From Bacillota bacterium (lineage in GTDB: Bacteria > Bacillota > Clostridia > Peptostreptococcales > Anaerovoracaceae), in assembly GCA_017397825.1 (NCBI GenBank), contig JAFQHT010000073.1, positions 1 to 63,885 of the forward strand: a DNA stretch of 63,885 nt, read 5' to 3'. Below the pieces are notes generated by a model. It saw only the letters and a program-made list of their open reading frames with translations, searched no databases and was not told where the DNA came from. Below are positions 1 through 63,885 of this stretch, in pieces. Made by a program: the position numbers and the translations under genes. Position 1 is the stretch's first letter, and each line of letters opens with the position of its first letter.

Positions 1-140
1 AAGAGCCCCTTCAGGGGCGGCAAAAGCGGCAAAGGCATTAAGGCTTGAACAAAAGTGAAAGCCCGCGTCTTTAGGCGCGGGCCAGCATCCGGGGCTTATA
101 GCCCCAGAGCAAACCACCCGTTTTACGGGTGGTCATGATT
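1..140 (+). ncRNA. Multi-hairpin region, probable IS200/IS605-type right end / omega-RNA
   Basis: Four stems follow one another: 5-10/13-18, 61-67/76-82 (7 bp, GC only), 91-95/101-105 and 113-120/126-133 (8 bp), the last followed by TCATGATT. No reading frame covers the region. A GC-rich hairpin chain ending in a subterminal palindrome is the architecture of the right end of IS200/IS605/IS1341-type elements, where the guide (omega) RNA of TnpB is encoded. The matching tnpB would lie left of base 1 and cannot be seen. The identification is from remembered family resemblance, not from a covariance search. It could also be an unrelated structured RNA. Confidence 0.42.
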
Positions 141-181
141 GAAAAATAGCGGATTTAGGGGTGGCAATCCATGTTCTTTTA

Positions 182-190
182 TGATACAAT
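182..190 (+). promoter_or_regulatory. Extended -10 promoter of sstT
   Basis: TG-A-TACAAT at 182-190 lies about 55 bases before the sstT start. No convincing -35 is visible, so this is an extended -10 call only. Confidence 0.4.
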
Positions 191-244
191 GATGCTTGTG
201 CGTTTCAGATACGGATTATATAATTTTAATATCTTGGAGGAATT

Positions 245-1462
245 ATGTTAAAGAATTTACTTGGTGCATGGAACAAAATCAGCCTTGTTAAGCAGATTAT
301 CATCGGCCTGGCTATCGGTATCGTTCTTGCACTCATCGCTCCGCAGCAGCTTGGCGGAATCACAATTTTTGGTGACTTATTCGTAGGAGCATTAAAATCA
401 GTAGCTCCTATTCTGGTATTTTTCCTGGTTATGGCGGCAATTTCACAGCACGAATCAGGACAGAAGACTAATATGAAATCAATCATCGCATTATACCTTA
501 TAGGTACTTTATGTGCGGCTGTTCTTGCAGTAGTTGCAAGCTTTATTTTCCCGCTCGAACTTGTACTTGCAGACCCGTCAGCAGGTGATGTTGTTCCACC
601 GGAAGGAATTACAGAAGTTCTCAGAACTCTGCTTTTCAACGTAGTATCCAACCCTGTATCTGCTCTTATGAATGCAAACTACATCGGTATTCTTACATGG
701 GCAATCATTCTTGGTATTGCTATGAGACATGCTTCCGCAGTAACCAAAGAAATTCTTGGAGACATCTCCAATGCAGTTTCTCAGGCAATCAGATGGATCA
801 TCAGATTCGCACCTCTGGGCGTAATGGGTCTTGTTTTCAACTCCATTGCAACTACAGGTGTTGAAAGCCTTCTTGTATACGGTAAGCTCATTGTACTTTT
901 AGTAGGTGCAATGCTTGTTGATGCGCTTGTTATCAACCCTATTATTGTTTTTGCAAATACACGTCAGAATCCATATCCACTCGTTCTCAAGTGCCTTAAG
1001 GACAGCGGTATCACTGCTTTCTTCACAAGAAGCTCTGCTGCTAACATTCCTGTAAACATGAGACTCTGCGAAGAACTTGGACTGGATAAGGATACTTACT
1101 CCATTTCCATTCCTTTAGGTGCAACTGTAAACATGGGTGGTGCTGCAATTACAATATCAATCCTTACTCTTGCAGCAACAAATACTCTTGGTATTGAAGT
1201 TGATATCGCAAGTGCTGTGATTCTCTGCGTGCTTTCTGCAATCAGTGCATGTGGTGCTTCCGGCGTTGCAGGCGGTTCACTGCTGCTGATTCCGCTGGCT
1301 TGCTCACTGTTTGGTATTCCGAACGATGTTGCAATGCAGGTTGTAGGTGTAGGCTTCGTTGTAGGGGTTATTCAGGATTCCTGCGAAACTGCACTCAACT
1401 CTTCAACAGACGTACTTTTCACTGCAACTGCTGATATTGCGGCTAAAAGGAAGAAGAAATAA
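245..1462 (+). CDS. sstT: Serine/threonine:Na+ symporter SstT
   Basis: This 405-residue membrane protein belongs to the dicarboxylate/amino acid:cation symporter family and matches SstT in length and sequence style. SstT imports serine and threonine with sodium. Visible signs are the N-terminal [10 protein letters not shown] start followed by repeated hydrophobic segments, the re-entrant loop [12 protein letters not shown] (about residue 260) and the substrate/sodium signature N-M-G-G-A-A-I-T-I (about residue 295). A GGAGG ribosome site lies 6 bases before the ATG. It appears monocistronic, with its own promoter and a hairpin terminator downstream. Confidence 0.92.
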
Positions 1463-1466
1463 ATAT

Positions 1467-1494
1467 TTGTTTAAATTGCAAAGTATGATATAAT
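1467..1494 (+). promoter_or_regulatory. Candidate promoter of the AttH-like gene
   Basis: TTGTTT (1467-1472), 16-base spacer, TATAAT (1489-1494) with an extended TG at 1486-1487. Transcription would begin at about 1501, inside the hairpin called as the sstT terminator. Confidence 0.4.
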
Positions 1495-1495
1495 A

Positions 1496-1528
1496 CCCTT
1501 GGAATCTTTGGTTTCAAGGGTTTTCTTT
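1496..1528 (+). terminator. Rho-independent terminator after sstT
   Basis: Stem CCCTTG (1496-1501) pairs with CAAGGG (1515-1520) and is followed by a T-rich tract. It ends sstT about 35 bases after its stop codon. Confidence 0.65.
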
Positions 1529-1557
1529 TATAAACTACAGCTGGAGGAAAAAAGATT

Positions 1558-2586
1558 ATGAGTGACAACAGAACAGTATTTGAACGTGAAAACATAGATC
1601 TGCCAAGAGGAATGCAGCCTTTTATAGATCCTTTTGAAGATCTGGGAGCAGTAGCGCGCAAGGGCAAAAATGGCTGGTTCTTCAACTTTCACGGAACATC
1701 TGAAAAAGGGGATGTAATTACATTTACATATAAAATATATGTACTTACAGTAATGGTAGGTATTAAACCTGTCGTTATGATAAACACTGTATTTTCAATT
1801 ACCAACGAAACTACAGGCTGGCATCAGTCCGAAGAAAAGTTCTATCCTGCAAAGAAGCGCGGCTCTGTAAACTTCGCAGAACTTGGGGTAGTTACAAACT
1901 ACGGTGAACTTAATGGTGATTATGATGAAATGCACCTTACAGAAATCCTTATTCCTTGGGCCAATATTGACCTGAAAATCAAGGGTTTCGGAAATATTCT
2001 CTACAACAGTTTTTCAGGCCAGACACGCATGGGAGACTCTGTTTTCAACCACTACTCTGTACCTGAAATGGAAACAACAGGCACAATCATTCTTGATGAA
2101 GAAGAACATCAGGTTGAAGGAAGCATCTGGTTTGAACGATATACAAGTGACTTCGGCAAAGGCAAAAATAAAAATATCGAAGACAATTATCACTGGCTTC
2201 AGGTAAACATGACTCTTGATGACAGTGTGGAAAAAATCTGCATTATATCTTCAGTCGACAACATAACAGGAAGAGAATATACATGGGCAACAATTCTCAA
2301 CGAAGACGGATCCAACATGGCTGTTACTGTGCATCCACTGATTGAAAATACCAGAGAATACTGGGAAAGCGAAGTAACTTCACAGAGATATCCTAAAACA
2401 ATGGTTGCAAAGATTCCTTGTCTTGACACAGAACTTGAAATTACAACTGCAGTAGATGAACAGGAAGTGGTTTCTGAAGCAAGAGAAGGCTGCAGATATG
2501 CAGGTTCAGGATATTTTAAAGGAACATATAAGGGAAAAGAAGTAACAGGTTTCTGTGCACTTGAAATGAATGGTATCTGGGAGTAA
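1558..2586 (+). CDS. AttH/CrtC-like lipocalin-fold protein
   Basis: A 342-residue protein without signal peptide or membrane segment. The central stretch H-Y-S-V-P-E-M-E-T-T-G-T-I ... V-E-G-S-I-W-F-E-R-Y (about residues 163-197) resembles the core of the AttH / carotenoid 1,2-hydratase (CrtC) superfamily, in which a tandem lipocalin-like barrel binds a hydrophobic ligand. Typical members keep a W-x-D-R/H at the second motif; here it reads W-F-E-R-Y. The substrate is unknown and no carotenoid genes are near. GGAGG precedes the ATG. The MATE exporter starts 18 bases downstream and may share the transcript. Confidence 0.5.
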   Translation: MSDNRTVFERENIDLPRGMQPFIDPFEDLGAVARKGKNGWFFNFHGTSEKGDVITFTYKIYVLTVMVGIKPVVMINTVFSITNETTGWHQSEEKFYPAKKRGSVNFAELGVVTNYGELNGDYDEMHLTEILIPWANIDLKIKGFGNILYNSFSGQTRMGDSVFNHYSVPEMETTGTIILDEEEHQVEGSIWFERYTSDFGKGKNKNIEDNYHWLQVNMTLDDSVEKICIISSVDNITGREYTWATILNEDGSNMAVTVHPLIENTREYWESEVTSQRYPKTMVAKIPCLDTELEITTAVDEQEVVSEAREGCRYAGSGYFKGTYKGKEVTGFCALEMNGIWE

Positions 2587-2604
2587 ACCTTAACCCTTAA
2601 AAAA

Positions 2605-4026
2605 ATGAAAGACGAAAAGCGCAAACCGGCAAAGAAAACTAAACATGAAATAGACATGGTCAACGGGCCGATTCTGAATAAGATGCTCCTGTTTGCATTG
2701 CCTGTAATGGCAGCGAGCATACTGCAGCTTTTATTCAACGCGGCAGACATTATTGTAGTGGGACGTTTTGCGGGTGATGATTCGCTGGCAGCGGTAGGTT
2801 CCACAACCTCACTGATTAACCTGATGGTAAATCTTTTTGTGGGTCTGTCCATCGGTGCCAATGTCCTTACTGCACGTTATTTCGGTGCACATAAAGGCAG
2901 AGAACTTAATGAAACATTACATACAGCCGTTGCTCTCAGCCTTATAAGCGGGCTGGTTCTGGCAGTAATCGGGATTGTTTTTGCAGAACCGATTCTGGTG
3001 ATGATGAAGTCTCCGGAGGATGTACTTAACCTTGCGGTGGTGTATCTGAGAATATATTTCATAGGTATGCCTGCAATGATGGTGTATAACTTCGGAAGCG
3101 CAATTTTAAGAGCGAGAGGAGATACGCAGCGGCCGCTGTATTTCCTTGCAATTTCAGGTGTTATCAATGTATTGCTGAATCTGTTTTTCGTTATAAAACT
3201 TGATATGAATGTGGCAGGGGTTGCCTCTGCGACCACAATTTCACAGGTTATTTCTGCTGGTATGATTGTTACATGCCTGTTCAGAGAAGAAGGCGATTTC
3301 AGACTGGATATCAGAAAGCTCAGGATTCACAAGCAGAGACTGCTTGGCATAATGCAGGTGGGTCTGCCGGCTGGTTTTCAGGGTGTGCTCTTTTCACTCT
3401 CAAATGTGCTTATCCAGTCAGCAATCAATACCTTCGGAGATACTGTAATTGCAGGCAATTCAGCAGCATCCAACCTTGAGGGCTTTGTATATTTTGCCAT
3501 GAATGCCTTTTATCAGGCGGCGATTTCATTTACCAGCCAGAATATGGGTGCAGGTAAATTCGAAAGAATCACCCCTATCATGAAACGTTCTATGATCTGC
3601 GTTCTGGTAACGGGCCTGGTTCTTGGAATTGCGGGATATATAGCAAGCCCGCTCCTTCTTGGAATTTATTCAACAAGCTCTGCAGTAATTGCTGCAGGTA
3701 CAGTAAGAATGGCTTTTGTATGTGCACCATATGTCCTTTGCGGAATGATGGAAGTAATGGTGGGAATGCTCAGAGGTCTTGGATATTCCATCGCACCTAT
3801 GATTGTTTCGCTGGTGGGGGCATGCCTTTCAAGAATTGTGTGGGTAACCATATTGTTTGAAGTCATGGCATCACCACCGATTCAGCTTGTCTACGTTTCC
3901 TATCCGGTTACATGGGCACTGACTCTTATGGTTCATATATTCTGTTATGTGTGGATTATGGAGCATAAAATCAAGCCTATGATGGAAGCAAAAAAGCAGA
4001 GGGAGCTTGAGAACGCAGAAAAATAA
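2605..4026 (+). CDS. MATE family multidrug/metabolite exporter
   Basis: This 473-residue protein has about 12 membrane segments in two repeated halves and belongs to the multi-antimicrobial extrusion family (Na+- or H+-coupled export of cations or metabolites). The opening M-V-N-G-P-I-L-N-K-M-L-L-F-A-L-P-V-M and the A-x-x-x-V-G loop near residue 70 are typical of the DinF/NorM-like clostridial branch. The cytoplasmic N-terminus is Lys-rich. The ATG at 2605 lacks a clear ribosome site; the ATG in front of the V-N-G-P motif at about 2656 is an alternative start. Substrate not predictable. Confidence 0.88.
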   Translation: MKDEKRKPAKKTKHEIDMVNGPILNKMLLFALPVMAASILQLLFNAADIIVVGRFAGDDSLAAVGSTTSLINLMVNLFVGLSIGANVLTARYFGAHKGRELNETLHTAVALSLISGLVLAVIGIVFAEPILVMMKSPEDVLNLAVVYLRIYFIGMPAMMVYNFGSAILRARGDTQRPLYFLAISGVINVLLNLFFVIKLDMNVAGVASATTISQVISAGMIVTCLFREEGDFRLDIRKLRIHKQRLLGIMQVGLPAGFQGVLFSLSNVLIQSAINTFGDTVIAGNSAASNLEGFVYFAMNAFYQAAISFTSQNMGAGKFERITPIMKRSMICVLVTGLVLGIAGYIASPLLLGIYSTSSAVIAAGTVRMAFVCAPYVLCGMMEVMVGMLRGLGYSIAPMIVSLVGACLSRIVWVTILFEVMASPPIQLVYVSYPVTWALTLMVHIFCYVWIMEHKIKPMMEAKKQRELENAEK

Positions 4027-4099
4027 TATGCATGTTACACTGAAAAATTTAATAAGGTAGAAGCAGCAGATATTCAGCGATTTGAAAAGGAGCGGAATT

Positions 4100-5092
4100 A
4101 TGGAGAAAATAAAAATAGGAATTCTCGGCTACGGAAACCTGGGAAAAGGTGTGGAATGTGCAGTTAAACAAAACGAAGATATGGAGCTTGCGGCTGTTTT
4201 TACCCGCAGGAATCCGCAGACAGTAAAAATACTGACAAGCAATGTACCGGTCTTTTCGGCTGACGTCCTTGACGACGGCATGAAAAGGCCGGTTTTTGAT
4301 GTGCTTATTGCATGTGGCGGCAGCGCTGCGGATCTTCCGCAGCAGACTCCACGGTATGCAGAGTATTATAATATAGTGGACAGTTATGACAATCATAACA
4401 AAGCGGCGGAACATTTCGTGCGTGTGGACAGGGCAGCACGTCTGGGAAAAAAACTGGCGGTAATCTGCGCAGGCTGGGATCCGGGGATTTTTTCTCTCAG
4501 CAGAGTGATAGCGGCGGCAGCCTTTCCTCAGGGCGAAAATTATACTTTCTGGGGCAGCGGCGTGAGTCAGGGACATTCTGATGCGGTGAGAAAGATTGAA
4601 GGAGTAAAAGATGCACGTCAGTACACAATTCCTGCAGATGAGGCTGTAAGAATGGTAAGAGGTGGCCACATGCCAGTGCTGGAGGCGGGGCAGAAACATG
4701 TCAGAGAGTGCTTTGTGGTTGCAGAAGAGGGGGCAGACTACGAAAAAATAAGGAACGAGATTGTGAATATGCCGGATTATTTCCAGGGATACACCACAGC
4801 GGTACATTTTATAAGTGAAGAGGAAATGAAGGAAAAACACAGCACACTTCATCATGCGGGAATGATGATACGCCCGGCCAGAACAGGCTGGGAAAACAGC
4901 AGCAATGCGCTTTATGAGCTGCGCCTGCGCATGGACTCAAACCCTGAATTCTGTGGCTGCATAATGTGTGCCTATGCACGGGCAGCCTTCAGATTAAATA
5001 GTGAAGGACACTCAGGCTGCCGGACAGTATTCGATATCCCTGCCGGCAAAACCTTTTATGGAAGCCGCAGGGAGCTTTTCGGAATGCTTTAA
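4100..5092 (+). CDS. ddh: meso-Diaminopimelate D-dehydrogenase
   Basis: Ddh reductively aminates tetrahydrodipicolinate to meso-diaminopimelate with NADPH and ammonia in one step, feeding lysine and peptidoglycan synthesis. The N-terminus K-I-G-I-L-G-Y-G-N-L-G-K-G-V-E is the family's dinucleotide-binding motif, and C-A-G-W-D-P-G-I-F-S and G-S-G-V-S-Q-G-H-S-D-A are diagnostic. Length (330 aa) is normal. The ATG at 4100 is chosen because AGGAG lies 8 bases upstream; an in-frame TTG at 4082 would overlap that site. It appears to stand alone between the MATE gene and the RidA promoter. Confidence 0.93.
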   Translation: MEKIKIGILGYGNLGKGVECAVKQNEDMELAAVFTRRNPQTVKILTSNVPVFSADVLDDGMKRPVFDVLIACGGSAADLPQQTPRYAEYYNIVDSYDNHNKAAEHFVRVDRAARLGKKLAVICAGWDPGIFSLSRVIAAAAFPQGENYTFWGSGVSQGHSDAVRKIEGVKDARQYTIPADEAVRMVRGGHMPVLEAGQKHVRECFVVAEEGADYEKIRNEIVNMPDYFQGYTTAVHFISEEEMKEKHSTLHHAGMMIRPARTGWENSSNALYELRLRMDSNPEFCGCIMCAYARAAFRLNSEGHSGCRTVFDIPAGKTFYGSRRELFGML

Positions 5093-5116
5093 TAATGTAA
5101 TAGATAAAAATCAGTG

Positions 5117-5144
5117 TTGCAAAATTCTCTGTTCGTGGTATACT
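5117..5144 (+). promoter_or_regulatory. Sigma-A promoter of ridA
   Basis: TTGCAA (5117-5122), 16-base spacer, TATACT (5139-5144) with an extended TG at 5136-5137. It sits 34 bases before the RidA start. Confidence 0.7.
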
Positions 5145-5177
5145 ATCATCAATTAAAACAAACAGGAGGAATTATCA

Positions 5178-5555
5178 ATGAGAAAAATCGTAGCAACACC
5201 TAAGGCACCTGCAGCAGTAGGTCCTTATGCACAGGCAAATATATTCGGCAACATGGTTTATACTTCCGGTCAGCTGGGACTTATTCCTGAAACCGGTGCT
5301 CTGCCGGAAGGTATTGAAGCCCAGACAAGACAGGCTCTTGATAACTTAAAAGCAGTTTTAGAAGAAGCAGGCAGCGGAATGGATAAAGTACTCAAGACTA
5401 CTTGTTTCCTCGCTGATATGAGCGATTTTGCCGTTGTAAACGGTATCTACGCAGAATACCTTGGCGGCGACCAGCTTCCTTCCAGATCTGCAGTTGAAGT
5501 TGCAGCACTTCCAAAGGGCGGACTTTTTGAAATCGAAGCAATCGCATACATCTGA
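5178..5555 (+). CDS. ridA: RidA family enamine/imine deaminase
   Basis: A 125-residue YjgF/YER057c/UK114 protein. RidA trimers hydrolyse reactive enamine/imine intermediates released by PLP-dependent threonine/serine dehydratases. Family marks are T-P-K-A-P-A-A-V-G-P-Y-A-Q-A near the start, Y-T-S-G-Q-L-G, and the C-terminal P-S-R-S-A-V-E-V-A-A-L-P-K-G containing the carboxylate-binding Arg and the catalytic-pocket Glu in I-E-A-I-A. AGGAGGAATT precedes the ATG. The AIM24-like gene follows 33 bases later. Confidence 0.93.
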   Translation: MRKIVATPKAPAAVGPYAQANIFGNMVYTSGQLGLIPETGALPEGIEAQTRQALDNLKAVLEEAGSGMDKVLKTTCFLADMSDFAVVNGIYAEYLGGDQLPSRSAVEVAALPKGGLFEIEAIAYI

Positions 5556-5588
5556 TAATTTGCATGAAACGAAAGGGGGAAGAGACTT

Positions 5589-6275
5589 ATGAAGTATACT
5601 TTAATGGGAGAACCGCTTCCGGTTGTAATCTGCGACGTTGAGCCGGGTGAAACCCTTATTACTGAAGGGGGCGCAATGAGCTGGATGAGTCCAAACATGA
5701 AGATGGAAACTACCAGCGGCGGCGGTATCGGCAAAATGCTCGGCAGAATGTTTGCGGGAGATTCATTGTTTTTAAACCGTTACACAGCCCAGTACGGCCC
5801 GGGACAGATCGCTTTTGCATCATCTTTTCCTGGCTCTATCAAAGCAGTCCAGATTGAACCGGGCAAGGAAATTATCGCGCAGAAAAGTGCTTTCCTGGCG
5901 GCTGAAGAAGGAGTAGATCTTTCAGTATTTTTCCAGAAAAAGATGGGCGCAGGACTTTTCGGCGGTGAAGGTTTTATAATGCAGAAACTTTCCGGAAAGG
6001 GAACTGCCTTTATTGAAATCGACGGTTACACAGTGGAATATGTGCTCCGTGCAGGGGAATCAATTATAGTGGATACAGGTTATCTGGCGATGATGGACGG
6101 AACCTGTTCAATTGATATCATGCCTGTACAGGGCGGCGCAAAGAACATGCTTTTCGGCGGTGAAGGCCTCTTCCATACAGTGGTGCAGGGCCCCGGAAAA
6201 GTTGTTCTTCAGACCATGCCTGCAAGCAAGGTGGCCGGTGCAATAATTCCGTACATACCAGTAAGCAGAGATTAA
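5589..6275 (+). CDS. AIM24/TIGR00266 family protein
   Basis: A 228-residue soluble protein of the AIM24 family, built from tryptophan-RNA-binding-attenuator-like beta layers; its biochemical role in bacteria is not known. Visible family features are G-G-A-M-S-W-M-S-P-N-M-K-M-E-T near residue 26, the Gly-rich G-G-G-I-G-K-M-L-G-R-M-F-A-G-D-S-L-F, and the repeat F-G-G-E-G-F/L. GGGGGA precedes the ATG. It is probably cotranscribed with ridA and ends at the terminator at 6283. Confidence 0.8.
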   Translation: MKYTLMGEPLPVVICDVEPGETLITEGGAMSWMSPNMKMETTSGGGIGKMLGRMFAGDSLFLNRYTAQYGPGQIAFASSFPGSIKAVQIEPGKEIIAQKSAFLAAEEGVDLSVFFQKKMGAGLFGGEGFIMQKLSGKGTAFIEIDGYTVEYVLRAGESIIVDTGYLAMMDGTCSIDIMPVQGGAKNMLFGGEGLFHTVVQGPGKVVLQTMPASKVAGAIIPYIPVSRD

Positions 6276-6282
6276 AAGAAAT

Positions 6283-6307
6283 GGCTCCGCATATGCGGAG
6301 CTTTTTT
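6283..6307 (+). terminator. Rho-independent terminator
   Basis: GGCTCCGC (6283-6290), ATAT loop, GCGGAGC (6295-6301) followed by six T. It separates the ridA unit from the pyrH operon. Confidence 0.88.
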
Positions 6308-6382
6308 ATGTTCAGATGATGAAAATTTTCTTATAAAAAGGAAAAAAATATAATAAACAACTTCCTCTTGCAGGGGTAAATG

Positions 6383-6391
6383 TGGTATACT
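6383..6391 (+). promoter_or_regulatory. Extended -10 promoter of the pyrH-polC operon
   Basis: TG-G-TATACT at 6383-6391, 50 bases before pyrH, with only a poor -35 upstream. Confidence 0.55.
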
Positions 6392-6402
6392 ATATCCAAT
6401 GA

Positions 6403-7146
<744 letters not shown>

Positions 7147-7164
7147 ATATCGGAGGAATTTTAC

Positions 7165-7719
7165 ATGGAAGCTATTAAAAAGAACCTTGAAGAAAGAAGT
7201 AAAAAAACTATTTCCGTTTTAAAGGAAGATTTAAACACTGTAAGAGCAGGCAGAGCAAACCCTGCATTACTTGACAAGATCATGGTGGAATATTACGGCA
7301 GCCCTACACCGCTGAAGAACCTTTCAAATATTTCAGTTCCTGATCCAAGAACTCTTTTAATCACACCTTTCGATCCTAAGTCAATCCATGACATCGAAAA
7401 GGCAATCAATATTGCCAATATCGGTATCAACCCAACTAACGACGGCAAGTGTGTGAGACTTGTAATTCCTCAGGTTACTGAAGAAAGAAGAAAAGAACTT
7501 ACAAAGACTGTAAAGAAGATGGGCGAAGACAGCAAGGTTGCTATCAGAAACCTGAGAAGAGATGCCAACGACCACCTGAAGAAGCTGGAAAAAGACCACG
7601 AAATCACTGAAGACGATCTCAAGAAAGCTCTTGATGACATTCAGAAAGCAACTGAAAAGACAATCAAGGAAATCGATGATATCGTTGCTGCAAAAGACAA
7701 GGAAATCATGGAAGTTTAA
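7165..7719 (+). CDS. frr: Ribosome recycling factor
   Basis: RRF, with EF-G, splits the post-termination ribosome into subunits. It is 184 residues, of standard length. V-R-A-G-R-A-N-P-A-L-L-D and P-L-K-N-L-S-N-I-S-V-P-D-P-R-T lie in the hinge and domain II; the long charged C-terminal helices (E-R-R-K-E-L-T-K and R-R-D-A-N-D-H-L-K-K-L) form the three-helix bundle. GGAGGAATT precedes the ATG. Confidence 0.97.
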   Translation: MEAIKKNLEERSKKTISVLKEDLNTVRAGRANPALLDKIMVEYYGSPTPLKNLSNISVPDPRTLLITPFDPKSIHDIEKAINIANIGINPTNDGKCVRLVIPQVTEERRKELTKTVKKMGEDSKVAIRNLRRDANDHLKKLEKDHEITEDDLKKALDDIQKATEKTIKEIDDIVAAKDKEIMEV

Positions 7720-7755
7720 TCCTGCCGGTATTCCTGTAATAAGACTTTTAAATGT

Positions 7756-7777
7756 GGCTGCTGCCTTGCCGGCAGCC
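7756..7777 (+). terminator. Hairpin between frr and uppS
   Basis: GGCTGC (7756-7761) pairs with GCAGCC (7772-7777) and extends outward with TG/CA. The following tract is T-rich but interrupted, so it may be a partial terminator or an RNA-processing hairpin separating pyrH-frr from the lipid/isoprenoid genes. Confidence 0.45.
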
Positions 7778-7822
7778 GCATTATTTAATTTTTTACCTTT
7801 CTGAAAGGAAAGAGGAGAATTT

Positions 7823-8548
7823 ATGAGTGAAGCAAAAAAAATGCCTCATCATGTGGCCATCATTATGGACGGCAACGGCCGCTGGGCAGAAAAAAACAAG
7901 GTTTCAAGGGTAACAGGCCATAATCAGGGCATGCTGGCCATGAAAGAAATAATAAAAAAAGCCGATGTTATGGGCATCAGATACCTGACAGTTTACGCGT
8001 TTTCCACAGAAAACTGGAAACGTTCCCAGGAGGAAGTGGGCGGAATTTTCAGCCTGCTTGTCAAGTTTGTAGGAAGTGAACTGGCAGAGCTGAGCGCCAA
8101 CAATGTGCGTGTGCATATTCTGGGTGACTACACCGACAGAGTGCCTCAGACGGCGGTTGCAAGCATCGAAAAAGCACTGGAGACCACCAGGGAAAATGAT
8201 GGCCTGCAGTTTAACATAGCGCTCAATTACGGCAGCAGGGCAGAGATTGTCCGCGCCGTTAAAAAAATTGCCGAGCAGGTGAAGGAGGGAAATCTTGCGC
8301 CTGATGAAATCGGTGATGACCTTATCAGCGCAAACCTTTATACCGGCGATGAAAACGGAAACATTCCTGACCCTGATCTGATTATCAGAACCAGCGGTGA
8401 AGAAAGGCTTTCCAACTTCCTGCTCTGGCAGGCGGCATACAGCGAGTTTGCCTTTACAGATTCCCTGTGGCCTGATTTCACACCGGAAGAATTTGAGACA
8501 ATTGTGACAGAATTTTGTTCAAGAAGCCGGAGATTCGGCGGACGCTAG
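7823..8548 (+). CDS. uppS: Undecaprenyl diphosphate synthase (cis-prenyltransferase)
   Basis: UppS condenses eight isopentenyl diphosphates onto farnesyl diphosphate, making the C55 carrier lipid of peptidoglycan. At 241 residues it is of standard length. Motifs: I-I-M-D-G-N-G-R-W-A with the catalytic Asp, T-V-Y-A-F-S-T-E-N-W-K-R, L-N-Y-G-S-R-A-E-I, and P-D-L-I-I-R-T-S-G-E-E-R-L-S-N-F-L-L-W-Q. AGAGGAG precedes the ATG. cdsA follows 22 bases later. Confidence 0.97.
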   Translation: MSEAKKMPHHVAIIMDGNGRWAEKNKVSRVTGHNQGMLAMKEIIKKADVMGIRYLTVYAFSTENWKRSQEEVGGIFSLLVKFVGSELAELSANNVRVHILGDYTDRVPQTAVASIEKALETTRENDGLQFNIALNYGSRAEIVRAVKKIAEQVKEGNLAPDEIGDDLISANLYTGDENGNIPDPDLIIRTSGEERLSNFLLWQAAYSEFAFTDSLWPDFTPEEFETIVTEFCSRSRRFGGR

Positions 8549-8570
8549 TTTAAAAGGAGAGTATTGAGAG

Positions 8571-9371
8571 ATGAAAACAAGAGTTATTTCCGGACTGGTT
8601 ATGGCACCTTTGCTGGTGCTGGTGTACCTGGGCGGATACTGGATTATGGGAGCAGCCTTTGTGGTTGGAATTATGGGATTCCATGAGTTCTGTAAAGGGT
8701 TTGAAGCATCAGGTGCGAAGCCTTGCAGAACCATAGGATATGCAGCTGCAGTATTGCTGTACGTGCTTCACCTGATTATGCCGGAAGGACAGCAATACCT
8801 GTCTGTAATGATGTGGGCAGCACTGGTTGTTATTGCCTCCATGGTTTACGGATTCAATGTGGAAGAAAGAAAGCTGGAAGACATGACATCAACTCTGATG
8901 GGCATTATGTACACAGTCTTCCTTTCATACCATATAGTACTTATCGACGAACAGTTCGGAGCAGCAATCTGGCTGGTATTCCTCACTGCTTTCGGTACCG
9001 ACATTATGGCCTACTTCACAGGTATGGCTATCGGCAAGCACAGACTGTGTCCGAAACTGAGCCCTAAAAAGAGTGTGGAAGGCGCAGTGGGCGGCGTGGC
9101 AGGAAGCATGATTCTGTGTGGTATTTTCGGAGCGCTGCTTATGAAAGAGCAGATGGTAATGTGCCTTGTAATCGGCTTCTTCGGAAGCATTGTGGCGCAG
9201 CTTGGAGATCTTTCTGCATCAGCATTCAAACGTCAGATGGGCATTAAGGATTACGGTAATCTGATTCCGGGACACGGGGGAATTCTGGACAGATTCGACA
9301 GCGTTATGTTCACAGGACCTGCGGTTTACTACTGCGCGGTACTTATGGATGCATATACTTTCATTCAGTAA
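8571..9371 (+). CDS. cdsA: Phosphatidate cytidylyltransferase
   Basis: CdsA makes CDP-diacylglycerol from phosphatidate and CTP at the membrane. The 266-residue protein has about seven to eight membrane segments, and its C-terminal part carries the signature S-A-S-A-F-K-R-Q-M-G-I-K-D-Y-G and P-G-H-G-G-I-L-D-R-F-D-S with the metal-binding Asp residues. AAAAGGAGAG precedes the start. It lies between uppS and dxr with short gaps. Confidence 0.96.
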   Translation: MKTRVISGLVMAPLLVLVYLGGYWIMGAAFVVGIMGFHEFCKGFEASGAKPCRTIGYAAAVLLYVLHLIMPEGQQYLSVMMWAALVVIASMVYGFNVEERKLEDMTSTLMGIMYTVFLSYHIVLIDEQFGAAIWLVFLTAFGTDIMAYFTGMAIGKHRLCPKLSPKKSVEGAVGGVAGSMILCGIFGALLMKEQMVMCLVIGFFGSIVAQLGDLSASAFKRQMGIKDYGNLIPGHGGILDRFDSVMFTGPAVYYCAVLMDAYTFIQ

Positions 9372-9382
9372 AGGAAAATAAT

Positions 9383-10525
9383 ATGAAGAAAATTACCATT
9401 CTCGGCAGTACCGGTTCAATCGGTACCCAGAGCCTTGAAGTTATAAGAAATAATCCGGAAAGATTCAAAGTTGAGGCACTGACATGCGGAGCCAATGCGG
9501 AGCTTCTTTCCCAGCAGATAAAAGAGTTCAAGCCGGCCCTGGCAGTGACCGGTTCTGAAGAAGACGCACTGCGTCTTTCAAAGGAATTTCCGGACACAGA
9601 ATTTGCCTGGGGAAGAGAAGGGCTGATTGCGGCGGCAGAAGGCGGCTGCCATATGGTTCTCAACTCACTCATGGGCATGAGAGGCCTTGAACCGACATAT
9701 CATGCTATTAAGGCAGGAAAGGATATTGCCCTTGCCAACAAGGAAACTCTGGTGGCAGGAGGTCAGCTTGTCATGGATGCGGTGGCTGAGCACAGGGTAA
9801 AAATGCTTCCTGTGGACAGTGAGCACAGCGCTATTTTCCAGTGCCTTGAGGGCAACGAAGGCAGACCTGTGAAGAAAATTCTGCTGACAGCGTCCGGCGG
9901 ACCTTTCCGCGGATATTCTCTTGAAGAACTGGAAAAAGTAACTCTGGAGCAGGCGCTGAAACATCCTAAGTGGACCATGGGAGCCAAGATTACCATTGAT
10001 TCAGCAACCATGATGAACAAAGGCCTGGAAGTTATTGAAGCCAAGTGGCTTTTCGGCGTGGAGGCTGATGATATCCAGATTCTTGTTCACCCTCAGAGCA
10101 TTGTGCATTCTGCAGTTGAGTTCATGGACACATCTGTTATTGCCCAGCTTGGCGTGCCGGATATGAAGATTCCTATCAGTCTGGCTCTTGGATATCCTGA
10201 CAGACTGGCAAGCAATGACCCGAGTCTGGACTTTTTCGGACAGGGAGCAAATCTGACTTTTGAAAAGCCGGATCCTGAGGTATTTAAATGTATCAGGCTG
10301 GCTTATGATGCTATTAAGGCAGGAGGAAGCTATCCTGCAGCACTTAACGGTGCCAACGAGGTTTTAGTGGACCTTTTCCTGAAAAAACAAATAAGGTTCA
10401 TCGATATTCAGAACACGCTGGAAAGAATTCTGGCAGATCACAAGGCCCAGTATAATCTGAGCCTGGAAGATGTGCTTGAAATCGACAGCCGCGTGAGAAA
10501 GAGCGTAAAGGAGTATTTAGGCTAA
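9383..10525 (+). CDS. dxr: 1-Deoxy-D-xylulose 5-phosphate reductoisomerase
   Basis: Dxr converts DXP to MEP with NADPH, the committed step of the non-mevalonate isoprenoid pathway. At 380 residues it is of normal length. The N-terminus has G-S-T-G-S-I-G-T-Q-S-L for NADPH, A-N-K-E-T-L-V-A-G for the metal/substrate site, P-V-D-S-E-H-S-A-I-F-Q, and the flexible loop H-P-K-W-T-M-G-A-K-I-T-I-D-S-A-T-M-M-N-K-G. Its stop overlaps the rseP start by one base (TAATG), indicating coupling. Confidence 0.97.
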   Translation: MKKITILGSTGSIGTQSLEVIRNNPERFKVEALTCGANAELLSQQIKEFKPALAVTGSEEDALRLSKEFPDTEFAWGREGLIAAAEGGCHMVLNSLMGMRGLEPTYHAIKAGKDIALANKETLVAGGQLVMDAVAEHRVKMLPVDSEHSAIFQCLEGNEGRPVKKILLTASGGPFRGYSLEELEKVTLEQALKHPKWTMGAKITIDSATMMNKGLEVIEAKWLFGVEADDIQILVHPQSIVHSAVEFMDTSVIAQLGVPDMKIPISLALGYPDRLASNDPSLDFFGQGANLTFEKPDPEVFKCIRLAYDAIKAGGSYPAALNGANEVLVDLFLKKQIRFIDIQNTLERILADHKAQYNLSLEDVLEIDSRVRKSVKEYLG

Positions 10526-11550
10526 TGAAAACAGCTGTACTGGCTATTTTACTGTTTTGTATAATGATTTTTCCACACGAACTGGGACATTTTATTGCCG
10601 CAAGACGTATGGGAATCAAAGTAAACGAGTTTGCTTTCGGTATGGGACCTGTTCTCTGGCAGAAGCAGGGTCCGGAAACACTTTATAGTATAAGACTCCT
10701 TCCGATCGGTGGTTTTTGCGCCATGGAAGGTGAAGACGGCGAATCAGAAGAACCGAGGGCATTTAATAATAAAAAACCATGGCAGAAAATTGTGGTGCTG
10801 GTGGCAGGCTCATTTATGAACGTAGTCTGTGCCGTGCTGATTATGACACTGGTTGTGGGAATCATGGGATTTACGACTACCACACTTGATGAGGTTACTG
10901 CCGGACTGCCTGCTGAAAAAGCAGGCCTGCTTCCAGGTGATAAAATCCTGCAGATTGATGGCACAGAAATAAAGGAGTGGAACGATGTTTCAGCGGTTAT
11001 ATATGCGGCTGAAGGTGCAGAGATAGAAGTTCTCGTTGAGCGTGGCCGGGAAACTCAGGTTGTGAAGATGATACCCGCAGTTCAGGAAGGCACTGATGCC
11101 AGTGGAAATCCTGTGACAGGTTATGTTATCGGGGTTACCTGCAAAGTCAGCCATAGCCCTTTTAAAGCTGTGACAGCAGGTCTTCAGTCCACATGGAATA
11201 TGACCAAGACACTGTTTGAATCACTTAGAATGCTGGCAACAGGTGAAGCCGGAGTTGATGATCTTTCAGGACCTGTGGGCATGGTAAATATGGTAAGCCA
11301 GACTTCCCAGTACGGATTCTGGTACTATGGTTTCCTGACTGCGTTTATCTGCATCAACCTGGCAGTTGTGAACATGCTGCCTCTGCCTGCACTGGACGGC
11401 GGCAGAATCCTGTTCGTACTTTACAGTGCAATCACAGGCAAAGCAGTAAGCGAAAGAGTAGAAGGCACAATCCATTTTGCCGGAATGATGCTGCTTTTCG
11501 GACTGATGATTTATGTATCATTCAATGATATAGTGAGACTGTTCGGATAA
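10525..11550 (+). CDS. rseP: Site-2 intramembrane zinc metalloprotease
   Basis: A 341-residue RseP/RasP-type protease that cleaves anti-sigma factors and signal-peptide remnants within the membrane. The first membrane segment bears the zinc motif H-E-L-G-H (about residue 17), a PDZ domain follows (about 125-200), and the C-terminal segment holds N-M-L-P-L-P-A-L-D-G-G with the third metal ligand. The start overlaps the dxr stop. No anti-sigma factor gene is in the window. Confidence 0.95.
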   Translation: MKTAVLAILLFCIMIFPHELGHFIAARRMGIKVNEFAFGMGPVLWQKQGPETLYSIRLLPIGGFCAMEGEDGESEEPRAFNNKKPWQKIVVLVAGSFMNVVCAVLIMTLVVGIMGFTTTTLDEVTAGLPAEKAGLLPGDKILQIDGTEIKEWNDVSAVIYAAEGAEIEVLVERGRETQVVKMIPAVQEGTDASGNPVTGYVIGVTCKVSHSPFKAVTAGLQSTWNMTKTLFESLRMLATGEAGVDDLSGPVGMVNMVSQTSQYGFWYYGFLTAFICINLAVVNMLPLPALDGGRILFVLYSAITGKAVSERVEGTIHFAGMMLLFGLMIYVSFNDIVRLFG

Positions 11551-11578
11551 AAGAAGTTTTAACATAAAGGAGAAAACC

Positions 11579-12658
11579 ATGAGTAAGTGTGTGCGCATCG
11601 GCGACCTGTATATAGGCGGCGGCCGGCCGGTTACAATTCAGTCAATGACCAACGTGGATTCCCGCGACGAAAAGGCTCTCATGGAGCAGATTGCCCGTCT
11701 TACTGACGCAGGATGTGAAATCGTGAGAATTGCTGTGCCTGACATGGAGGCGGCAGATACTCTTGGCGCAGTAAAAAAGAAACTGCTGGCAGGTGGAAAC
11801 AGGGTGCCATTGGTGGCTGACATACATTTTGATTACCGCCTTGCTATTGCCGCTATGGAGGCAGGTGCAGACAAGGTAAGAATCAATCCGGGCAATATCG
11901 GAAGTCCTGACAGAGTCAAGGCTGTGGTGGATGTGGCCAGAGAGCGTGAAATTCCAATCAGAGTGGGAGTAAACTCAGGATCACTGGAAAAGCCGCTCAT
12001 TGAAAAATACGGCGGTGTTACTGCAGCAGGTCTTGCTGAAAGCGCCCTTAATAATTTAAAAATAATTGAAGATATGGATTACGACAATCTGGTGGTTTCC
12101 ATAAAATCTTCCAACGTGAAGATGAACTATGATGCCCACAAAATCCTGGCGGCAGGAACTGACCATCCGCTCCATATCGGAATTACTGAAGCAGGAACTC
12201 TTGCCCGCGGCAAGGTAAAATCAGCTGTGGGAATAGGTGCTTTGCTGCTGGAAGGAATAGGGGATACCATGCGTGTGTCACTGACTGCTGACCCGGTGGA
12301 GGAAGTTTATTATGCCAAGGAGATCCTCCGCAGCATGGGACTGCGCCAGTATGCAGTAGACCTGGTGTCATGCCCGACCTGCGGCAGAACTAAAGTTAAC
12401 CTTGAGAAACTGGCTTCTGAGGTTGAAAAAGGCCTGGAACCGCTGGAAGCACGCATGCTGGCAGAAGGCAAACCTTCGATTAAGGTGGCGGTCATGGGCT
12501 GCGCTGTAAACGGACCGGGAGAAGCAAGAGAAGCTGACTTCGGAGTAGCAGGAGGCGAAGGCCAGGGACTGCTTTTTGTCCGCGGTGAAATCCTGCGCAA
12601 AGTTCCCGAAGACCAGATTGTAACTGAACTTTTGAAACTTATAGAGGAAAATATTTAA
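11579..12658 (+). CDS. ispG: 4-Hydroxy-3-methylbut-2-enyl diphosphate synthase
   Basis: IspG (GcpE) uses a [4Fe-4S] cluster to convert MEcPP to HMBPP in the MEP pathway. It is 359 residues, the short bacterial form. Cluster cysteines are in S-C-P-T-C-G-R-T and V-M-G-C-A-V-N-G-P-G-E-A, and the TIM-barrel start has V-T-I-Q-S-M-T-N-V-D-S-R-D. AAAGGAG precedes the ATG; the stop overlaps the polC start (TAATG). Two MEP-pathway enzymes thus share this operon. Confidence 0.96.
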   Translation: MSKCVRIGDLYIGGGRPVTIQSMTNVDSRDEKALMEQIARLTDAGCEIVRIAVPDMEAADTLGAVKKKLLAGGNRVPLVADIHFDYRLAIAAMEAGADKVRINPGNIGSPDRVKAVVDVAREREIPIRVGVNSGSLEKPLIEKYGGVTAAGLAESALNNLKIIEDMDYDNLVVSIKSSNVKMNYDAHKILAAGTDHPLHIGITEAGTLARGKVKSAVGIGALLLEGIGDTMRVSLTADPVEEVYYAKEILRSMGLRQYAVDLVSCPTCGRTKVNLEKLASEVEKGLEPLEARMLAEGKPSIKVAVMGCAVNGPGEAREADFGVAGGEGQGLLFVRGEILRKVPEDQIVTELLKLIEENI

Positions 12659-15600
12659 TGAGAAACTTAATCGACAGCGCTGTAAACTGGGAGCAGATCA
12701 GCGCAGGACGCGATAAAAGTGAATACATATATCAGCTTGGAAAAGGCGTGATAAACAAGGAATCAGGGGTGCTTACGCTGCCCCTGACTCTTAATTTTGT
12801 CATGCCCTTTTTAGACTGCGAAAAAATAAAAGCACTGATAATCAACAAACTGGACATGATAAAGAATGTAAAGTTTGAATTTCATTATCAGGATGTAATT
12901 TTAAGACGCGAGGAAATCATCAGGCTGTACATACCTCACATGATACATGAGCTGAACGGTTCTTTTGTGGCAATTACCAAGGCAATTGATGAAAATGATT
13001 TTGACCTTGAAGGGGATAATCTGACCATCAGATCTCTGGGCAATTTTGCCACAGAGCAGCTGAATCTGAGGGTTTCACAGGAGTTCCACAGACTTCTGGC
13101 AGGGACTTTCGGAATCAGGCTTAATGTAAAGTTTGAAAACAACGAAGAACTTTACCGTGAAAAGGAAAAGCATTTCATAGAAAGTGAAGCGAAAGATATA
13201 GAACGTTCCCTGAAAGAGCAGGCCGCTGACCTTAAAGCCAAGTATCAGGCCAGAGGAAAGTCAGCAGAGGCTGCAAATGACAAGGGAAAAACTCAGGGCT
13301 GGAACAATGACAGTAACGGAAGCGCCGGAGCAGGTGCCGGCAAAGGCCAGTGGAAGCGCCGCGAAAAGGAACTTCCTGCTGAAGGCAACCGCATCATGGG
13401 TCGTGACATCAACGCAGAAGCCAATACTGCACTTATGGACATTGACCCGTCACTGGGTACGGTCATCGTGGAAGGAATTCTCTTCAAAAAAGAAAGCCGC
13501 GTAATCAAGAGCGGCAACCACCTTGTGACCATGCTTATCACAGACGAGCGGACAACCATCTGCTGCAAATGCTTTGCAAGCGAGGCAAAGTGGGGTGAAA
13601 TTGACAGCCTGCTCAGCCCGGGCACAGGCGTCAAAATCCGCGGGGAAGTTCAGTTCGATACCTTTGAAAACATGAACACCATCATGATGAAGGACATTGA
13701 AAAAACCGATAAAAAAATCGGTGACAGCCGTGTAGATACCTGTGAAATCGGCAAGCGTGTGGAACTCCACTGTCACACCAAGATGAGTTCCATGGACGGC
13801 CTCAACGAAGTCGCAGACATCGTTGGCAAGGCTGCCGCCTGGGGCCAGCCTGCTGTTGCCATTACCGACCACGGCGTCGTACAGGCTTTCCCTGACGCCG
13901 CAAAAGAAGCCAAGAAGCAGGCCGGCAAAGGCCGTCCTATCAAGATTCTCTACGGCATGGAAGGTTATGTTTTTGACGACAGTAACTGTATTGCCGAAGA
14001 CGGAACCATCAACTACAAGCAGGACAACGACGGCCGCCCTGTTTACACCAACCATATCATCCTTCTGGCAGCAACTCAGGAGGGTCTGAAAAACATATAT
14101 AAACTGGTATCTTTCTCCCATATCGATTATTTCCACAAACGTCCGCGTCTTCCGTGGTCTGTGCTCCAGGCACACCGCAAGGGACTGATTATAGGCGGTG
14201 CCTGCGAAGCGGGTGAAATTTATCAGGCTATTCTTAATGGCAAGTCTGATGAAGAAGTAGAGAAGATTGCAAGCCGTTACGACTACTTTGAAATACAGCC
14301 GCTGATCAACAACCGTTTTCTTATAGAGAACGGCAGAGTTTCCGGCTATGATGAGCTGAAGGATATCAACCGCCGGATCGTGACACTGGCGGACAAAATG
14401 GGCAAGCTGGTGGTTGCCACAACTGACGCTCACTATCAGGACGAATCTGCGGCCATTTACAGAAATATTCTTATGGCAGGTCAGGGCTACAAGGACGCCG
14501 AAAACGGCACAGGCCTTTACCTGAGAACCACTGACGAAATGCTGGAAGAGTTCAGCTATCTGGGCGAAGAAACTGCCCGCAGGGTGGTAATCGACAACAC
14601 CAACAAGATTGCCGACATGTGCGACGGAGCAATTCTCCCTGTTCCTAAGGGTAAGTTCCCGCCTAAGATTGACGGCGCAGAAGAAACTCTCCGCAGGACC
14701 TGCATGGAAAAAGCTCACGCAATGTATGGCGACCCGCTGCCTGAACGCATCGGTGAACGTCTTGAAAAAGAGCTTTCTTCTATCATCAGCAATGGCTACG
14801 CTGTCATGTACGTGTCAGCTCAGATGCTTGTACATAAGTCCAACGAGGATGGTTACCTGGTAGGCTCACGAGGTTCCGTAGGTTCATCACTTGCGGCTAC
14901 CATGGCAGGTATCACCGAAGTAAATCCGCTGGAACCACACTATGTGTGTCCTGAGTGTCACTACCTTGAATGGGGTGACATGAACCTTTATGACTGTGGT
15001 ATTGACATGCCCGAAAAGAACTGCCCGGAATGCGGCACGCCGCTTATCCGTGACGGTTTTACAATTCCTTTCGCAACCTTCCTTGGTTTCGACGGGGACA
15101 AAGAGCCCGATATAGACCTTAACTTTGCCGGCGAATACCAGCCGGTAGCGCATAAATATGTAGGTACGATTTTCGGTGAAAAGAATGTTTTCAAGGCCGG
15201 AACTGTAGGCACTGTGGCGGACAAAACCGCTTACGGCTACGTTATGAAGTTCTTTGAGGAACGTCAGCGGCCTATCAATAAATTTGAGGCAGACCGTCTG
15301 ACCCAGCACTGCACCGGTGTGAAGAGAACCACTGGTCAGCATCCGGGGGGCATCATCATCGTGCCCGACGATCATGAAATCTACGAGTTCTGTCCTGTGC
15401 AGCATCCTGCCAACGATGTGAACTCCGATATTATTACTACACATTTTGACTACCATAAGATTGACGAAAACCTGCTGAAGCTTGATATTCTGGGCCATAA
15501 CGTGCCTTCCATGATACGTCAGCTTCAGGATATGACCGGGGTTGACCCGCTTAAAGTTGACCTGACAGACCGTACGGTCCTCAGTATTTTCAACGGCATC

Positions 15601-16533
15601 GAAGCCCTCAAAATCGTGGATCCTGAGAACTACAGGTTCAGACACGGTACCTATGCAATCCCAGAATTCGGCACATCATTTACGCGAGGCATGCTTGACG
15701 ACATCAAGCCGGACAAGTTTGCTGACCTTGTGCGTATGTCCGGTTTCTCCCACGGTACCGACGTGTGGCTCAACAACGCCCAGGATTACATCCGTGACGG
15801 CACAGCCACAATGCGTGAAGTAATTTCAACGCGAGACGACATAATGAACTACCTGATTCTCAAGGGTATCGAAAACAAAACTTCTTTCCAGATCATGGAG
15901 GACGTACGTAAAAACCGTCCGCTGAAGGATGAGCAGCTAGCAGTCATGAAGGAACACGGCGTACCTCAGTGGTACATCGACTCCTGCATTAAAATCCAGT
16001 ACATGTTCCCGCGTGCCCATGCGGTTGCTTACGTAATGATGTCCTTCCGTATGGCCTGGTACAAGGTTTACTATCCGCAGGAATTCTACGCGACCCACTT
16101 TACCAGCGTGGTTGCCAACTTCAACGCGGAAGTGGCCCTCAAAGGTCCTGAAGCAGTTCTGGAGGCTATGGACGACATCCACGCCAAAGGCAACAACGCC
16201 ACTCCTAAGGAAAAGGACGACATCCTGGTCTACGAAGTAATCTACGAAATGTACAGCCGCGGCTTCGAGTTTTCACCTGCAAGGCTTGGCAAGTCCTACG
16301 CAACCAAGTTCTGGGTTGAGGACGGAAAGGTTCTCCTGCCGTTTGTGGCCATCGAAGGTGTGGGTGAAACAGCAGCTGTGGCTTTCGCGGAAGAATACGA
16401 AAAGAAACCTTTTGACACTATCGAAGAGGCCGTAATCCGCGCCAAACTGAACAAAACAGCCGTAGAAGGTCTCCGCGCCCACGGCGTATTTGCCGGCCTG
16501 CCGGAAACCGACCAGCTGAGTATGTTTGTTTAA
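12658..16533 (+). CDS. polC: DNA polymerase III PolC-type alpha subunit lacking the DEDD exonuclease insert
   Basis: The replicative polymerase of low-GC Gram-positives, here 1291 residues against about 1430-1450 in known PolCs. Domain order: N-terminal domain; OB fold (about 265-355); PHP domain beginning H-C-H-T-K-M-S-S-M-D; four-Cys zinc module (C-P-E-C, then C-P-E-C); polymerase core with P-D-I-D-L-N-F-A-G-E-Y-Q, T-V-A-D-K-T-A-Y-G and L-K-L-D-I-L-G-H. Normally a DEDD proofreading exonuclease (starting near F-D-V-E-T-T-G) interrupts the PHP domain just after the Y-G-x-E strand. Here Y-G-M-E-G-Y-V-F-D-D (about 432-441) runs within about 20 residues straight into N-H-I-I-L-L-A-A-T-Q-E-G-L-K. 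No exonuclease motif is present elsewhere in the protein. The PHP metal residues look intact, including T-D-A-H, where B. subtilis PolC has G-N-V-H. Confidence 0.93.
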   Translation: MRNLIDSAVNWEQISAGRDKSEYIYQLGKGVINKESGVLTLPLTLNFVMPFLDCEKIKALIINKLDMIKNVKFEFHYQDVILRREEIIRLYIPHMIHELNGSFVAITKAIDENDFDLEGDNLTIRSLGNFATEQLNLRVSQEFHRLLAGTFGIRLNVKFENNEELYREKEKHFIESEAKDIERSLKEQAADLKAKYQARGKSAEAANDKGKTQGWNNDSNGSAGAGAGKGQWKRREKELPAEGNRIMGRDINAEANTALMDIDPSLGTVIVEGILFKKESRVIKSGNHLVTMLITDERTTICCKCFASEAKWGEIDSLLSPGTGVKIRGEVQFDTFENMNTIMMKDIEKTDKKIGDSRVDTCEIGKRVELHCHTKMSSMDGLNEVADIVGKAAAWGQPAVAITDHGVVQAFPDAAKEAKKQAGKGRPIKILYGMEGYVFDDSNCIAEDGTINYKQDNDGRPVYTNHIILLAATQEGLKNIYKLVSFSHIDYFHKRPRLPWSVLQAHRKGLIIGGACEAGEIYQAILNGKSDEEVEKIASRYDYFEIQPLINNRFLIENGRVSGYDELKDINRRIVTLADKMGKLVVATTDAHYQDESAAIYRNILMAGQGYKDAENGTGLYLRTTDEMLEEFSYLGEETARRVVIDNTNKIADMCDGAILPVPKGKFPPKIDGAEETLRRTCMEKAHAMYGDPLPERIGERLEKELSSIISNGYAVMYVSAQMLVHKSNEDGYLVGSRGSVGSSLAATMAGITEVNPLEPHYVCPECHYLEWGDMNLYDCGIDMPEKNCPECGTPLIRDGFTIPFATFLGFDGDKEPDIDLNFAGEYQPVAHKYVGTIFGEKNVFKAGTVGTVADKTAYGYVMKFFEERQRPINKFEADRLTQHCTGVKRTTGQHPGGIIIVPDDHEIYEFCPVQHPANDVNSDIITTHFDYHKIDENLLKLDILGHNVPSMIRQLQDMTGVDPLKVDLTDRTVLSIFNGIEALKIVDPENYRFRHGTYAIPEFGTSFTRGMLDDIKPDKFADLVRMSGFSHGTDVWLNNAQDYIRDGTATMREVISTRDDIMNYLILKGIENKTSFQIMEDVRKNRPLKDEQLAVMKEHGVPQWYIDSCIKIQYMFPRAHAVAYVMMSFRMAWYKVYYPQEFYATHFTSVVANFNAEVALKGPEAVLEAMDDIHAKGNNATPKEKDDILVYEVIYEMYSRGFEFSPARLGKSYATKFWVEDGKVLLPFVAIEGVGETAAVAFAEEYEKKPFDTIEEAVIRAKLNKTAVEGLRAHGVFAGLPETDQLSMFV

Positions 16534-16562
16534 TATGAATATTTGCACCTGATTTTCAGACC

Positions 16563-16828
16563 GACCACCACTCTCCACCTGTAAATAGAGCTTGAGAGTG
16601 GTGTTTTTTTCTTTAAAAACCCGCAACAGCCATCTGAACACCACTCAGACGACCTGAATTTGCCATGAGAGTGGTGTTTTTTGGAGGTTCAGGGAACAAT
16701 CATATGCCGAAACACCACCCTGCAGGCCTTAAAAAGCCTTAAGAGTGGTGATTTCGGTGTCTTGATAGACATTGCTCATACCAAAACACCCCCGAAACAG
16801 TAATAATCAAGCTGGAGAGTGGTGTTTT
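16563..16828. repeat. Array 1: four inverted-repeat units with 73/74-bp period
   Basis: This 317-base gap between convergent genes holds four units. Each has a left arm CACCACTC (or variant) and a right arm GAGTGGTG. Left arms start at 16566, 16639, 16713 and 16787; right arms at 16596, 16669, 16743 and 16817. Arm-to-arm distance is exactly 30 in every unit, and unit spacing is 73, 74, 74. The 22 bases between arms are only weakly alike (an AA near the centre, GA before the right arm), and the 35-36 bases between units are unique, usually starting TTTT and ending AAA. The left arms of units 3 and 4 are degenerate. A second array is at 42548. No coding potential. Individual hairpins with the T tract could also terminate polC transcription. 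Confidence 0.85.
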
Positions 16829-16850
16829 CAATGTACATACTGATTCTCTT

Positions 16851-17597
16851 TTACAATCTGCCAAGCCGCGGAAGAATCAATCCCTTGATAATACGGTGTA
16901 TTTCCCGGACATCAAATTCCTGATTAGGACCATCCATTGTAATAATCAGATTATGCGGAGGGTAAATACCATTGGTAAAATAAAGGCTTTCTTTCCATTG
17001 ATTGCGTTGGCGGTATTTCGGGTCGTTCATCAGGCCTTTGTGCTCCCAATAGATATAACTGCCATCTGGCAGTGGTATAGTGAAATCCGGGTAGATATCA
17101 TATTGCTTGCCGTATGAGTCGGCCAGTACAAGTTTACGTTCATAGAACTGCGGTACCTGAAATGTATATAGCGCATCGGCAATCATTGCCTCACTTTTAG
17201 ACCGTACTTTAAGACCAAAGTGTGTGCTAAAAATTAGCGCTTCGGGGTATGCAGCGTTTTCAGATCCAGTATAATCAACAGGTTTACAAACTGCATCGGT
17301 GAAAAGTGGAATATAGCTGGAAGAAAGTTCAGACAGAAGTGGAATGTTATGATTTATTCTGCAGAGATTGTTTGCAAGAAATTGCTTGGATTTTAATTGA
17401 GATATAAGTTTTCCATTTGACTTTTTATTAAGATATTTTGGCGGTAAAGCAGGCAGTTTGAGGTAATACTGGTTTCCGTCTTTTCGCCTTTTGGTCCATA
17501 AAGTTCCTTCCGGCATGGAAGAAAGCCGGTCGGTGTAAAGTTTCTGAAGGCGCTGCTGGGTGTCCAGTTCGTCGCGCAGAGCAGTAAAAAAATCCAT
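16851..17597 (-). CDS. Hypothetical protein with nuclease-like (PD-(D/E)xK-type) core
   Basis: A 248-residue soluble protein I do not recognise as a named family. The C-terminal half reads R-S-K-S-E-A-M-I-A-D-A-L, then Y-P-D-F-T-I-P, then W-E-H-K-G. This E ... D ... E-x-K arrangement matches the restriction-endonuclease-like fold, so DNA cleavage or repair is a reasonable guess but no more. The start is set at the ATG at 17597, which has GAGAGGAG 6 bases upstream; an in-frame GTG at 17612 overlaps that site. It converges on polC with array 1 between them and is divergent from carD. Confidence 0.6.
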   Translation of the reverse strand: MDFFTALRDELDTQQRLQKLYTDRLSSMPEGTLWTKRRKDGNQYYLKLPALPPKYLNKKSNGKLISQLKSKQFLANNLCRINHNIPLLSELSSSYIPLFTDAVCKPVDYTGSENAAYPEALIFSTHFGLKVRSKSEAMIADALYTFQVPQFYERKLVLADSYGKQYDIYPDFTIPLPDGSYIYWEHKGLMNDPKYRQRNQWKESLYFTNGIYPPHNLIITMDGPNQEFDVREIHRIIKGLILPRLGRL

Positions 17598-17691
17598 GAA
17601 ATCTCCTCTCACATGGTAAAAAATTACATTTAATATATTTAGAGTCTAAGTCTTGTTCAGAAAAAAGTCAATGAAAAAATCAAATTTCTCA

Positions 17692-17721
17692 TTAGAAATT
17701 TTATGAGAATTATGTTATAAT
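17692..17721 (+). promoter_or_regulatory. Promoter of carD-like gene
   Basis: TTAGAA (17692-17697), 18-base spacer, TATAAT (17716-17721) with extended TG at 17713-17714, 47 bases before the GTG start. Confidence 0.55.
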
Positions 17722-17768
17722 TAATCAGAGAGATATGGCGGCGGCCCGGCGCAGAGAGGTTTTTACAA

Positions 17769-18272
17769 GTGTATAAGGTTGGCGATATTGTAGTGTACGG
17801 AACAGAAGGACTTTGTGAGATTTGCGATATTACTGAAAAAACATTTGGCAAAGAGACAATTGAGTATTTTGTGCTCAGGACTTTGAATAAAGGCGGCGAA
17901 ATGGTGTACGTGCCTAAAAACAACCAGAAGGTTCTGGAAAGGATGCGCCATGTGCTTACTCTGGAAGAAGCAGAGACAATTCTGACAGAAAATCCGGCAG
18001 AACCGGCAGAATGGGTCCAGTCTGACAGAGAACGCCAGAAGATTTATAAACAGATTCTTCTCTGCGGCAGCATCAGAGATGTTATAAACATGACCAGGAC
18101 GCTGTATATTCACCAGATTGAGCAGGAGGAGAAAGGCAAGAAGCTCCACGCTGCTGATGAGCGTTTTATGCGTGACGCAGAAAAAATGCTCTTTGAAGAA
18201 CTGGCATTTGTGTATAAAATTCCGGTGGCAGAAGTGCTGCCAATGATTATATCAAAAAAAGGAACCCGATAG
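17769..18272 (+). CDS. CarD/CdnL family transcription regulator
   Basis: A 167-residue protein with the N-terminal RNA-polymerase-beta interaction domain (Y-K-V-G-D-I-V-V-Y-G-T-E-G-L-C-E-I) and a helical C-terminal domain. CarD-family proteins bind RNA polymerase and stabilise open promoter complexes, affecting rRNA and stress genes. The start is the GTG at 17769 with AGAGAGG upstream; no ATG lies nearby in frame. The 3' end of the gene forms the left arm of the terminator. It is monocistronic and convergent with the zinc operon. Confidence 0.85.
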   Translation: MYKVGDIVVYGTEGLCEICDITEKTFGKETIEYFVLRTLNKGGEMVYVPKNNQKVLERMRHVLTLEEAETILTENPAEPAEWVQSDRERQKIYKQILLCGSIRDVINMTRTLYIHQIEQEEKGKKLHAADERFMRDAEKMLFEELAFVYKIPVAEVLPMIISKKGTR

Positions 18273-18283
18273 GTTCCTTTTTT
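18257..18283. terminator. Bidirectional terminator overlapping the carD stop codon
   Basis: GGAACC (18261-18266) and GGTTCC (18272-18277), flanked by seven A and six T. It can stop transcription of carD (+) and of the zinc operon (-). The CarD stop codon lies in the loop. Confidence 0.85.
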
Positions 18284-18290
18284 AGTACAA

Positions 18291-18962
18291 TTATTGATTC
18301 TTTCTGAAAGTATCTGCAATACGGCGGACTGTATCAATAAGATCCTCGTGGACGATTGAACGGGGCTCGTAACGGCAGATTCTGCAGGCAAGCTGGAAAA
18401 TGCTGGCCTGAAGTGCCATAACAAGTACAGTACCAAGGCCGAATGGTGCGCCCATAAGAATGCCGCATATAAGGGCGGCAACTTCGATACCGAATTTTAC
18501 AATTCCGATAGGAGCTTTAGGAAATTTCTTTCCGATTATAATCATCAGTGTGTCGCGCGGACCGCAGCCCAGTGCCGGACTCATATAAAGAATTGTTGAA
18601 AAAGATATGATTGTCTGGCCCAGCAGGGTGTAAATCACTCCCCATACAGGATTTGGTGCGGCAGGGATGAATGTAATAATCTGCAGAAAAATGTCGGAAA
18701 ATGCCGAAATCAGCACCACATTCAGTACCGTGCCTATGCCCAGTTTTCCGCGGCCGATAATATCAATAATGATGATAACAAGGCTGATGGAAAATGTGGC
18801 TGTACCGAAACTGATACCGGAAAAGCCTGAGATTCCAAGGGCCAGGGTGTTCCAGGCATTGGTGCCGGCAGCACCGGACATTACACCGAAAAAGTTGCCC
18901 AGGGCAAAAAGCATCAGGCCCAGGCAGCATACGAAAAGTCTTTTCGCATATTCAAAAAACAT
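18291..18962 (-). CDS. YczE/YyaS/YitT family membrane protein
   Basis: A 223-residue protein with five or six membrane segments and the G-C-G-P-R-D-T-L-M motif (about residue 132) seen in YczE-type proteins. B. subtilis YczE influences surfactin production by an unknown mechanism; the biochemical function is unknown. The ATG directly follows the znuB stop (no gap), so it is translated as the last gene of the zinc operon and a role in metal homeostasis is possible. Confidence 0.7.
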   Translation of the reverse strand: MFFEYAKRLFVCCLGLMLFALGNFFGVMSGAAGTNAWNTLALGISGFSGISFGTATFSISLVIIIIDIIGRGKLGIGTVLNVVLISAFSDIFLQIITFIPAAPNPVWGVIYTLLGQTIISFSTILYMSPALGCGPRDTLMIIIGKKFPKAPIGIVKFGIEVAALICGILMGAPFGLGTVLVMALQASIFQLACRICRYEPRSIVHEDLIDTVRRIADTFRKNQ

Positions 18963-19823
18963 CTAGGCCACCTGCTTTCTCATAAAACTACCTGCCAGGC
19001 TGAAACCGCCGAACACCAGCAGATCCACAACCACAATGGTTGCACCTACAGGTGAGGAAATCATGATTGAAACCAGAATTCCAAGGGCAGCGCTGACAAC
19101 CGCCACCACAGCGGAGCATATTATAACCTGTCTGAAAGTGCTGAATACACGCATTGCAGACAGAGCAGGGAAAATCATAAGTGCCGAGGTCAGCAGGGCG
19201 CCAACCAGATTCATGGCCAGCACAATTATAATTGCAGTAATCACAGCTACCATCAGGTTGTATATTGAAGCATTGACACCGGTAGCCACAGCGAAGTTTT
19301 CGTCAAATGTGATAGCGAAGATTTTGTTGTAAAACACCAGAAAAACGCAGATTACCAGCACGCTCATAATTACGCAGACCAGTACGTCACGCTCCTGAAG
19401 TGTCAGAATTGAAGTGGAGCCGAACAAAGTGCTGCATACGTCACCGGAAACGTTGGCCGAGGCGCTGAACATATTCAGCAGCAGGTAGCCTGCCGCCATA
19501 GAGCCTACAGAAAGCATGGCCAGAGCCGCATCACCTTTTATGCGGGCGTTGCTGCTGCTTCGCAGGAGCAGGACTGCGGCGATAATTGTCACAGGCATAA
19601 CCACCATAAGTTCGCTGCTGATGGAAAAAACAGCCGCGATTGCCATAGCACCGAAAGCCACATGAGAAAGGCCGTCGCCGATAAATGAATAACGTTTAAG
19701 CACAAGTGTAACCCCTAGAAGGGAGGAACAAAGCGCTGTCAGTACCCCTGCTATGAAAGCGTAGCGCACGAATGGGTAGGAGAGGTATTCGGGGATTTTT
19801 GCGAGAATTTCCAATAAGTTCAT
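18963..19823 (-). CDS. znuB: Zinc ABC transporter permease
   Basis: A 286-residue ABC-3 family permease with about eight membrane segments, opening F-V-R-Y-A-F-I-A-G-V-L-T-A-L-C-S-S-L-L-G and continuing with S-F-I-G-D-G-L-S-H-V-A-F-G, the family signature. It overlaps znuC by one base (TAATG). With ZnuA and ZnuC it imports Zn2+; manganese specificity cannot be excluded from the permease alone, but the Zur-type regulator and His-rich binding protein favour zinc. Confidence 0.9.
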   Translation of the reverse strand: MNLLEILAKIPEYLSYPFVRYAFIAGVLTALCSSLLGVTLVLKRYSFIGDGLSHVAFGAMAIAAVFSISSELMVVMPVTIIAAVLLLRSSSNARIKGDAALAMLSVGSMAAGYLLLNMFSASANVSGDVCSTLFGSTSILTLQERDVLVCVIMSVLVICVFLVFYNKIFAITFDENFAVATGVNASIYNLMVAVITAIIIVLAMNLVGALLTSALMIFPALSAMRVFSTFRQVIICSAVVAVVSAALGILVSIMISSPVGATIVVVDLLVFGGFSLAGSFMRKQVA

Positions 19824-20605
19824 TACTTGTAATACCTCCTGTTCTTGCTGAGATCCTGGGCACGGACGCAGAGTTCGGCTTCCTCGACAAATTTTGACAA
19901 GCCCTCGCTCTGGCTGCGAAAAGCAGTTTTGAGGGGGCTTTTTACATAGTCTTCCTTGGTGCCGAAGAACTGGAGCCTGCTGCCCATGTGCAGGATGTGA
20001 CTTGCATATTTTACAGCGGACTCAATATCGTGGGAGACCATTATAATAGTGGTATGGTCCTCCTCGTTGAGGCGCTGGATGATTTCATACATTTCAGCAG
20101 TTGCTGCCGGGTCCAGGCCTGAAACAGGCTCGTCCAGCAAGAGCATTTTGCGGGTTGCACAAAGGGCTCTTGCCAGAAGCACGCGCTGCTGCTGCCCTCC
20201 GGAAAGGTCGCGGTAGCAGCGATTTTTTTTGTCGGCGATTCCCAGACGTTCCATATTGGCCAGGGCCTGCTGCTTCTGCGCGGCAGTGTAAAAAGGTCTC
20301 AGGCCGGAGGCTGCCAGAAATCCGGAAAGAACGATTTCGCCCACGGATGCAGGAAAATCTTTCTGCACCGGTGTCTGCTGCGGCAGATAGCCGATTTCAG
20401 AGGCCGCAAGACCGTCGCCGCGGATGATTTCTCCGCTGAGAGGCGGTGTCAGGCCCACCAGAGTCTTTACAAGGGTGGACTTGCCGGAGCCGTTTTCGCC
20501 AACGATGCAGAGGTAGTCGCCCTTATTGACCTGGAAATTTATATCCTGGGAAACGGTCATATTATCGTAACCCAGACAAAGATTTTTTGCTATTAATTGT
20601 GACAT
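19823..20605 (-). CDS. znuC: Zinc ABC transporter ATP-binding protein
   Basis: A 260-residue ATPase with Walker A G-E-N-G-S-G-K-S-T, the Q-loop region L-P-Q-Q, the ABC signature L-S-G-G-Q-Q-Q-R, Walker B L-L-L-D-E-P, and the H-loop V-S-H-D. It couples ATP hydrolysis to the ZnuB permease. It lies 60 bases downstream of znuA and is translationally coupled to znuB. Confidence 0.93.
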   Translation of the reverse strand: MSQLIAKNLCLGYDNMTVSQDINFQVNKGDYLCIVGENGSGKSTLVKTLVGLTPPLSGEIIRGDGLAASEIGYLPQQTPVQKDFPASVGEIVLSGFLAASGLRPFYTAAQKQQALANMERLGIADKKNRCYRDLSGGQQQRVLLARALCATRKMLLLDEPVSGLDPAATAEMYEIIQRLNEEDHTTIIMVSHDIESAVKYASHILHMGSRLQFFGTKEDYVKSPLKTAFRSQSEGLSKFVEEAELCVRAQDLSKNRRYYK

Positions 20606-20665
20606 ATTTTGTCGCCTTTCTTATTTATGTATTGGGCGTGTCGAATTTTGTCGAAATGCCCGTAC

Positions 20666-21703
20666 TTAGTTCAGAGCCTTGGTAAGTGCCTCAATGTTTT
20701 CTTCCATTATATCCAGCCATGCTGCGCCGCCGTCAATGTCTTTTGCGGTAACTGACTGCATGGAGTTGAGCTCCAGCACATGGGCACCGGGGTTTGCAGA
20801 GTTGTTGATAACAGTATATGCCAGATCCGGTTTGGATTTGTGAAGGACGATTACTGTATCCAGACCCAGTGTGTCCACAGTCTCTGACAAGGTCAGTATA
20901 GTTTCAAAACTTGCTTCTGTCTCAGCAGAACATCCAGGAAAGGCCGCTACATGGGCCAGGCCGTAGTCTTCCAGCAGGTATTTGAATGGATACCGGTCTG
21001 CAAAAAGAATGGTTTTGTGGCCGGAATCGCATACTGAATTTTCGAAATGGGCATCCAGTTTGCGGATTTTGTCGATATATGTCGAAGCATTAGCCTCGTA
21101 GTAATCTGCATTGTCCGGGTCCAGTTCTGCTATTGACTCTGCGATCTGACCGATGAAAGCCGGGGCCATTTTTAGGGAAAGCCACAGATGCTCATCGGTG
21201 GAGTGGACGTGACCGTCGTGACCTGCTTCGTCACCGGCTGGTTCATGGTCATGGCCGTGGCCGTCATGGTCGTCGTGTTCGTCATGATCATGATCGTCGT
21301 GTTCGTCAGCAGTGTACCGGTCCGCAAGCTTATGGTTATGCTCAAAAATCTCCATAATTTCAACGTGTGTCCTGTGTTCTGACTGAGATGACTCAAGGGC
21401 ATCTTCAATCCAGAACTCAGAATCGCCGCCGGTAAAAATCATCAGGTCTGCATCAGCGATTTTTACCATGTCAGCCACAGAAGGCTGATAGCTGTGCATG
21501 TCCATGCCGCTTGCGTTGAGGAGCTGCAGGTCAAGGCCTCCCGGGTTTTCTCCGAGAATCTGGCGGGTCCAGTCGTATTCAGCGAAGGCCGCACAGAGTA
21601 TTTTTGGTGTGTCGGAATTTGTTGAAACATCTGAAGATCCGCATCCGCCGCCAAGGACCAGCATAGCAGCAAGCATCGCTGCTGCAATTTTTTTCTTTAT
21701 CAT
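20666..21703 (-). CDS. znuA: Zinc-binding lipoprotein of the ABC transporter
   Basis: A 345-residue cluster A-I solute-binding protein. The signal peptide ends in a lipobox (L-G-G-G-C, Cys about residue 21), so it is anchored to the membrane by a lipid. About residues 130-170 form a His/Asp-rich loop with some 14 His, typical of ZnuA and thought to collect zinc. The metal-site His in M-D-M-H-S-Y-Q-P-S and H-L-W-L-S-L fit the family. The start overlaps the zur stop by four bases (ATGA). Confidence 0.93.
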   Translation of the reverse strand: MIKKKIAAAMLAAMLVLGGGCGSSDVSTNSDTPKILCAAFAEYDWTRQILGENPGGLDLQLLNASGMDMHSYQPSVADMVKIADADLMIFTGGDSEFWIEDALESSQSEHRTHVEIMEIFEHNHKLADRYTADEHDDHDHDEHDDHDGHGHDHEPAGDEAGHDGHVHSTDEHLWLSLKMAPAFIGQIAESIAELDPDNADYYEANASTYIDKIRKLDAHFENSVCDSGHKTILFADRYPFKYLLEDYGLAHVAAFPGCSAETEASFETILTLSETVDTLGLDTVIVLHKSKPDLAYTVINNSANPGAHVLELNSMQSVTAKDIDGGAAWLDIMEENIEALTKALN

Positions 21704-22128
21704 ATATGCCTGCCTTTCCCGTCCGTACCGCAGCCTTCGCAGCGGCCGTAAAGCAGAGTCTGGCTCAGGTCGATGTCAAAGTGGCTGAGGGCATGTATGC
21801 GTTCCAGTAATTTTTCGGATTCTTCATCACTCATGTGTATCAGCCTGCCGCAGCCAGTGCACTTCATGTGCATGTGGTGGTGACAGTGCTCGCCGCCGAT
21901 AATCTGGTAAGTGGCTTTGACACCTCCCCCTTTGGAAAAGCAGGTTACAGTACCTTCTTCGACAAGTTTCGACATAAGTCGGTAGACAGTGCTTTTTCCC
22001 GGTGCGTTTTCAAAAGCCGGATCAGCCTTCATTTTTTCTACAATTTCGTCGATGGTAAAAGCCCTTTCTGCGTGGCATTTAAGGAAATCTATTAAATCTG
22101 TTTTCTGTTGTGTTCTGTAAGTAGCCAA
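21700..22128 (-). CDS. zur: Fur-family zinc uptake regulator
   Basis: A 142-residue Fur-type repressor with an N-terminal winged helix (G-K-S-T-V-Y-R-L-M-S-K-L), the His cluster E-H-C-H-H-H-M-H, and two Cys pairs (C-T-G-C-G and C-E-G-C-G) for the structural zinc. As first gene of an operon encoding a zinc importer it is most likely Zur, repressing uptake when zinc is sufficient. A Fur-type palindrome lies directly upstream, implying autoregulation. GGAGAAAA precedes the ATG. Confidence 0.88.
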   Translation of the reverse strand: MATYRTQQKTDLIDFLKCHAERAFTIDEIVEKMKADPAFENAPGKSTVYRLMSKLVEEGTVTCFSKGGGVKATYQIIGGEHCHHHMHMKCTGCGRLIHMSDEESEKLLERIHALSHFDIDLSQTLLYGRCEGCGTDGKGRHI

Positions 22129-22149
22129 TGATTTTCTCCTTAATTAAAA

Positions 22150-22176
22150 TGAGAACGATTCCGAGAATCATTCTCA
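22150..22176. promoter_or_regulatory. Zur/Fur-like operator
   Basis: The 27 bases TGAGAA-C-GATTC ... TCATTCTCA form an imperfect palindrome of the Fur-box type, placed between the -10 and the zur start codon. Confidence 0.8.
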
Positions 22177-22180
22177 AATT

Positions 22181-22208
22181 ATTATACACCAAAGTGGTAA
22201 AAAGTCAA
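22181..22208 (-). promoter_or_regulatory. Promoter of the zur-znu operon
   Basis: On the minus strand TTGACT (22208-22203), 16-base spacer, TATAAT (22186-22181). The operator lies just downstream, so bound Zur would block initiation. Confidence 0.8.
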
Positions 22209-22239
22209 GATGTTGTCTTAGCCATTGCATGTGCACCGT

Positions 22240-23085
22240 CTACATATCATAAGGCCCGCCAATCACATGGCGGCAGACATGGATGTACTGGCTGGCATCG
22301 GCACAGGTCGCCCACTTGATGAGAGAAATCCGGCCCCGGTCAATTTCAATGCAGGTGATTGTGCCCGGATGGACGCAGGAACCGGTGTTGCAGTAGCGCC
22401 AGCCCGATTCAGAAGAGTGCAGGGCAGGGCGGTGCGTGTGGCCGGCCACAAGATTGGCTGAATTGGTACGGCACCAGGCCATGAGCCGCTGCTCCACCAT
22501 TTTGCCTTTGTTGTAGTTTTTGGCTGCACTGGTGGGGTCTTTGAACCCGCAGAGTTCAAGTGGCCGCCAGAAGTAGCGGACAAGCCAGCGGGAAAGCTTC
22601 CAGAACTGGTTGTTCAGCGGATCCGCCTGATGACCGTGAATCAGGTGGTAGTCGCCGTGACCGGAAAGGACTTTGGGCCTTATAATTACTCCCTCGCTGA
22701 CCGGCGGCAGTGGAGGAACACCGAAACCGGGGCGCGATTTGATACGGTCGTGATTGCCCCAGACCATGAACAGCCGGCCGGCCTCGTTAAACCGCTCAAG
22801 AAGACCGAAAATATCCCTGTGTACCTCCGCAATGTCAACAAACCGGCGGTTTTCCCAGAGCTCGTCACCGTCACCCAGCTCGATATATGTAAAGTCGTTA
22901 TTAAAATAGTAGGTCAGGGCCGCCTCGTAAATTGTTTTGTTGGGCAGGAAACTGTCAGTCCAGTTGCCGCAGCCCCGGTGGCAGTCACTGAAAACCACCA
23001 TGCGCCTGTGAATGGCCGTGCTCAGAACCGGTGCGTTTTCAAGAGCTTTGTCAATCTGCCGGTTAAAAAATTTTTCGGAAAACAT
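22240..23085 (-). CDS. Calcineurin-like metallophosphoesterase
   Basis: A 281-residue soluble protein with the full metallophosphoesterase motif set: F-S-D-C-H-R-G, L-G-D-G-D-E-L-W, W-G-N-H-D-R, H-G-H-Q-A-D and V-A-G-H-T-H-R-P. The arrangement is closest to the UDP-2,3-diacylglucosamine hydrolase (LpxH)-like branch, but Gram-positive substrates of this branch are unknown. The start is set at the ATG at 23085, preceded by GAGGAGGTG; upstream in-frame starts lack such a site. Divergent from the tyrosine recombinase. Confidence 0.82.
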   Translation of the reverse strand: MFSEKFFNRQIDKALENAPVLSTAIHRRMVVFSDCHRGCGNWTDSFLPNKTIYEAALTYYFNNDFTYIELGDGDELWENRRFVDIAEVHRDIFGLLERFNEAGRLFMVWGNHDRIKSRPGFGVPPLPPVSEGVIIRPKVLSGHGDYHLIHGHQADPLNNQFWKLSRWLVRYFWRPLELCGFKDPTSAAKNYNKGKMVEQRLMAWCRTNSANLVAGHTHRPALHSSESGWRYCNTGSCVHPGTITCIEIDRGRISLIKWATCADASQYIHVCRHVIGGPYDM

Positions 23086-23206
23086 AAAACACCTCCTCAT
23101 GCAGAATATGCGCCCACATAGGCCTTTCGTGCTAAAAATCCGGCAAAGGGGTAGAATAAGGGTAAGCAGCATAATAAAATTTTTTACATCGGGAGGAGGA
23201 CATGCA

Positions 23207-24043
23207 ATGCTGAATCTGAAAAAAGAACTGGAGGCTTACCTGAAGCACCTGCAGGAGGAAGAAAAAAGTAAGAATACCATAGAAAAATACGAAAGAGACA
23301 TCCGGAAATTCCTGACCTTTGCAGAAGCATCCGGGAAGCTTGATAAACAGACCGTTATCGGATATAAAGAGAGCATCACAGCGCAATACGCGGTGGCCAG
23401 TGTCAATTCCATGCTGGTGGCCGTCAACTGCTTTCTTAAGTATGCAGGAAAGGCTGACTGCTGCGTCCGCCTGCTTAAAAGCCAGCGCCAGAGCTGCGTA
23501 AGCGAAGAACGCCAGCTTACGCGGGAAGAATTCCACAGACTGATTAAGGCTGCCGCCACAAGACAGGACCAGCGCATAATGCTGGTGATGGAAACCATAT
23601 GTGCCACAGGAATCCGCGTTTCCGAGCTTCAGTTCATCACCGCCGAAGCAGTAAAAGCCGGCGTGGCACAGGTGGCCATGAAAGGCAAATGCCGCAGCGT
23701 GTTTCTTCCGGGCAGACTCCGCCAGAAACTCAAGGAATATATAAGGAAGAAACGGATCAGCAGCGGGGCTGTTTTCTGCACAGCAGGGGGCAGGCCACTG
23801 AACCGGTCCAACATCTGGGCGCAGATGAAAAAACTCTGCCGCGCGGCGGGAGTGGCAGCCACTAAAGTATTTCCCCACAACCTGCGGCACCTGTTTGCCA
23901 GAACCTTTTATCAGGCCGAAAGAGACATTGTAGCACTGGCCGACATCCTGGGTCACAGCAGTGTGGAGACCACCAGAATCTACACAAAAATAACCGCAGG
24001 TGAACAAGCCCGGAAAATCGAGCAGCTGCGGTTAATAACGTAA
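23207..24043 (+). CDS. Tyrosine recombinase/integrase (XerC-like), orphan
   Basis: A 278-residue site-specific recombinase with an N-terminal SAM-like core-binding domain (about 1-90) and a C-terminal catalytic domain. Catalytic residues are Arg137 in G-I-R-V-S-E-L, the beta-hairpin Lys in M-K-G-K, His224 and Arg227 in H-N-L-R-H, His250 in L-G-H-S-S, and nucleophile Tyr259 in R-I-Y-T-K. The ATG at 23207 has GGGAGGAGGA upstream. There is no excisionase or phage gene nearby. A short palindrome follows the stop codon at 24058. Confidence 0.85.
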   Translation: MLNLKKELEAYLKHLQEEEKSKNTIEKYERDIRKFLTFAEASGKLDKQTVIGYKESITAQYAVASVNSMLVAVNCFLKYAGKADCCVRLLKSQRQSCVSEERQLTREEFHRLIKAAATRQDQRIMLVMETICATGIRVSELQFITAEAVKAGVAQVAMKGKCRSVFLPGRLRQKLKEYIRKKRISSGAVFCTAGGRPLNRSNIWAQMKKLCRAAGVAATKVFPHNLRHLFARTFYQAERDIVALADILGHSSVETTRIYTKITAGEQARKIEQLRLIT

Positions 24044-24057
24044 GTGAAAACAGGTAC

Positions 24058-24077
24058 AACATAATTTGTATTATGTT
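24058..24077. repeat. 20-bp palindrome after the recombinase gene
   Basis: AACATAAT (24058-24065) and ATTATGTT (24070-24077) around TTGT. Two more hairpins follow (24090-24105 and 24122-24143). It could be a recombination core site, an operator or simply mRNA 3' structure. Apart from these and the terminator at 24229 I see nothing else in 24044-24394. Confidence 0.5.
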
Positions 24078-24228
24078 TAAAAAACGCCACTGCAAATATC
24101 TGCAGCGACGTTGGTACGAGTTTGCTTTTATCTGTGAAAGCAAGTTTACCATAAGTAGGCTTTAATTACAACAGATTTTTTGCTAAAAAATCCAAAAAAA
24201 CATGTTTTTTTGACAGCACAAAACAGCG

Positions 24229-24259
24229 CCTGGTTCCTGATGCGGGGACCGGGCTTTTT
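24229..24259 (+). terminator. Rho-independent terminator before the matrix locus
   Basis: CCTGGTTCC (24229-24237) pairs with GGGGACCGG (from 24244), including G-U pairs, followed by five T. Confidence 0.7.
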
Positions 24260-24394
24260 GGCATTAGTAAAACTGATTCTGGCCCCGGGTCAACCTTAAG
24301 TTTTACTTATGATTGCCGGAATATGTATCAAAGAGATATCACATAATACAAATTCTGTAGTATGCGATCTGCTTATAAAAGAGGAAGGCAGCAT

Positions 24395-25351
24395 ATGGCT
24401 AAAAAAAATAAAAAACTTAATAACCAGGCTGCAGCTCCTGCACCAGAGAAAAAAAAGAAAAACACCAAGGGCATTGTTCTTAACGTGCTCTATTATGGTT
24501 TTCTTGTATTGCTGGTAGTGGGAGTTTTTTTAGTAAGCAACATGGGAAGCGGCGGCAAAGTAAAGACCTTCGGAGGTTTTGCTGCGCTGACGGTTCTTTC
24601 AAGCTCCATGGAGGACGTTTACCCTAAGGACTCCATCATCCTCGTAAAGGAAACCCCTGCCTCCGAACTTACAATCGGAGACGACATTACATACATTGCC
24701 AACCAGACAACTGTAATAACACACAGAATCATCGAAATCACCGAAAACGGCAACGGCCGGGGCGGCAGAGCCTTTAAGACAAAAGGTGTAAACAACCCGA
24801 ACCCTGACTCATACCAGGTATTCGAAGAAAACGTGGTCGGCAAGGTAATCTGGAGCAGCTACATACTTGGCCGCGGCATCAAATTCGTAAGCAAAAACTG
24901 GCCGCTGGTGCTTTTCCTGCTGGCAGTGTTCGTCGGACTTGTCATAGTTCTGAATAAGATATTGTCAGAAGACGACGATGAAGAAGGAGATGGTAAATCC
25001 AAGGAAGCTCAGCAGCATCAGGCAGTGCAGCCTGATGCGCCGCCGCAAGCTCCTGCACCGCCTCCAGTGCAGCCAATACCGCAGCCAGCTCCGGCAGAGC
25101 CAATGACTCAGCCTGCAGCTGCGCCCGTGCAGGCACCGCAGCCAGCTCCGGCAGAGCCTCCGCAGATCATTGCAGGCCCTGAAACCGTTGCAGACGGCCG
25201 CAAGACAGTGGTTGTCACCATCAGCCCGCAGAAGGGCGGCAAACCCGATAAGGAAAAAGCTCCTATCATCATCGAAATCACATCCGCAAACCCTGCGCCG
25301 GTCATCATCCATACGCCGGATGCAGCACACATAAAAGAGGCGGAAAAATAA
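24395..25351 (+). CDS. sipW: SipW-type signal peptidase I with proline-rich C-terminal tail
   Basis: A 318-residue membrane peptidase of the ER/SipW type, which uses a Ser-His pair instead of Ser-Lys. Ser71 is in L-S-S-S-M-E and His110 in I-T-H-R-I-I-E. A Lys-rich N-terminus and membrane segment (about 35-53) come first, the catalytic domain next, then a second membrane segment (about 170-193). The remaining 125 residues are an acidic linker, then Pro/Ala/Gln-rich repeats (about 205-260) and a Lys/Ile/Val-rich end, absent from B. subtilis SipW. The start is the ATG at 24395 with GAGGAAGG upstream. It heads a locus of seven proteins with SipW-type signals, its likely substrates. Confidence 0.9.
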   Translation: MAKKNKKLNNQAAAPAPEKKKKNTKGIVLNVLYYGFLVLLVVGVFLVSNMGSGGKVKTFGGFAALTVLSSSMEDVYPKDSIILVKETPASELTIGDDITYIANQTTVITHRIIEITENGNGRGGRAFKTKGVNNPNPDSYQVFEENVVGKVIWSSYILGRGIKFVSKNWPLVLFLLAVFVGLVIVLNKILSEDDDEEGDGKSKEAQQHQAVQPDAPPQAPAPPPVQPIPQPAPAEPMTQPAAAPVQAPQPAPAEPPQIIAGPETVADGRKTVVVTISPQKGGKPDKEKAPIIIEITSANPAPVIIHTPDAAHIKEAEK

Positions 25352-25444
25352 AAAACACCCATAAATTATCTATAAGACCAATTTAATCTCTGCTACACAG
25401 GCAAACAAACACGGGCAAGACTTAACGAACAGGAGGAGATTGAA

Positions 25445-25561
25445 ATGGCAGAAGTTCATAAAAAGTGCGCAGACAACAGAATAAAATTTTTCCAGGCGAC
25501 AAGTAACGAGGTCGCCATTTTGCGTTACATAAAAAACCTCAGGGAAAGGGGGAGTGGCTGA
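25445..25561 (+). CDS. Small 38-residue ORF before the first fibre paralogue
   Basis: The frame opens at an ATG with AGGAGGAG 6 bases upstream and ends TGA at 25559, three bases before the next gene's ATG. The product is basic and soluble (M-A-E-V-H-K-K-C-A-D, ending L-R-E-R-G-S-G), with one Cys and no membrane segment. The strong ribosome site and tight spacing suggest translation, perhaps as a leader coupling translation to the large downstream gene. No family recognised. Confidence 0.5.
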   Translation: MAEVHKKCADNRIKFFQATSNEVAILRYIKNLRERGSG

Positions 25562-25564
25562 TAT

Positions 25565-28228
25565 ATGGCGAGCAAAAAGAAGAAAAAAATATTTGAAGCA
25601 GTAATTGCAACCACCACAGCCGTCGCCCTGGCCATGGGCGGTACATTCGCATGGCAGAGCATCAGCCAGACAGCCCTCAACGAGTTTTCGGGAATCGTCA
25701 ACCCGGGCGGCCGACTGCACGATGACTTTGATGGACAGAACAAGGACGTGTATGTGGAAAACTTCGCCAGCGAAGACATATTCGCCAGAGTCCGGCTAGA
25801 CGAGTTCATGCAGATAACCATTAGCCCGGAAACTACCGAAATCATTACCAAGTGTGAGGATGGAAGTGATCCGACACTGGAAGACCGGGACGGTTGGCCG
25901 ACTCACATATTCGGACAGCCTAACCTGACCGACCAGTACTGGGAGTGGGAGACCGGCGGCTCCAAAGTCTACATGCCGACCTTCAATATGAACAAAGACA
26001 GCCAGGCGGCTGATGTGAATGGTACATACGAAGGTGATGATGGAGACCCGACAACAGGTGAACCATATAACGACTATGTAACCTATGCACTCGGCCAAAC
26101 ACTGACAGCTGATGAAACCTGGGACGATGACTCAGACGATGATCCTGACAATAATGTCAGGTATGTAAACAACACCCACACTGCAGTCTATACCCTGGAC
26201 GCCAAGCTCATAAGCATGGCCGAGTGGTATCAGCTTATTGCAGAAAACGGTGGTACATACAACCCGGCTCATTACAATGAAGGAGGCCACGGCAACTACT
26301 GGGTCTACGACACAGACGGCTGGTGCTACTGGTCCGCACCGATAAAGCCGCGGACCGCTACGGGACTTCTCCTGAATGAAGTCAGCCTCAGAAGCCCGAT
26401 GGACGACACCTGGTACTACGCAATCAACGTAGTGGGCCAGTTCATCACAGCCGACGACCTGGGCAGCCCTGAAGACGGCACCGGCTTCTACGATGCAAAC
26501 GCAGGCAAACCGCCGACAGACAGCGCGCTGCTCCTCCTCCACACCATCGGTGTTGACACAACAGGAGGCACAGGCAGGGCCACAGAGGTGAGCGACGCAG
26601 CAGCCTTTGAGCAGGCCCTTGAGGCAGGCGGAAATATCAAGATTAATGGTACGTTGGAACAAACTGCCGCAAAGCAACTGGCAGACCTGGGCTTTGAAAC
26701 CAACTACCTCTGGCACACAGGCGGAACCATCACAGACGGCATCCTCAATCTGAGTGCCAAGACATACACAGGACTTTTCATAAACAATGAAAATGGCTGG
26801 CCGGCAGATGCCGAAGCGGCGAACCCTGCAATCGCAGCAAACCCTGCAACCCTCAGATACACCACCATCAATGCAAACAGCACGATGGGCATCTACTCAC
26901 AGGCAATTGCAGCACCGGTAACACTGGACAATGTAACAGTCAACAGTGACTACTGCGGCATATACGCAGAGCACGGCGGCTCCACAACCACACTGAATAA
27001 TGTGACAGTGAACGCATGCCGGACACCAGACACAATCGAAGGCTACGACTGGTACAACACAGCAGTGGCCGCAGCAACCGGCGCACAAGTTATAATCAAC
27101 GGCGGTTACTACGAAGGAGATAACGCAGTTTATGTATTCTCCTCAGGAGCGACCGTAACCATAAACAGCGGTACTTTCAGAGGCGCTCTTAAAGCAGACG
27201 CACCGCAGCTTACAATCAACGGCGGAACCTTCGACCACGATCCTACAGCGTTCGTGGACCAGGAAAGCTACGATGTAATCCAGCTGGGAGATGGCTCTGC
27301 AGGAAGCGAAACCACATGGACAGTCCAGCCGAAACTGACCGCAGCAGCGGCAGCATCCGCAGACTGCACCATCCAGGTAACAGCCGACAGGACAATCTAC
27401 CTGGCAGGCAGCCAGGATACAATCACCCTGACCGCCATCGCCCGCGATGCCTTCGGCAATCAGGTTGACCTGACCGGCAGCGGAGACCTTAAATGGTTCA
27501 TGACCTCCGGCAGCGAGGCCTTCCCGGATGCTTTGACGGACAATAAGGACGGTACGGCAACCCTGGCAATAAACGGCCAGACCGTAAACTGCAGCATCAC
27601 AGCAGCCTTTGGCAGCCAGAGCGCGACAGTGAACATAACCGCAAGTCCGGACATTACGGCGGCGGGTCAGTCATACGCGTTAGCTCCTCTGGCCTCAGTG
27701 CCGTACGGAGCGCTGGAAACAGGCGGATACGCCGGACTTGACCCGGCAGGTGAAACCATTGCAGGCGGCAGCCAGGCAGACCTGACAGACCCGGCAGGTG
27801 CAGGAGCAAGCGCAGGCACGGCCGAACACGACTCGGCGGCCATCGAAAGCGGAAGCGGTTTCAACCTTCCGGCTTTCACACCGGACCCAGGCGCCCAGGC
27901 AGCCTTTGGAAAATATAACGATTATCTCAGCACAGAAGAGCAAAGCCCGGCCTACGCAAACCTGCTTTATTTTAAGGTGAGCAGCGGAGACCTGGCCCAG
28001 GTACAGCCGCAGAACATACGGGCAACGATTTACAGCCCGGACGGAATCTCCCTCAGCTTCACAACCAGCGACATACAGGTTGTAAATGAGGGCGGGGGCA
28101 GAATCGAATGCTTTGTGACAGCTACTGTGCCGCAGGAAACAGCAGCAGGCGACACATTCACAGCCCTGCTACGCTGGGAAATTGATGGTATAACTTATGG
28201 TAAAAGCATGACCTATAAGGAGAAATAA
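25565..28228 (+). CDS. Fibre paralogue A: SipW-dependent TasA/camelysin-like protein, beta-helix type
   Basis: An 887-residue secreted protein. The Lys-rich signal peptide ends G-G-T-F-A-W-Q-S-I-S-Q, the SipW-type pattern with cleavage probably after Ala. The mature start N-P-G-G-R-L-H-D-D-F and D-V-Y-V-E-N-F-A parallels TasA's K-P-G-D-K-L-T-K-D-F. The shared module Y-W-V-Y-D-T-D-G-W (about 245) with D-D-T-W-Y-Y-A-I-N-V-V-G-Q-F-I-T-A follows. Residues about 345-582 are short repeats (I-N-G-G-x-Y/F, F-I-N-N-E-N-G-W-P) suggesting a right-handed beta-helix; then an Ig-like domain (about 590-700) and an Ala/Gly-rich and acidic tail. No anchor motif or C-terminal membrane segment. The coding sequence looks more GC-rich than paralogues B-F. 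Role as matrix fibre or surface display protein is inferred. Confidence 0.75.
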   Translation: MASKKKKKIFEAVIATTTAVALAMGGTFAWQSISQTALNEFSGIVNPGGRLHDDFDGQNKDVYVENFASEDIFARVRLDEFMQITISPETTEIITKCEDGSDPTLEDRDGWPTHIFGQPNLTDQYWEWETGGSKVYMPTFNMNKDSQAADVNGTYEGDDGDPTTGEPYNDYVTYALGQTLTADETWDDDSDDDPDNNVRYVNNTHTAVYTLDAKLISMAEWYQLIAENGGTYNPAHYNEGGHGNYWVYDTDGWCYWSAPIKPRTATGLLLNEVSLRSPMDDTWYYAINVVGQFITADDLGSPEDGTGFYDANAGKPPTDSALLLLHTIGVDTTGGTGRATEVSDAAAFEQALEAGGNIKINGTLEQTAAKQLADLGFETNYLWHTGGTITDGILNLSAKTYTGLFINNENGWPADAEAANPAIAANPATLRYTTINANSTMGIYSQAIAAPVTLDNVTVNSDYCGIYAEHGGSTTTLNNVTVNACRTPDTIEGYDWYNTAVAAATGAQVIINGGYYEGDNAVYVFSSGATVTINSGTFRGALKADAPQLTINGGTFDHDPTAFVDQESYDVIQLGDGSAGSETTWTVQPKLTAAAAASADCTIQVTADRTIYLAGSQDTITLTAIARDAFGNQVDLTGSGDLKWFMTSGSEAFPDALTDNKDGTATLAINGQTVNCSITAAFGSQSATVNITASPDITAAGQSYALAPLASVPYGALETGGYAGLDPAGETIAGGSQADLTDPAGAGASAGTAEHDSAAIESGSGFNLPAFTPDPGAQAAFGKYNDYLSTEEQSPAYANLLYFKVSSGDLAQVQPQNIRATIYSPDGISLSFTTSDIQVVNEGGGRIECFVTATVPQETAAGDTFTALLRWEIDGITYGKSMTYKEK

Positions 28229-28230
28229 TT

Positions 28231-31200
28231 ATGGCAAGCAAGAAAAAAATCACAACCGCGGTGACTGCCGTAACCCTGGCAGTTGCACTGGCTCTGGGCG
28301 GCACATTCGCGTGGCAGTCTATCAGCCAGACCGCACTCAACGAGGCGTCTGATGTAATCAATCCGGGCGGGCGACTCCATGATGACTTCAACGGAGAAAA
28401 CAAAGACGTTTATGTTGAAAACTTCGCGGAAGATTCGATCTACGCGAGAGTGAGACTGGAAGAATATTTTGAAATTATTACAAATTACGGCAAAGAAGGT
28501 ATTGAGAGCAGTACCAATGTACTCGGAAGCAAGAACGATGATGGTACATATAACTACGAACTGTTCACTGACTATGACAACTTGAACGGTGATATCGTAT
28601 CCGCAGGCAACGATACTGACGGAACCTCATACTGGTCCTGGCAGACAGGCGGCGAAACTGTTTACATGCCTACATTCAATAAGAATAAGGACAGCCTTAA
28701 GGCTGATATCAATGGTATCTACGCAGAGGGTCATGTAGGAACAATCAGTAACAGAGTTCTTGATTTAACTGCTGATGATGCACAGTATTCTGCGTATAAA
28801 GAATACACTGCAGGCGAAGAAAAAACTGCAGAGGCAACCTACGACGCTGACTCCAACAGCGCTGAAGATGATGGCGTAACTGAAGTAGAAGAAACTCACA
28901 CTGCTAAAGCTACAGGCAACGCAACCCTCATCAGCATGGAAGACTGGCTTGATATGAACAATGTTTCTGTTACAGCAGCAGATGACCCATATGGTGTTGC
29001 ACCAGCCTTTGCACAGAATGAGATGGCCATACTGCACTATGATAAAAATGCAGAAGATGCCGAAGGTACAATTGCTGATGTGCAAGCATCATATGACAGT
29101 ATGCTTGATTTATCCGATGGCACTGGTTTCACCCGCGAAGGATATAGGATTGTTGGTTGGAACACAGCAGCTGATGGCACTGGCACACCCTATGCTCTTG
29201 GAGAAGAAAATTATGTATTACCTCAAGGTGAAACCACTCTTTATGCTGTGTGGGAGTTGGATAATGATCAGCAGCAGGAACCACAATCACAGGACGGCTA
29301 CTGGGTATACGACACAGACGGCTGGGTTTACTGGTCACAGCCAATCGCACCAGACACAGCAACAGGCCTTCTCCTTGACGGAATCCAGCTCAATCAGGTA
29401 ATGGATGATACATGGTACTACGCAATTAATGTAGTTGCACAGTTCGTAACAGCAGATGATGTTGGTAAAGCAGACGGCACAGGCTTCTATGTAGAAGGAA
29501 CAGAACCTACAGCGGAAGCTGAAGCACTGCTCAAGACAATCGGTGTGATTATTGATGATGAAGCAGGCGAAGACGGTGATGGCGAGGGATACACCGAAGC
29601 TCTTTCCGATATTAACTTTGTTTATGGTGAAGCATCCGCAACCGTCTACAGAGGAACATCCTATACCTTTGGCAACGTAGCTACCGGTGGTTTCCCAGTC
29701 AATCCTACAGCTGCTGAAATCACCACTGACGGTGCTGCCAGCTATGTCAACGATGATTTGATTATCGTGATAGATGAAAATGAGTCAAATGATAGCCTCA
29801 GTTTGGCCGTGACCTACAGTGGCGATGGTGGTGAGCCTTATACTGAAACAGTTACTCTGACAGTACTGGACCCTGCAGAGCCTACAGATGAAGTAGCACT
29901 TCAGGATGCATTCGAAACAGGCGGCATGATTAATCTTGGTGAAACCGAAGTCTACGCAACCGAAGCAGAACCCATTACTAATATTAAAGCTGACTTCCTT
30001 TGGACTGAAGGCGGCACATTAAACGGCGGCGTTATCAACGGTACATCTTCCACCGCTGATAATGACAGCGACTCCTATACTACACTTTTCATAAACAATG
30101 AAAAGAATTGGCCTGAAGAAGGTGACGAAGCAAATTACGCCACAATCAATGATACCATAATCAACTCCGAGTCTGACTTCGCAGTGTATATCCAGACTTG
30201 TGATGCCGGAGCAACGCTAAACGGCGTGACTATCAACGGCAAGTTCGGCGGTCTGCTGGCTGAATACAACGAAGACGGCCAGTACTGCGTTAACTTGAAC
30301 GACGTAACCATCACTGCCGGTAGCAATCACAAAACTGACTGGGTAAACACTGCAGTAGCAGCAGCGCATGATGCTATCATTAACATTTACAGCGGTACAT
30401 ACACAGCAGAAAAGGAAGGATACGCAGCATACGTATTCTCTTCCGGCGGCACAATCAACATTTTTGATGGTATTTTTGAAGGTAAACTCAGAAACGATGC
30501 CGGAGCAAATGGCAATATCAACATCTACGGCGGTACATTCGACAATGATCCTACAGCGTATGTAGATACAGAAAACTATAAAGTTGTAGACAATGGTAAT
30601 GGTACTTGGACAGTACAGGAAATCCAGCGTGGATTGTATACACTTTATTTAAAAGACTCTGAAGGTAACTATTACGACAATGATAACTTAAATGATGGAT
30701 TTGTTAGTAAAGTTCATCAGGTTGCTGGTTCCCAAATTACTGTAGAAGCAGGATATACAGCTAATCCAGGATGGGAACTCCCTGAAGATGTAGCAGTTGC
30801 CATGGCAGCATATGGCCTTGCTGCAGATGGATGGGAAGCTTCGAATAGCATAGTGTTCAATAGTGTAACTGCATACACTGAAGGAAACAATCCATATATA
30901 TTTAATGCAGAAACTGGTGTCCTTTTAAATGATTCTGACGAAGCAGTTGCTACAATTAACGAGGATATGACAGCAATCACTATCAACAAGATAGTGGATA
31001 ATCTCATCATTGACGTTTATCTGATAAAAGATGGCCAGCGTATTGAATCAACAGGCAGCTCATCTGATGTTGACAAGCTCTTTAACAGCAAATACTTTGT
31101 TGTAAGTGATTCAACCGGAGGGGGTACTGAGTTAGCTGAGTTCGGATATATTGAACTCTGGTCGGACAAGACTCCATATGATAGTAACCCTATAGACATG

Positions 31201-31482
31201 ACGCAACCATATGACAATAGGCTGACTTACGAAAACAGCGCAGTCTACGGTGCGGAATGGGCCTATTGGAACATGCGTGTCTATGATGTAGATGGCAATG
31301 TACTTCCTGCAGATGACATTGTAGTGGAAGTGTTTGATGATCCGACTCCTGTATGGACCGAAGTAGAAGCTTTAGCTGATTATGATACACCTACATATGC
31401 CATCACAATGTGGAGTACATATGTGGGGATTAAAATTACATACGGCGAAGAAGAATACGAATTTTCAATTAATGTCTATTAA
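28231..31482 (+). CDS. Fibre paralogue B: beta-helix type with InlB B-repeat insertion
   Basis: A 1083-residue paralogue starting 3 bases after A's stop. The signal ends G-G-T-F-A-W-Q-S; the mature start is N-P-G-G-R-L-H-D-D-F-N-G. Between the I-S-M-E-D-W-L motif and the Y-W-V-Y-D-T-D-G-W module (about 356) there is an insertion (about 266-345) that looks like an InlB B-repeat/Flg_new domain (F-T-R-E-G-Y-R-I-V-G-W-N-T, ending T-T-L-Y-A-V-W). Residues about 550-797 are beta-helix-like repeats matching A and D. The last 285 residues are Tyr/Asn/Asp-rich and unique. Very acidic, no anchor. GGAG precedes the ATG. Confidence 0.75.
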   Translation: MASKKKITTAVTAVTLAVALALGGTFAWQSISQTALNEASDVINPGGRLHDDFNGENKDVYVENFAEDSIYARVRLEEYFEIITNYGKEGIESSTNVLGSKNDDGTYNYELFTDYDNLNGDIVSAGNDTDGTSYWSWQTGGETVYMPTFNKNKDSLKADINGIYAEGHVGTISNRVLDLTADDAQYSAYKEYTAGEEKTAEATYDADSNSAEDDGVTEVEETHTAKATGNATLISMEDWLDMNNVSVTAADDPYGVAPAFAQNEMAILHYDKNAEDAEGTIADVQASYDSMLDLSDGTGFTREGYRIVGWNTAADGTGTPYALGEENYVLPQGETTLYAVWELDNDQQQEPQSQDGYWVYDTDGWVYWSQPIAPDTATGLLLDGIQLNQVMDDTWYYAINVVAQFVTADDVGKADGTGFYVEGTEPTAEAEALLKTIGVIIDDEAGEDGDGEGYTEALSDINFVYGEASATVYRGTSYTFGNVATGGFPVNPTAAEITTDGAASYVNDDLIIVIDENESNDSLSLAVTYSGDGGEPYTETVTLTVLDPAEPTDEVALQDAFETGGMINLGETEVYATEAEPITNIKADFLWTEGGTLNGGVINGTSSTADNDSDSYTTLFINNEKNWPEEGDEANYATINDTIINSESDFAVYIQTCDAGATLNGVTINGKFGGLLAEYNEDGQYCVNLNDVTITAGSNHKTDWVNTAVAAAHDAIINIYSGTYTAEKEGYAAYVFSSGGTINIFDGIFEGKLRNDAGANGNINIYGGTFDNDPTAYVDTENYKVVDNGNGTWTVQEIQRGLYTLYLKDSEGNYYDNDNLNDGFVSKVHQVAGSQITVEAGYTANPGWELPEDVAVAMAAYGLAADGWEASNSIVFNSVTAYTEGNNPYIFNAETGVLLNDSDEAVATINEDMTAITINKIVDNLIIDVYLIKDGQRIESTGSSSDVDKLFNSKYFVVSDSTGGGTELAEFGYIELWSDKTPYDSNPIDMTQPYDNRLTYENSAVYGAEWAYWNMRVYDVDGNVLPADDIVVEVFDDPTPVWTEVEALADYDTPTYAITMWSTYVGIKITYGEEEYEFSINVY

Positions 31483-31502
31483 AATAACGAAAGGAGCCAA
31501 TT

Positions 31503-34334
31503 ATGGCTAGCAAAAAGAAAATAACAACCGCGGTGACTGCCGCAACTCTGGCAGTTGCCCTGGCGGTGGGCGGAACCTTTGCGTGGCAAAGCATAAGCCA
31601 GACCGCCCTCAACGAGGCGTCCGATGTGGTGAATCCGGGCGGGCGACTCCACAGCGACTTTTACATAGACGCTGACGGCGACTACAACAGCGATATCTAT
31701 GTGGAAAACTTTGCGGACGACGAAATTTTCGCCCGCGTGAAACTCAGCGAGTACATGGAAGTGGTGATTAACCAAGGCGTTGAAGGCGCTGAAATCGTAG
31801 ACACCATCGCGGGCAGCAAGTCCCTGAATGATGCACCTGTTACCGATAAGGCAACCGATAATACCAGTGGTTATGAATATGAGTACGTAACCCACTACTT
31901 TGATCAGGAAAACGAAACTGACGAGTATTGGGACTGGACCACAGGCGACACAAGCAGTGAACCGGTTTACTACATGCCAACCTTCAACATGAACAAAGAC
32001 TCCCTTGTGGCAGACCGCAACGGCATGTACGTTGACCGCATCGGCGGCATCAGCAACGATGGCCGTTCTCAGGCGCAGTACGAAGACTGGGAAACATGGG
32101 CTGAAGGCGATACTAAAGACGGCACAGAAATCCATGACTTTGACAGCAACTCCTTTGACGAAGTTGGATACGATTTCGAAAACCTTGACCAGTATGTGCA
32201 GGCCGAAAATATCGCAATTAAAGAAAGCGAAACCCATACAGCAGCCCCTGTAGGCACATCAAACGGCCTCATTAGTATGAGCGAATGGCTGCAAATGATT
32301 GCAGATAATGGTGATGTATATGACGAAGTTTACCACGGTAACTACTGGGTATACGACACCGACGGCTGGGTTTACTGGTCATCACCAATCGCAGGCGGCG
32401 AAGCAACAGGCCTGCTCCTCGACAGCATCCAGCTCGACAGCGTAATGGACGACACCTGGTACTACGCTATTGAAGCGACAGGTCAGTTCGTAACCGCTAA
32501 TGATGTGGGTAAAAAAGATGGCACAGGATTCTACGGTGAAGGCGAAGCGCCAAGCGGAGATGCAGAAACACTCCTTGAAGCAATTGGCGTGGACATGAGT
32601 GGCGATACAGGAGATGACAGTGGTGGCGACGACGAATACTACGGCGACGGAGTAATCACCGTAAATGGCTATGGACCGAATGAAGATGGATATATCTACC
32701 TCTATGGCCTTGACATCGACCAGAACAACTCATTCGAAGTAAAAGTAAGCGAAGATTTCGAGCTCGCAGAAAACGGCCTCACAGCAGTTTTCCATGAAGA
32801 TGAGATTGAAGATACCAAAATGGTTGTGAGTGAAACTGATCCATATTCTGCAACATTGACCATTGCCGCAAGGGACTATCACTCTGTAACAATTACTGCT
32901 ACAGATGTAAACGGAGAAACTGAAACCGTTACAGTAGTTCCTGTTTACAGCACTATTGTAATTACACCTTCTATGGATGGGGAAACATTGATGGTTCCAT
33001 CAGGATATTATAGTTTACGAGCTGCTGAATTCAATTCTGATAACGTGGGATTCACTCTTAACGGAGCAAAACGTTCTAATATCGTAGAAGTTGATGGTGC
33101 GGATAGGCTTAATGTGACTTCTTATGAATCCAGTACGGACATTACACTTACTGCAAGCGATGGAAATCAGATAGCAAATGTAAAAATTGTTGTAGTCGGC
33201 GCACAACCATATGACGGCCCGATATATACATACTACATACAGGGTTCAGGAGATACTTGGGCATATGCCTTCATGGAAACTCAGGACTATGCCTGGGAGC
33301 AGAACGATGATTATACATATCAGGTTCGTGCAGGCATGACCAATGACTTTGCGGGAACGATTGAGTGGACGATTAATGGTAACTCTGGTAACCAAACTGC
33401 TTACTTTGTGAATGGTGATGAAGATAGCGGAAAACTTACTTACACCGGTTTAGAACCTAACATCAAGTTTACAGCAGAGCAGACACAGGAATTTACATTA
33501 AATGCAAACATTTATGTTGACCAGGAAAAAACAACTATTATGACCGATGCGGAAGGAAATCCATATGATTACTTTAGTCAGTACTTCACTATTTATCCTA
33601 CTAAGACGGGTAAACCGGTAGTTTATCATCTGAGTGTACGCAGTGATGACCATGGATCAATATATCTGGCACCAGGAGAATACACAGAAGTGTATTTCAA
33701 TGCAGATATAAGAGCTGAAGGTGAAAGCATTTCCAACGCAGATGTAACATGGTCACTTGAGCAAGCTGAACCAGGATGTACTTTCACAATCGAAGAAGGT
33801 GATGCTGGCAGCAATACTGCCACTGTTACACACACATGCACTGCAGATACTTGCACTAAGATCGGTGCAGTTAAGGCTGTGGCAAGCTACGACCACGCAT
33901 ATGGACAGAAAGGTACTGGTGAGTTCTTTATTGTAGCTGCAGATTATGATGGCAACCTTGAACTTGAAGGCGGAAGCGAGGAAGGCGGCGGTGATGATCC
34001 TGAGTCTTCTTCAGCTATGACTTTTGCTTCTAACCCACAGTATACGGATAACGGCGACAGTACTGCTAACATTTCTGTTAGTAAAAACCGCGCAGAAGAC
34101 TTTATATGGAATCTGTATAGTTGCTCTGAAGGAACATTTACACTGACCAGTAGTAATGCTAGCGTAACTTTTGAACCGTATAATAATGAGGAATCAAATA
34201 GAAATGTAGATATGAACATTATTATTCCAGCCACTGTAACAGATGACTTCACCGTTACTGCTACATCAATGGATGGCACGAAGTCAGTGACATTTAATGT
34301 TGTAATGATAGATAATACGGAAGATACAGAATAG
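31503..34334 (+). CDS. Fibre paralogue C: Ig-like type
   Basis: A 943-residue paralogue with the signal G-G-T-F-A-W-Q-S and mature N-P-G-G-R-L-H-S-D-F-Y-I-D-A-D-G-D-Y-N. It shares with E and F the segment Y-Y-M-P-T-F-N-M-N-K-D-S-L and D-R-I-G-G-I-S-N, distinguishing them from A, B and D. The Y-W-V-Y-D-T-D-G-W module is at about 281. Residues about 380-943 look like several Ig-like beta domains (D-V-T-W-S-L-E-Q, T-V-T-H-T-C-T-A) instead of a beta-helix. AAAGGAGCC precedes the ATG, the same leader as D. No anchor. Function inferred as a fibre or adhesin subunit. Confidence 0.73.
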   Translation: MASKKKITTAVTAATLAVALAVGGTFAWQSISQTALNEASDVVNPGGRLHSDFYIDADGDYNSDIYVENFADDEIFARVKLSEYMEVVINQGVEGAEIVDTIAGSKSLNDAPVTDKATDNTSGYEYEYVTHYFDQENETDEYWDWTTGDTSSEPVYYMPTFNMNKDSLVADRNGMYVDRIGGISNDGRSQAQYEDWETWAEGDTKDGTEIHDFDSNSFDEVGYDFENLDQYVQAENIAIKESETHTAAPVGTSNGLISMSEWLQMIADNGDVYDEVYHGNYWVYDTDGWVYWSSPIAGGEATGLLLDSIQLDSVMDDTWYYAIEATGQFVTANDVGKKDGTGFYGEGEAPSGDAETLLEAIGVDMSGDTGDDSGGDDEYYGDGVITVNGYGPNEDGYIYLYGLDIDQNNSFEVKVSEDFELAENGLTAVFHEDEIEDTKMVVSETDPYSATLTIAARDYHSVTITATDVNGETETVTVVPVYSTIVITPSMDGETLMVPSGYYSLRAAEFNSDNVGFTLNGAKRSNIVEVDGADRLNVTSYESSTDITLTASDGNQIANVKIVVVGAQPYDGPIYTYYIQGSGDTWAYAFMETQDYAWEQNDDYTYQVRAGMTNDFAGTIEWTINGNSGNQTAYFVNGDEDSGKLTYTGLEPNIKFTAEQTQEFTLNANIYVDQEKTTIMTDAEGNPYDYFSQYFTIYPTKTGKPVVYHLSVRSDDHGSIYLAPGEYTEVYFNADIRAEGESISNADVTWSLEQAEPGCTFTIEEGDAGSNTATVTHTCTADTCTKIGAVKAVASYDHAYGQKGTGEFFIVAADYDGNLELEGGSEEGGGDDPESSSAMTFASNPQYTDNGDSTANISVSKNRAEDFIWNLYSCSEGTFTLTSSNASVTFEPYNNEESNRNVDMNIIIPATVTDDFTVTATSMDGTKSVTFNVVMIDNTEDTE

Positions 34335-34359
34335 TAAAACAAATGAAAGGAGCCTAATT

Positions 34360-36765
34360 ATGGCAAGCAAGAAAAAAATCACAACCGCAGTAACTGCTGT
34401 AACACTGGCAGTGGCGATGGCTGTAGGCGGCACTTTTGCGTGGCAGTCAATCAGCCAGACAGCGCTCAACGAAGCGTCTGACGTAATCAACCCAGGCGGC
34501 CGTCTCCACGACGACTTCAACGGCACAAACAAAGACGTGTACGTAGAAAACTTCGCCGACGACCCAATCTACGCGAGAGTTAGACTGGAAGAATACTTTG
34601 AAATTACAATGAATCCAGGCGCAGGAACCGCAGAAAAGAAAGACGTTATCATCGGTACATACGATGCTGCCACAGATACTCGTGGCTATGAAATTTTCAC
34701 AAAGTATGATTCTTTAAATGGCAACACATTGGCAGCCGGTGTAGTTGGAGATACGTATAGTGAAAATGCAACTGAAGGTACAGATGGCTACTCCTGGTGG
34801 TCCTGGCAGACAGGTGGACAGACTACATACATGCCTACATTCAACATGAACAAAGACTCTCTCCAGGCAGACATCAATGGTACATATGAAGGACCGGATG
34901 GTATTGCAGGAGTTAATCCAGAAACAGGAGCAGATGATAAGTATACTGACTATGACGAATATGCAGATGGAGAAACTTTAGACGGTACCGAAATCTATGA
35001 TGCTGACTCCAATGACATTGAAGATGAGAATGTTACTGAAGTAGCAGCAACTCATACTGCTAAAGCTACGGGTGATGCAACCCTCATCAGCATGGACGCA
35101 TGGTCTGCGCTCCCTGAAGAGGAACAGGTCGGCCCATACTGGGTATACGACACTGACGGTTGGTGCTACTGGGCACAGGCAATCGCGCCAGACACAGCTA
35201 CAGGCCTTCTCCTCGACGGAATCGAACTCAATCAGGTAATGGACGACTCCTGGTACTACGCAATCAACGTTGTAGGTCAGTTCATCACAGCAGACGACCT
35301 TGGTAAGACAGACAACACAGGCTTCTATGATACTACAGATGGCAAGAGCAAAGCACCTTCAGCCAATGCCCTCGCACTCCTCAAAGCAATCGGAGTAGAA
35401 GTTCCAATTACTACACAAGAAGAACTTCAGGATGCATTTAATGCAGGTGGTGAAATTACATTAGGAGATACAGAGATTACATTAGATGAAGCTCCAGCTA
35501 CTGAAGTTTACCCAACAATAGATTCTATGTTGCTGATGCATGAAGGTGGAACTCTTAATGGCGGTACACTTACATCCACAGAATGGACAGATTCCACTCT
35601 GTTTGTAAACAACGAAAATGGCTGGCCAGCAACAGAAGATGGCTCTGCGGCTGCAACTGTAAATGATACTACAGTAAATGCTGCAACTTCCTGGGGTATT
35701 CGTGTACAGGCACTTGATGCCCCTGCAACTCTGAATAATGTGACCATTAACGGCACATATGGTGGCCTTATAGCTGAATACAGTCAGGCGAGCGGTGCTA
35801 TTGGAGGCAGTAACATAATTACTTTAAATAACATGAATATCAATGCTGAAAGCAATTATCCACATGCTGGCTATGAATGGATTAATTCAGCTGTAGCCGC
35901 AGCTATGGGCGCGGATGTTGAAATCAACGGCGGTACATACACAGGAGACAACGCTGTTCTGATTCTCAGCTCCGGTGCAAAGGTGACCATCAACAGTGGT
36001 ACATTCAACGGTAATATTGGCTATGCAACTGATGTTCTAGATGCTGTAAAGAACGCATCCTCTATTGTTATCTACGGTGGTACATTTGACCGTGAACCAA
36101 GTAGTGAGTTCGTAGCTGATGGTTATGAAGCTGTAAGTAACGACGATGGTACTTGGACAGTACAGCCAGAATCAACTGATGGGGGGTCTGAAGACCTTTT
36201 AAATTATACAATTGATATAACGAACTCCGATTATATTAATCCAAATGAGCCTATTTTAGCATCTGATGGATCAAATAATCTTTTGCTTAACTTATATGAT
36301 GAAGAGAATACTGAGGTATCAGATGTAAAATGGGAAACTGACAGCCAGAGTCTGGTCATCAGCGATACTAATAAAGTTACAGCAACCAGCATAACTGATG
36401 CTTTAGAAAAACATACAGTTACCGCATATGACAGCAGTGATAATGAATTAGCAAGTATTGATATTTATGTTTATAATACAGAAACCTATGACTGCATTGG
36501 TGTTGTTGCAAGTGAAAATACCAGCGCAAAATACTATGCATTTGACTATGTCCCATATGTAGGTGAAGGTAGTTTAGGATTAGATCCTACGCAAATATGT
36601 GTGTATCGAGTTGGTGATGATTTGAGTAATGTATACTATTATATCGAAACAATGAACTTCAATATTAATGAGATGGGAACATCATTTGATGAAAAATACG
36701 CTGCCGATCCTATCGAAATGCCTCTTGTAAGCAGCATCGGAGAATGGCCTGTAAGATCAGAATAA
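34360..36765 (+). CDS. Fibre paralogue D: beta-helix type
   Basis: An 801-residue paralogue with signal G-G-T-F-A-W-Q-S and mature N-P-G-G-R-L-H-D-D-F-N-G, closest to B. The Y-W-V-Y-D-T-D-G-W module is at about 260. Beta-helix-like repeats (G-G-T-L-N-G-G-T-L, V-N-N-E-N-G-W-P, E-I-N-G-G-T-Y, I-Y-G-G-T-F-D) occupy about 350-600, with an Ig-like tail of 190 residues. AAAGGAGCC precedes the ATG, 26 bases after C. Secreted and acidic, with no cell-wall anchor. Confidence 0.73.
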   Translation: MASKKKITTAVTAVTLAVAMAVGGTFAWQSISQTALNEASDVINPGGRLHDDFNGTNKDVYVENFADDPIYARVRLEEYFEITMNPGAGTAEKKDVIIGTYDAATDTRGYEIFTKYDSLNGNTLAAGVVGDTYSENATEGTDGYSWWSWQTGGQTTYMPTFNMNKDSLQADINGTYEGPDGIAGVNPETGADDKYTDYDEYADGETLDGTEIYDADSNDIEDENVTEVAATHTAKATGDATLISMDAWSALPEEEQVGPYWVYDTDGWCYWAQAIAPDTATGLLLDGIELNQVMDDSWYYAINVVGQFITADDLGKTDNTGFYDTTDGKSKAPSANALALLKAIGVEVPITTQEELQDAFNAGGEITLGDTEITLDEAPATEVYPTIDSMLLMHEGGTLNGGTLTSTEWTDSTLFVNNENGWPATEDGSAAATVNDTTVNAATSWGIRVQALDAPATLNNVTINGTYGGLIAEYSQASGAIGGSNIITLNNMNINAESNYPHAGYEWINSAVAAAMGADVEINGGTYTGDNAVLILSSGAKVTINSGTFNGNIGYATDVLDAVKNASSIVIYGGTFDREPSSEFVADGYEAVSNDDGTWTVQPESTDGGSEDLLNYTIDITNSDYINPNEPILASDGSNNLLLNLYDEENTEVSDVKWETDSQSLVISDTNKVTATSITDALEKHTVTAYDSSDNELASIDIYVYNTETYDCIGVVASENTSAKYYAFDYVPYVGEGSLGLDPTQICVYRVGDDLSNVYYYIETMNFNINEMGTSFDEKYAADPIEMPLVSSIGEWPVRSE

Positions 36766-36868
36766 CGCTCATTACTCAGAACTCCCCATCTGCATTAGCT
36801 ACTGGGACAACGAGACTTTCTGCTGACGGTCTGGCTAATAAACAACGTAACAACTTGGAGCATCCTCC

Positions 36869-36903
36869 GGTCAATTTGCCAGTCGCTGTCTGGCAGATTG
36901 ACC
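36869..36903 (+). promoter_or_regulatory. Strong 14-bp hairpin between paralogues D and E
   Basis: Arms 36869-36882 and 36890-36903 pair over 14 positions with one G-U pair and a 7-base loop. There is no T tract, so it is more likely an mRNA stabilising or processing structure than a terminator. It lies 27 bases before the E start codon. Confidence 0.6.
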
Positions 36904-36929
36904 TGCTCACATTAGATTAGGAGAATTTT

Positions 36930-39734
36930 ATGGCAACAAAAAATAAAAAAATAGCAACGGCCGTAACGGCTGTAACTCTTGCGGTTACTATGGCTGTAGG
37001 CGGAACTTACGCTTGGCAGAGCATTAGCCAGCAGGCCCTCAACGAAGCATCTGACGTTATCAATCCGGGTGGACGTCTCCATAACGATATGTGGTACGTA
37101 AGCGCCCAGGAAAACAACAACGACATCTACGTTGAGAACTTTGCGGAAGACGACATCTACGCCCGCGTCCGCCTCAGCGAATACATGAAAATTATCTCTA
37201 ATTACGGTGCGGATAATCAGGACATTGTGAAGTCCAATCAGATTCTCGGCAGTAAGAATGATGATGGTACATATAATTACGAATTATTTAAATTTGATGG
37301 AAATGTAGACGAAAACGGTGTAGTCAGTGCTGGTGGTGCCAATGAAGATGGAGAACCATACTGGTCCTGGCAGACTGGTAATGAAGACAGCGAAACTGTT
37401 TACTACATGCCAACATTCAATAAGAACAAAGACTCCCTTGCACCAGACCTTAACGGCCTCTACAGAGACCGCATAGGCGGCATCAGCAACCGTGGCGAAG
37501 ACCAGTATATCGGTACAGAAGTTGACGCAGAAGGTAATCCCATTGCTGTTACGGAAGGCTATGCTGATGGAGATACACTTGAAGGCTACGAAATTTTTGA
37601 CGCTGACAGTGATGATATTGATGATATCGGCACAGACCCACTTGTAATTGCGGACATAATTAAAACTGGAGTAGGTCATGATGAAGCACACAATATTGTG
37701 TCATATACAACGCATAATGCAGAGGAAGTAGGAACTACCCGTGGCCTCATGAGCATTGACCAGTGGCTTGCAGAAGTTGGCTACGATGCTACAACTGGCG
37801 AAGCACCTGCCTATGACCCTGATGTTCACGGCAACTATTGGGTCTATGACGAAGACGGCTGGGTATACTGGTCCGGCGCAATCGCAGGCGGCGAAGCAAC
37901 CGGTCTCCTCCTCGACGGCACAAAACTCAACCAGGTCATGGACGACACCTGGTACTACGCAATCAAAGCTGAAGGTGAATTCATCACAGCCGACGATTTA
38001 GGTGAACCATACCTACCTGACGCAGACACCGACGAAAACGGCGGAGCCACAACATACAACCTTCGTACAACTTCTGATATCGTTGATGACGGAAACGGCG
38101 GAAATAATAGTGATGACACAATAATTGAAGGCGGCCCAGCTGTTCCTATGCCAGACGACGGCAACGAAGGCGATGACCCTATCGCTCAGCCAGAAGGCAC
38201 CGGCGGCACCGGCTACTACAAAAACGGCATCACAGAAGAAGCTCTCGCACTCCTTTCCATCATTGGCGTACAAGTTGGCGATGACGAAGAAGGCGAAGTT
38301 AGCGGCGGTGGAGTGGCACCAAAGACAGTTACCCTGGAGCTTACTCAAGATGGTAGAAATACAGTTGAAGCCAATATTGGAGATACTATTATTCTTACCA
38401 CAACAGGTTTGGAAGAAGATCTGAGCAACATATTTTTAGATACATGGGTTGATAACGAGGATTGGGCGTTCGATGGCACAGCACATACTGTGGCATTCTA
38501 CGATGAAACCTTGGTTGGCAAAACAATGAAAATTGAAGATGCTGTAAATTGGTGCTATGGATTTGTTACTTTCGTTGGTGTTGCTGATGGTGTAGGAGAT
38601 GACTCCGGTAACGGTGATGATACGGGCACAGAAGAGCTGGAAACTTATTTGTTGCTTACGGAAAGTGGTTCAAATAGTGCTACTGTAGCTTTGGGTGATA
38701 AAACCAAAATTAAGGTAGATGAAAATATAGATTACGATGTAATCCGTGTATATGCACAGAGTGAAGACGATGAGGAAGATAGCTATTATTACGAAGAAGA
38801 TTATCACTATGAATTGACAGAAGATAACGTACTTACAATAAACTATAGTGGCTCAATAGGAAAGAAACTTTTCATTCGTGCAGAAACGGGCGAAGAAATT
38901 ACTGAAGTAATTGATGGCGAAGAATATACTTATACACAATACACTCCTGTGGCATACGCTCAATTGACCACAATGTACAAATACAGTTATTACTATAACA
39001 ATGCACCTATTGATAAAGGAATAGAAATTCCAGTAACTGTTGATGAACTTTGTGAGGGTATCGAAATAACACTTTGGGACAATATCGAAAATAAAGAATT
39101 AGATTCAGAAGATTACGCATCTATTGAAAATACATTATCTTATAGTATAGATGACACATTTATTGATAGAGAATTTGAGTTATTTGGAGGAAGCTATGAA
39201 AATAATGTACTAAAGATTACCAATGCTTCTTACGATACAAAATCTGAATATGAACTTGGATATGCGCTAACTACAGGAGATAAATTCCTAATCGAATTTG
39301 ATGCAAGAAGGTATAATGATGAGGATGAAAGCAGTACTGTAATGGCAAGAACTGATTTTGTGATTGTTATTACAGACGATGGCAGAATCAGCAGTACTGA
39401 TGGAGAACTTGTAGAATTAAGCACAATTTCACTTGCAATTGACGGTACTGCAAATCTGGAACTGAAAAAAGGAAATACATATAATTTACAAGATTTTAGT
39501 TGTTCTTGCGGTAGATACGGAGAAGGGGAAGTCTTGCATTATCCTCTTAACGCTAGACTGTATGGTAATGAATTTGCTCCTGCCAGCATAGTGAGAATTG
39601 ATAACGGAATGACAATTATTTCTGTTGATGAAAATGAACCGAATGGCACATTAGTACTTACAGGTGAGTGTCATGGTGATCCTGATGGTGATAGCGGACA
39701 TTATTATAAAGTTACAATAACCGTATCTAATTAA
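36930..39734 (+). CDS. Fibre paralogue E: Ig-like type, very acidic
   Basis: A 934-residue paralogue with signal G-G-T-Y-A-W-Q-S-I-S-Q-Q-A-L-N-E. The mature start N-P-G-G-R-L-H-N-D-M-W-Y-V and D-I-Y-V-E-N-F-A-E-D, the Y-Y-M-P-T-F-N-K-N-K-D-S-L segment and D-R-I-G-G-I-S-N place it with C and F. The module appears as Y-W-V-Y-D-E-D-G-W (about 304). After it comes an Asp/Asn/Gly-rich linker (about 360-430) before beta-rich domains dense in Glu, Asp and Tyr. Its 5' end is nearly identical to that of F at DNA level. TAGGAG precedes the ATG. No anchor. Confidence 0.72.
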   Translation: MATKNKKIATAVTAVTLAVTMAVGGTYAWQSISQQALNEASDVINPGGRLHNDMWYVSAQENNNDIYVENFAEDDIYARVRLSEYMKIISNYGADNQDIVKSNQILGSKNDDGTYNYELFKFDGNVDENGVVSAGGANEDGEPYWSWQTGNEDSETVYYMPTFNKNKDSLAPDLNGLYRDRIGGISNRGEDQYIGTEVDAEGNPIAVTEGYADGDTLEGYEIFDADSDDIDDIGTDPLVIADIIKTGVGHDEAHNIVSYTTHNAEEVGTTRGLMSIDQWLAEVGYDATTGEAPAYDPDVHGNYWVYDEDGWVYWSGAIAGGEATGLLLDGTKLNQVMDDTWYYAIKAEGEFITADDLGEPYLPDADTDENGGATTYNLRTTSDIVDDGNGGNNSDDTIIEGGPAVPMPDDGNEGDDPIAQPEGTGGTGYYKNGITEEALALLSIIGVQVGDDEEGEVSGGGVAPKTVTLELTQDGRNTVEANIGDTIILTTTGLEEDLSNIFLDTWVDNEDWAFDGTAHTVAFYDETLVGKTMKIEDAVNWCYGFVTFVGVADGVGDDSGNGDDTGTEELETYLLLTESGSNSATVALGDKTKIKVDENIDYDVIRVYAQSEDDEEDSYYYEEDYHYELTEDNVLTINYSGSIGKKLFIRAETGEEITEVIDGEEYTYTQYTPVAYAQLTTMYKYSYYYNNAPIDKGIEIPVTVDELCEGIEITLWDNIENKELDSEDYASIENTLSYSIDDTFIDREFELFGGSYENNVLKITNASYDTKSEYELGYALTTGDKFLIEFDARRYNDEDESSTVMARTDFVIVITDDGRISSTDGELVELSTISLAIDGTANLELKKGNTYNLQDFSCSCGRYGEGEVLHYPLNARLYGNEFAPASIVRIDNGMTIISVDENEPNGTLVLTGECHGDPDGDSGHYYKVTITVSN

Positions 39735-39823
39735 CGAAAAAACCATTATATGGCAGAATATGAAAAAGAAGCAATGGCAGTAACCATTACGATTAAATTA
39801 CCATAATAATTTAATAATCACAC

Positions 39824-39842
39824 GGCGGCACATAGTGCCGCC
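39824..39842. repeat. GC palindrome after paralogue E
   Basis: GGCGGCAC, loop ATA, GTGCCGCC. The 29 bases 39821-39849 recur exactly at 42385-42413, after paralogue F. A second hairpin (TGCCC ... GGGCA) and an AT-rich tract follow and may terminate E transcription. Confidence 0.7.
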
Positions 39843-39971
39843 CTCTGCCCTGACTTTATGGGCATAAATAATTTTTAATTTCCCTTAAACTAAAAAGCTG
39901 CAAGCAGGTTAACTCAGGCTTTCTGTGGTAATGACGAAAATTGTCTGTGGCGGCAGAAAAGGAATAACTTT

Positions 39972-42365
39972 ATGAAGAAAAATAAAAAAATAGCAACGGC
40001 CGTAACGGCTGTAACCCTTGCAATTGCAATGGGTGTGGGGGGGTCTTACGCTTGGCAGAGCATTAGCCAGCAGGCCCTCAACGAAGCCTCTGACGTTATC
40101 AATCCGGGTGGACGTCTCCATAGCGATTTCTACATAGAAGATGATGGCGATTATAACGCTGATATTTATGTGGAAAACTTTGCGGACGACGATATTTTCG
40201 CCCGCGTGCAGCTCAGTGAATACATGGAGTGCGTGATTAATTACGGCAACGCAAACGCTGAGATTGTGGACACCATCGTGGGCAGCAAGTCCCTGGATGG
40301 TACACTTGTGACCGATAAAGCCACTGACAACACCAGCGATTATGAATATGAGTACGTAACTCATTATTTCGACCAGACCAACGCTACTGATGCTTTCTGG
40401 GACTGGACCATGGGCAAGACAGACGGCCCACAGGTTTACTACATGCCAACTTTCAACATGAACAAAGACTCCCTTGTGGCAGACCGCAACGGCATGTACG
40501 TTGACCGCATCGGTGGCATCAGCAACCGCGGCCAGCAGCAGTACCAGGAAAATGGAGCAAATACCTGGACTGTATGGACTGAAAATGCCACTAAAACCGG
40601 CACTGAAATCCATGACACAGACTCCAACTGGGCCGACGAAGTTAAGTACGATTTTGAAAATCTGGCAACTTATGAAACCGCCGGAAACATCGCAACTAAA
40701 GAAGCAACCCACACGGCAGACCTCGTTGGCACTACCAACGGCCTCATCAGCATGAGCGAGTGGATAGACAAGCTGAACAACGGCGAAGAAACAGCAGACT
40801 ACTGGGTATACGACACTGACGGCTGGGTTTACTGGTCATCACCAATCAAAGCCGGCAAAACAACCGGCCTGCTCCTCGACAGCATCCAGCTCGATAACGT
40901 AATGGACGACACCTGGTACTATGCAATAGAAGCAACCGGCCAGTTCGTGACAGCAGGCGATGTAGGCAACGCAGACAATACAGGCTTCTACGCAGATGCA
41001 AACCGGCAGCCTACTGAAAACGCAGAAAAACTTCTGGAACACATAGGCGCAATCGTAAAAGAACCCGTAACAGTAACAATTTCCAGCCCGTTTGAATTTA
41101 CATGGACAGGTAGTTGGGGCAACTTCTACGACACAGAATCCGGTTATGCGCCTCTCACCATTGAGACAAGTGACGGCAAAGACTACGAATGGGAATGGAC
41201 TGTGGAAGGATCAGTTGTTCCAGATGGACAGGAAGCTTCTTATGTTGAAGATTGGGACGAATATAGTCTTAAGATAAGCCCATATGAGCAGGCAAATTTA
41301 TTGACATTAACTGCAACTGCAACAGATAACCCTGCCGTCAATGGTTCTTTCACAATTCCGGTTAAAAGCACTAATGGCATGATGATTATGGTTAAGGATG
41401 ACCAGGGTTACTTCGGATTCAATGACCTGCAGTTCGACAATGACAATTACCCTGTTTTCGTAACTAACTCTGAAGGTAAAGTGCAGAATATGACAGCCCT
41501 TGAAATTGTTAATACGGATGAAGTAGACCCGAACACCAAGGTGGTACGCGGTGATTCAGTGACTATTCATGATGATGATGGTGAAAGTTCAGTTACTTTT
41601 GATCAGGGCTTCTATGTAGATATCGCACCTACAGAAGATGTTTCCCATGTCTTGCTGAAAGCAACGCTGGAAGATGGCAGTGTAGTAGAGATGTACGTGA
41701 GCATCTGGTATGATGGTATTTGGGTTTATACAAATGACTTGTCTCATTTATACCCAAAAGCAGAATTTGTTGCGTATGTTAGTAATGAAGACGAAGTTCC
41801 TGCCGATGCAGACGGAAACAGAAGTTTTACATGCGATATTGACTGGAATGGTATAGACTCTGATAATTTTAAAGTAGAACAGATTACATATACAGATCAT
41901 TGGGGAGAAGAGTATCCAGGGTTTAAAATTACTCACAATTGCGAAGAAGGTCAGTGTACCTGTGTAGATGAAGCTACTGAAATCAAGATAAAAATTACAA
42001 ACGCCAACTCGTCTGCACAGAGCGGCGAGACCAGTGTATACGTGGTATCTGAAAAGCCTTCTCTTGAAATTGGTACTCTGAATCAGATATGGTATGATGA
42101 GTGGGATGAGTACGTATGGGACAGTGCTGTAGGTGAAACCATGGAAGTCGAAAGTGGAAAAACAGTTTATTTTGGTGTAAATAACGGATATACTAGTGCA
42201 GACTGGACTCTAACTAAGGGTGAAGATGAGGTTACTTCAACTGATTCTTCACAATACACCTACACCTTTAGCGAAGCTGGTACATATGTGCTTACAGCAT
42301 CCCGCAATGGATGGAAGAGTGATAGCGTAACTATTACTGTTACTGAAGCAAACGCGACCGAATAA
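39972..42365 (+). CDS. Fibre paralogue F: Ig-like type
   Basis: A 797-residue paralogue. The signal ends G-V-G-G-S-Y-A-W-Q-S-I-S-Q-Q, and the mature start N-P-G-G-R-L-H-S-D-F-Y-I-E-D-D-G-D-Y-N matches C. The Y-W-V-Y-D-T-D-G-W module is at about 277, and the C-terminal 430 residues look like Ig-like domains rich in Trp, Glu and Asp. DNA of the signal region is shared with E, and a 62-base block is shared with C. A run of seven G (40037-40043) lies inside the signal-peptide codons. No good Shine-Dalgarno is visible upstream (only GGAATAAC). No anchor. Confidence 0.72.
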   Translation: MKKNKKIATAVTAVTLAIAMGVGGSYAWQSISQQALNEASDVINPGGRLHSDFYIEDDGDYNADIYVENFADDDIFARVQLSEYMECVINYGNANAEIVDTIVGSKSLDGTLVTDKATDNTSDYEYEYVTHYFDQTNATDAFWDWTMGKTDGPQVYYMPTFNMNKDSLVADRNGMYVDRIGGISNRGQQQYQENGANTWTVWTENATKTGTEIHDTDSNWADEVKYDFENLATYETAGNIATKEATHTADLVGTTNGLISMSEWIDKLNNGEETADYWVYDTDGWVYWSSPIKAGKTTGLLLDSIQLDNVMDDTWYYAIEATGQFVTAGDVGNADNTGFYADANRQPTENAEKLLEHIGAIVKEPVTVTISSPFEFTWTGSWGNFYDTESGYAPLTIETSDGKDYEWEWTVEGSVVPDGQEASYVEDWDEYSLKISPYEQANLLTLTATATDNPAVNGSFTIPVKSTNGMMIMVKDDQGYFGFNDLQFDNDNYPVFVTNSEGKVQNMTALEIVNTDEVDPNTKVVRGDSVTIHDDDGESSVTFDQGFYVDIAPTEDVSHVLLKATLEDGSVVEMYVSIWYDGIWVYTNDLSHLYPKAEFVAYVSNEDEVPADADGNRSFTCDIDWNGIDSDNFKVEQITYTDHWGEEYPGFKITHNCEEGQCTCVDEATEIKIKITNANSSAQSGETSVYVVSEKPSLEIGTLNQIWYDEWDEYVWDSAVGETMEVESGKTVYFGVNNGYTSADWTLTKGEDEVTSTDSSQYTYTFSEAGTYVLTASRNGWKSDSVTITVTEANATE

Positions 42366-42384
42366 CGTATTTATTTGCAATTAG

Positions 42385-42525
42385 CACGGCGGCACATAGT
42401 GCCGCCCTCTGCCATGGGTCTTTTGGGGCAGTGCCGGGCGCATGGGCGCACACAGTTGCGTCCGGCATCATGGGTGCAGGCGCACAACTGCACTTTGCCT
42501 TATAAGGGCCTGTGGCAGAGGGCGG
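42385..42525. repeat. Structured inverted-repeat element after paralogue F
   Basis: A 12-bp perfect inverted repeat (CCGCCCTCTGCC at 42402-42413, complement at 42514-42525) encloses at least two more stems: 42432-42437/42462-42467 and 42474-42479/42488-42493. In front lies the palindrome shared with 39821-39849. It could be a small non-autonomous mobile element with terminal repeats or a structured RNA. No open reading frame. With array 2 it fills the 489-base gap between F and the CnaB gene. Confidence 0.6.
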
Positions 42526-42547
42526 ATTACTATCGGTTTAATTAAGG

Positions 42548-42739
42548 AAACACCACTTTTATAAGTAAAATCATCAGAGAGAGTGGTGTTTTGATGGTAT
42601 GTCACATGTTTTGAGTGGTAAAAACACCACTCTATTGCACATAAAAAACAGTCAGAGTGGTGTTTTTTCATATTTCAGACGCTTTCTGGAACGAAATCAC
42701 CACTTAAACAGCTAATAATGGCAGCAGGAGTGGTGTTTT
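42548..42739. repeat. Array 2: three inverted-repeat units with 73/74-bp period
   Basis: Same design as array 1, 26 kb away. Left arms CACCACTC/CACCACTT start at 42551, 42625 and 42698; right arms GAGTGGTG at 42581, 42655 and 42728. Arm distance is again exactly 30 and unit spacing 74 and 73. The 22-base middles differ, although unit 3 resembles unit 4 of array 1 (both begin AAACAG and contain TAATAAT). Spacers of 35-36 bases are unique. Confidence 0.85.
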
Positions 42740-42854
42740 CGACATTTTCCGACAGGGCAGCAGCAGACCCCGAATATCAGCAGCAGCTCCTGGAGGAGCT
42801 GGGGCTGTAAGCAGAACATAAAAGAATATAAAAAAGAAAGAAGACACAGGGTAC

Positions 42855-45800
42855 ATGGTAAGAAAACTGGCGTTTGAGTACAACCGAATATTGCTGATTA
42901 TTTTTACCATTATTTTTGCGGTGTCTTCTTTTATGTCCGGGTCCTATGCGTGGCAGTCTCTGGAGCAGTTTGCGACCAACACCATGCAGGGGGTGGTGGC
43001 TCCTACCAACGTGAAACTGACTAAATACGAAAAGCCTGCTGACGGCGGACCGCTGCAGAAGCGGCTGGAGGGGGCGGAGTTTTATCTTTACGAAGTGGTG
43101 GAGGATAAAGACGGCGAAACTGACATGGAGCAGATCGGGGCCGTTTACACTACCAATGCCAGCGGCGAGATCAGACTTACGCTGCCGGAGGGCGACTACT
43201 GTTTTAAAGAAATCACGCCGCCAATGGGCTATACTTTTGATGATGAGCATGGGCCTAAGTATTATTTCCAAGTGGCCACCGGCCAGCGGTCGGAGATTAA
43301 TGTGCTGAACGTGCTTCTGACCGGGGACCTGACCATTACCAAAACTGTGTGGAATTACGCGGCGGCAGATGGCGAGCCTACTGAAGGACAGAAGGCAAAA
43401 GACTTTACTTTCCGCGTGGATTTCGGCCAGGCGGGCGAGTATGAGTATCAGGTACGGCCTCTTTATGAGGCGGAGCTTGAGCCTGACTCTGCAGAATATA
43501 TTGAAAGGGAGCAGCAGATACCGACTTATACTGTTTCCAGCGGCGGCACAATTACGCTGAAGCACGACCAGAAGGCAGTGTTTAAAAACCTGCCGGTGGG
43601 GCTTTCTTATTCAGTGACTGAACTTAATTCGCCGGGCTACAGCATAAGTTCTGACGGGGCCAGCGGCAATATTACCGAAGAGGGCTGCGTGGCTGATTTT
43701 ACTAATAAATATTACGGCGGCGAAAAAGGCACTCTGAAGATTACCAAGGTTGTCGAAGATGTTGACGGCAATGTGCTGACCGATGACCATAAAGAATTTG
43801 AATTTACTGTTATCATCGACGGTGTGAAGGTAAAAATGAAGGATGATGGGGGAAATCCCCATGATGTGAAGCTTTCAAACAACCAGTCCGCATCCTGGAC
43901 CGGCATACCGCTGGGAGCAGAATATGTCGTAACTGAAAAAGATTATACCGGCAACGGTTACTACCCTGAAATCCGCGAGTACCGCGGCCAGATTACAGGT
44001 GAAGAGCCTGTGGAGCTGGTGTTTACCAATGTATATAACCCTGCACCTGGTGGACAGGGAAGCCTGACCATTAAAAAGACTGTAAAAACGCCCGATGGCA
44101 CTGCGGCAGACCCTGACAAGGAATTTACTTTCTGGGTGCAGGCTGAAGGTCTGGGCGAAAAAACTTACACGCTGAAGGCCGAAGAAACCATAACGATTTC
44201 GGGCATTAAAGTGGGCGGCCAGTACACAATCCGCGAAACCGACTGGGATTACTACATTCCGAAGACCCTTGAAGTCAGCGGAACTATTACCCATTCCGGC
44301 GAAGACCACTTTGTTGAGTTTATAAACACCAAGCCTTCCTACGGCAGCGAAATCGAGCAGCTGACCGTGACCAAGGTTGTGGCAGGCAATGCGCCTGACG
44401 CAGACAAACTGGGAAAAGAATTTGAGTTTTCCCTTTACATAGACGGCAAGCTCTGGAAGTCCACCGGCTACGTGACTAAAAGAGACGGTACATATGAGTA
44501 CTTTACTGACGTGGAAACTTTCCTGGTCAAAGACGGCGAAACGGCTCAGGTGAACAATCTGCCGGTGGGTGCCACATATGAGGTAGTTGAAAAAAATTAT
44601 TTCGGTGAGGGCTACAGCCTTTCCATGGAAAAATCCATGGGTACTATTAACCTGAACCCTGCGGGCGGTGCAGAGGATGTTATCGCGGTCAATACTTTTA
44701 TCGGCAGCGAAACTGTGGATATTTACGGAGAAAAGACCTGGGACTGGGGCGATAATTACGCCGGCACGGCCAAGCCTTATCCGGAGTCAGTCATCGTGAA
44801 GCTTAAAAACGTAGGCGAAGGTCTGGTGGTGGCCCAGCAGGAAGTGACTGCCGGCACTGACGGACGGTGGCTGTATACTTTCCACGGCGTGCCTAAGTAC
44901 AACGCGTCCGGCGAAAAAATCGTATACGCGGTGCAGGAAGTGGTGCCGAAAGGATTTTCTGCCACATACACCATCGCAGAAGGAAGCGGCGGCTGTGTTC
45001 AGAATATTAAAAATACTTACACCGGACAGAACAAATACGAGCCTGTGACGGTTGATCTGCCTGTGATTAAGAAGACGGTCAGCGGCAGCAGCATCCCTGA
45101 AACTACATTCAGTTTCGTGATGAAAAACAGTTCTTCCAAGGTTATCCGGAGGGCGGCTGTGACCTGCGACGGTTACAGAACTGAGGCCGCTGCGGCGCTG
45201 GGGCAGATTACTTACGACAAAACGGGTATTTACAAATATACAATTACAGAAATCAACGACAAAGCCTCCGGCTGGACTTACGACACTGCCAAGTATCAGC
45301 TGACAGTAAACGTTTACCTGGGTAATGACGGCAAGCTGAGAGCGCAGAAATCCATGACCAGAAACGGCAAGGCATGGAATGGCAGCTTTGCAGAGTTTGC
45401 GAACAGTTACAGCGGCGGCTATGTGCCTCCTGGTCCAGGACCGGGACCTGACCATGAAAGCACTTACGTGTGGGTCAGCGGCACTAAAACCTGGATTCAC
45501 GGCGTTAACCCTGCCGATGCCCGACCTGCCTCCATCGTGGTAAAAATCTACGGCGACGGCAAGCTGGCAACTCAGAAAATGATTACGGCATCTGATGGCT
45601 GGAAATACTCTTACTACGCTCCGAAGTACAATGCTCTCGGGCAGCTGATAAAATACACTGTGGAGGAAGACCCGGTTGATGGGTACACTACTGAAGTGGT
45701 GGGCTACGATATCGTGAATACGTTCATTCCGCCTGTGGACCCTGATGATCCGGGGCCTGGAGATGATCCGGACGGTCCTGGAGGCACTGATGAACCAGGA

Positions 45801-46016
45801 AGTGACAAGCCGGGAAGCGACAAGTCGGGCACTGACAAACCGGGAAGTGACAAGCCGGGCAGTGATAAGCCGGGCGAAGACGACGCCCAGTCCCCTGAAA
45901 AAGTCCCTGAAACCGGTATCGGCGACTTCGACCTGCTTTTCTGGGTGATGATGATGCTTATCAGCGGACAGTGCATGATCCTGCTGATCCTTATCAGAAA
46001 GGGCAGAATTACATAA
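42855..46016 (+). CDS. Multi-CnaB/SpaA-type surface protein with SipW-type signal and VPETG anchor
   Basis: A 1053-residue cell-wall protein. The N-terminal membrane segment ends S-G-S-Y-A-W-Q-S-L, like the fibre paralogues. About eight to nine beta domains of the CnaB/SpaA type follow, such as G-A-E-F-Y-L-Y ... Y-C-F-K-E-I-T-P-P-M-G-Y (about 70-140), several T-I/V-T-K-x-V domains, and a FctA-like pilin domain (about 735-850). Members of these families often form Lys-Asn/Asp isopeptide bonds. A Pro-rich spacer and G-S-D-K-P repeats (about 955-1015) lead to V-P-E-T-G, a hydrophobic segment and R-K-G-R, a sortase sorting signal. No sortase is in the window. It probably anchors or caps the fibre. 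No strong ribosome site is seen before the ATG. Confidence 0.85.
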   Translation: MVRKLAFEYNRILLIIFTIIFAVSSFMSGSYAWQSLEQFATNTMQGVVAPTNVKLTKYEKPADGGPLQKRLEGAEFYLYEVVEDKDGETDMEQIGAVYTTNASGEIRLTLPEGDYCFKEITPPMGYTFDDEHGPKYYFQVATGQRSEINVLNVLLTGDLTITKTVWNYAAADGEPTEGQKAKDFTFRVDFGQAGEYEYQVRPLYEAELEPDSAEYIEREQQIPTYTVSSGGTITLKHDQKAVFKNLPVGLSYSVTELNSPGYSISSDGASGNITEEGCVADFTNKYYGGEKGTLKITKVVEDVDGNVLTDDHKEFEFTVIIDGVKVKMKDDGGNPHDVKLSNNQSASWTGIPLGAEYVVTEKDYTGNGYYPEIREYRGQITGEEPVELVFTNVYNPAPGGQGSLTIKKTVKTPDGTAADPDKEFTFWVQAEGLGEKTYTLKAEETITISGIKVGGQYTIRETDWDYYIPKTLEVSGTITHSGEDHFVEFINTKPSYGSEIEQLTVTKVVAGNAPDADKLGKEFEFSLYIDGKLWKSTGYVTKRDGTYEYFTDVETFLVKDGETAQVNNLPVGATYEVVEKNYFGEGYSLSMEKSMGTINLNPAGGAEDVIAVNTFIGSETVDIYGEKTWDWGDNYAGTAKPYPESVIVKLKNVGEGLVVAQQEVTAGTDGRWLYTFHGVPKYNASGEKIVYAVQEVVPKGFSATYTIAEGSGGCVQNIKNTYTGQNKYEPVTVDLPVIKKTVSGSSIPETTFSFVMKNSSSKVIRRAAVTCDGYRTEAAAALGQITYDKTGIYKYTITEINDKASGWTYDTAKYQLTVNVYLGNDGKLRAQKSMTRNGKAWNGSFAEFANSYSGGYVPPGPGPGPDHESTYVWVSGTKTWIHGVNPADARPASIVVKIYGDGKLATQKMITASDGWKYSYYAPKYNALGQLIKYTVEEDPVDGYTTEVVGYDIVNTFIPPVDPDDPGPGDDPDGPGGTDEPGSDKPGSDKSGTDKPGSDKPGSDKPGEDDAQSPEKVPETGIGDFDLLFWVMMMLISGQCMILLILIRKGRIT

Positions 46017-46032
46017 GTTTAAAAACCTTTCC

Positions 46033-46098
46033 GACCGGTCTTGCACACGCCGGTCATCCACCGAAAAAACACTGGATTCGCACCCCAGTGTTTTTTTG
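46033..46098 (+). terminator. Two hairpins ending the matrix locus
   Basis: GACCGG/CCGGTC (46033-46038/46050-46055), then AAACACTGG/CCAGTGTTT (46067-46075/46085-46093) followed by a T run. The second is a clear rho-independent terminator. Confidence 0.85.
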
Positions 46099-46155
46099 TA
46101 AAACAGGAATAATTAAGAATAAAACGGAATATAATAGAATAAACTTTAAAAAACA

Positions 46156-46184
46156 TTGACTTTTTTGAAGTTAAATGGTAAAAT
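46156..46184 (+). promoter_or_regulatory. Sigma-A promoter of the fic gene
   Basis: TTGACT (46156-46161), 17-base spacer, TAAAAT (46179-46184) with extended TG. The Fic gene is therefore transcribed independently of the matrix locus. Confidence 0.75.
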
Positions 46185-46216
46185 ACAGGAAAATTTTCTT
46201 AAAAAGGGGGATTTTT

Positions 46217-47440
46217 ATGATTTATGAACCGCTTGGAAAATTATATTATAAAGATAAAGAAACCTTTGAAGCAGAATACAATAACAGAAAAAATGGAGGA
46301 TATTCTTACTCGCTGGGATTGAAAATTCACGATAACGAAGCATTTTTTGTGTACACTCCGGTGTTTACCAACATTTCCGCAAGGATTTATAAAAAATTCA
46401 GCCAGCTGCTTAGACTGTGCATGGAGCTGCCGGAAGTAGCGTATAACTCATACGAAACAAAGTGCCTTGTCGATGAAATTATTTTGTCCAACGATATTGA
46501 AGGTATACGCAGCACGCGCAAAGAAGTAATTGATGTGCTGGAAACCGACAGTCAGTCTGGTAAAAAGAAAAGACTGGAGGGGATGGTACGCAAGTATGTA
46601 CTTTTACTGGATAACCAGCATTACGAAGCACCAATGGTTTCCAGTCAGGACATAAGAAACCTGTACGATGAAATTGTACTTGATGAAATTGACAAGGTTA
46701 ACTGGCCTGACGGCGAGATTTTCAGAAAGTATGCTGCGGAAGTTATATCTGGAACACAGCAAGTAAAGCACGTAGGACTGGTGCCGGAAGAAAAAATCAT
46801 TCACTACATGGATAGTACTCTCGCACTTTTTAAAGATGATAATGTGCCGATGCTTTGCAAAACAGCTATTCTGCACTATATGGTTGGTTATGTGCATCCG
46901 TTTTATGATGGTAACGGTCGTCTTAGCCGTTTTATGAGCAGTTACCTGCTGAAAAGCGAGTTTAACTCCCTGGTAGCGCTGCGTCTTTCATATACCATCA
47001 AAAACAGTAAAAATGAGTATTATAAGGCATTTGACATTATAAATGATCCTCACAACATGGGTGACCTGACACCGTTCATACTGTATTTTGCGGATGTGGT
47101 TGAAAAATCAGTAGATTCACTTACTGAACGCCTTACAGACGGAGCAGAAAAACTCAAGTTTTATGCACGGGTATTAAGAGAAAAATATGGCGGCCTGGAA
47201 TACAAAGAAAAGAAAAAGACTTCTGATGTATTGTGGCTTCTGATTCAGAACAAGCTTTTTACCAGTGAGCCTTTCGACAAAAAATCTCTGGCGAAGGAAC
47301 TTGGCGTCAATGCTGAAACTGCCCATAACTATGTATACGGTCTGTCAGCTGCAGGAGCGCCTGTGACCATCGCCAAAAACGGTAAAAAATTTATTTATTT
47401 ACTGGACTTGTCCGGCTTGCAGAGTTTTCTGGAAAAATAA
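46217..47440 (+). CDS. Fic-domain protein (predicted AMP transferase) with built-in inhibitory motif
   Basis: A 407-residue protein. The Fic core is H-P-F-Y-D-G-N-G-R-L-S-R (His227 to Arg238), the complete catalytic motif of enzymes that transfer AMP from ATP to protein hydroxyls. An N-terminal S-N-D-I-E-G (Ser91-Gly96) matches the inhibitory helix (S/T)xxxE(G/N) of class II Fic proteins, so activity is probably self-restrained. The C-terminus (about 330-400) looks like a winged helix, as in many Fic regulators. The start is the ATG at 46217 with AAAAGGGGGA upstream. No separate antitoxin gene adjoins it. Target unknown. Confidence 0.88.
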   Translation: MIYEPLGKLYYKDKETFEAEYNNRKNGGYSYSLGLKIHDNEAFFVYTPVFTNISARIYKKFSQLLRLCMELPEVAYNSYETKCLVDEIILSNDIEGIRSTRKEVIDVLETDSQSGKKKRLEGMVRKYVLLLDNQHYEAPMVSSQDIRNLYDEIVLDEIDKVNWPDGEIFRKYAAEVISGTQQVKHVGLVPEEKIIHYMDSTLALFKDDNVPMLCKTAILHYMVGYVHPFYDGNGRLSRFMSSYLLKSEFNSLVALRLSYTIKNSKNEYYKAFDIINDPHNMGDLTPFILYFADVVEKSVDSLTERLTDGAEKLKFYARVLREKYGGLEYKEKKKTSDVLWLLIQNKLFTSEPFDKKSLAKELGVNAETAHNYVYGLSAAGAPVTIAKNGKKFIYLLDLSGLQSFLEK

Positions 47441-47451
47441 TAAAAAAAGAA

Positions 47452-47500
47452 AAACCCCGTGCCTGTCAAAAGTTTTGAGACTTTGACAGATGCGGGGTTT
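47452..47500. terminator. Bidirectional terminator between fic and the transglutaminase gene
   Basis: A long stem pairs AAACCCCG/CGGGGTTT and CTGTCAAA/TTTGACAG, flanked by A and T tracts, between two convergent genes. Confidence 0.85.
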
Positions 47501-47504
47501 GTTG

Positions 47505-50165
47505 CTATTTAGCCTTTCTGTAAGTAATGGTTGACCAGTCTGAATAGAGTGTTTCTTCGCCTACCTGCTTGTATGCGCGGACTTTGTAGTAGTAGCGTGT
47601 GCCTTTTTTAAGTCCCTTTGTGTTCTTGTAGGAAAGCTTTCCGGTTGTGCGGACTTTTTCGTAACCCTCTGTCTTGGAAGTGGACTTCCAGACTTCGTAG
47701 CCGTCCACGTATTTTGCCAGAAGCAGGGTAGTATATGCTTCGTTGGCTGCCTGCTGGTTTCCATCTTCATCTTCCTGCATGATGGAAGGCGTCCATGTGA
47801 TGGTCATGGACTTAGGTGCAGCGGCGGAGGCTGCCTTGATTTTTATGCTGTCAAGGGCCTGGCGTGCAGCTTCTGCTTCAGTTTTGGCTGCTTCTTCAGC
47901 GGCCTTTGAGGCTTCGTAGTCAGCAAGTATCTGCTGGTATTCGGCTTCAGAAACCATAGGCTTTGCGGTTTCGTTAAAGAGGGCAGACCAGGTCATTTCG
48001 CCCAGATTGCCGGTGTTCGGCAGATTGTGCATTACCTGGAATCTGATGACTGCTTCCATCATCTGGTCGGTGTAGGAAGTTTCAGTGCCGGCCTCTGTCT
48101 GCGTGCCGGCAGAGCTGCCGTAACTGCTGTAACCGCCGTAGTAGAAACCGTAAAGGTCCTCATATAGTCCTGCATAAGGGTCCGGACTGTAGTAACCCAG
48201 TGCTGCCAGACGCTTTGCTGCGGCCTGGATGTACGGAACCTTGTAGTCCTGATCATTGCCCGGATAGATGCCGTATTTGTAACTGTCAGGGTCCAGTCTG
48301 AAGTTTACCAGATAGCCGTCAGCCTTCGGCAGGAAGTGCCAGCTTGTCTTGTCAGAAAGCTTGCTGCCGGTAGCTGTGCTGTAAATTCCGTCAAGCTTGT
48401 AACCGATGTCCGGTTTGGAATAAAGCGAGAATTCCTCGTTAACATAGCGGTTATCGATAGTGAAATAGAAATGACCGTTTTCGCCGCTGGTAAAGGTGCG
48501 GTTTTTGCCGTTTATGAAAAGAGTCAGGTTTTCGGTCGGGTTGTTCTGCGCTCTGATGTACCAGAGGTTTCTGCAGTCGGTCAGGTCGATTGTCTTCAGC
48601 TGATTGTCCTGAAGATAGAGTTTTTCAAGGGCAGTGCAGCCTGAAAGATCTGCGCTTTCATACTCATTGTGGTGGGATGAAAGGAGCGTCATAGTTGTAA
48701 AGTCCGGAAGGTTCAGGGCGCCGGTGAAGCCTTTGTAGCTCCACTGAATCTGGGACACGTTGCCGCGGCCGTCGGTCATGAAGTGAGACTTGGTGCCGTC
48801 GCCCCAGGTTGCTTTGTCGTAGTAATTGTAGGCAGGGTCCATGATGGAGCCGTTGCTCTGAGTTTCGTAGTATGCTTCGCCTGTCTGTGAATGCTGATTG
48901 AGGAAAGCCCCCAGAGTGGAAACTTCGTAAGGGTTTTCGATGTACTTTCCGTAGCGGTAGTCAGGGTAGATGTTCATGTAAACGTGGCTTGTGGCAATCT
49001 GGTCTTCCGTAGGGTCAAAGTAAGTGTAATTGGTCAGGCCGGTTGTGGTCCACTTGCCTGTATTTTTATCGTACTTGTTGGTAGTTCCTACGGTCGGGTC
49101 CACGAAAATCCAGCGGCCGTCCACGTAGCTTTCAGCCCACCAGTGGTCGCGGACATCGATGTTGTTTTCGGTGCGCCAGTCGTTGGAAGGCACAGCCAGT
49201 CTGTGGCCGTAAACAAAACGTGTAGGAATTCCCTGAGCTCTTGCCAGTGCCAGGAAAATGGCCGAGTAACCCTGGCAGGTTGTATAAACTCTGCCACCCT
49301 GTGAGTTGGCGCTTGTCAGGCCGTACTCAAAGTTTCTGATATTGTCGTATGGGTCTGCGTACTGCAGGGAGTGGGTGGAAAATGCCACAGAATCATAGTA
49401 GAAATTTGCAGCAGTATATTCGTAGATTTTTACCAGCTTGTCGTAGTCTGTGTAAGCACCGGCTGTGACGCGGTCAGAAATCATCCTGATAAAAGACTGC
49501 TTGTCGTAGGTCATGGTTGCGTAAACATCAGTTGCCGGGTTGCGGAGTACGAAGTTGATGTCCGCAAGGGAGTTGTCCAGGTAAAGGCTTGTGGCGTAGT
49601 TTTCGCCGATTTCCATGATGCTGCGGTTGTAATCAATTACGTCCTTGTAGCGGAGAATCTTTACTTTGCCGTCTCTGACGCGGATTTCCATGTTCTTGTA
49701 GAGAACGCCGCTGTTTGTGTATCTGAGCGCGGCTGAATCTTCTGCAGTGGCGCAGCGGCGCAGGTAAAGGTTGTAGTAACCGTCCTCGATTTCAAGGGCC
49801 TCCATATCCAGGCTGGTGGAAAGAGTGTAAAGAAAGCTGCCGTCTGCGGCAAAGCTGTAGCCTGGCTCCACGAAAATGTTAAGGTTCAGGTCGCTCTTAT
49901 TTTCACCGACTCTGTACAGAGAAACCCTGAAAAGGCTGGTCTGAAGGGGAGTGGTGTAGTTTATTTCCAGGACGCTGTCGCTGCCGGAACTGACCTTGGC
50001 GTGGAGATATTCCTTGTCGAAATTTGTCGTTGATTTGAAAGATGTGACTTGTTTAGGAGAGCTGACTTCCTTGAGTGCTGCCTGCGCAACCTCTGCCGGG
50101 ATGGTCGCCACCAGCATAACCGCCGCAAGGGCAGTTGCCATAAATCTCAAAACCTTTTTCTTCAT
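47505..50165 (-). CDS. Secreted transglutaminase-like protein with LRR, peptidoglycan-binding and fibronectin III domains
   Basis: An 886-residue exported protein. A classical signal peptide (M-K-K-K-V-L-R-F, ending A-Q-A-A) is followed by an N-terminal beta domain, then a transglutaminase-like catalytic domain with Cys in T-T-C-Q-G-Y-S-A (about 293), His in R-D-H-W-W-A-E-S-Y (about 342) and Asp in V-D-P-T (about 353). Two or three leucine-rich repeats lie at about 490-535, a peptidoglycan_binding_1-like domain at about 640-735 (interrupted by a Tyr/Gly-rich insert), an Ala/Glu-rich helix, and an FN3 domain at about 785-882. It may be a protease or cross-linker at the cell wall; the substrate is unknown. 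Confidence 0.82.
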   Translation of the reverse strand: MKKKVLRFMATALAAVMLVATIPAEVAQAALKEVSSPKQVTSFKSTTNFDKEYLHAKVSSGSDSVLEINYTTPLQTSLFRVSLYRVGENKSDLNLNIFVEPGYSFAADGSFLYTLSTSLDMEALEIEDGYYNLYLRRCATAEDSAALRYTNSGVLYKNMEIRVRDGKVKILRYKDVIDYNRSIMEIGENYATSLYLDNSLADINFVLRNPATDVYATMTYDKQSFIRMISDRVTAGAYTDYDKLVKIYEYTAANFYYDSVAFSTHSLQYADPYDNIRNFEYGLTSANSQGGRVYTTCQGYSAIFLALARAQGIPTRFVYGHRLAVPSNDWRTENNIDVRDHWWAESYVDGRWIFVDPTVGTTNKYDKNTGKWTTTGLTNYTYFDPTEDQIATSHVYMNIYPDYRYGKYIENPYEVSTLGAFLNQHSQTGEAYYETQSNGSIMDPAYNYYDKATWGDGTKSHFMTDGRGNVSQIQWSYKGFTGALNLPDFTTMTLLSSHHNEYESADLSGCTALEKLYLQDNQLKTIDLTDCRNLWYIRAQNNPTENLTLFINGKNRTFTSGENGHFYFTIDNRYVNEEFSLYSKPDIGYKLDGIYSTATGSKLSDKTSWHFLPKADGYLVNFRLDPDSYKYGIYPGNDQDYKVPYIQAAAKRLAALGYYSPDPYAGLYEDLYGFYYGGYSSYGSSAGTQTEAGTETSYTDQMMEAVIRFQVMHNLPNTGNLGEMTWSALFNETAKPMVSEAEYQQILADYEASKAAEEAAKTEAEAARQALDSIKIKAASAAAPKSMTITWTPSIMQEDEDGNQQAANEAYTTLLLAKYVDGYEVWKSTSKTEGYEKVRTTGKLSYKNTKGLKKGTRYYYKVRAYKQVGEETLYSDWSTITYRKAK

Positions 50166-50224
50166 TGTAAATCCCTTTCTTTGCTATATTTTTCGCGCTG
50201 CTGTGCTGAAATATTTCTGATTAC

Positions 50225-50253
50225 AGTATAAAGAAAAACATGGATAATTTCAA
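50225..50253 (-). promoter_or_regulatory. Promoter of the transglutaminase gene
   Basis: Minus-strand TTGAAA (50253-50248), 17-base spacer, TATACT (50230-50225), 60 bases upstream of the start. Confidence 0.7.
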
Positions 50254-50413
50254 GACTTGACAGAGAATTGCCAGAATCTGCATGAGACTGTCTGATGGGA
50301 CATGTTTACTCCTTTTTTTGCGCTTTTTTGTAAATATGGATGTAATTTTCGCTAAAAGATATGCCAGAAATGTTCTTAATCAGGGTTATTACTCTATAAC
50401 AGTAGTGAAAATA

Positions 50414-50444
50414 AAAATATAGAGTAAAAACTACTCTATATTTT
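50414..50444. terminator. 13-bp perfect inverted repeat, probable terminator
   Basis: AAAATATAGAGTA and its exact complement around a 5-base loop. It lies downstream of the HI0933-type gene and reads as a terminator on the minus strand. The rest of the 334-base gap 50166-50499 holds only the promoter at 50225 and AT-rich sequence. Confidence 0.65.
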
Positions 50445-50499
50445 AAAAAAATTCGTATTATAGTGTAAAAATGTCAGCTGATCGGACAAAATTCCAGCC

Positions 50500-51750
50500 T
50501 TACCGGCTGAAAATACTGTCCAGCGCCGCGTTTGCTGAAGAGTAGGCAAACTGCAGGTTGTAGCCGCCGGTGTTGCCGTCTATGTCCATAACTTCGCCGA
50601 TGAAGTAAAGGCCCGGATAGCGCTTGCTCTCCATGGTTTTAAGGCTGACTTCCTCAAGACTGACGCCGCCGCAGGTTACCATAGCCACGTTGAAGCTGCC
50701 CAGGCCGCTGACGCTGAAAACTGCTGCAGCAAGGCCGCGGGCGATGGCAGCGATTTCCTTACCTGTGAGGGCGGAAAGTTTTTTATCTTCTGTCAGGGCA
50801 AGTTCGACAATTTTCGACACGAACCGTTTCGGCAAGCTGTATTCTTCAGTCAGGAAACTGGTAACGAGCCGGCTGCTGCCCGGTGCTGCTTTTTTCAGGC
50901 TGGCAGTTACTGTTTCAACATTTTCAGGATATATAAAATTAAATTCAAGCCGGCTGCCGGTTGTGATGTAACGTGAATTATTGATGATTACCGGTCCTGA
51001 AAGGTTTCTGTGAGTAAAAAGCAGGTCGCCGGTGAAGGATTTTTTTATATCGGAAATTTTCATGCCCACATTCTGAAGGCTGATTCCGCTCAGTTCACCG
51101 AACCGGTAGTCCTGCAGGAAAACAGGCACCAGTGCAGGGCGAGGCTCTTCGATTTTAAGTCCAAGGTCTTCGTGCAGTGTGCGGAAGATTGAACCATCGG
51201 AACCGGTGGTCGGGTAGGAACAGCCGCCGGTGGCGATTACCAGATTGGTGCAGGTGTAAGCCGTATCACTTCCGGCAATAAGTTCAAAACCACTCTCAGA
51301 GGCTCTGATTTGCGTTACAGGCGAGTTTTGACGGATTTCAGCACCATTCGCCGAACAAGCCTCCATCAGGGCATTTTTTACGTCGTGGGCGTCCATGGAA
51401 GCAGGAAAAACCTTGCCGTCTTCACGTTCAGTGAGAGGCACCCCAAGGCCTTCCAGAAAGCTCATAAGCTCCAGATTGTTGTGCTTGTACAGGCAGGTTC
51501 TGATGCGGCTGCCGTGGTCACCGTAGCAGTCCAGGAAATCCTTGATGGACCCGCCGTGGGTAACATTGCACTGACCGGAGCCGGCCATGAGCAGCTTCAT
51601 GGCCGGCCTTGCGGTCTTTTCAAGCATTAAAACATCCTTACCGTGACCGCAAGGCACGCCGGCCCCAAAATAGAGGCCGGCGGCTCCGGTTCCGACAAGG
51701 ATTGTCTCATAATAGTTATTTTTATTTGTATCCTTCAATACGCTCTGCAT
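50500..51750 (-). CDS. HI0933-type FAD-dependent oxidoreductase
   Basis: A 416-residue flavoprotein of the HI0933/YhiN family, proteins of unknown substrate. The FAD motif is I-L-V-G-T-G-A-A-G-L-Y-F-G near the start, L-V-I-A-T-G-G-C-S-Y-P-T-T-G lies mid-protein, and G-E-V-M-D-I-D-G-N-T-G-G-Y-N-L-Q-F-A closes the fold; all are family hallmarks. The start is uncertain: ATG 51750 has GAAGGAT 10 bases upstream and overlaps the permease gene by 29 bases, while ATG 51759 is too close to the same site. The overlap makes it the last gene of the Ytr-like operon. Confidence 0.82.
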   Translation of the reverse strand: MQSVLKDTNKNNYYETILVGTGAAGLYFGAGVPCGHGKDVLMLEKTARPAMKLLMAGSGQCNVTHGGSIKDFLDCYGDHGSRIRTCLYKHNNLELMSFLEGLGVPLTEREDGKVFPASMDAHDVKNALMEACSANGAEIRQNSPVTQIRASESGFELIAGSDTAYTCTNLVIATGGCSYPTTGSDGSIFRTLHEDLGLKIEEPRPALVPVFLQDYRFGELSGISLQNVGMKISDIKKSFTGDLLFTHRNLSGPVIINNSRYITTGSRLEFNFIYPENVETVTASLKKAAPGSSRLVTSFLTEEYSLPKRFVSKIVELALTEDKKLSALTGKEIAAIARGLAAAVFSVSGLGSFNVAMVTCGGVSLEEVSLKTMESKRYPGLYFIGEVMDIDGNTGGYNLQFAYSSANAALDSIFSR

Positions 51751-53746
51751 AATAGTCATATCCTTCTCTTTCGTAAAGGCTCTGCAGGAGTTCCAGAGTA
51801 TTGGTGTCACGGGCGTTTACTGAGAAGCTGATGCTTGCCTGTGGCATATCTTCCGGATTGGTTACAGGAACAGAAACTACGTCCATTTCCGGTCCGTAAG
51901 ATGAGGAAGTCACATCATCGCTGAAACTTACGGAAGTGTAGGACTTTCTTGTGCCTTCGCTGCCTTTTTTCATCATGATTTCTCCGTTTATGCTGAGAGG
52001 ATAGATATAGTCCTCGTTGCCGGTCACCACTTCACCTGAAGCCTTTAAAGTATATGTTCTATTATAATAGTCTTTGCGCAATGCTGCAAGGAACTCTTCG
52101 ATTTCCTGAGTATCTTCTATGAGAAGCACCAGGTCTCCGCTGCCCCAGCCTTTGAATTCTTCCGCGGTAATACGGTCGAATTCTTCATCACTCACATCAC
52201 CGTACTTTTCCATGATGTAGTCGTAGGTGTAGCTGTCGTAAGTGTGGAGCTGGATGTAGCTTACGTTTTCGGCCTTGATCTTTTCGGAAAGATTTCCTTC
52301 GTCCATGAATTCTTTGCTGGTGATGATGCTGTTGAGCTTGTCAGCAATGTTCTGGTCCAGCTTTACCTCGAAGCGGCGCTGCATGTGCTTGCCGTTTTTC
52401 AGGGTGTAATCATAGGTCATATACAGATTTGCAATTCTGGTAATACTTCCGTCCTGAGCGTAGACTTCCACACCGCCGTTGTAATTGTTCCAGTCATACA
52501 TTTCGTTTTCAACGATGTATTTGTGAAGGTCGAGAACCATGGCGATGGTTTCGGGGTCATTGAGTTCGTAGTCTGATTCAGGAATAAAGTCATCCTCGAA
52601 GTTGCTGTAGTAGAATCTGTCGCCGTAAACTTCGAAAGCATATCTGCTTACTGAAACCACATCTTCTGCCGCAGGAACTTTTTTGGCAAATCCTGTGATG
52701 TCGTAAACTGTCACGCCTGTGAACAGGGCAGCCAGAATCACGAAAATCCCAAGAGAAACAAAGTTCTGCTTATTGATGATTTTAATGGAACGCTCCAGTA
52801 TAATTTTGACCACCACGAAGGTAAGGAGTGTGCCGAAAATCATACCCACAATGAGCATGAACATATTGCTGTCGATTGCTTCATAGAAGAACCAGCCGAA
52901 GGCTGCCATTCCCACGAATACAATTAACCATGTGATAATTTCCTCGATTACTCTGTAGAGCATGGAGTCGCCCACGTGTTCAAGCTTGGCTCTGGAGTAG
53001 GCTATGAATGCCAGCACCAGCATCACAACTCCTGCGATGATGTAGCAGAGAATCTGAACACCTGTAAACTCTTCTGTGCCGTCTCCTTCAACAAGCATTG
53101 CAATAAGCGGGTTGGACCAGCTCATGAATGTCACCACGCCGTCAGGCATGCTGTAGAAACCAGGCAGGAAACCTTCGCAGTACATCATGGCAATCCACAC
53201 AACCAGCGGTACGATTCCGAAAAGTACTCCGCTAAGCAGCAGGTGCATAACAGTAGTTCCTGTCAGCGCACCGGCCAGTGTGAACAGTCCGTAAAAGAAA
53301 GTGATGATAATCACTGAAATCAGCGCCCAGAAGAAAACTCTTTCAAATCTGCCCGCAATAAGCAGGTAGAGAAGAGCTGTTGCAGCCACAGGTGCCACGC
53401 ACATGAGCCAGCCGGTCAGAGTCTGTGAGCAGAAAATCTTATTTCTGCTGAAAGGCTGGGCATGAAGGGCGATAGCTCTCACCGGATTGTGCAGGTAGCC
53501 CATCATCAGCATTGAGGCTATGAGCGGCACTGCCACCAGCAGAATCACGAATGCCACATTCCAGTTATTTAAACAATCGTCCAGGTACCAGTGATTATCC
53601 ACAGTCAGCATACTATCATCCACCAGCAGAGGGAAAATCCCCGCCATAAAGTAGGTGATAAATGACAGAGCCGGCAGGTACCAGTACATTTTTATATTTT
53701 CTACAATAAGAGCTTTTGAAAGGCTGAATACAGGCTTATTTTTCAT
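51722..53746 (-). CDS. ABC transporter permease (YtrC/D-like, DUF6449-type)
   Basis: A 674-residue permease with two membrane blocks (about 20-270 and 290-365, roughly 11 segments) and a large C-terminal extracytoplasmic domain (about 370-674) rich in Tyr, Glu and Asp. The first part resembles ABC-2-type permeases of GntR-regulated Ytr operons. The start is ATG 53746 with GGGAGGTG upstream; it overlaps the ATPase gene by 11 bases. Substrate unknown; related systems respond to cell-wall stress. Confidence 0.72.
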   Translation of the reverse strand: MKNKPVFSLSKALIVENIKMYWYLPALSFITYFMAGIFPLLVDDSMLTVDNHWYLDDCLNNWNVAFVILLVAVPLIASMLMMGYLHNPVRAIALHAQPFSRNKIFCSQTLTGWLMCVAPVAATALLYLLIAGRFERVFFWALISVIIITFFYGLFTLAGALTGTTVMHLLLSGVLFGIVPLVVWIAMMYCEGFLPGFYSMPDGVVTFMSWSNPLIAMLVEGDGTEEFTGVQILCYIIAGVVMLVLAFIAYSRAKLEHVGDSMLYRVIEEIITWLIVFVGMAAFGWFFYEAIDSNMFMLIVGMIFGTLLTFVVVKIILERSIKIINKQNFVSLGIFVILAALFTGVTVYDITGFAKKVPAAEDVVSVSRYAFEVYGDRFYYSNFEDDFIPESDYELNDPETIAMVLDLHKYIVENEMYDWNNYNGGVEVYAQDGSITRIANLYMTYDYTLKNGKHMQRRFEVKLDQNIADKLNSIITSKEFMDEGNLSEKIKAENVSYIQLHTYDSYTYDYIMEKYGDVSDEEFDRITAEEFKGWGSGDLVLLIEDTQEIEEFLAALRKDYYNRTYTLKASGEVVTGNEDYIYPLSINGEIMMKKGSEGTRKSYTSVSFSDDVTSSSYGPEMDVVSVPVTNPEDMPQASISFSVNARDTNTLELLQSLYEREGYDYYAERIEGYK

Positions 53747-54443
53747 AGTGAACACCTCCCAGCTTTTCGATGAAAATTTCTTCAATTGATACAGGTGCTT
53801 CCATTTCCAGCAGGTCACCTTCAAAAATCATCTTTCCGTCGGCGATGATGCCGATGTAGTTGCACACATCTTCCATTTCCTTGGCATTGTGGGAAGAAAC
53901 AAGTACGGTCATTTCCTTGTCTGCCACATCTTCCATAACGTAGTGCCATAGTTTGCGGCGGACGATAGGGTCCAGGCCGTCAACAGGCTCGTCAAGGATC
54001 AGGTAGTCAGGCATTGCTGCCAGAGCCAGGCTGAAAGCTGCCTGTTTTTTCATACCCTTTGAGAATTTGCCGATATTTTTCTTCGGATTGAGGCCGAAGT
54101 CAGCAATCATTGCGCGGAATCTTTCTTCGTTCCACAGCGGGTAAAGTTTTTTGTAAAATGCGCCCATCTGATTCAGACTGTAACCTCTGAAAAAGAAAAG
54201 GTCGTCAGGGATAACCTGCATGCGGGCCTTGAGTGCCTCGTTGTCGGTCACCGCCTGGTTATCGACAGTAATTGAACCTTCGTCCTGCACCAGCAGTCCT
54301 GAAAGGTGCTTTATAATAGTAGTCTTGCCTGCACCGTTGAGGCCCATGAGACCGTAGACTGCGCCTTTTGGTACGGTGAGGCTGAAATTGTCCAGTGCTT
54401 TATAGTCGCCGAAATTCTTGGACAGACTTTCAATCTTAATCAT
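53736..54443 (-). CDS. ABC transporter ATP-binding protein (YtrB-like)
   Basis: A 235-residue ATPase with Walker A G-L-N-G-A-G-K-T-T, signature region F-S-K-G-M-K-K-Q (the usual LSGGQ is F-S-K-G-M, as in EcsA/YtrB-type ATPases), Walker B Y-L-I-L-D-E-P and H-loop S-S-H-N. It overlaps the upstream gntR gene by 8 bases and the downstream permease by 11, so the three are translationally coupled. Confidence 0.9.
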   Translation of the reverse strand: MIKIESLSKNFGDYKALDNFSLTVPKGAVYGLMGLNGAGKTTIIKHLSGLLVQDEGSITVDNQAVTDNEALKARMQVIPDDLFFFRGYSLNQMGAFYKKLYPLWNEERFRAMIADFGLNPKKNIGKFSKGMKKQAAFSLALAAMPDYLILDEPVDGLDPIVRRKLWHYVMEDVADKEMTVLVSSHNAKEMEDVCNYIGIIADGKMIFEGDLLEMEAPVSIEEIFIEKLGGVHYEK

Positions 54444-54822
54444 CTGATAACCTCCTTTGTTCCATTATTTCCCCGGCAATCTCCCTGGCCTCGTCATAAC
54501 TGAGTCCCAGGAAAAGCAGCTGCTTGAATGCATCATCCAGTGCCGCCTTTGCCAATTCCAGTGAGTGGGCGTCCGCCGTAATCTGGCTTACGTCCGCCAC
54601 AAAAGTCCCTACGCCGCTGGTGGTGTAAATGTACCCCTGGCGTTCAAGTTCCCTGTAGGCTTTCTGCACCGTGTTGGGATTGACTGTAATGGTTTTGGAA
54701 AGTTCTCTGACCGACGGAAGCTTTTCCCCGGAAGCCAGCGTGCCGGTCATAATCAACTCTTTAAGATTGTCAGTCACTTGCTCGTAAATGGACTTGCGAC
54801 TTTTTAAATCGAGTTGAAACAT
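54436..54822 (-). CDS. GntR-family regulator (YtrA subfamily)
   Basis: A 128-residue regulator with only the GntR winged helix (R-K-S-I-Y-E-Q-V-T-D-N-L to Y-R-E-L-E-R-Q-G-Y-I-Y) and a short helical dimerisation tail, typical of YtrA-type proteins, which lack a large ligand domain. It probably represses its own operon through the palindrome at 54954. AAAGGGG precedes the ATG. Confidence 0.88.
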   Translation of the reverse strand: MFQLDLKSRKSIYEQVTDNLKELIMTGTLASGEKLPSVRELSKTITVNPNTVQKAYRELERQGYIYTTSGVGTFVADVSQITADAHSLELAKAALDDAFKQLLFLGLSYDEAREIAGEIMEQRRLSDD

Positions 54823-54953
54823 TGAAAATTCCCCTTTCTTATAAGTTGTTTACTGTGGAAGTTCCGCGGCAGTTCACCCCCATGAACTTATGCGCTTATC
54901 CGGCGCCCCTTTTGCAAAGCCGGAAAAACTTCCTTTTATTATTGGTTGTATTA

Positions 54954-54983
54954 AGTGTACCATGCACCATAGTACACTGTCAA
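54954..54983 (-). promoter_or_regulatory. GntR (YtrA-type) operator overlapping the operon promoter
   Basis: AGTGTAC (54954-54960) and GTACACT (54972-54978) form a palindrome. On the minus strand TTGACA (54983-54978), 18-base spacer, TACACT (54959-54954) form the promoter, so the operator fills the space between -35 and -10. A bound repressor would block polymerase. Confidence 0.75.
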
Positions 54984-55025
54984 CAGTTTTTTGAAGTGGT
55001 TTTCAATTCAGAGGCAAAGGTTTTC

Positions 55026-55355
55026 TTTTCAGAAAACTTTTTATTGCTTTCAGAAAACCAGAGGCTTTTTTGCAGCTTCCGTAAGCAAAGAGCATGTCAT
55101 TAAAAGTCGAATTATGACGATTTTCACGGAAAGGATAAGGAAGTAGCAAAGGCAGGCGACATATTTCGCCAGCAATAGTCATAAACCGACAAGCATATCA
55201 AGGAGCGTTTTCAATTTACCCCGGTTTGTTTTCCCAAAAGAAAACAAATCACCTATAAAAGAAAACCTTCCCGGAAATCTAACTAAAACTTACAATACCG
55301 TCACAATTCGACAAATTCCGCTGGACAACAACACAAAAATTTGCAATAATATAAT
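55026..55355. other. Non-coding stretch upstream of sulP
   Basis: This part of the 592-base gap 54823-55414 holds a direct repeat TTTCAGAAAAC (about 55026 and 55049), a small hairpin GGCGA/TCGCC (55155-55159/55166-55170), a 9-bp hairpin TTTGTTTTC/GAAAACAAA (55225-55233/55240-55248) and a TATAAT (55350-55355) that may be the sulP -10. I recognise no known riboswitch. Confidence 0.45.
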
Positions 55356-55414
55356 GTTAGAGATTTGTTAAAAAATAAAGCTTATATAGAAAAAATCAAA
55401 CACGGAGGACTATC

Positions 55415-57136
55415 ATGGAAAAGATGCAGCCAATGCTCTTTACGATGCTGAAAGACTATGACAGCAAACAATTCACAAAGGACGTTATCGCAGGCGTAAT
55501 CGTTGCAATTATTGCACTTCCGCTTTCAATCGCCCTGGCTCTTGCTTCAGGAGTAGGTCCTGAACAGGGTATCTACACAGCAATTATTGCAGGCTTTGTT
55601 ATTTCATTCTTCGGAGGAAGCAGCGTGCAGGTGTCCGGTCCGACTGCGGCCTTTGCGACTATTGTTGCAGGTATCGTAGCAGAAAACGGTCTGGACGGTC
55701 TGGCAGTAGCCACAATCCTTGCAGGAATTATCCTGATTATTATGGGTGTTTGCCGTCTTGGAAACCTTATTAAATTCATTCCGTTTACAATTACAACAGG
55801 CTTTACTTCAGGTATCGCAGTGACTATTGTATTCGGCCAGCTGAAGGATTTCTTCGGTGTTACATATCCTGAAGGAATGGAAACTATTGAAACAATGCAG
55901 AAACTGGAAGCTTTTGTAGCCGGAATTGATACATGGAACGTGGATGCATTTATTGTCGGTTTCGTATGCCTGGCAATCCTGTATCTCATGCCGAAGTTTG
56001 TTGACAGAATTCCGCCGTCACTGGTTGCAGTTCTTGTTGGTATTGCAATGACTAAACTTCTGCCTCTTGATGTAAATACAATCGGTGATTTATATACAAT
56101 CAGCAACAGCCTGCCTGCATTCCACATGCCGGAAATCAGCTATGAAATGATCAGAGTGGCGCTGCCGGATGCATTTACAATTGCAATTCTGGCGGCTATC
56201 GAATCACTGCTTTCATGTGTGGTTGCTGATGGTATGGTTGGCGGCAAGCATCGCTCAAACACAGAACTGACAGCTCAGGGCATCGGAAACATTGCATCTG
56301 CACTCTTCGGTGGAATCCCTGCGACCGGTGCAATCGCAAGAACTGCAGCTAATGTTAAGAATGGAGGACGTACACCTGTATCCGGTATGGTTCATGCCCT
56401 GGTGCTCCTGCTGGTACTGATTGTGCTTATGCCTTATGCGGCACTGATTCCAATGCCTACAATTGCAGCAATCCTTATTATGGTTGCATATAATATGTGT
56501 CAGTGGAGAACTTTTGTAAGACTTATCAAAACTGCTCCTAAGAGCGATACAATCGTGCTCATTGCAACTTTCCTGCTTACAGTGCTTTTCGACCTGGTAA
56601 TTGCCATCGAAATCGGTATGCTGGCAGCCTGCGTGCTCTTTATGAAGCGTATGAGCGAAGAAACAGACGTAGTACGCTGGAAGTATGTTGAAGAAGTTGA
56701 AGGGGACGACGAAGAAGAAACTGCAGAGCTCAGAAAAGAGCTTATGGATATCCCTAGGGAAATCAAAGTTTACGAAATCACAGGTCCGCTTTTCTTCGGT
56801 GCAGCTGACAGCATCAGAGATATCATGGTTGACTCACATACACGCTGCCTGATTCTACGTATGGGCGGAGTTCCGGCTCTTGACAGTACTGCCATGAATG
56901 CACTGACAGATCTTTATAAGATTTGTAAAAAGAAAAATACAACGCTGATTCTTTCCCACATGAATGAGCAGCCGCTGAAAGCCATGGCCAAGGCAGGCTT
57001 CATCAAAAAAGTAGGCGGAAAGAATGTATGCAGGAATATTGAAGCAGCTCTTGCACGTGCAGAAGCAATTCTTGCAGAGCTCCCGGCAGAAAACAAGCCT
57101 GCAGAACCAAAAGAAAATATGCCTGAAAATAAATAA
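55415..57136 (+). CDS. SulP family anion transporter with STAS domain
   Basis: A 573-residue transporter. About 14 membrane segments (20-415) include the family motif V-S-G-P-T-A-A-F-A-T-I-V and the P-A-T-G-A-I-A-R-T-A-A-N-V-K-N-G-G-R-T-P region. A cytoplasmic STAS domain (about 445-550) has V-P-A-L-D-S-T-A-M-N-A-L. SulP proteins carry sulfate, bicarbonate or other anions; the substrate cannot be told from sequence. GGAGG precedes the ATG. sppA follows after 26 bases. Confidence 0.9.
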   Translation: MEKMQPMLFTMLKDYDSKQFTKDVIAGVIVAIIALPLSIALALASGVGPEQGIYTAIIAGFVISFFGGSSVQVSGPTAAFATIVAGIVAENGLDGLAVATILAGIILIIMGVCRLGNLIKFIPFTITTGFTSGIAVTIVFGQLKDFFGVTYPEGMETIETMQKLEAFVAGIDTWNVDAFIVGFVCLAILYLMPKFVDRIPPSLVAVLVGIAMTKLLPLDVNTIGDLYTISNSLPAFHMPEISYEMIRVALPDAFTIAILAAIESLLSCVVADGMVGGKHRSNTELTAQGIGNIASALFGGIPATGAIARTAANVKNGGRTPVSGMVHALVLLLVLIVLMPYAALIPMPTIAAILIMVAYNMCQWRTFVRLIKTAPKSDTIVLIATFLLTVLFDLVIAIEIGMLAACVLFMKRMSEETDVVRWKYVEEVEGDDEEETAELRKELMDIPREIKVYEITGPLFFGAADSIRDIMVDSHTRCLILRMGGVPALDSTAMNALTDLYKICKKKNTTLILSHMNEQPLKAMAKAGFIKKVGGKNVCRNIEAALARAEAILAELPAENKPAEPKENMPENK

Positions 57137-57162
57137 GAAACACAGCAAAGGAGGGACTTATT

Positions 57163-58302
57163 TTGGAAAACACAGAAAACAGATTACATGAAGAAACAAT
57201 AACTGAGGCAGAAGAAAACTGCCAGCACACAGAACCCGAAACAGAATGCCTGCAGACAGAACCCGCGGCAGAAGCCGGACCTTCTGTGCAGTACTACACA
57301 TCACCGGCACCTGCTCAGAAAAAGAAACTTCCCGGCTGGGCCAAAGCTCTCATAATCATCGGTATCATTATTGCCGTACTGGCACTCATCGGTACAGGCC
57401 TCAAAGGTGCCATAAGTGACCTGACATCAGGCTTTACAGGCGGACATACAAACAGTGATGTGGTTACAGACTTCGGTCACGACTATATCGGAACAGTGCA
57501 CATAAAAGGAGAAATGAGCCAGGACAGTGCAGGCACATATAATCATGAATATATTCTCAATGCTATCGATGCAATGATTGAAGATTCCCAGAATAAAGGA
57601 ATGATTCTTCTTGTTGATACTCCGGGAGGCACAGTATTTTCTGCTGATGAGCTTTATTTCAAAATCAAAGAGTATCAGGAAGAAACAGGCCGTCCTGTCT
57701 ACTCATCAATGCAGTCCATGGCGGCATCCGGCGGTTACTATATTTCAGCACCTTGTGACAAGATAATTGCCAACAGAAACTGCTGGACCGGTTCCATCGG
57801 TGTGACCATGGGAACTTTTATCGATGTGAGTGAGCTCCTTGATGCTCTTGGAATCCGTACAGAAACCATCACTTCAGGTGATAACAAAGCGATGGGAAGT
57901 AGCACAGATCCTATGACTGCAGAGCAGCGTGCAATTTACCAGAGCCTTATTGACGAAGCATATGATCAGTTTGTGGAAATTGTGGCAGAAGGCCGCAAAA
58001 TGGACGAAGAGAAAGTAAGAAAAGTAGCTGACGGCCGTATCTATACTGCAAAACAGGCTATGGACCTTGGTCTTGTTGACGCAATAGGCACTTACGAAGA
58101 AGCTGTTGAAGATATGAAGGCTGCTTATGAACTGGGCGAAATAGAAGTTGAAGAATTCTACACTGCAGCAGGAAATGATATTTTATCACTTCTGGGCGAA
58201 GCAGCTGCAAAGGGAAGCACTCCTGATGCAGACCTGATTGAAGAACTTCTTGAGCTGAACGGCAAATTTGAAGTAAGCTACATTTCTGAAATAAGAAAAT
58301 AG
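57163..58302 (+). CDS. sppA: Signal peptide peptidase SppA (S49 protease)
   Basis: A 379-residue membrane-anchored S49 serine protease that degrades cleaved signal peptides. An acidic cytoplasmic N-terminus (about 60 residues), a single membrane segment (about 64-83) and the protease domain follow. The nucleophile Ser is in S-M-A-A-S-G-G-Y-Y and the general base Lys in G-D-N-K-A-M-G-S-S. The start is a TTG (57163) with GGAGGG 8 bases upstream; no in-frame ATG precedes the membrane segment. Likely cotranscribed with sulP. Confidence 0.9.
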   Translation: MENTENRLHEETITEAEENCQHTEPETECLQTEPAAEAGPSVQYYTSPAPAQKKKLPGWAKALIIIGIIIAVLALIGTGLKGAISDLTSGFTGGHTNSDVVTDFGHDYIGTVHIKGEMSQDSAGTYNHEYILNAIDAMIEDSQNKGMILLVDTPGGTVFSADELYFKIKEYQEETGRPVYSSMQSMAASGGYYISAPCDKIIANRNCWTGSIGVTMGTFIDVSELLDALGIRTETITSGDNKAMGSSTDPMTAEQRAIYQSLIDEAYDQFVEIVAEGRKMDEEKVRKVADGRIYTAKQAMDLGLVDAIGTYEEAVEDMKAAYELGEIEVEEFYTAAGNDILSLLGEAAAKGSTPDADLIEELLELNGKFEVSYISEIRK

Positions 58303-58361
58303 TTTTTGTGGTGAGAAACAAAAAAATAAAAATTTTTTTGGAAAATTGTTTAAAAAATATG

Positions 58362-58390
58362 TTGACAGTTACCAATTACTGTGCTATTAT
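58362..58390 (+). promoter_or_regulatory. Strong sigma-A promoter of the liv operon
   Basis: TTGACA (58362-58367), 17-base spacer, TATTAT (58385-58390) with extended TG at 58382-58383, 45 bases before livJ. Confidence 0.88.
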
Positions 58391-58434
58391 CTCAACATAC
58401 AATCTTAGAACGCACAAACAAACGGAGGAAAATT

Positions 58435-59604
58435 ATGAAAAAGAATTTTAAGAGATTTGCTGCCGTATTAATGGTAGTAGCAATGATGTTCTCAATGGCT
58501 GCATGTGGCGGCGATGGTGGTTCCGGTGATGAAGGCGGAGCAGCTGAATTCATTATCGGCGGTATCGGACCTACAACAGGTGCAGCAGCAACATACGGCG
58601 AAGCTGTTAAGAACGGTGCAGAACTCGCAGTAGCAGAAATCAACGCTGCCGGCGGTATCAACGGTGTTCCTGTAAAATTCGTATGGCAGGATGACGAACA
58701 CGACGCAGAAAAATCAGTTAATGCATATAACGCATTAAAGGACGACGGCATCCAGATGCTCATGGGTACAGTTACTTCCGCTCCTTGTACAGCAGTAGTT
58801 GCCAAGACAGCAGAAGACAACATGTTCCAGCTTACTCCATCCGGTTCCGCAGTTGATTCCATCAAGGGCGATCACGCATTCAGAGTATGCTTCTCCGACC
58901 CTAACCAGGGTGTTGGTTCTGCAGACTACATGGCTGACAATTTTGCAGGCAAGAAGGTTGCAGTAATCTACAATGCATCTGACGTTTACTCATCCGGTAT
59001 CTACGAAAAGTTTGCAGCACAGGCTCAGACAAGAGGCGTTGAAGTAGTTGAAGTACAGGCTTTCACTAAGGACTCTGCTACTGACTTCACAGTACAGCTC
59101 GGTAAGGTTAAGGAATCCGGCGCTGAAATCGTATTCCTTCCTATTTACTATCAGGAAGCTGCATTAATCCTCACTCAGGCTGAAAAGGCTGGTCTGGATG
59201 TTCAGTTCTTCGGATGCGACGGTCTTGACGGTGTTATCGCTCAGTTAGGCGACGATGCTGCATTAGCAGAAGGCGTAATGCTTCTTACTCCATTCGCAGC
59301 AGACGCTAAGGACGAAAAGACTCAGACTTTCACAGCAGCTTACACAGCAGCTTATAACGGTTTAGTTCCTAACCAGTTCGCAGCAGATGCTTACGATGCA
59401 ATGTACATCATCAAGGCAGCAGCTGAAAAGGCTGGTATCACTCCAGACATGAGTGTATCCGACATCTGCGAAGCAATGAAGCCTGCTATGACTCAGATCA
59501 CAGTTGACGGTGTTACAGGCGAAATGACATGGTCTGCAGACGGTGAACCTACTAAGTCACCTAAGGCTATGATTATCAAGAACGGCTCCTACGCTGCACT
59601 GTAA
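58435..59604 (+). CDS. livJ: Branched-chain amino-acid-type ABC substrate-binding lipoprotein
   Basis: A 389-residue type I periplasmic-binding-fold lipoprotein. The signal peptide ends M-A-A-C-G-G (lipobox Cys about residue 23) and the fold starts I-I-G-G-I-G-P-T-T-G-A-A-A-T-Y-G-E-A-V-K-N-G-A, typical of LivJ/LivK. It delivers leucine/isoleucine/valine or a related amino acid to LivHMGF. Start ATG 58435 has GGAGGAAAA upstream. The hairpin after it may favour high livJ expression relative to the permease genes. Confidence 0.92.
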   Translation: MKKNFKRFAAVLMVVAMMFSMAACGGDGGSGDEGGAAEFIIGGIGPTTGAAATYGEAVKNGAELAVAEINAAGGINGVPVKFVWQDDEHDAEKSVNAYNALKDDGIQMLMGTVTSAPCTAVVAKTAEDNMFQLTPSGSAVDSIKGDHAFRVCFSDPNQGVGSADYMADNFAGKKVAVIYNASDVYSSGIYEKFAAQAQTRGVEVVEVQAFTKDSATDFTVQLGKVKESGAEIVFLPIYYQEAALILTQAEKAGLDVQFFGCDGLDGVIAQLGDDAALAEGVMLLTPFAADAKDEKTQTFTAAYTAAYNGLVPNQFAADAYDAMYIIKAAAEKAGITPDMSVSDICEAMKPAMTQITVDGVTGEMTWSADGEPTKSPKAMIIKNGSYAAL

Positions 59605-59642
59605 TAACAGTTTTAAAAAAGTATTGTATTGAAAATTTAATG

Positions 59643-59668
59643 GGGAGGCCGGGGACTTCTGGTCTCCC
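59643..59668 (+). terminator. Attenuating hairpin between livJ and livH
   Basis: GGGAGGCC (59643-59650) pairs with GGTCTCCC (59661-59668), followed by a weak A/T tract. It is probably a partial terminator or mRNA-stabilising stem giving excess livJ transcript. Confidence 0.6.
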
Positions 59669-59692
59669 TTAAAATTTTGAAGAGGTAACCTG

Positions 59693-60571
59693 ATGACTTT
59701 TTTATCTTATCTTATCAGCGGCATCAGCCTTGGAAGTGTTTACGCGCTGATTGCCCTGGGATATACAATGGTATATGGTATAGCCAAGATGCTGAACTTT
59801 GCCCACGGTGATGTAATTATGATCGGGGGTTTTGTGGTATTTACAGCGGTAAGTTCCATGAATACTTCTGCACCGATTGCTATCGTATGCGGCATTATCG
59901 CATGTGTTGTACTTGGCGTTGCCATCGAAAAAATTGCTTATAAACCGCTGAGAAACGCTACTCCGCTGGCAGTACTTATTACAGCCATCGGTGTCAGCTA
60001 TTTCCTGCAGAATCTGGCACTTATCATCTTTGGTTCTGCAGCCAAAAACTTCCCTGACATTCTCAAACTGGAAGACCTGCAGCTGGCAGAAGGTCTTACA
60101 GTAACAGGTGAAGCGGTTGTAACAATTCTTATTACAATCGTAATCATGATTGTACTTACATTATTTATCAACTACACCAAAATAGGTACTGCAATGCAGG
60201 CCGTTTCAGAAGACAGAGGCGCCGCACAGCTTATGGGTGTCAATGTCAACACAACTATTTCAATTACATTCGCAATCGGTTCTGCACTGGCAGCAGTTGC
60301 CAGCGTGCTCCTTTGCGCATCATATCCTCTGCTCAGCCCGTACACCGGTGCAATGCCTGGTATCAAAGCTTTCACAGCGGCTGTATTCGGTGGTATCGGT
60401 TCAATTCCGGGTGCTATGATCGGGGGAATTCTTCTTGGCGTAATTGAAAACCTCAGTAAGGCATATATCTCTACTGAACTTTCTGACGCTATCGTTTTCG
60501 GTGTTCTGATTATCGTTCTTATCGTTAAGCCTACAGGCATCCTCGGTAAGAAGATGAACGAGAAAGTGTAG
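59693..60571 (+). CDS. livH: Branched-chain amino-acid ABC permease LivH
   Basis: A 292-residue permease with about eight membrane segments, beginning L-I-S-G-I-S-L-G-S-V-Y-A-L-I-A-L-G-Y-T-M-V-Y-G and carrying the N-F-A-H-G-D-V-I-M-I-G-G motif and the EAA-like loop Q-A-V-S-E-D-R-G-A-A-Q-L-M-G-V-N. Pairs with LivM. AGAGG precedes the ATG. Confidence 0.94.
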   Translation: MTFLSYLISGISLGSVYALIALGYTMVYGIAKMLNFAHGDVIMIGGFVVFTAVSSMNTSAPIAIVCGIIACVVLGVAIEKIAYKPLRNATPLAVLITAIGVSYFLQNLALIIFGSAAKNFPDILKLEDLQLAEGLTVTGEAVVTILITIVIMIVLTLFINYTKIGTAMQAVSEDRGAAQLMGVNVNTTISITFAIGSALAAVASVLLCASYPLLSPYTGAMPGIKAFTAAVFGGIGSIPGAMIGGILLGVIENLSKAYISTELSDAIVFGVLIIVLIVKPTGILGKKMNEKV

Positions 60572-60580
60572 GTGGCCGGT

Positions 60581-61681
60581 ATGAAGACATTAAATACAAT
60601 GAACAAAACTTCAAAGAACAATTTCATCACTTACGGAATTGTACTTGCCATCTTTATTTTCTGTGCTGTCTACATTGAAACAGACATGGCGACATTCCTG
60701 TTCAAAGGACTAATGGTTCCTATCTGTGTAAACGTAATTCTGGCCGTTTCCCTGAACCTGACAGTAGGTATTCTGGGTGAACTGTCACTGGGCCATGCCG
60801 GCTTCATGTGCGTGGGCGCTTTTGCGGGAAGCTTTTTCTCCATGATGACTCAGGAAACGCTCACATCAGTATGGATCAGATTCCCACTGGCATTTATTAT
60901 CGGTGGCCTTTCTGCAGCCTTTATCGGACTGCTGGTAGGTATTCCTGTTCTCAGACTGAGAGGTGACTACCTTGCCATCGTTACACTTGCTTTCTGTGAA
61001 ATCATCAAAAACATTATGAACAACCTGTACATTGCAAAGGACATCAACGGTCTCCATTTTGCAATCGGTGTAGGTGCGTACAATGAAATCGAATTTGATG
61101 CAGCTTCCAAGCAGGTACTTATAAATGGTGCTATGGGTATTACAGGAACGCCGAATGATTCCAACTATTTCTGGGGATTTGCGCTGATTTTCATAACTCT
61201 GATTGTTATTCTCAATCTGGTAAATTCCAGAACAGGCAGAGCGATTATGTCCATCAGAGACAACCGTATCGCAGCAGAATCAGTTGGTATCAACATCACC
61301 AAGCATAAATTAATCGCTTTCGTAATTTCTGCATTCTTTGCAGGTGTTGCAGGCGTGCTTTACTCACATAACCTTTCTTCAGTAATTGCAACCAAGTTCG
61401 ACTATAACTACTCAATTCTGGTACTTGTATTCGTAGTTCTGGGCGGAATCGGCAGCATGAGAGGTTCTGTTATCGCAGCAATCATTCTGACAGCACTTCC
61501 TGAATTCTTAAGAGATATCGGTAACCTGAGCGACTACAGAATGCTTATATACGCAATTCTTCTTATCGCAATGATGCTGATAAACAACAATGATTATCTT
61601 CACCAGATGACTCAGGGTGTGCTCGGAAAATTCAGACTGGGCAAAAAATCAAAGAAAAATGAACAGGAAGGGGTGAGTTAA
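60581..61681 (+). CDS. livM: Branched-chain amino-acid ABC permease LivM
   Basis: A 366-residue permease, the LivH partner, with L-N-L-T-V-G-I-L-G-E-L-S-L-G-H-A-G-F-M-C-V-G-A-F and the ATPase-contact loop S-I-R-D-N-R-I-A-A-E-S-V-G-I-N. The start is ATG 60581, with AGGTGG 5 bases upstream and a 9-base gap after livH; a GTG at 60572 is an in-frame alternative. Confidence 0.94.
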   Translation: MKTLNTMNKTSKNNFITYGIVLAIFIFCAVYIETDMATFLFKGLMVPICVNVILAVSLNLTVGILGELSLGHAGFMCVGAFAGSFFSMMTQETLTSVWIRFPLAFIIGGLSAAFIGLLVGIPVLRLRGDYLAIVTLAFCEIIKNIMNNLYIAKDINGLHFAIGVGAYNEIEFDAASKQVLINGAMGITGTPNDSNYFWGFALIFITLIVILNLVNSRTGRAIMSIRDNRIAAESVGINITKHKLIAFVISAFFAGVAGVLYSHNLSSVIATKFDYNYSILVLVFVVLGGIGSMRGSVIAAIILTALPEFLRDIGNLSDYRMLIYAILLIAMMLINNNDYLHQMTQGVLGKFRLGKKSKKNEQEGVS

Positions 61682-62443
61682 ATGTCAGTAATGCTTGAAA
61701 CTAAAAACCTGGGCATTTCCTTCGGTGGTCTTAAAGCTGTTGACGGACTCAGCCTTTCAATTGAAAAAGGCCAGCTCTACGGCCTTATCGGACCTAACGG
61801 TGCCGGCAAAACTACAGCATTCAACCTGCTCACAGGTGTTTATAAACCAACCATGGGTAATTTCTTCCTGGACGGTGAAAAACTCACAGGCATGAGCACT
61901 ATTGAAATCAATAAAAAAGGCGTGGCCAGAACTTTCCAGAACATCAGACTGTTCAAGCAGATGTCTGTACTGGATAATGTTAAGGTGGGCCTTCACAATA
62001 ACTTTGAATATACTGCAGCAGAAGGTATCTTCAGACTGCCAAGACACGCCAAGGTAGAAAAACAGATGAACGAGAAGGCAATTGAGCTTCTTGACGTTTT
62101 CGGTCTTGCAGGAGAAAAGGACAGACTTTCTTCCAACCTTCCTTATGGTAAGCAGAGAAAACTGGAAATCGCAAGAGCTCTTGCAACTTCACCTAAACTT
62201 CTGCTTCTTGACGAGCCGGCTGCAGGTATGAACCCTCAGGAAACTCAGGAACTGATGGATACTATCAGATTCGTACGTGACCATTTCGACATGACAATTC
62301 TGCTTATCGAACATGATATGAAGCTGGTTGCAGGTATCTGCGAAGAAGTTACTGTCCTCAACTTCGGTACTGTTCTGGCCCAGGGCGAAACAAGTTCTGT
62401 CCTCCAGAACCCTGAAGTAGTCAAAGCTTACCTGGGAGACTAA
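61682..62443 (+). CDS. livG: Branched-chain amino-acid ABC ATPase LivG
   Basis: A 253-residue ATPase with Walker A G-P-N-G-A-G-K-T-T, the long R-T-F-Q-N-I-R-L-F insert of LivG-type proteins, signature L-P-Y-G-K-Q-R-K, Walker B L-L-L-L-D-E-P-A-A-G-M-N-P and H-loop I-E-H-D-M. Its ATG follows the livM stop with no gap. Confidence 0.94.
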   Translation: MSVMLETKNLGISFGGLKAVDGLSLSIEKGQLYGLIGPNGAGKTTAFNLLTGVYKPTMGNFFLDGEKLTGMSTIEINKKGVARTFQNIRLFKQMSVLDNVKVGLHNNFEYTAAEGIFRLPRHAKVEKQMNEKAIELLDVFGLAGEKDRLSSNLPYGKQRKLEIARALATSPKLLLLDEPAAGMNPQETQELMDTIRFVRDHFDMTILLIEHDMKLVAGICEEVTVLNFGTVLAQGETSSVLQNPEVVKAYLGD

Positions 62444-62462
62444 AGAAAGGAGATAAACTTAC

Positions 62463-63173
62463 ATGGCAATGTTAGAAGTAAGGGACCTGGAAGTAAACTA
62501 TGGTGCCATCAATGCAATAAAGAAAATCTCCTTTGATGTTAACGAGGGAGAAGTAATCGCGCTTATCGGTGCCAATGGTGCCGGCAAGACAACTACACTG
62601 CACACAATCACCGGTCTTCTCAAGGCCAAAGGCGGCAGTGTAAAATTTGAAGGCAAGGAATTATTAAAGACTCCGCCTCATAAAATCGTAGAAATGGGCA
62701 TGGCTCATGTACCAGAAGGCCGCCGTATTTTCCAGCAGCTTTCAGTATATAAGAACCTGACAATGGGTGCTTTCATCCGTAAAGATAAAGCAGGTATTGA
62801 AGAAACTCTTGCAAAAGTTTACGAAAAGTTCCCACGTCTGGAAGAAAGAAAGAAACAGATTGCAGGTACTCTTTCCGGTGGTGAGCAGCAGATGCTTGCC
62901 ATGGGCAGAGCACTCATGTCAAACCCTAAAATCGTTGTTATGGATGAACCGTCCATGGGTCTTTCACCTCTCTTTGTAGGTGAAGTTTTCAAAATCATCG
63001 AAGAAATCAAGGCTAGCGGTACTACTGTTTTACTGGTAGAACAGAACGCAAAGAAGGCTCTTGAAATTGCTGACCGTGCTTATGTACTGGAAACAGGCAA
63101 AATCGTACTCAGCGGCGATGCCAAGGATCTGATGAACGACGATTCAGTTAAAAAAGCTTATCTGGGCGAATAG
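62463..63173 (+). CDS. livF: Branched-chain amino-acid ABC ATPase LivF
   Basis: A 236-residue ATPase with Walker A G-A-N-G-A-G-K-T-T, the LivF hallmark A-H-V-P-E-G-R-R-I-F, signature L-S-G-G-E-Q-Q-M-L, Walker B V-V-M-D-E-P-S-M-G-L-S-P and V-E-Q-N-A. GAAAGGAGA precedes the ATG. It completes the transporter. Confidence 0.94.
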   Translation: MAMLEVRDLEVNYGAINAIKKISFDVNEGEVIALIGANGAGKTTTLHTITGLLKAKGGSVKFEGKELLKTPPHKIVEMGMAHVPEGRRIFQQLSVYKNLTMGAFIRKDKAGIEETLAKVYEKFPRLEERKKQIAGTLSGGEQQMLAMGRALMSNPKIVVMDEPSMGLSPLFVGEVFKIIEEIKASGTTVLLVEQNAKKALEIADRAYVLETGKIVLSGDAKDLMNDDSVKKAYLGE

Positions 63174-63191
63174 TGAGAAGGAGGTTTACAT

Positions 63192-63815
63192 ATGGATAAA
63201 TTTGTTATCACTATTGCAAGAAGTTACGGCAGCGGCGGTAAGCAGATTGCCATGCGCCTTGCAAAAGCACTTGATGTAAAATATTACGACAGAGAACTGA
63301 TCAAGAATGTTTCTGAAAAGACAGGTATCAACGAAGCGCTGTTTAATCTGGCTGACGAAACACATAAGAACAAGAACCCGTTCAAAAAATATCTCAGCAA
63401 AAAATCTGTGACTCCTGACAGTGATGATTACCTTTCAAAGGAAAATCTCTTTAATCTGCAGGCTGACTACATCCGCCATCTGGCAGACAGTGATGAATCC
63501 TGCATCATTGTCGGAAGATGCGCAAACCACGTACTCAGAGATTACAACAATGTGGTCAATGTTTTCATCCATGCAGACCACAAGCACTGTATTGAAAACG
63601 TAAAAGAGTACAACGGTGTAAATGATGCTGAGGCAGAAGTACTTATCGAAAAGTTCGACAGAGAAAGAGCAAATTACCACAAATACTTTACAAACAGTGA
63701 GTGGAATGATGCCCGCAACTACGATGTATGTCTTGATACAAGCAAGGTGGACTTCGATAAGTGCGTAAAAATTATTATTGAATACCTGAAAATCAAGCAG
63801 GGTTTAAATGAATAA
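63192..63815 (+). CDS. Cytidylate kinase-like family protein
   Basis: A 207-residue P-loop protein of the cytidylate kinase-like family. The N-terminus I-T-I-A-R-S-Y-G-S-G-G-K-Q-I-A is a modified Walker A, and I-I-V-G-R-C-A-N-H-V-L and D-R-E-L-I-K follow. True CMP kinases start with G-x-x-G-x-G-K-S-T, and the substrate of this branch is unknown. AAGGAGG precedes the ATG; as last gene of the liv transcript it may be cotranscribed without a functional link. Confidence 0.8.
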   Translation: MDKFVITIARSYGSGGKQIAMRLAKALDVKYYDRELIKNVSEKTGINEALFNLADETHKNKNPFKKYLSKKSVTPDSDDYLSKENLFNLQADYIRHLADSDESCIIVGRCANHVLRDYNNVVNVFIHADHKHCIENVKEYNGVNDAEAEVLIEKFDRERANYHKYFTNSEWNDARNYDVCLDTSKVDFDKCVKIIIEYLKIKQGLNE

Positions 63816-63837
63816 TTCTTCGTTTGTTTAAGATATG

Positions 63838-63880
63838 AGAACGGCCGGACGGCGTGAGCTGCCCGGTTGTTCTTTTTTTT
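63838..63880 (+). terminator. Rho-independent terminator of the liv operon
   Basis: AGAACGGCCGG pairs with CCGGTTGTTCT (including G-U pairs) around a GC-rich loop and is followed by eight T. Confidence 0.85.
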
Positions 63881-63885
63881 GCCGG

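Follow-up and report, generated by a model that had tools for sequence, protein, structure and literature searches.

A probable phase-variable, wall-anchored fibre island with several tips in an Anaerovoracaceae genome

What do a SipW-type signal peptidase, six giant paralogues and a sortase-anchored protein build together when their genes stand side by side, and what would turn those genes on? This gene set lies in a 63,885-nucleotide stretch (the window; contig JAFQHT010000073.1 of assembly GCA_017397825.1) from a Bacillota bacterium of the family Anaerovoracaceae, where the initial annotation proposed an anchored fibre locus of TasA type. Our analysis indicates that it is probably a phase-variable, wall-anchored, multi-tip fibre island. 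The span first assigned to it, 24395 to 46016, does hold SipW, the paralogues and the anchor, but stops short of three further parts of the block: the Fic gene, the recombinase and the paired inverted repeats (Table 1).

Gene content and kinship of the fibre module

Open reading frames for the peptidase and for six tandem giant paralogues (p1 to p6; 887, 1083, 943, 801, 934, and 797 aa) were confirmed where they had been annotated. The peptidase scores 85.9 bits against NCBIfam TIGR02228 (cut-off, 51.85) and 78.6 against the Bacillus SipW model NF046067, under the latter's cut-off of 190. All seven large proteins, the six paralogues and the CnaB-type protein, have A-W-Q-S within the signal peptide, and their genes adjoin the peptidase gene, the adjacency looked for in SipW-dependent export; the window SipW is predicted to trim all seven. 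The CnaB-type protein is 1053 aa long and, as described, carries a sorting signal, ending in VPETG, a hydrophobic stretch and RKGR. No sorting signal was found at the C termini of p1 to p6.

Table 1. Features of the locus, in window coordinates
Feature	Position	Strand	Supporting match
Inserted block (island): recombinase, invertible segment, sipW, six fibre genes, anchor, Fic gene	23173..47504		
XerD/XerA-like tyrosine recombinase, 278 aa	23207..24043	+	Pfam Phage_integrase 2e-27
Left inverted repeat, 22 bp; proposed recombination site ACATAA-TTTGTA-TTATGT	24055..24076	+	
Segment predicted to invert, 264 bp	24077..24340		
Candidate promoter (weak), TTGTAA-17-TAAACT with TG extension, directed away from sipW (OFF)	24143..24171	-	
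Hairpin resembling an intrinsic terminator, then a T run; in the present orientation it lies between recombinase and sipW	24228..24254	+	
Right inverted repeat, 22 bp; proposed site ACAGAA-TTTGTA-TTATGT	24341..24362	-	
SipW-type signal peptidase, proline-rich C-terminal tail	24395..25351 (alternative start 24362)	+	TIGR02228, above cut-off
Fibre subunit p1: module, beta-helix-like stretch, Ig-like domain	25565..28228	+	
Fibre subunit p2: module with Flg_new insert, beta-helix-like stretch common to p1 and p4	28231..31482	+	
Fibre subunit p3, related to p6 until about residue 500	31503..34334	+	
Fibre subunit p4: module, beta-helix-like stretch	34360..36765	+	
Fibre subunit p5, with a distinct tip	36930..39734	+	
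Fibre subunit p6, related to p3 until about residue 500	39972..42365	+	
Anchor: SipW-type signal, short fibre-like N terminus, SpaA/DUF7601/DUF5979/FctA/CnaB domains, VPETG sorting signal	42855..46016	+	
Fic-domain protein, inside inserted block	46175..47440	+	

The NPGGRL motif is present in 6 of 6 paralogues, and their common N-terminal half holds up at about 40 to 65% identity, far beyond chance (best BLASTP E values, 5e-48 to 5e-168). The C-terminal halves, said to differ, do so only in part: p5 stands alone, but p1, p2, and p4 have a beta-helix-like stretch in common (37% for p1-p2 and 42% for p2-p4 over the tips only; 47% for p1-p4 in an alignment also spanning the module), and p3 and p6 are alike (56%) up to about residue 500. 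Several C-terminal parts resemble Ig or beta-helix adhesin domains, and the Ig-like domain of p1 matches Invasin_D3 at 2.8e-5, under the Pfam cut-off.

The claimed kinship with TasA/CalY is not supported by sequence once the signal peptides are removed. Pfam PF12389 (TasA/camelysin) scores 14 to 21 bits for p1 to p5, short of the threshold of 22.5, with alignments confined to about residues 4 to 42, the signal region, and does not match p6 at all. Against TasA and 16 sequences from 27 loci (n = 17; the other 11 loci gave no pattern-matching sequence or a duplicate), hhalign profiles of the mature part gave 0.3 to 3.6% probability (E 0.2 to 0.012; a short stretch in the expected register, not significant), compared with 92.5% when the signal was included and 0.1% for a reversed control. 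Mature-only profiles that included intermediates were likewise not significant.

Nearer kin is the BsaA family (TIGR04090), which had not been named. The best match to its profile comes from a related stretch (L042:451-2256; 39.3 bits, E 5.7e-10 over profile positions 5 to 211 of 241, signal included) and is below the curated cut-off of 60. Window paralogues score 18 to 24 bits in 3 of 6 cases and, in a second search, 21 to 27 bits in 5 of 6, with matches falling within the mature part. This sequence homology, though below the cut-off, marks the module common to the paralogues as divergently related to BsaA proteins. Compared by sequence with solved structures, the module gave a single chance-level match (E 1.3), and viral contigs gave 7 pattern matches to it, 0 of which were confirmed.

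The predicted mature N terminus is near-identical in all six paralogues, at the position of the TasA donor strand. That of the anchor resembles the fibres of its own locus, locus by locus: only 1 of 40320 anchor-fibre pairings, the true one, attains the observed sum (shared descent uncorrected). The anchor contains no recognisable fibre module. It thereby shares with TapA a fibre-like mature N terminus and the absence of the module, which points by analogy to an initiator role; because the anchor's mature N terminus is like that of the fibres, as with TapA and TasA, donor-strand assembly from the wall is suggested. TapA, unlike the window anchor, is not known to carry a sorting signal. The sole sortase found in this MAG, which is only 82% complete, passes the class B cut-off, and similar sortase genes are present in L008, L024, and L043. 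The class C sortase and shaft sorting signals of sortase-assembled pili were not found in this incomplete MAG.

A recombinase and inverted repeats upstream of sipW

Directly upstream of sipW lie a recombinase gene and the 264-bp segment; neither this region nor the island had been noticed in the initial annotation. The recombinase matches NCBIfam XerA and XerD at E 4.5e-44 and 4.5e-38, both under the equivalog cut-offs, and is accompanied by paired inverted candidate recombination sites, as in systems of the invertible-promoter type. The inverted-repeat score was attained by 0 of 200 shuffles both in the window and in the related stretch L007. Repeats in L008 are not significant by themselves (21 of 200 shuffles), and their score of 11 is reached by 4 of 142 control ends.

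Of 61 genomes, 7 (the present one among them) hold homologues of the recombinase, at 9 places in total; with L007 and L008 this makes 11 loci. Both repeat arms are found in 8 of the 11 (window counted); in L098, L101, and L102, the contig runs out first, within about 300 bp. In the 8 loci the arms begin between 5 bp short of the recombinase gene's end and about 50 bp past it, and enclose 202 to 274 bp. The half-sites ACAGAA/TTCTGT are common to them, and each of the 8 has a 6-bp centre of its own. Tyrosine recombinases typically require matching centres between their two sites. Identical centres within one locus arise partly from the arms being found as repeats. Recombinase-linked repeats score 16, 18, 11, 24, 18, 13, 15, and 21, against at most 12 after 142 other mechanical ORFs, for which the control limits were slightly narrower than in the observed search. 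With two mismatches allowed, the window holds 12 matches to the site pattern where 3.3 would be expected, so the pattern is not unique; the exact site was found, among 24 loci, only in L007 and L008. The shared-site pair was absent among the repeats listed upstream in the recombinase-less L003, L004, L005, L006, L009, and L010. Viral contigs yielded one distant match to the recombinase (22% identity), which was not used.

Promoter candidates within the segments were scored on the promoter consensus with weights of our own, and the better strand was picked ahead of the shuffles, a choice that favours the candidates about twofold. On this scale the candidates in L007, L096, L099, L100, and L103 are reached by 0 or 1 of 150 shuffles, and those in the window (12 of 150), L008 (10 of 150), and L097 (7 of 150) are weak. 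The segment has one copy and one orientation in the assembly, and no second or flipped copy was found in the genome. We consider the segment to be probably an invertible promoter, here apparently OFF.

The island and related loci

Taking the edges of the flanking ORFs as its limits, the block is lacking from the corresponding position in all 4 same-genus genomes that were compared. In two (L112 and L113), orthologues of both flanking genes lie side by side, and L114 and L115 likewise lack the block; a further same-genus genome (G001), in which the flanking gene is divided between two contigs, was excluded for that reason. Base composition gives no island mark (46.2% versus 46.3%).

SipW is present in 9 of 12 related stretches (L003, L004, L005, L006, L007, L008, L010, L023, and L024) and missing in L009, L042, and L043, all whole contigs of 5.7 to 11.6 kb; the anchor is present in 7 of 12. 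On whether homologues regularly lack SipW and an anchored CnaB partner, the outcome is therefore mixed; L006 and L023 have no CnaB anchor despite the flank being present. The gene sets of these loci and the matching anchor and fibre N termini favour the anchored SipW fibre first proposed, though not the TasA/CalY kinship attached to it. Only L007 and L008 among the nine SipW-bearing stretches have the recombinase. By inspection, L004 instead has a response regulator near sipW, L005 a two-component-like pair, and L006 and L010 Rrf2-like genes. The recombinase and its repeats are also found next to unrelated genes, by inspection for an acetyltransferase, a zinc-ribbon protein, and a PIG-L-like protein, with no common island.

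A model for a switched fibre and its alternatives

We propose that the recombinase flips the 264-bp segment. One orientation would have the segment's promoter driving sipW, the six fibre genes, and the anchor gene; the other, the one assembled, would have it directed away, with a terminator ahead of sipW. Trimming by SipW would free the mature N terminus W-Q-S-I-S-Q-x-A-L-N-E, and, as the analogy of TasA and TapA suggests, the freed strand may enter the module of the subunit that follows. The anchor would initiate the fibre, a role proposed because it has a donor-type strand and lacks a recognisable receiving module, and the class B sortase would join it to peptidoglycan. The six subunits would form mixed fibres whose beta-helix, Ig-like, and other ends may bind in the gut. 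On balance, we think it likely that the locus is a self-contained, phase-variable surface-fibre island making mixed, wall-anchored fibres from SipW-processed subunits.

The seven proteins might instead act as individual adhesins, secreted or loosely bound, that merely have a SipW-type signal and a paralogous domain in common and do not co-polymerise, in which case the switch may be real and control single adhesins. Their length of 797 to 1083 aa, far above BsaA or TasA, would fit this, as would the adhesin-like C-terminal parts. We find it unlikely, given that the module is related to a filament-forming family and that the mature N termini agree across the six subunits and, locus by locus, with the anchor.

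Less probable still is an ordinary matrix-fibre operon under conventional regulation, with the repeats a relic that the recombinase no longer flips. Such a recombinase is indeed missing from 7 of the 9 SipW-bearing stretches (L003, L004, L005, L006, L010, L023, and L024), four of which have regulator genes near sipW instead, and the window promoter candidate is weak; however, the recombinase frame is open, the arms are well matched, and the same layout with locus-specific centres in 8 loci is hard to explain without use. It is very improbable that the island was carried in by this recombinase acting as an integrase, with the repeats as attachment sites and inversion of no regulatory role. Absence of the block from relatives and a tyrosine recombinase at its edge agree with that account, but recombinase and repeats recur where no common island exists, both arms fall to the same side of the recombinase gene, and no direct repeats longer than 9 bp are found at the island edges.

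The preferred reading, a switched and anchored fibre, has partial counterparts. The C. perfringens sipW-bsaABCRSD locus also places SipW beside a secreted filament protein, to whose family TIGR04090 the window module is linked (PMC7395162). In the excerpted text of that study, BsaA is about 23 kDa, without an LPXTG-like sequence; its expression is bimodal within the population, which is tied to a two-component system and pilA2 and not to an inverted promoter, and deletion of the nearby srtB left the pellicle and BsaA profile unchanged (PMC7395162). The window differs in its six giant subunits and sorting-signal anchor. Similarly, B. subtilis tapA-sipW-tasA combines SipW-processed subunits with a minor partner whose mature N terminus copies that of the fibre subunit (PMC10151520), AFHDI in TapA against AFNDI in TasA, whose donor strand is described (PMC9674648 and PMC10151520). 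There, a single main fibre protein of 26 kDa takes the place of six giant subunits, and the excerpted text mentions no inversion switch for B. subtilis (PMC10151520).

For the switch, E. coli type 1 fimbriae (fimS, FimB, and FimE) offer recombinases adjoining an invertible promoter segment of about 300 bp that drives a donor-strand fibre (PMC2784873, PMC5903667, and PMC9674648, in excerpt); unlike the window, they have Gram-negative chaperone-usher assembly, unrelated subunits, two recombinases, and no wall anchor. The C. difficile cwpV switch uses a XerC/XerD-family tyrosine recombinase, RecV, and has a 195-bp segment, flanked by imperfect 21-bp repeats, ahead of a surface gene, but recV is not adjacent, the promoter lies outside the segment, and a terminator is proposed for the OFF transcript, according to the excerpted text (PMC2784873). 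Sortase-assembled pili contain the domain types of the window anchor (FctA, SpaA, and CnaB), whereas here the only sortase found is class B and the fibre subunits have no sorting signal. We found no link between SipW and invertible DNA, DNA inversion, or phase variation in the literature searched, mostly outside subscription journals.

More tentatively, and with rather less confidence than in the fibre island itself, the locus could be an independently arisen Gram-positive counterpart of type 1 fimbriae: a fimS-like switch, a donor-strand fibre of six giant, interchangeable subunits with individual binding ends, a sortase-anchored CnaB protein giving the first strand, and an island passed among gut Clostridia. 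SipW-dependent matrix fibres such as TasA and BsaA are already known as biofilm material; here the same fibre type appears wall-anchored, with several different tips, behind a probable on/off DNA switch. The recombinase-plus-segment family, recognisable by shared half-sites and locus-specific centres, offers an easy way of finding further switched operons from sequence in uncultured Clostridia, and counting the two orientations in metagenome reads would reveal when the fibre is made. If the model is true, gut Clostridia possess a phase-variable adhesive organelle comparable to fimbriae.

Gene content of the locus and identity of the fibre module

The window encodes a SipW-type peptidase, six tandem giant paralogues (p1 to p6; 887, 1083, 943, 801, 934, and 797 amino acids) and a sorting-signal protein of 1053 amino acids, here called the anchor, all on the + strand and all present as the initial annotation had claimed. 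A purine-rich stretch lies just 5' of the SipW start, and the right repeat extends to an alternative upstream ATG at 24362. The AWQS signal ascribed to the seven large proteins occurs in 7/7. The six paralogues also have a common N-terminal part (best BLASTP E values of 5e-48 to 5e-168), a module of roughly 350 to 470 residues. The claim that their C-terminal halves differ holds in part: the halves form separate classes, but p1, p2, and p4 are alike, with a common beta-helix-like stretch, and p3 and p6 are similar up to about residue 500. The C-terminal part of p5 is unlike the other five.

A Pfam scan of the six paralogues detected no family over cut-off for the fibre module itself and no DUF6273. 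The Flg_new insert of p2 exceeds its cut-off (27.4 bits versus 27), as do the SpaA, DUF7601, DUF5979, FctA, and Cna_B domains of the anchor. Camelysin (PF12389) matches are weak (14 to 21 bits versus 22.5; none for p6) and are brought by the signal peptide. TIGR04090, the BsaA family, matches the mature part of three of the six paralogues (E values of 2.8e-5 to 1.5e-3), and a genome search gave matches to five of the six; diverged relatives fit the model better (best E 5.7e-10, positions 5 to 211 of 241, in the relative's stretch L042, signal included). Neither the window's paralogues nor these relatives reach its curated cut-off of 60 bits. Compared with TasA and 16 camelysin-type proteins, all with signal peptides removed, the module gave probabilities of 0.3 to 3.6% (reversed control, 0.1%), with a short stretch aligned in plausible register (TasA LTKDFQFENNGSLAIKEVLM). 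Because of the TIGR04090 matches and these signal-free probabilities, we suggest that the module is a divergent BsaA-type one, which may or may not have direct kinship with TasA.

Features of the window and of related loci
Location	Feature	Remark
22240-23172	Left flanking gene	
23173-47504	Inserted block	
23207-24043	Tyrosine recombinase	
24055-24076	Left repeat arm	
24228-24254	Terminator-like hairpin	before sipW in present orientation
24341-24362	Right repeat arm	
24395-25351	sipW	
42855-46016	Anchor	VPETG
46175-47440	Fic gene	in inserted block; weak HTH match
47505-50165	Transglutaminase-core and peptidoglycan-binding protein	next to block
50500-51810	Right-hand gene	
C102:123-140	Further site of the same type	window's genome
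L102 (reversed) 1311-2396	Recombinase frame	diverges from family near its end, running into small-ORF-like sequence
L008:5843-6091; L096 (reversed) 2355-2621; L099:2290-2550; L038:47-508	Small YLSDL/YISDL ORFs	
L003:4162-6735	Fibre-module protein	terminal Hint/intein-like domain (PT-HINT 1e-18), nothing beyond it
L023:9205-10788	SipW-type peptidase and fibre module	one open frame
L004:3483-6935; L006:3791-6301; L007:4525-6663; L008:9998-12742	Long fibre proteins of relatives	DUF6273

Paired inverted repeats beside the recombinase

The recombinase gene ends 11 bp 5' of a 22-bp repeat, whose inverted partner follows 264 bp further on, immediately 5' of sipW. The repeat score is reached by 0/200 shuffles in the window and by 0/200 in L007, a relative's locus with the same layout of recombinase and repeats; that of another relative's locus, L008, is matched by 21/200. 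As an independent test of the repeats, we searched for the recombinase in relatives (61 genomes) and found homologues at nine places in seven genomes, the window's among them, making 11 recombinase loci with L007 and L008. Both arms are present in 8 of the 11, beginning from 5 bp before to about 50 bp after the recombinase gene end and enclosing 202 to 274 bp. The contigs of the other three (L098, L101, and L102) stop within about 300 bp, one site still being visible in L101; the L102 segment looks as if deleted or misassembled. Immediately 3' of the predicted invertible segment, several recombinase loci carry a small ORF that encodes a YLSDL or YISDL motif; none was seen in the window.

The arms match the consensus ACAGAA-N6-TTCTGT at 8 to 12 of 12 positions. 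Within each locus the two arms have the same 6-bp centre, in part necessarily, since the arms were detected as repeats; this centre differs among all eight loci, a pattern expected for tyrosine recombinases. At the ends of 142 other mechanically called ORFs, searched within slightly narrower limits, the best repeat score was 12, versus 11 to 24 at recombinase loci; L008's score of 11 was reached by 4/142. Since the site pattern at ≤2 mismatches occurs at 12 places in the window versus 3.3 expected, the motif by itself is not specific, and the evidence for a switch is the pairing of sites beside the recombinase rather than the motif alone.

In two of the eight loci (L096 and L099), the best promoter-like site within the segment faces the downstream genes; in the other six it faces away from them, with L008 nearly balanced. 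At most 1 of 150 shuffles attains its score in L007, L096, L099, L100, and L103, and the site is weaker in the window (12/150), L008 (10/150), and L097 (7/150). Because this weakly supported candidate promoter faces away and the terminator-like hairpin precedes sipW, the window was probably assembled in the OFF state.

Genome-wide, a degenerate site pattern matches three places, the two window arms and one on contig C102 (control pattern, one forward and none reverse). The C102 site is a perfect ACAGAA-N6-TTCTGT followed by a small ORF and then a 1462-amino-acid secreted-looking protein; the contig (L038, 1-4900) starts within the would-be element. C102 is perhaps another switched surface locus, and more than one locus in this genome may be switched.

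Distribution of the gene set and the inserted block

The left flanking gene is found in 6/6 genomes of the genus, and we compared the site in four of the five relatives, leaving out G001, where this gene is split. The inserted block is absent from the matching site in 4/4. The left flanking gene adjoins the orthologue of the transglutaminase-core gene in two (L112 and L113); in L114 and L115 the latter is missing there and the left flanking gene adjoins the orthologue of the right-hand gene. Similarly, a fibre gene search found none in the five same-genus genomes. Gain of the block in the window's lineage would be a simpler reading than repeated loss. The Fic-domain protein may act by modifying another protein, or may simply be carried along with the block.

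The module is rare at E 1e-20, occurring in 3/393 genomes sampled from the order and 2/398 sampled from the phylum, the window's genome counted in each. Twelve related stretches comprise eight loci from a scan of genome contigs (goat cecum and chicken being sources given for some) and four from G019 (two contigs), G361, and G548. SipW is present in 9/12; the three without it (L009, L042, and L043) are whole contigs of 5.7 to 11.6 kb. An anchor with CnaB/DUF7601-type domains is present in 7/12 and was not found in L006 and L023, where flanking DNA was covered; L023 has a short sorting-signal-like protein. A single sortase, of class B, was found in the window's genome (contig C17), and similar genes occur in L008, L024 (156.7 bits, over the class B cut-off of 153.75), and L043 (130.7 bits, under it).

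The anchor as a putative fibre initiator

BLASTP matches between anchor and fibres are confined to the signal and the first residues beyond it (29 to 46 aligned residues). In eight loci with both, we compared the first 18 anchor residues from the post-signal aromatic. They match their own locus's fibres best in 6/8 (L003 tied with the window's); own fibres rank second for the L005 anchor and third for L004. Of 40,320 pairings, only the true one attains the summed score of the true pairs, a statistic that ignores shared descent; with the first six loci taken alone (window, L003, L004, L005, L007, and L008), 1 of 720 does so. Residue shuffling gave at most 136.5 in 300 trials, versus 310 observed.

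In B. subtilis, the TapA N terminus AFHDI copies TasA AFNDI, and TapA is proposed to donate the first strand and held unable to sit inside the TasA filament (PMC10151520). A comparable N-terminal likeness is seen here, and we suggest that the anchor may play a TapA-like first-strand role with a wall anchor added.

Every element has precedent: BsaA and TasA/TapA fibres, CnaB stalks, class B sortases, and RecV- and Fim-type switches. Among titles and abstract beginnings, with most subscription journals outside the search, we found no published description of a SipW fibre controlled by an inversion switch, nor of one with a sortase-anchored initiator. Gene content, homology, the repeats and their recurrence, and block presence or absence were observed. 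In the working that we propose, the segment would invert and a promoter within it would be used, the signals of the fibre proteins and anchor would be cleaved, subunits would exchange strands, several paralogues may form mixed fibres, a sortase would link the anchor, and the fibres would serve in binding.
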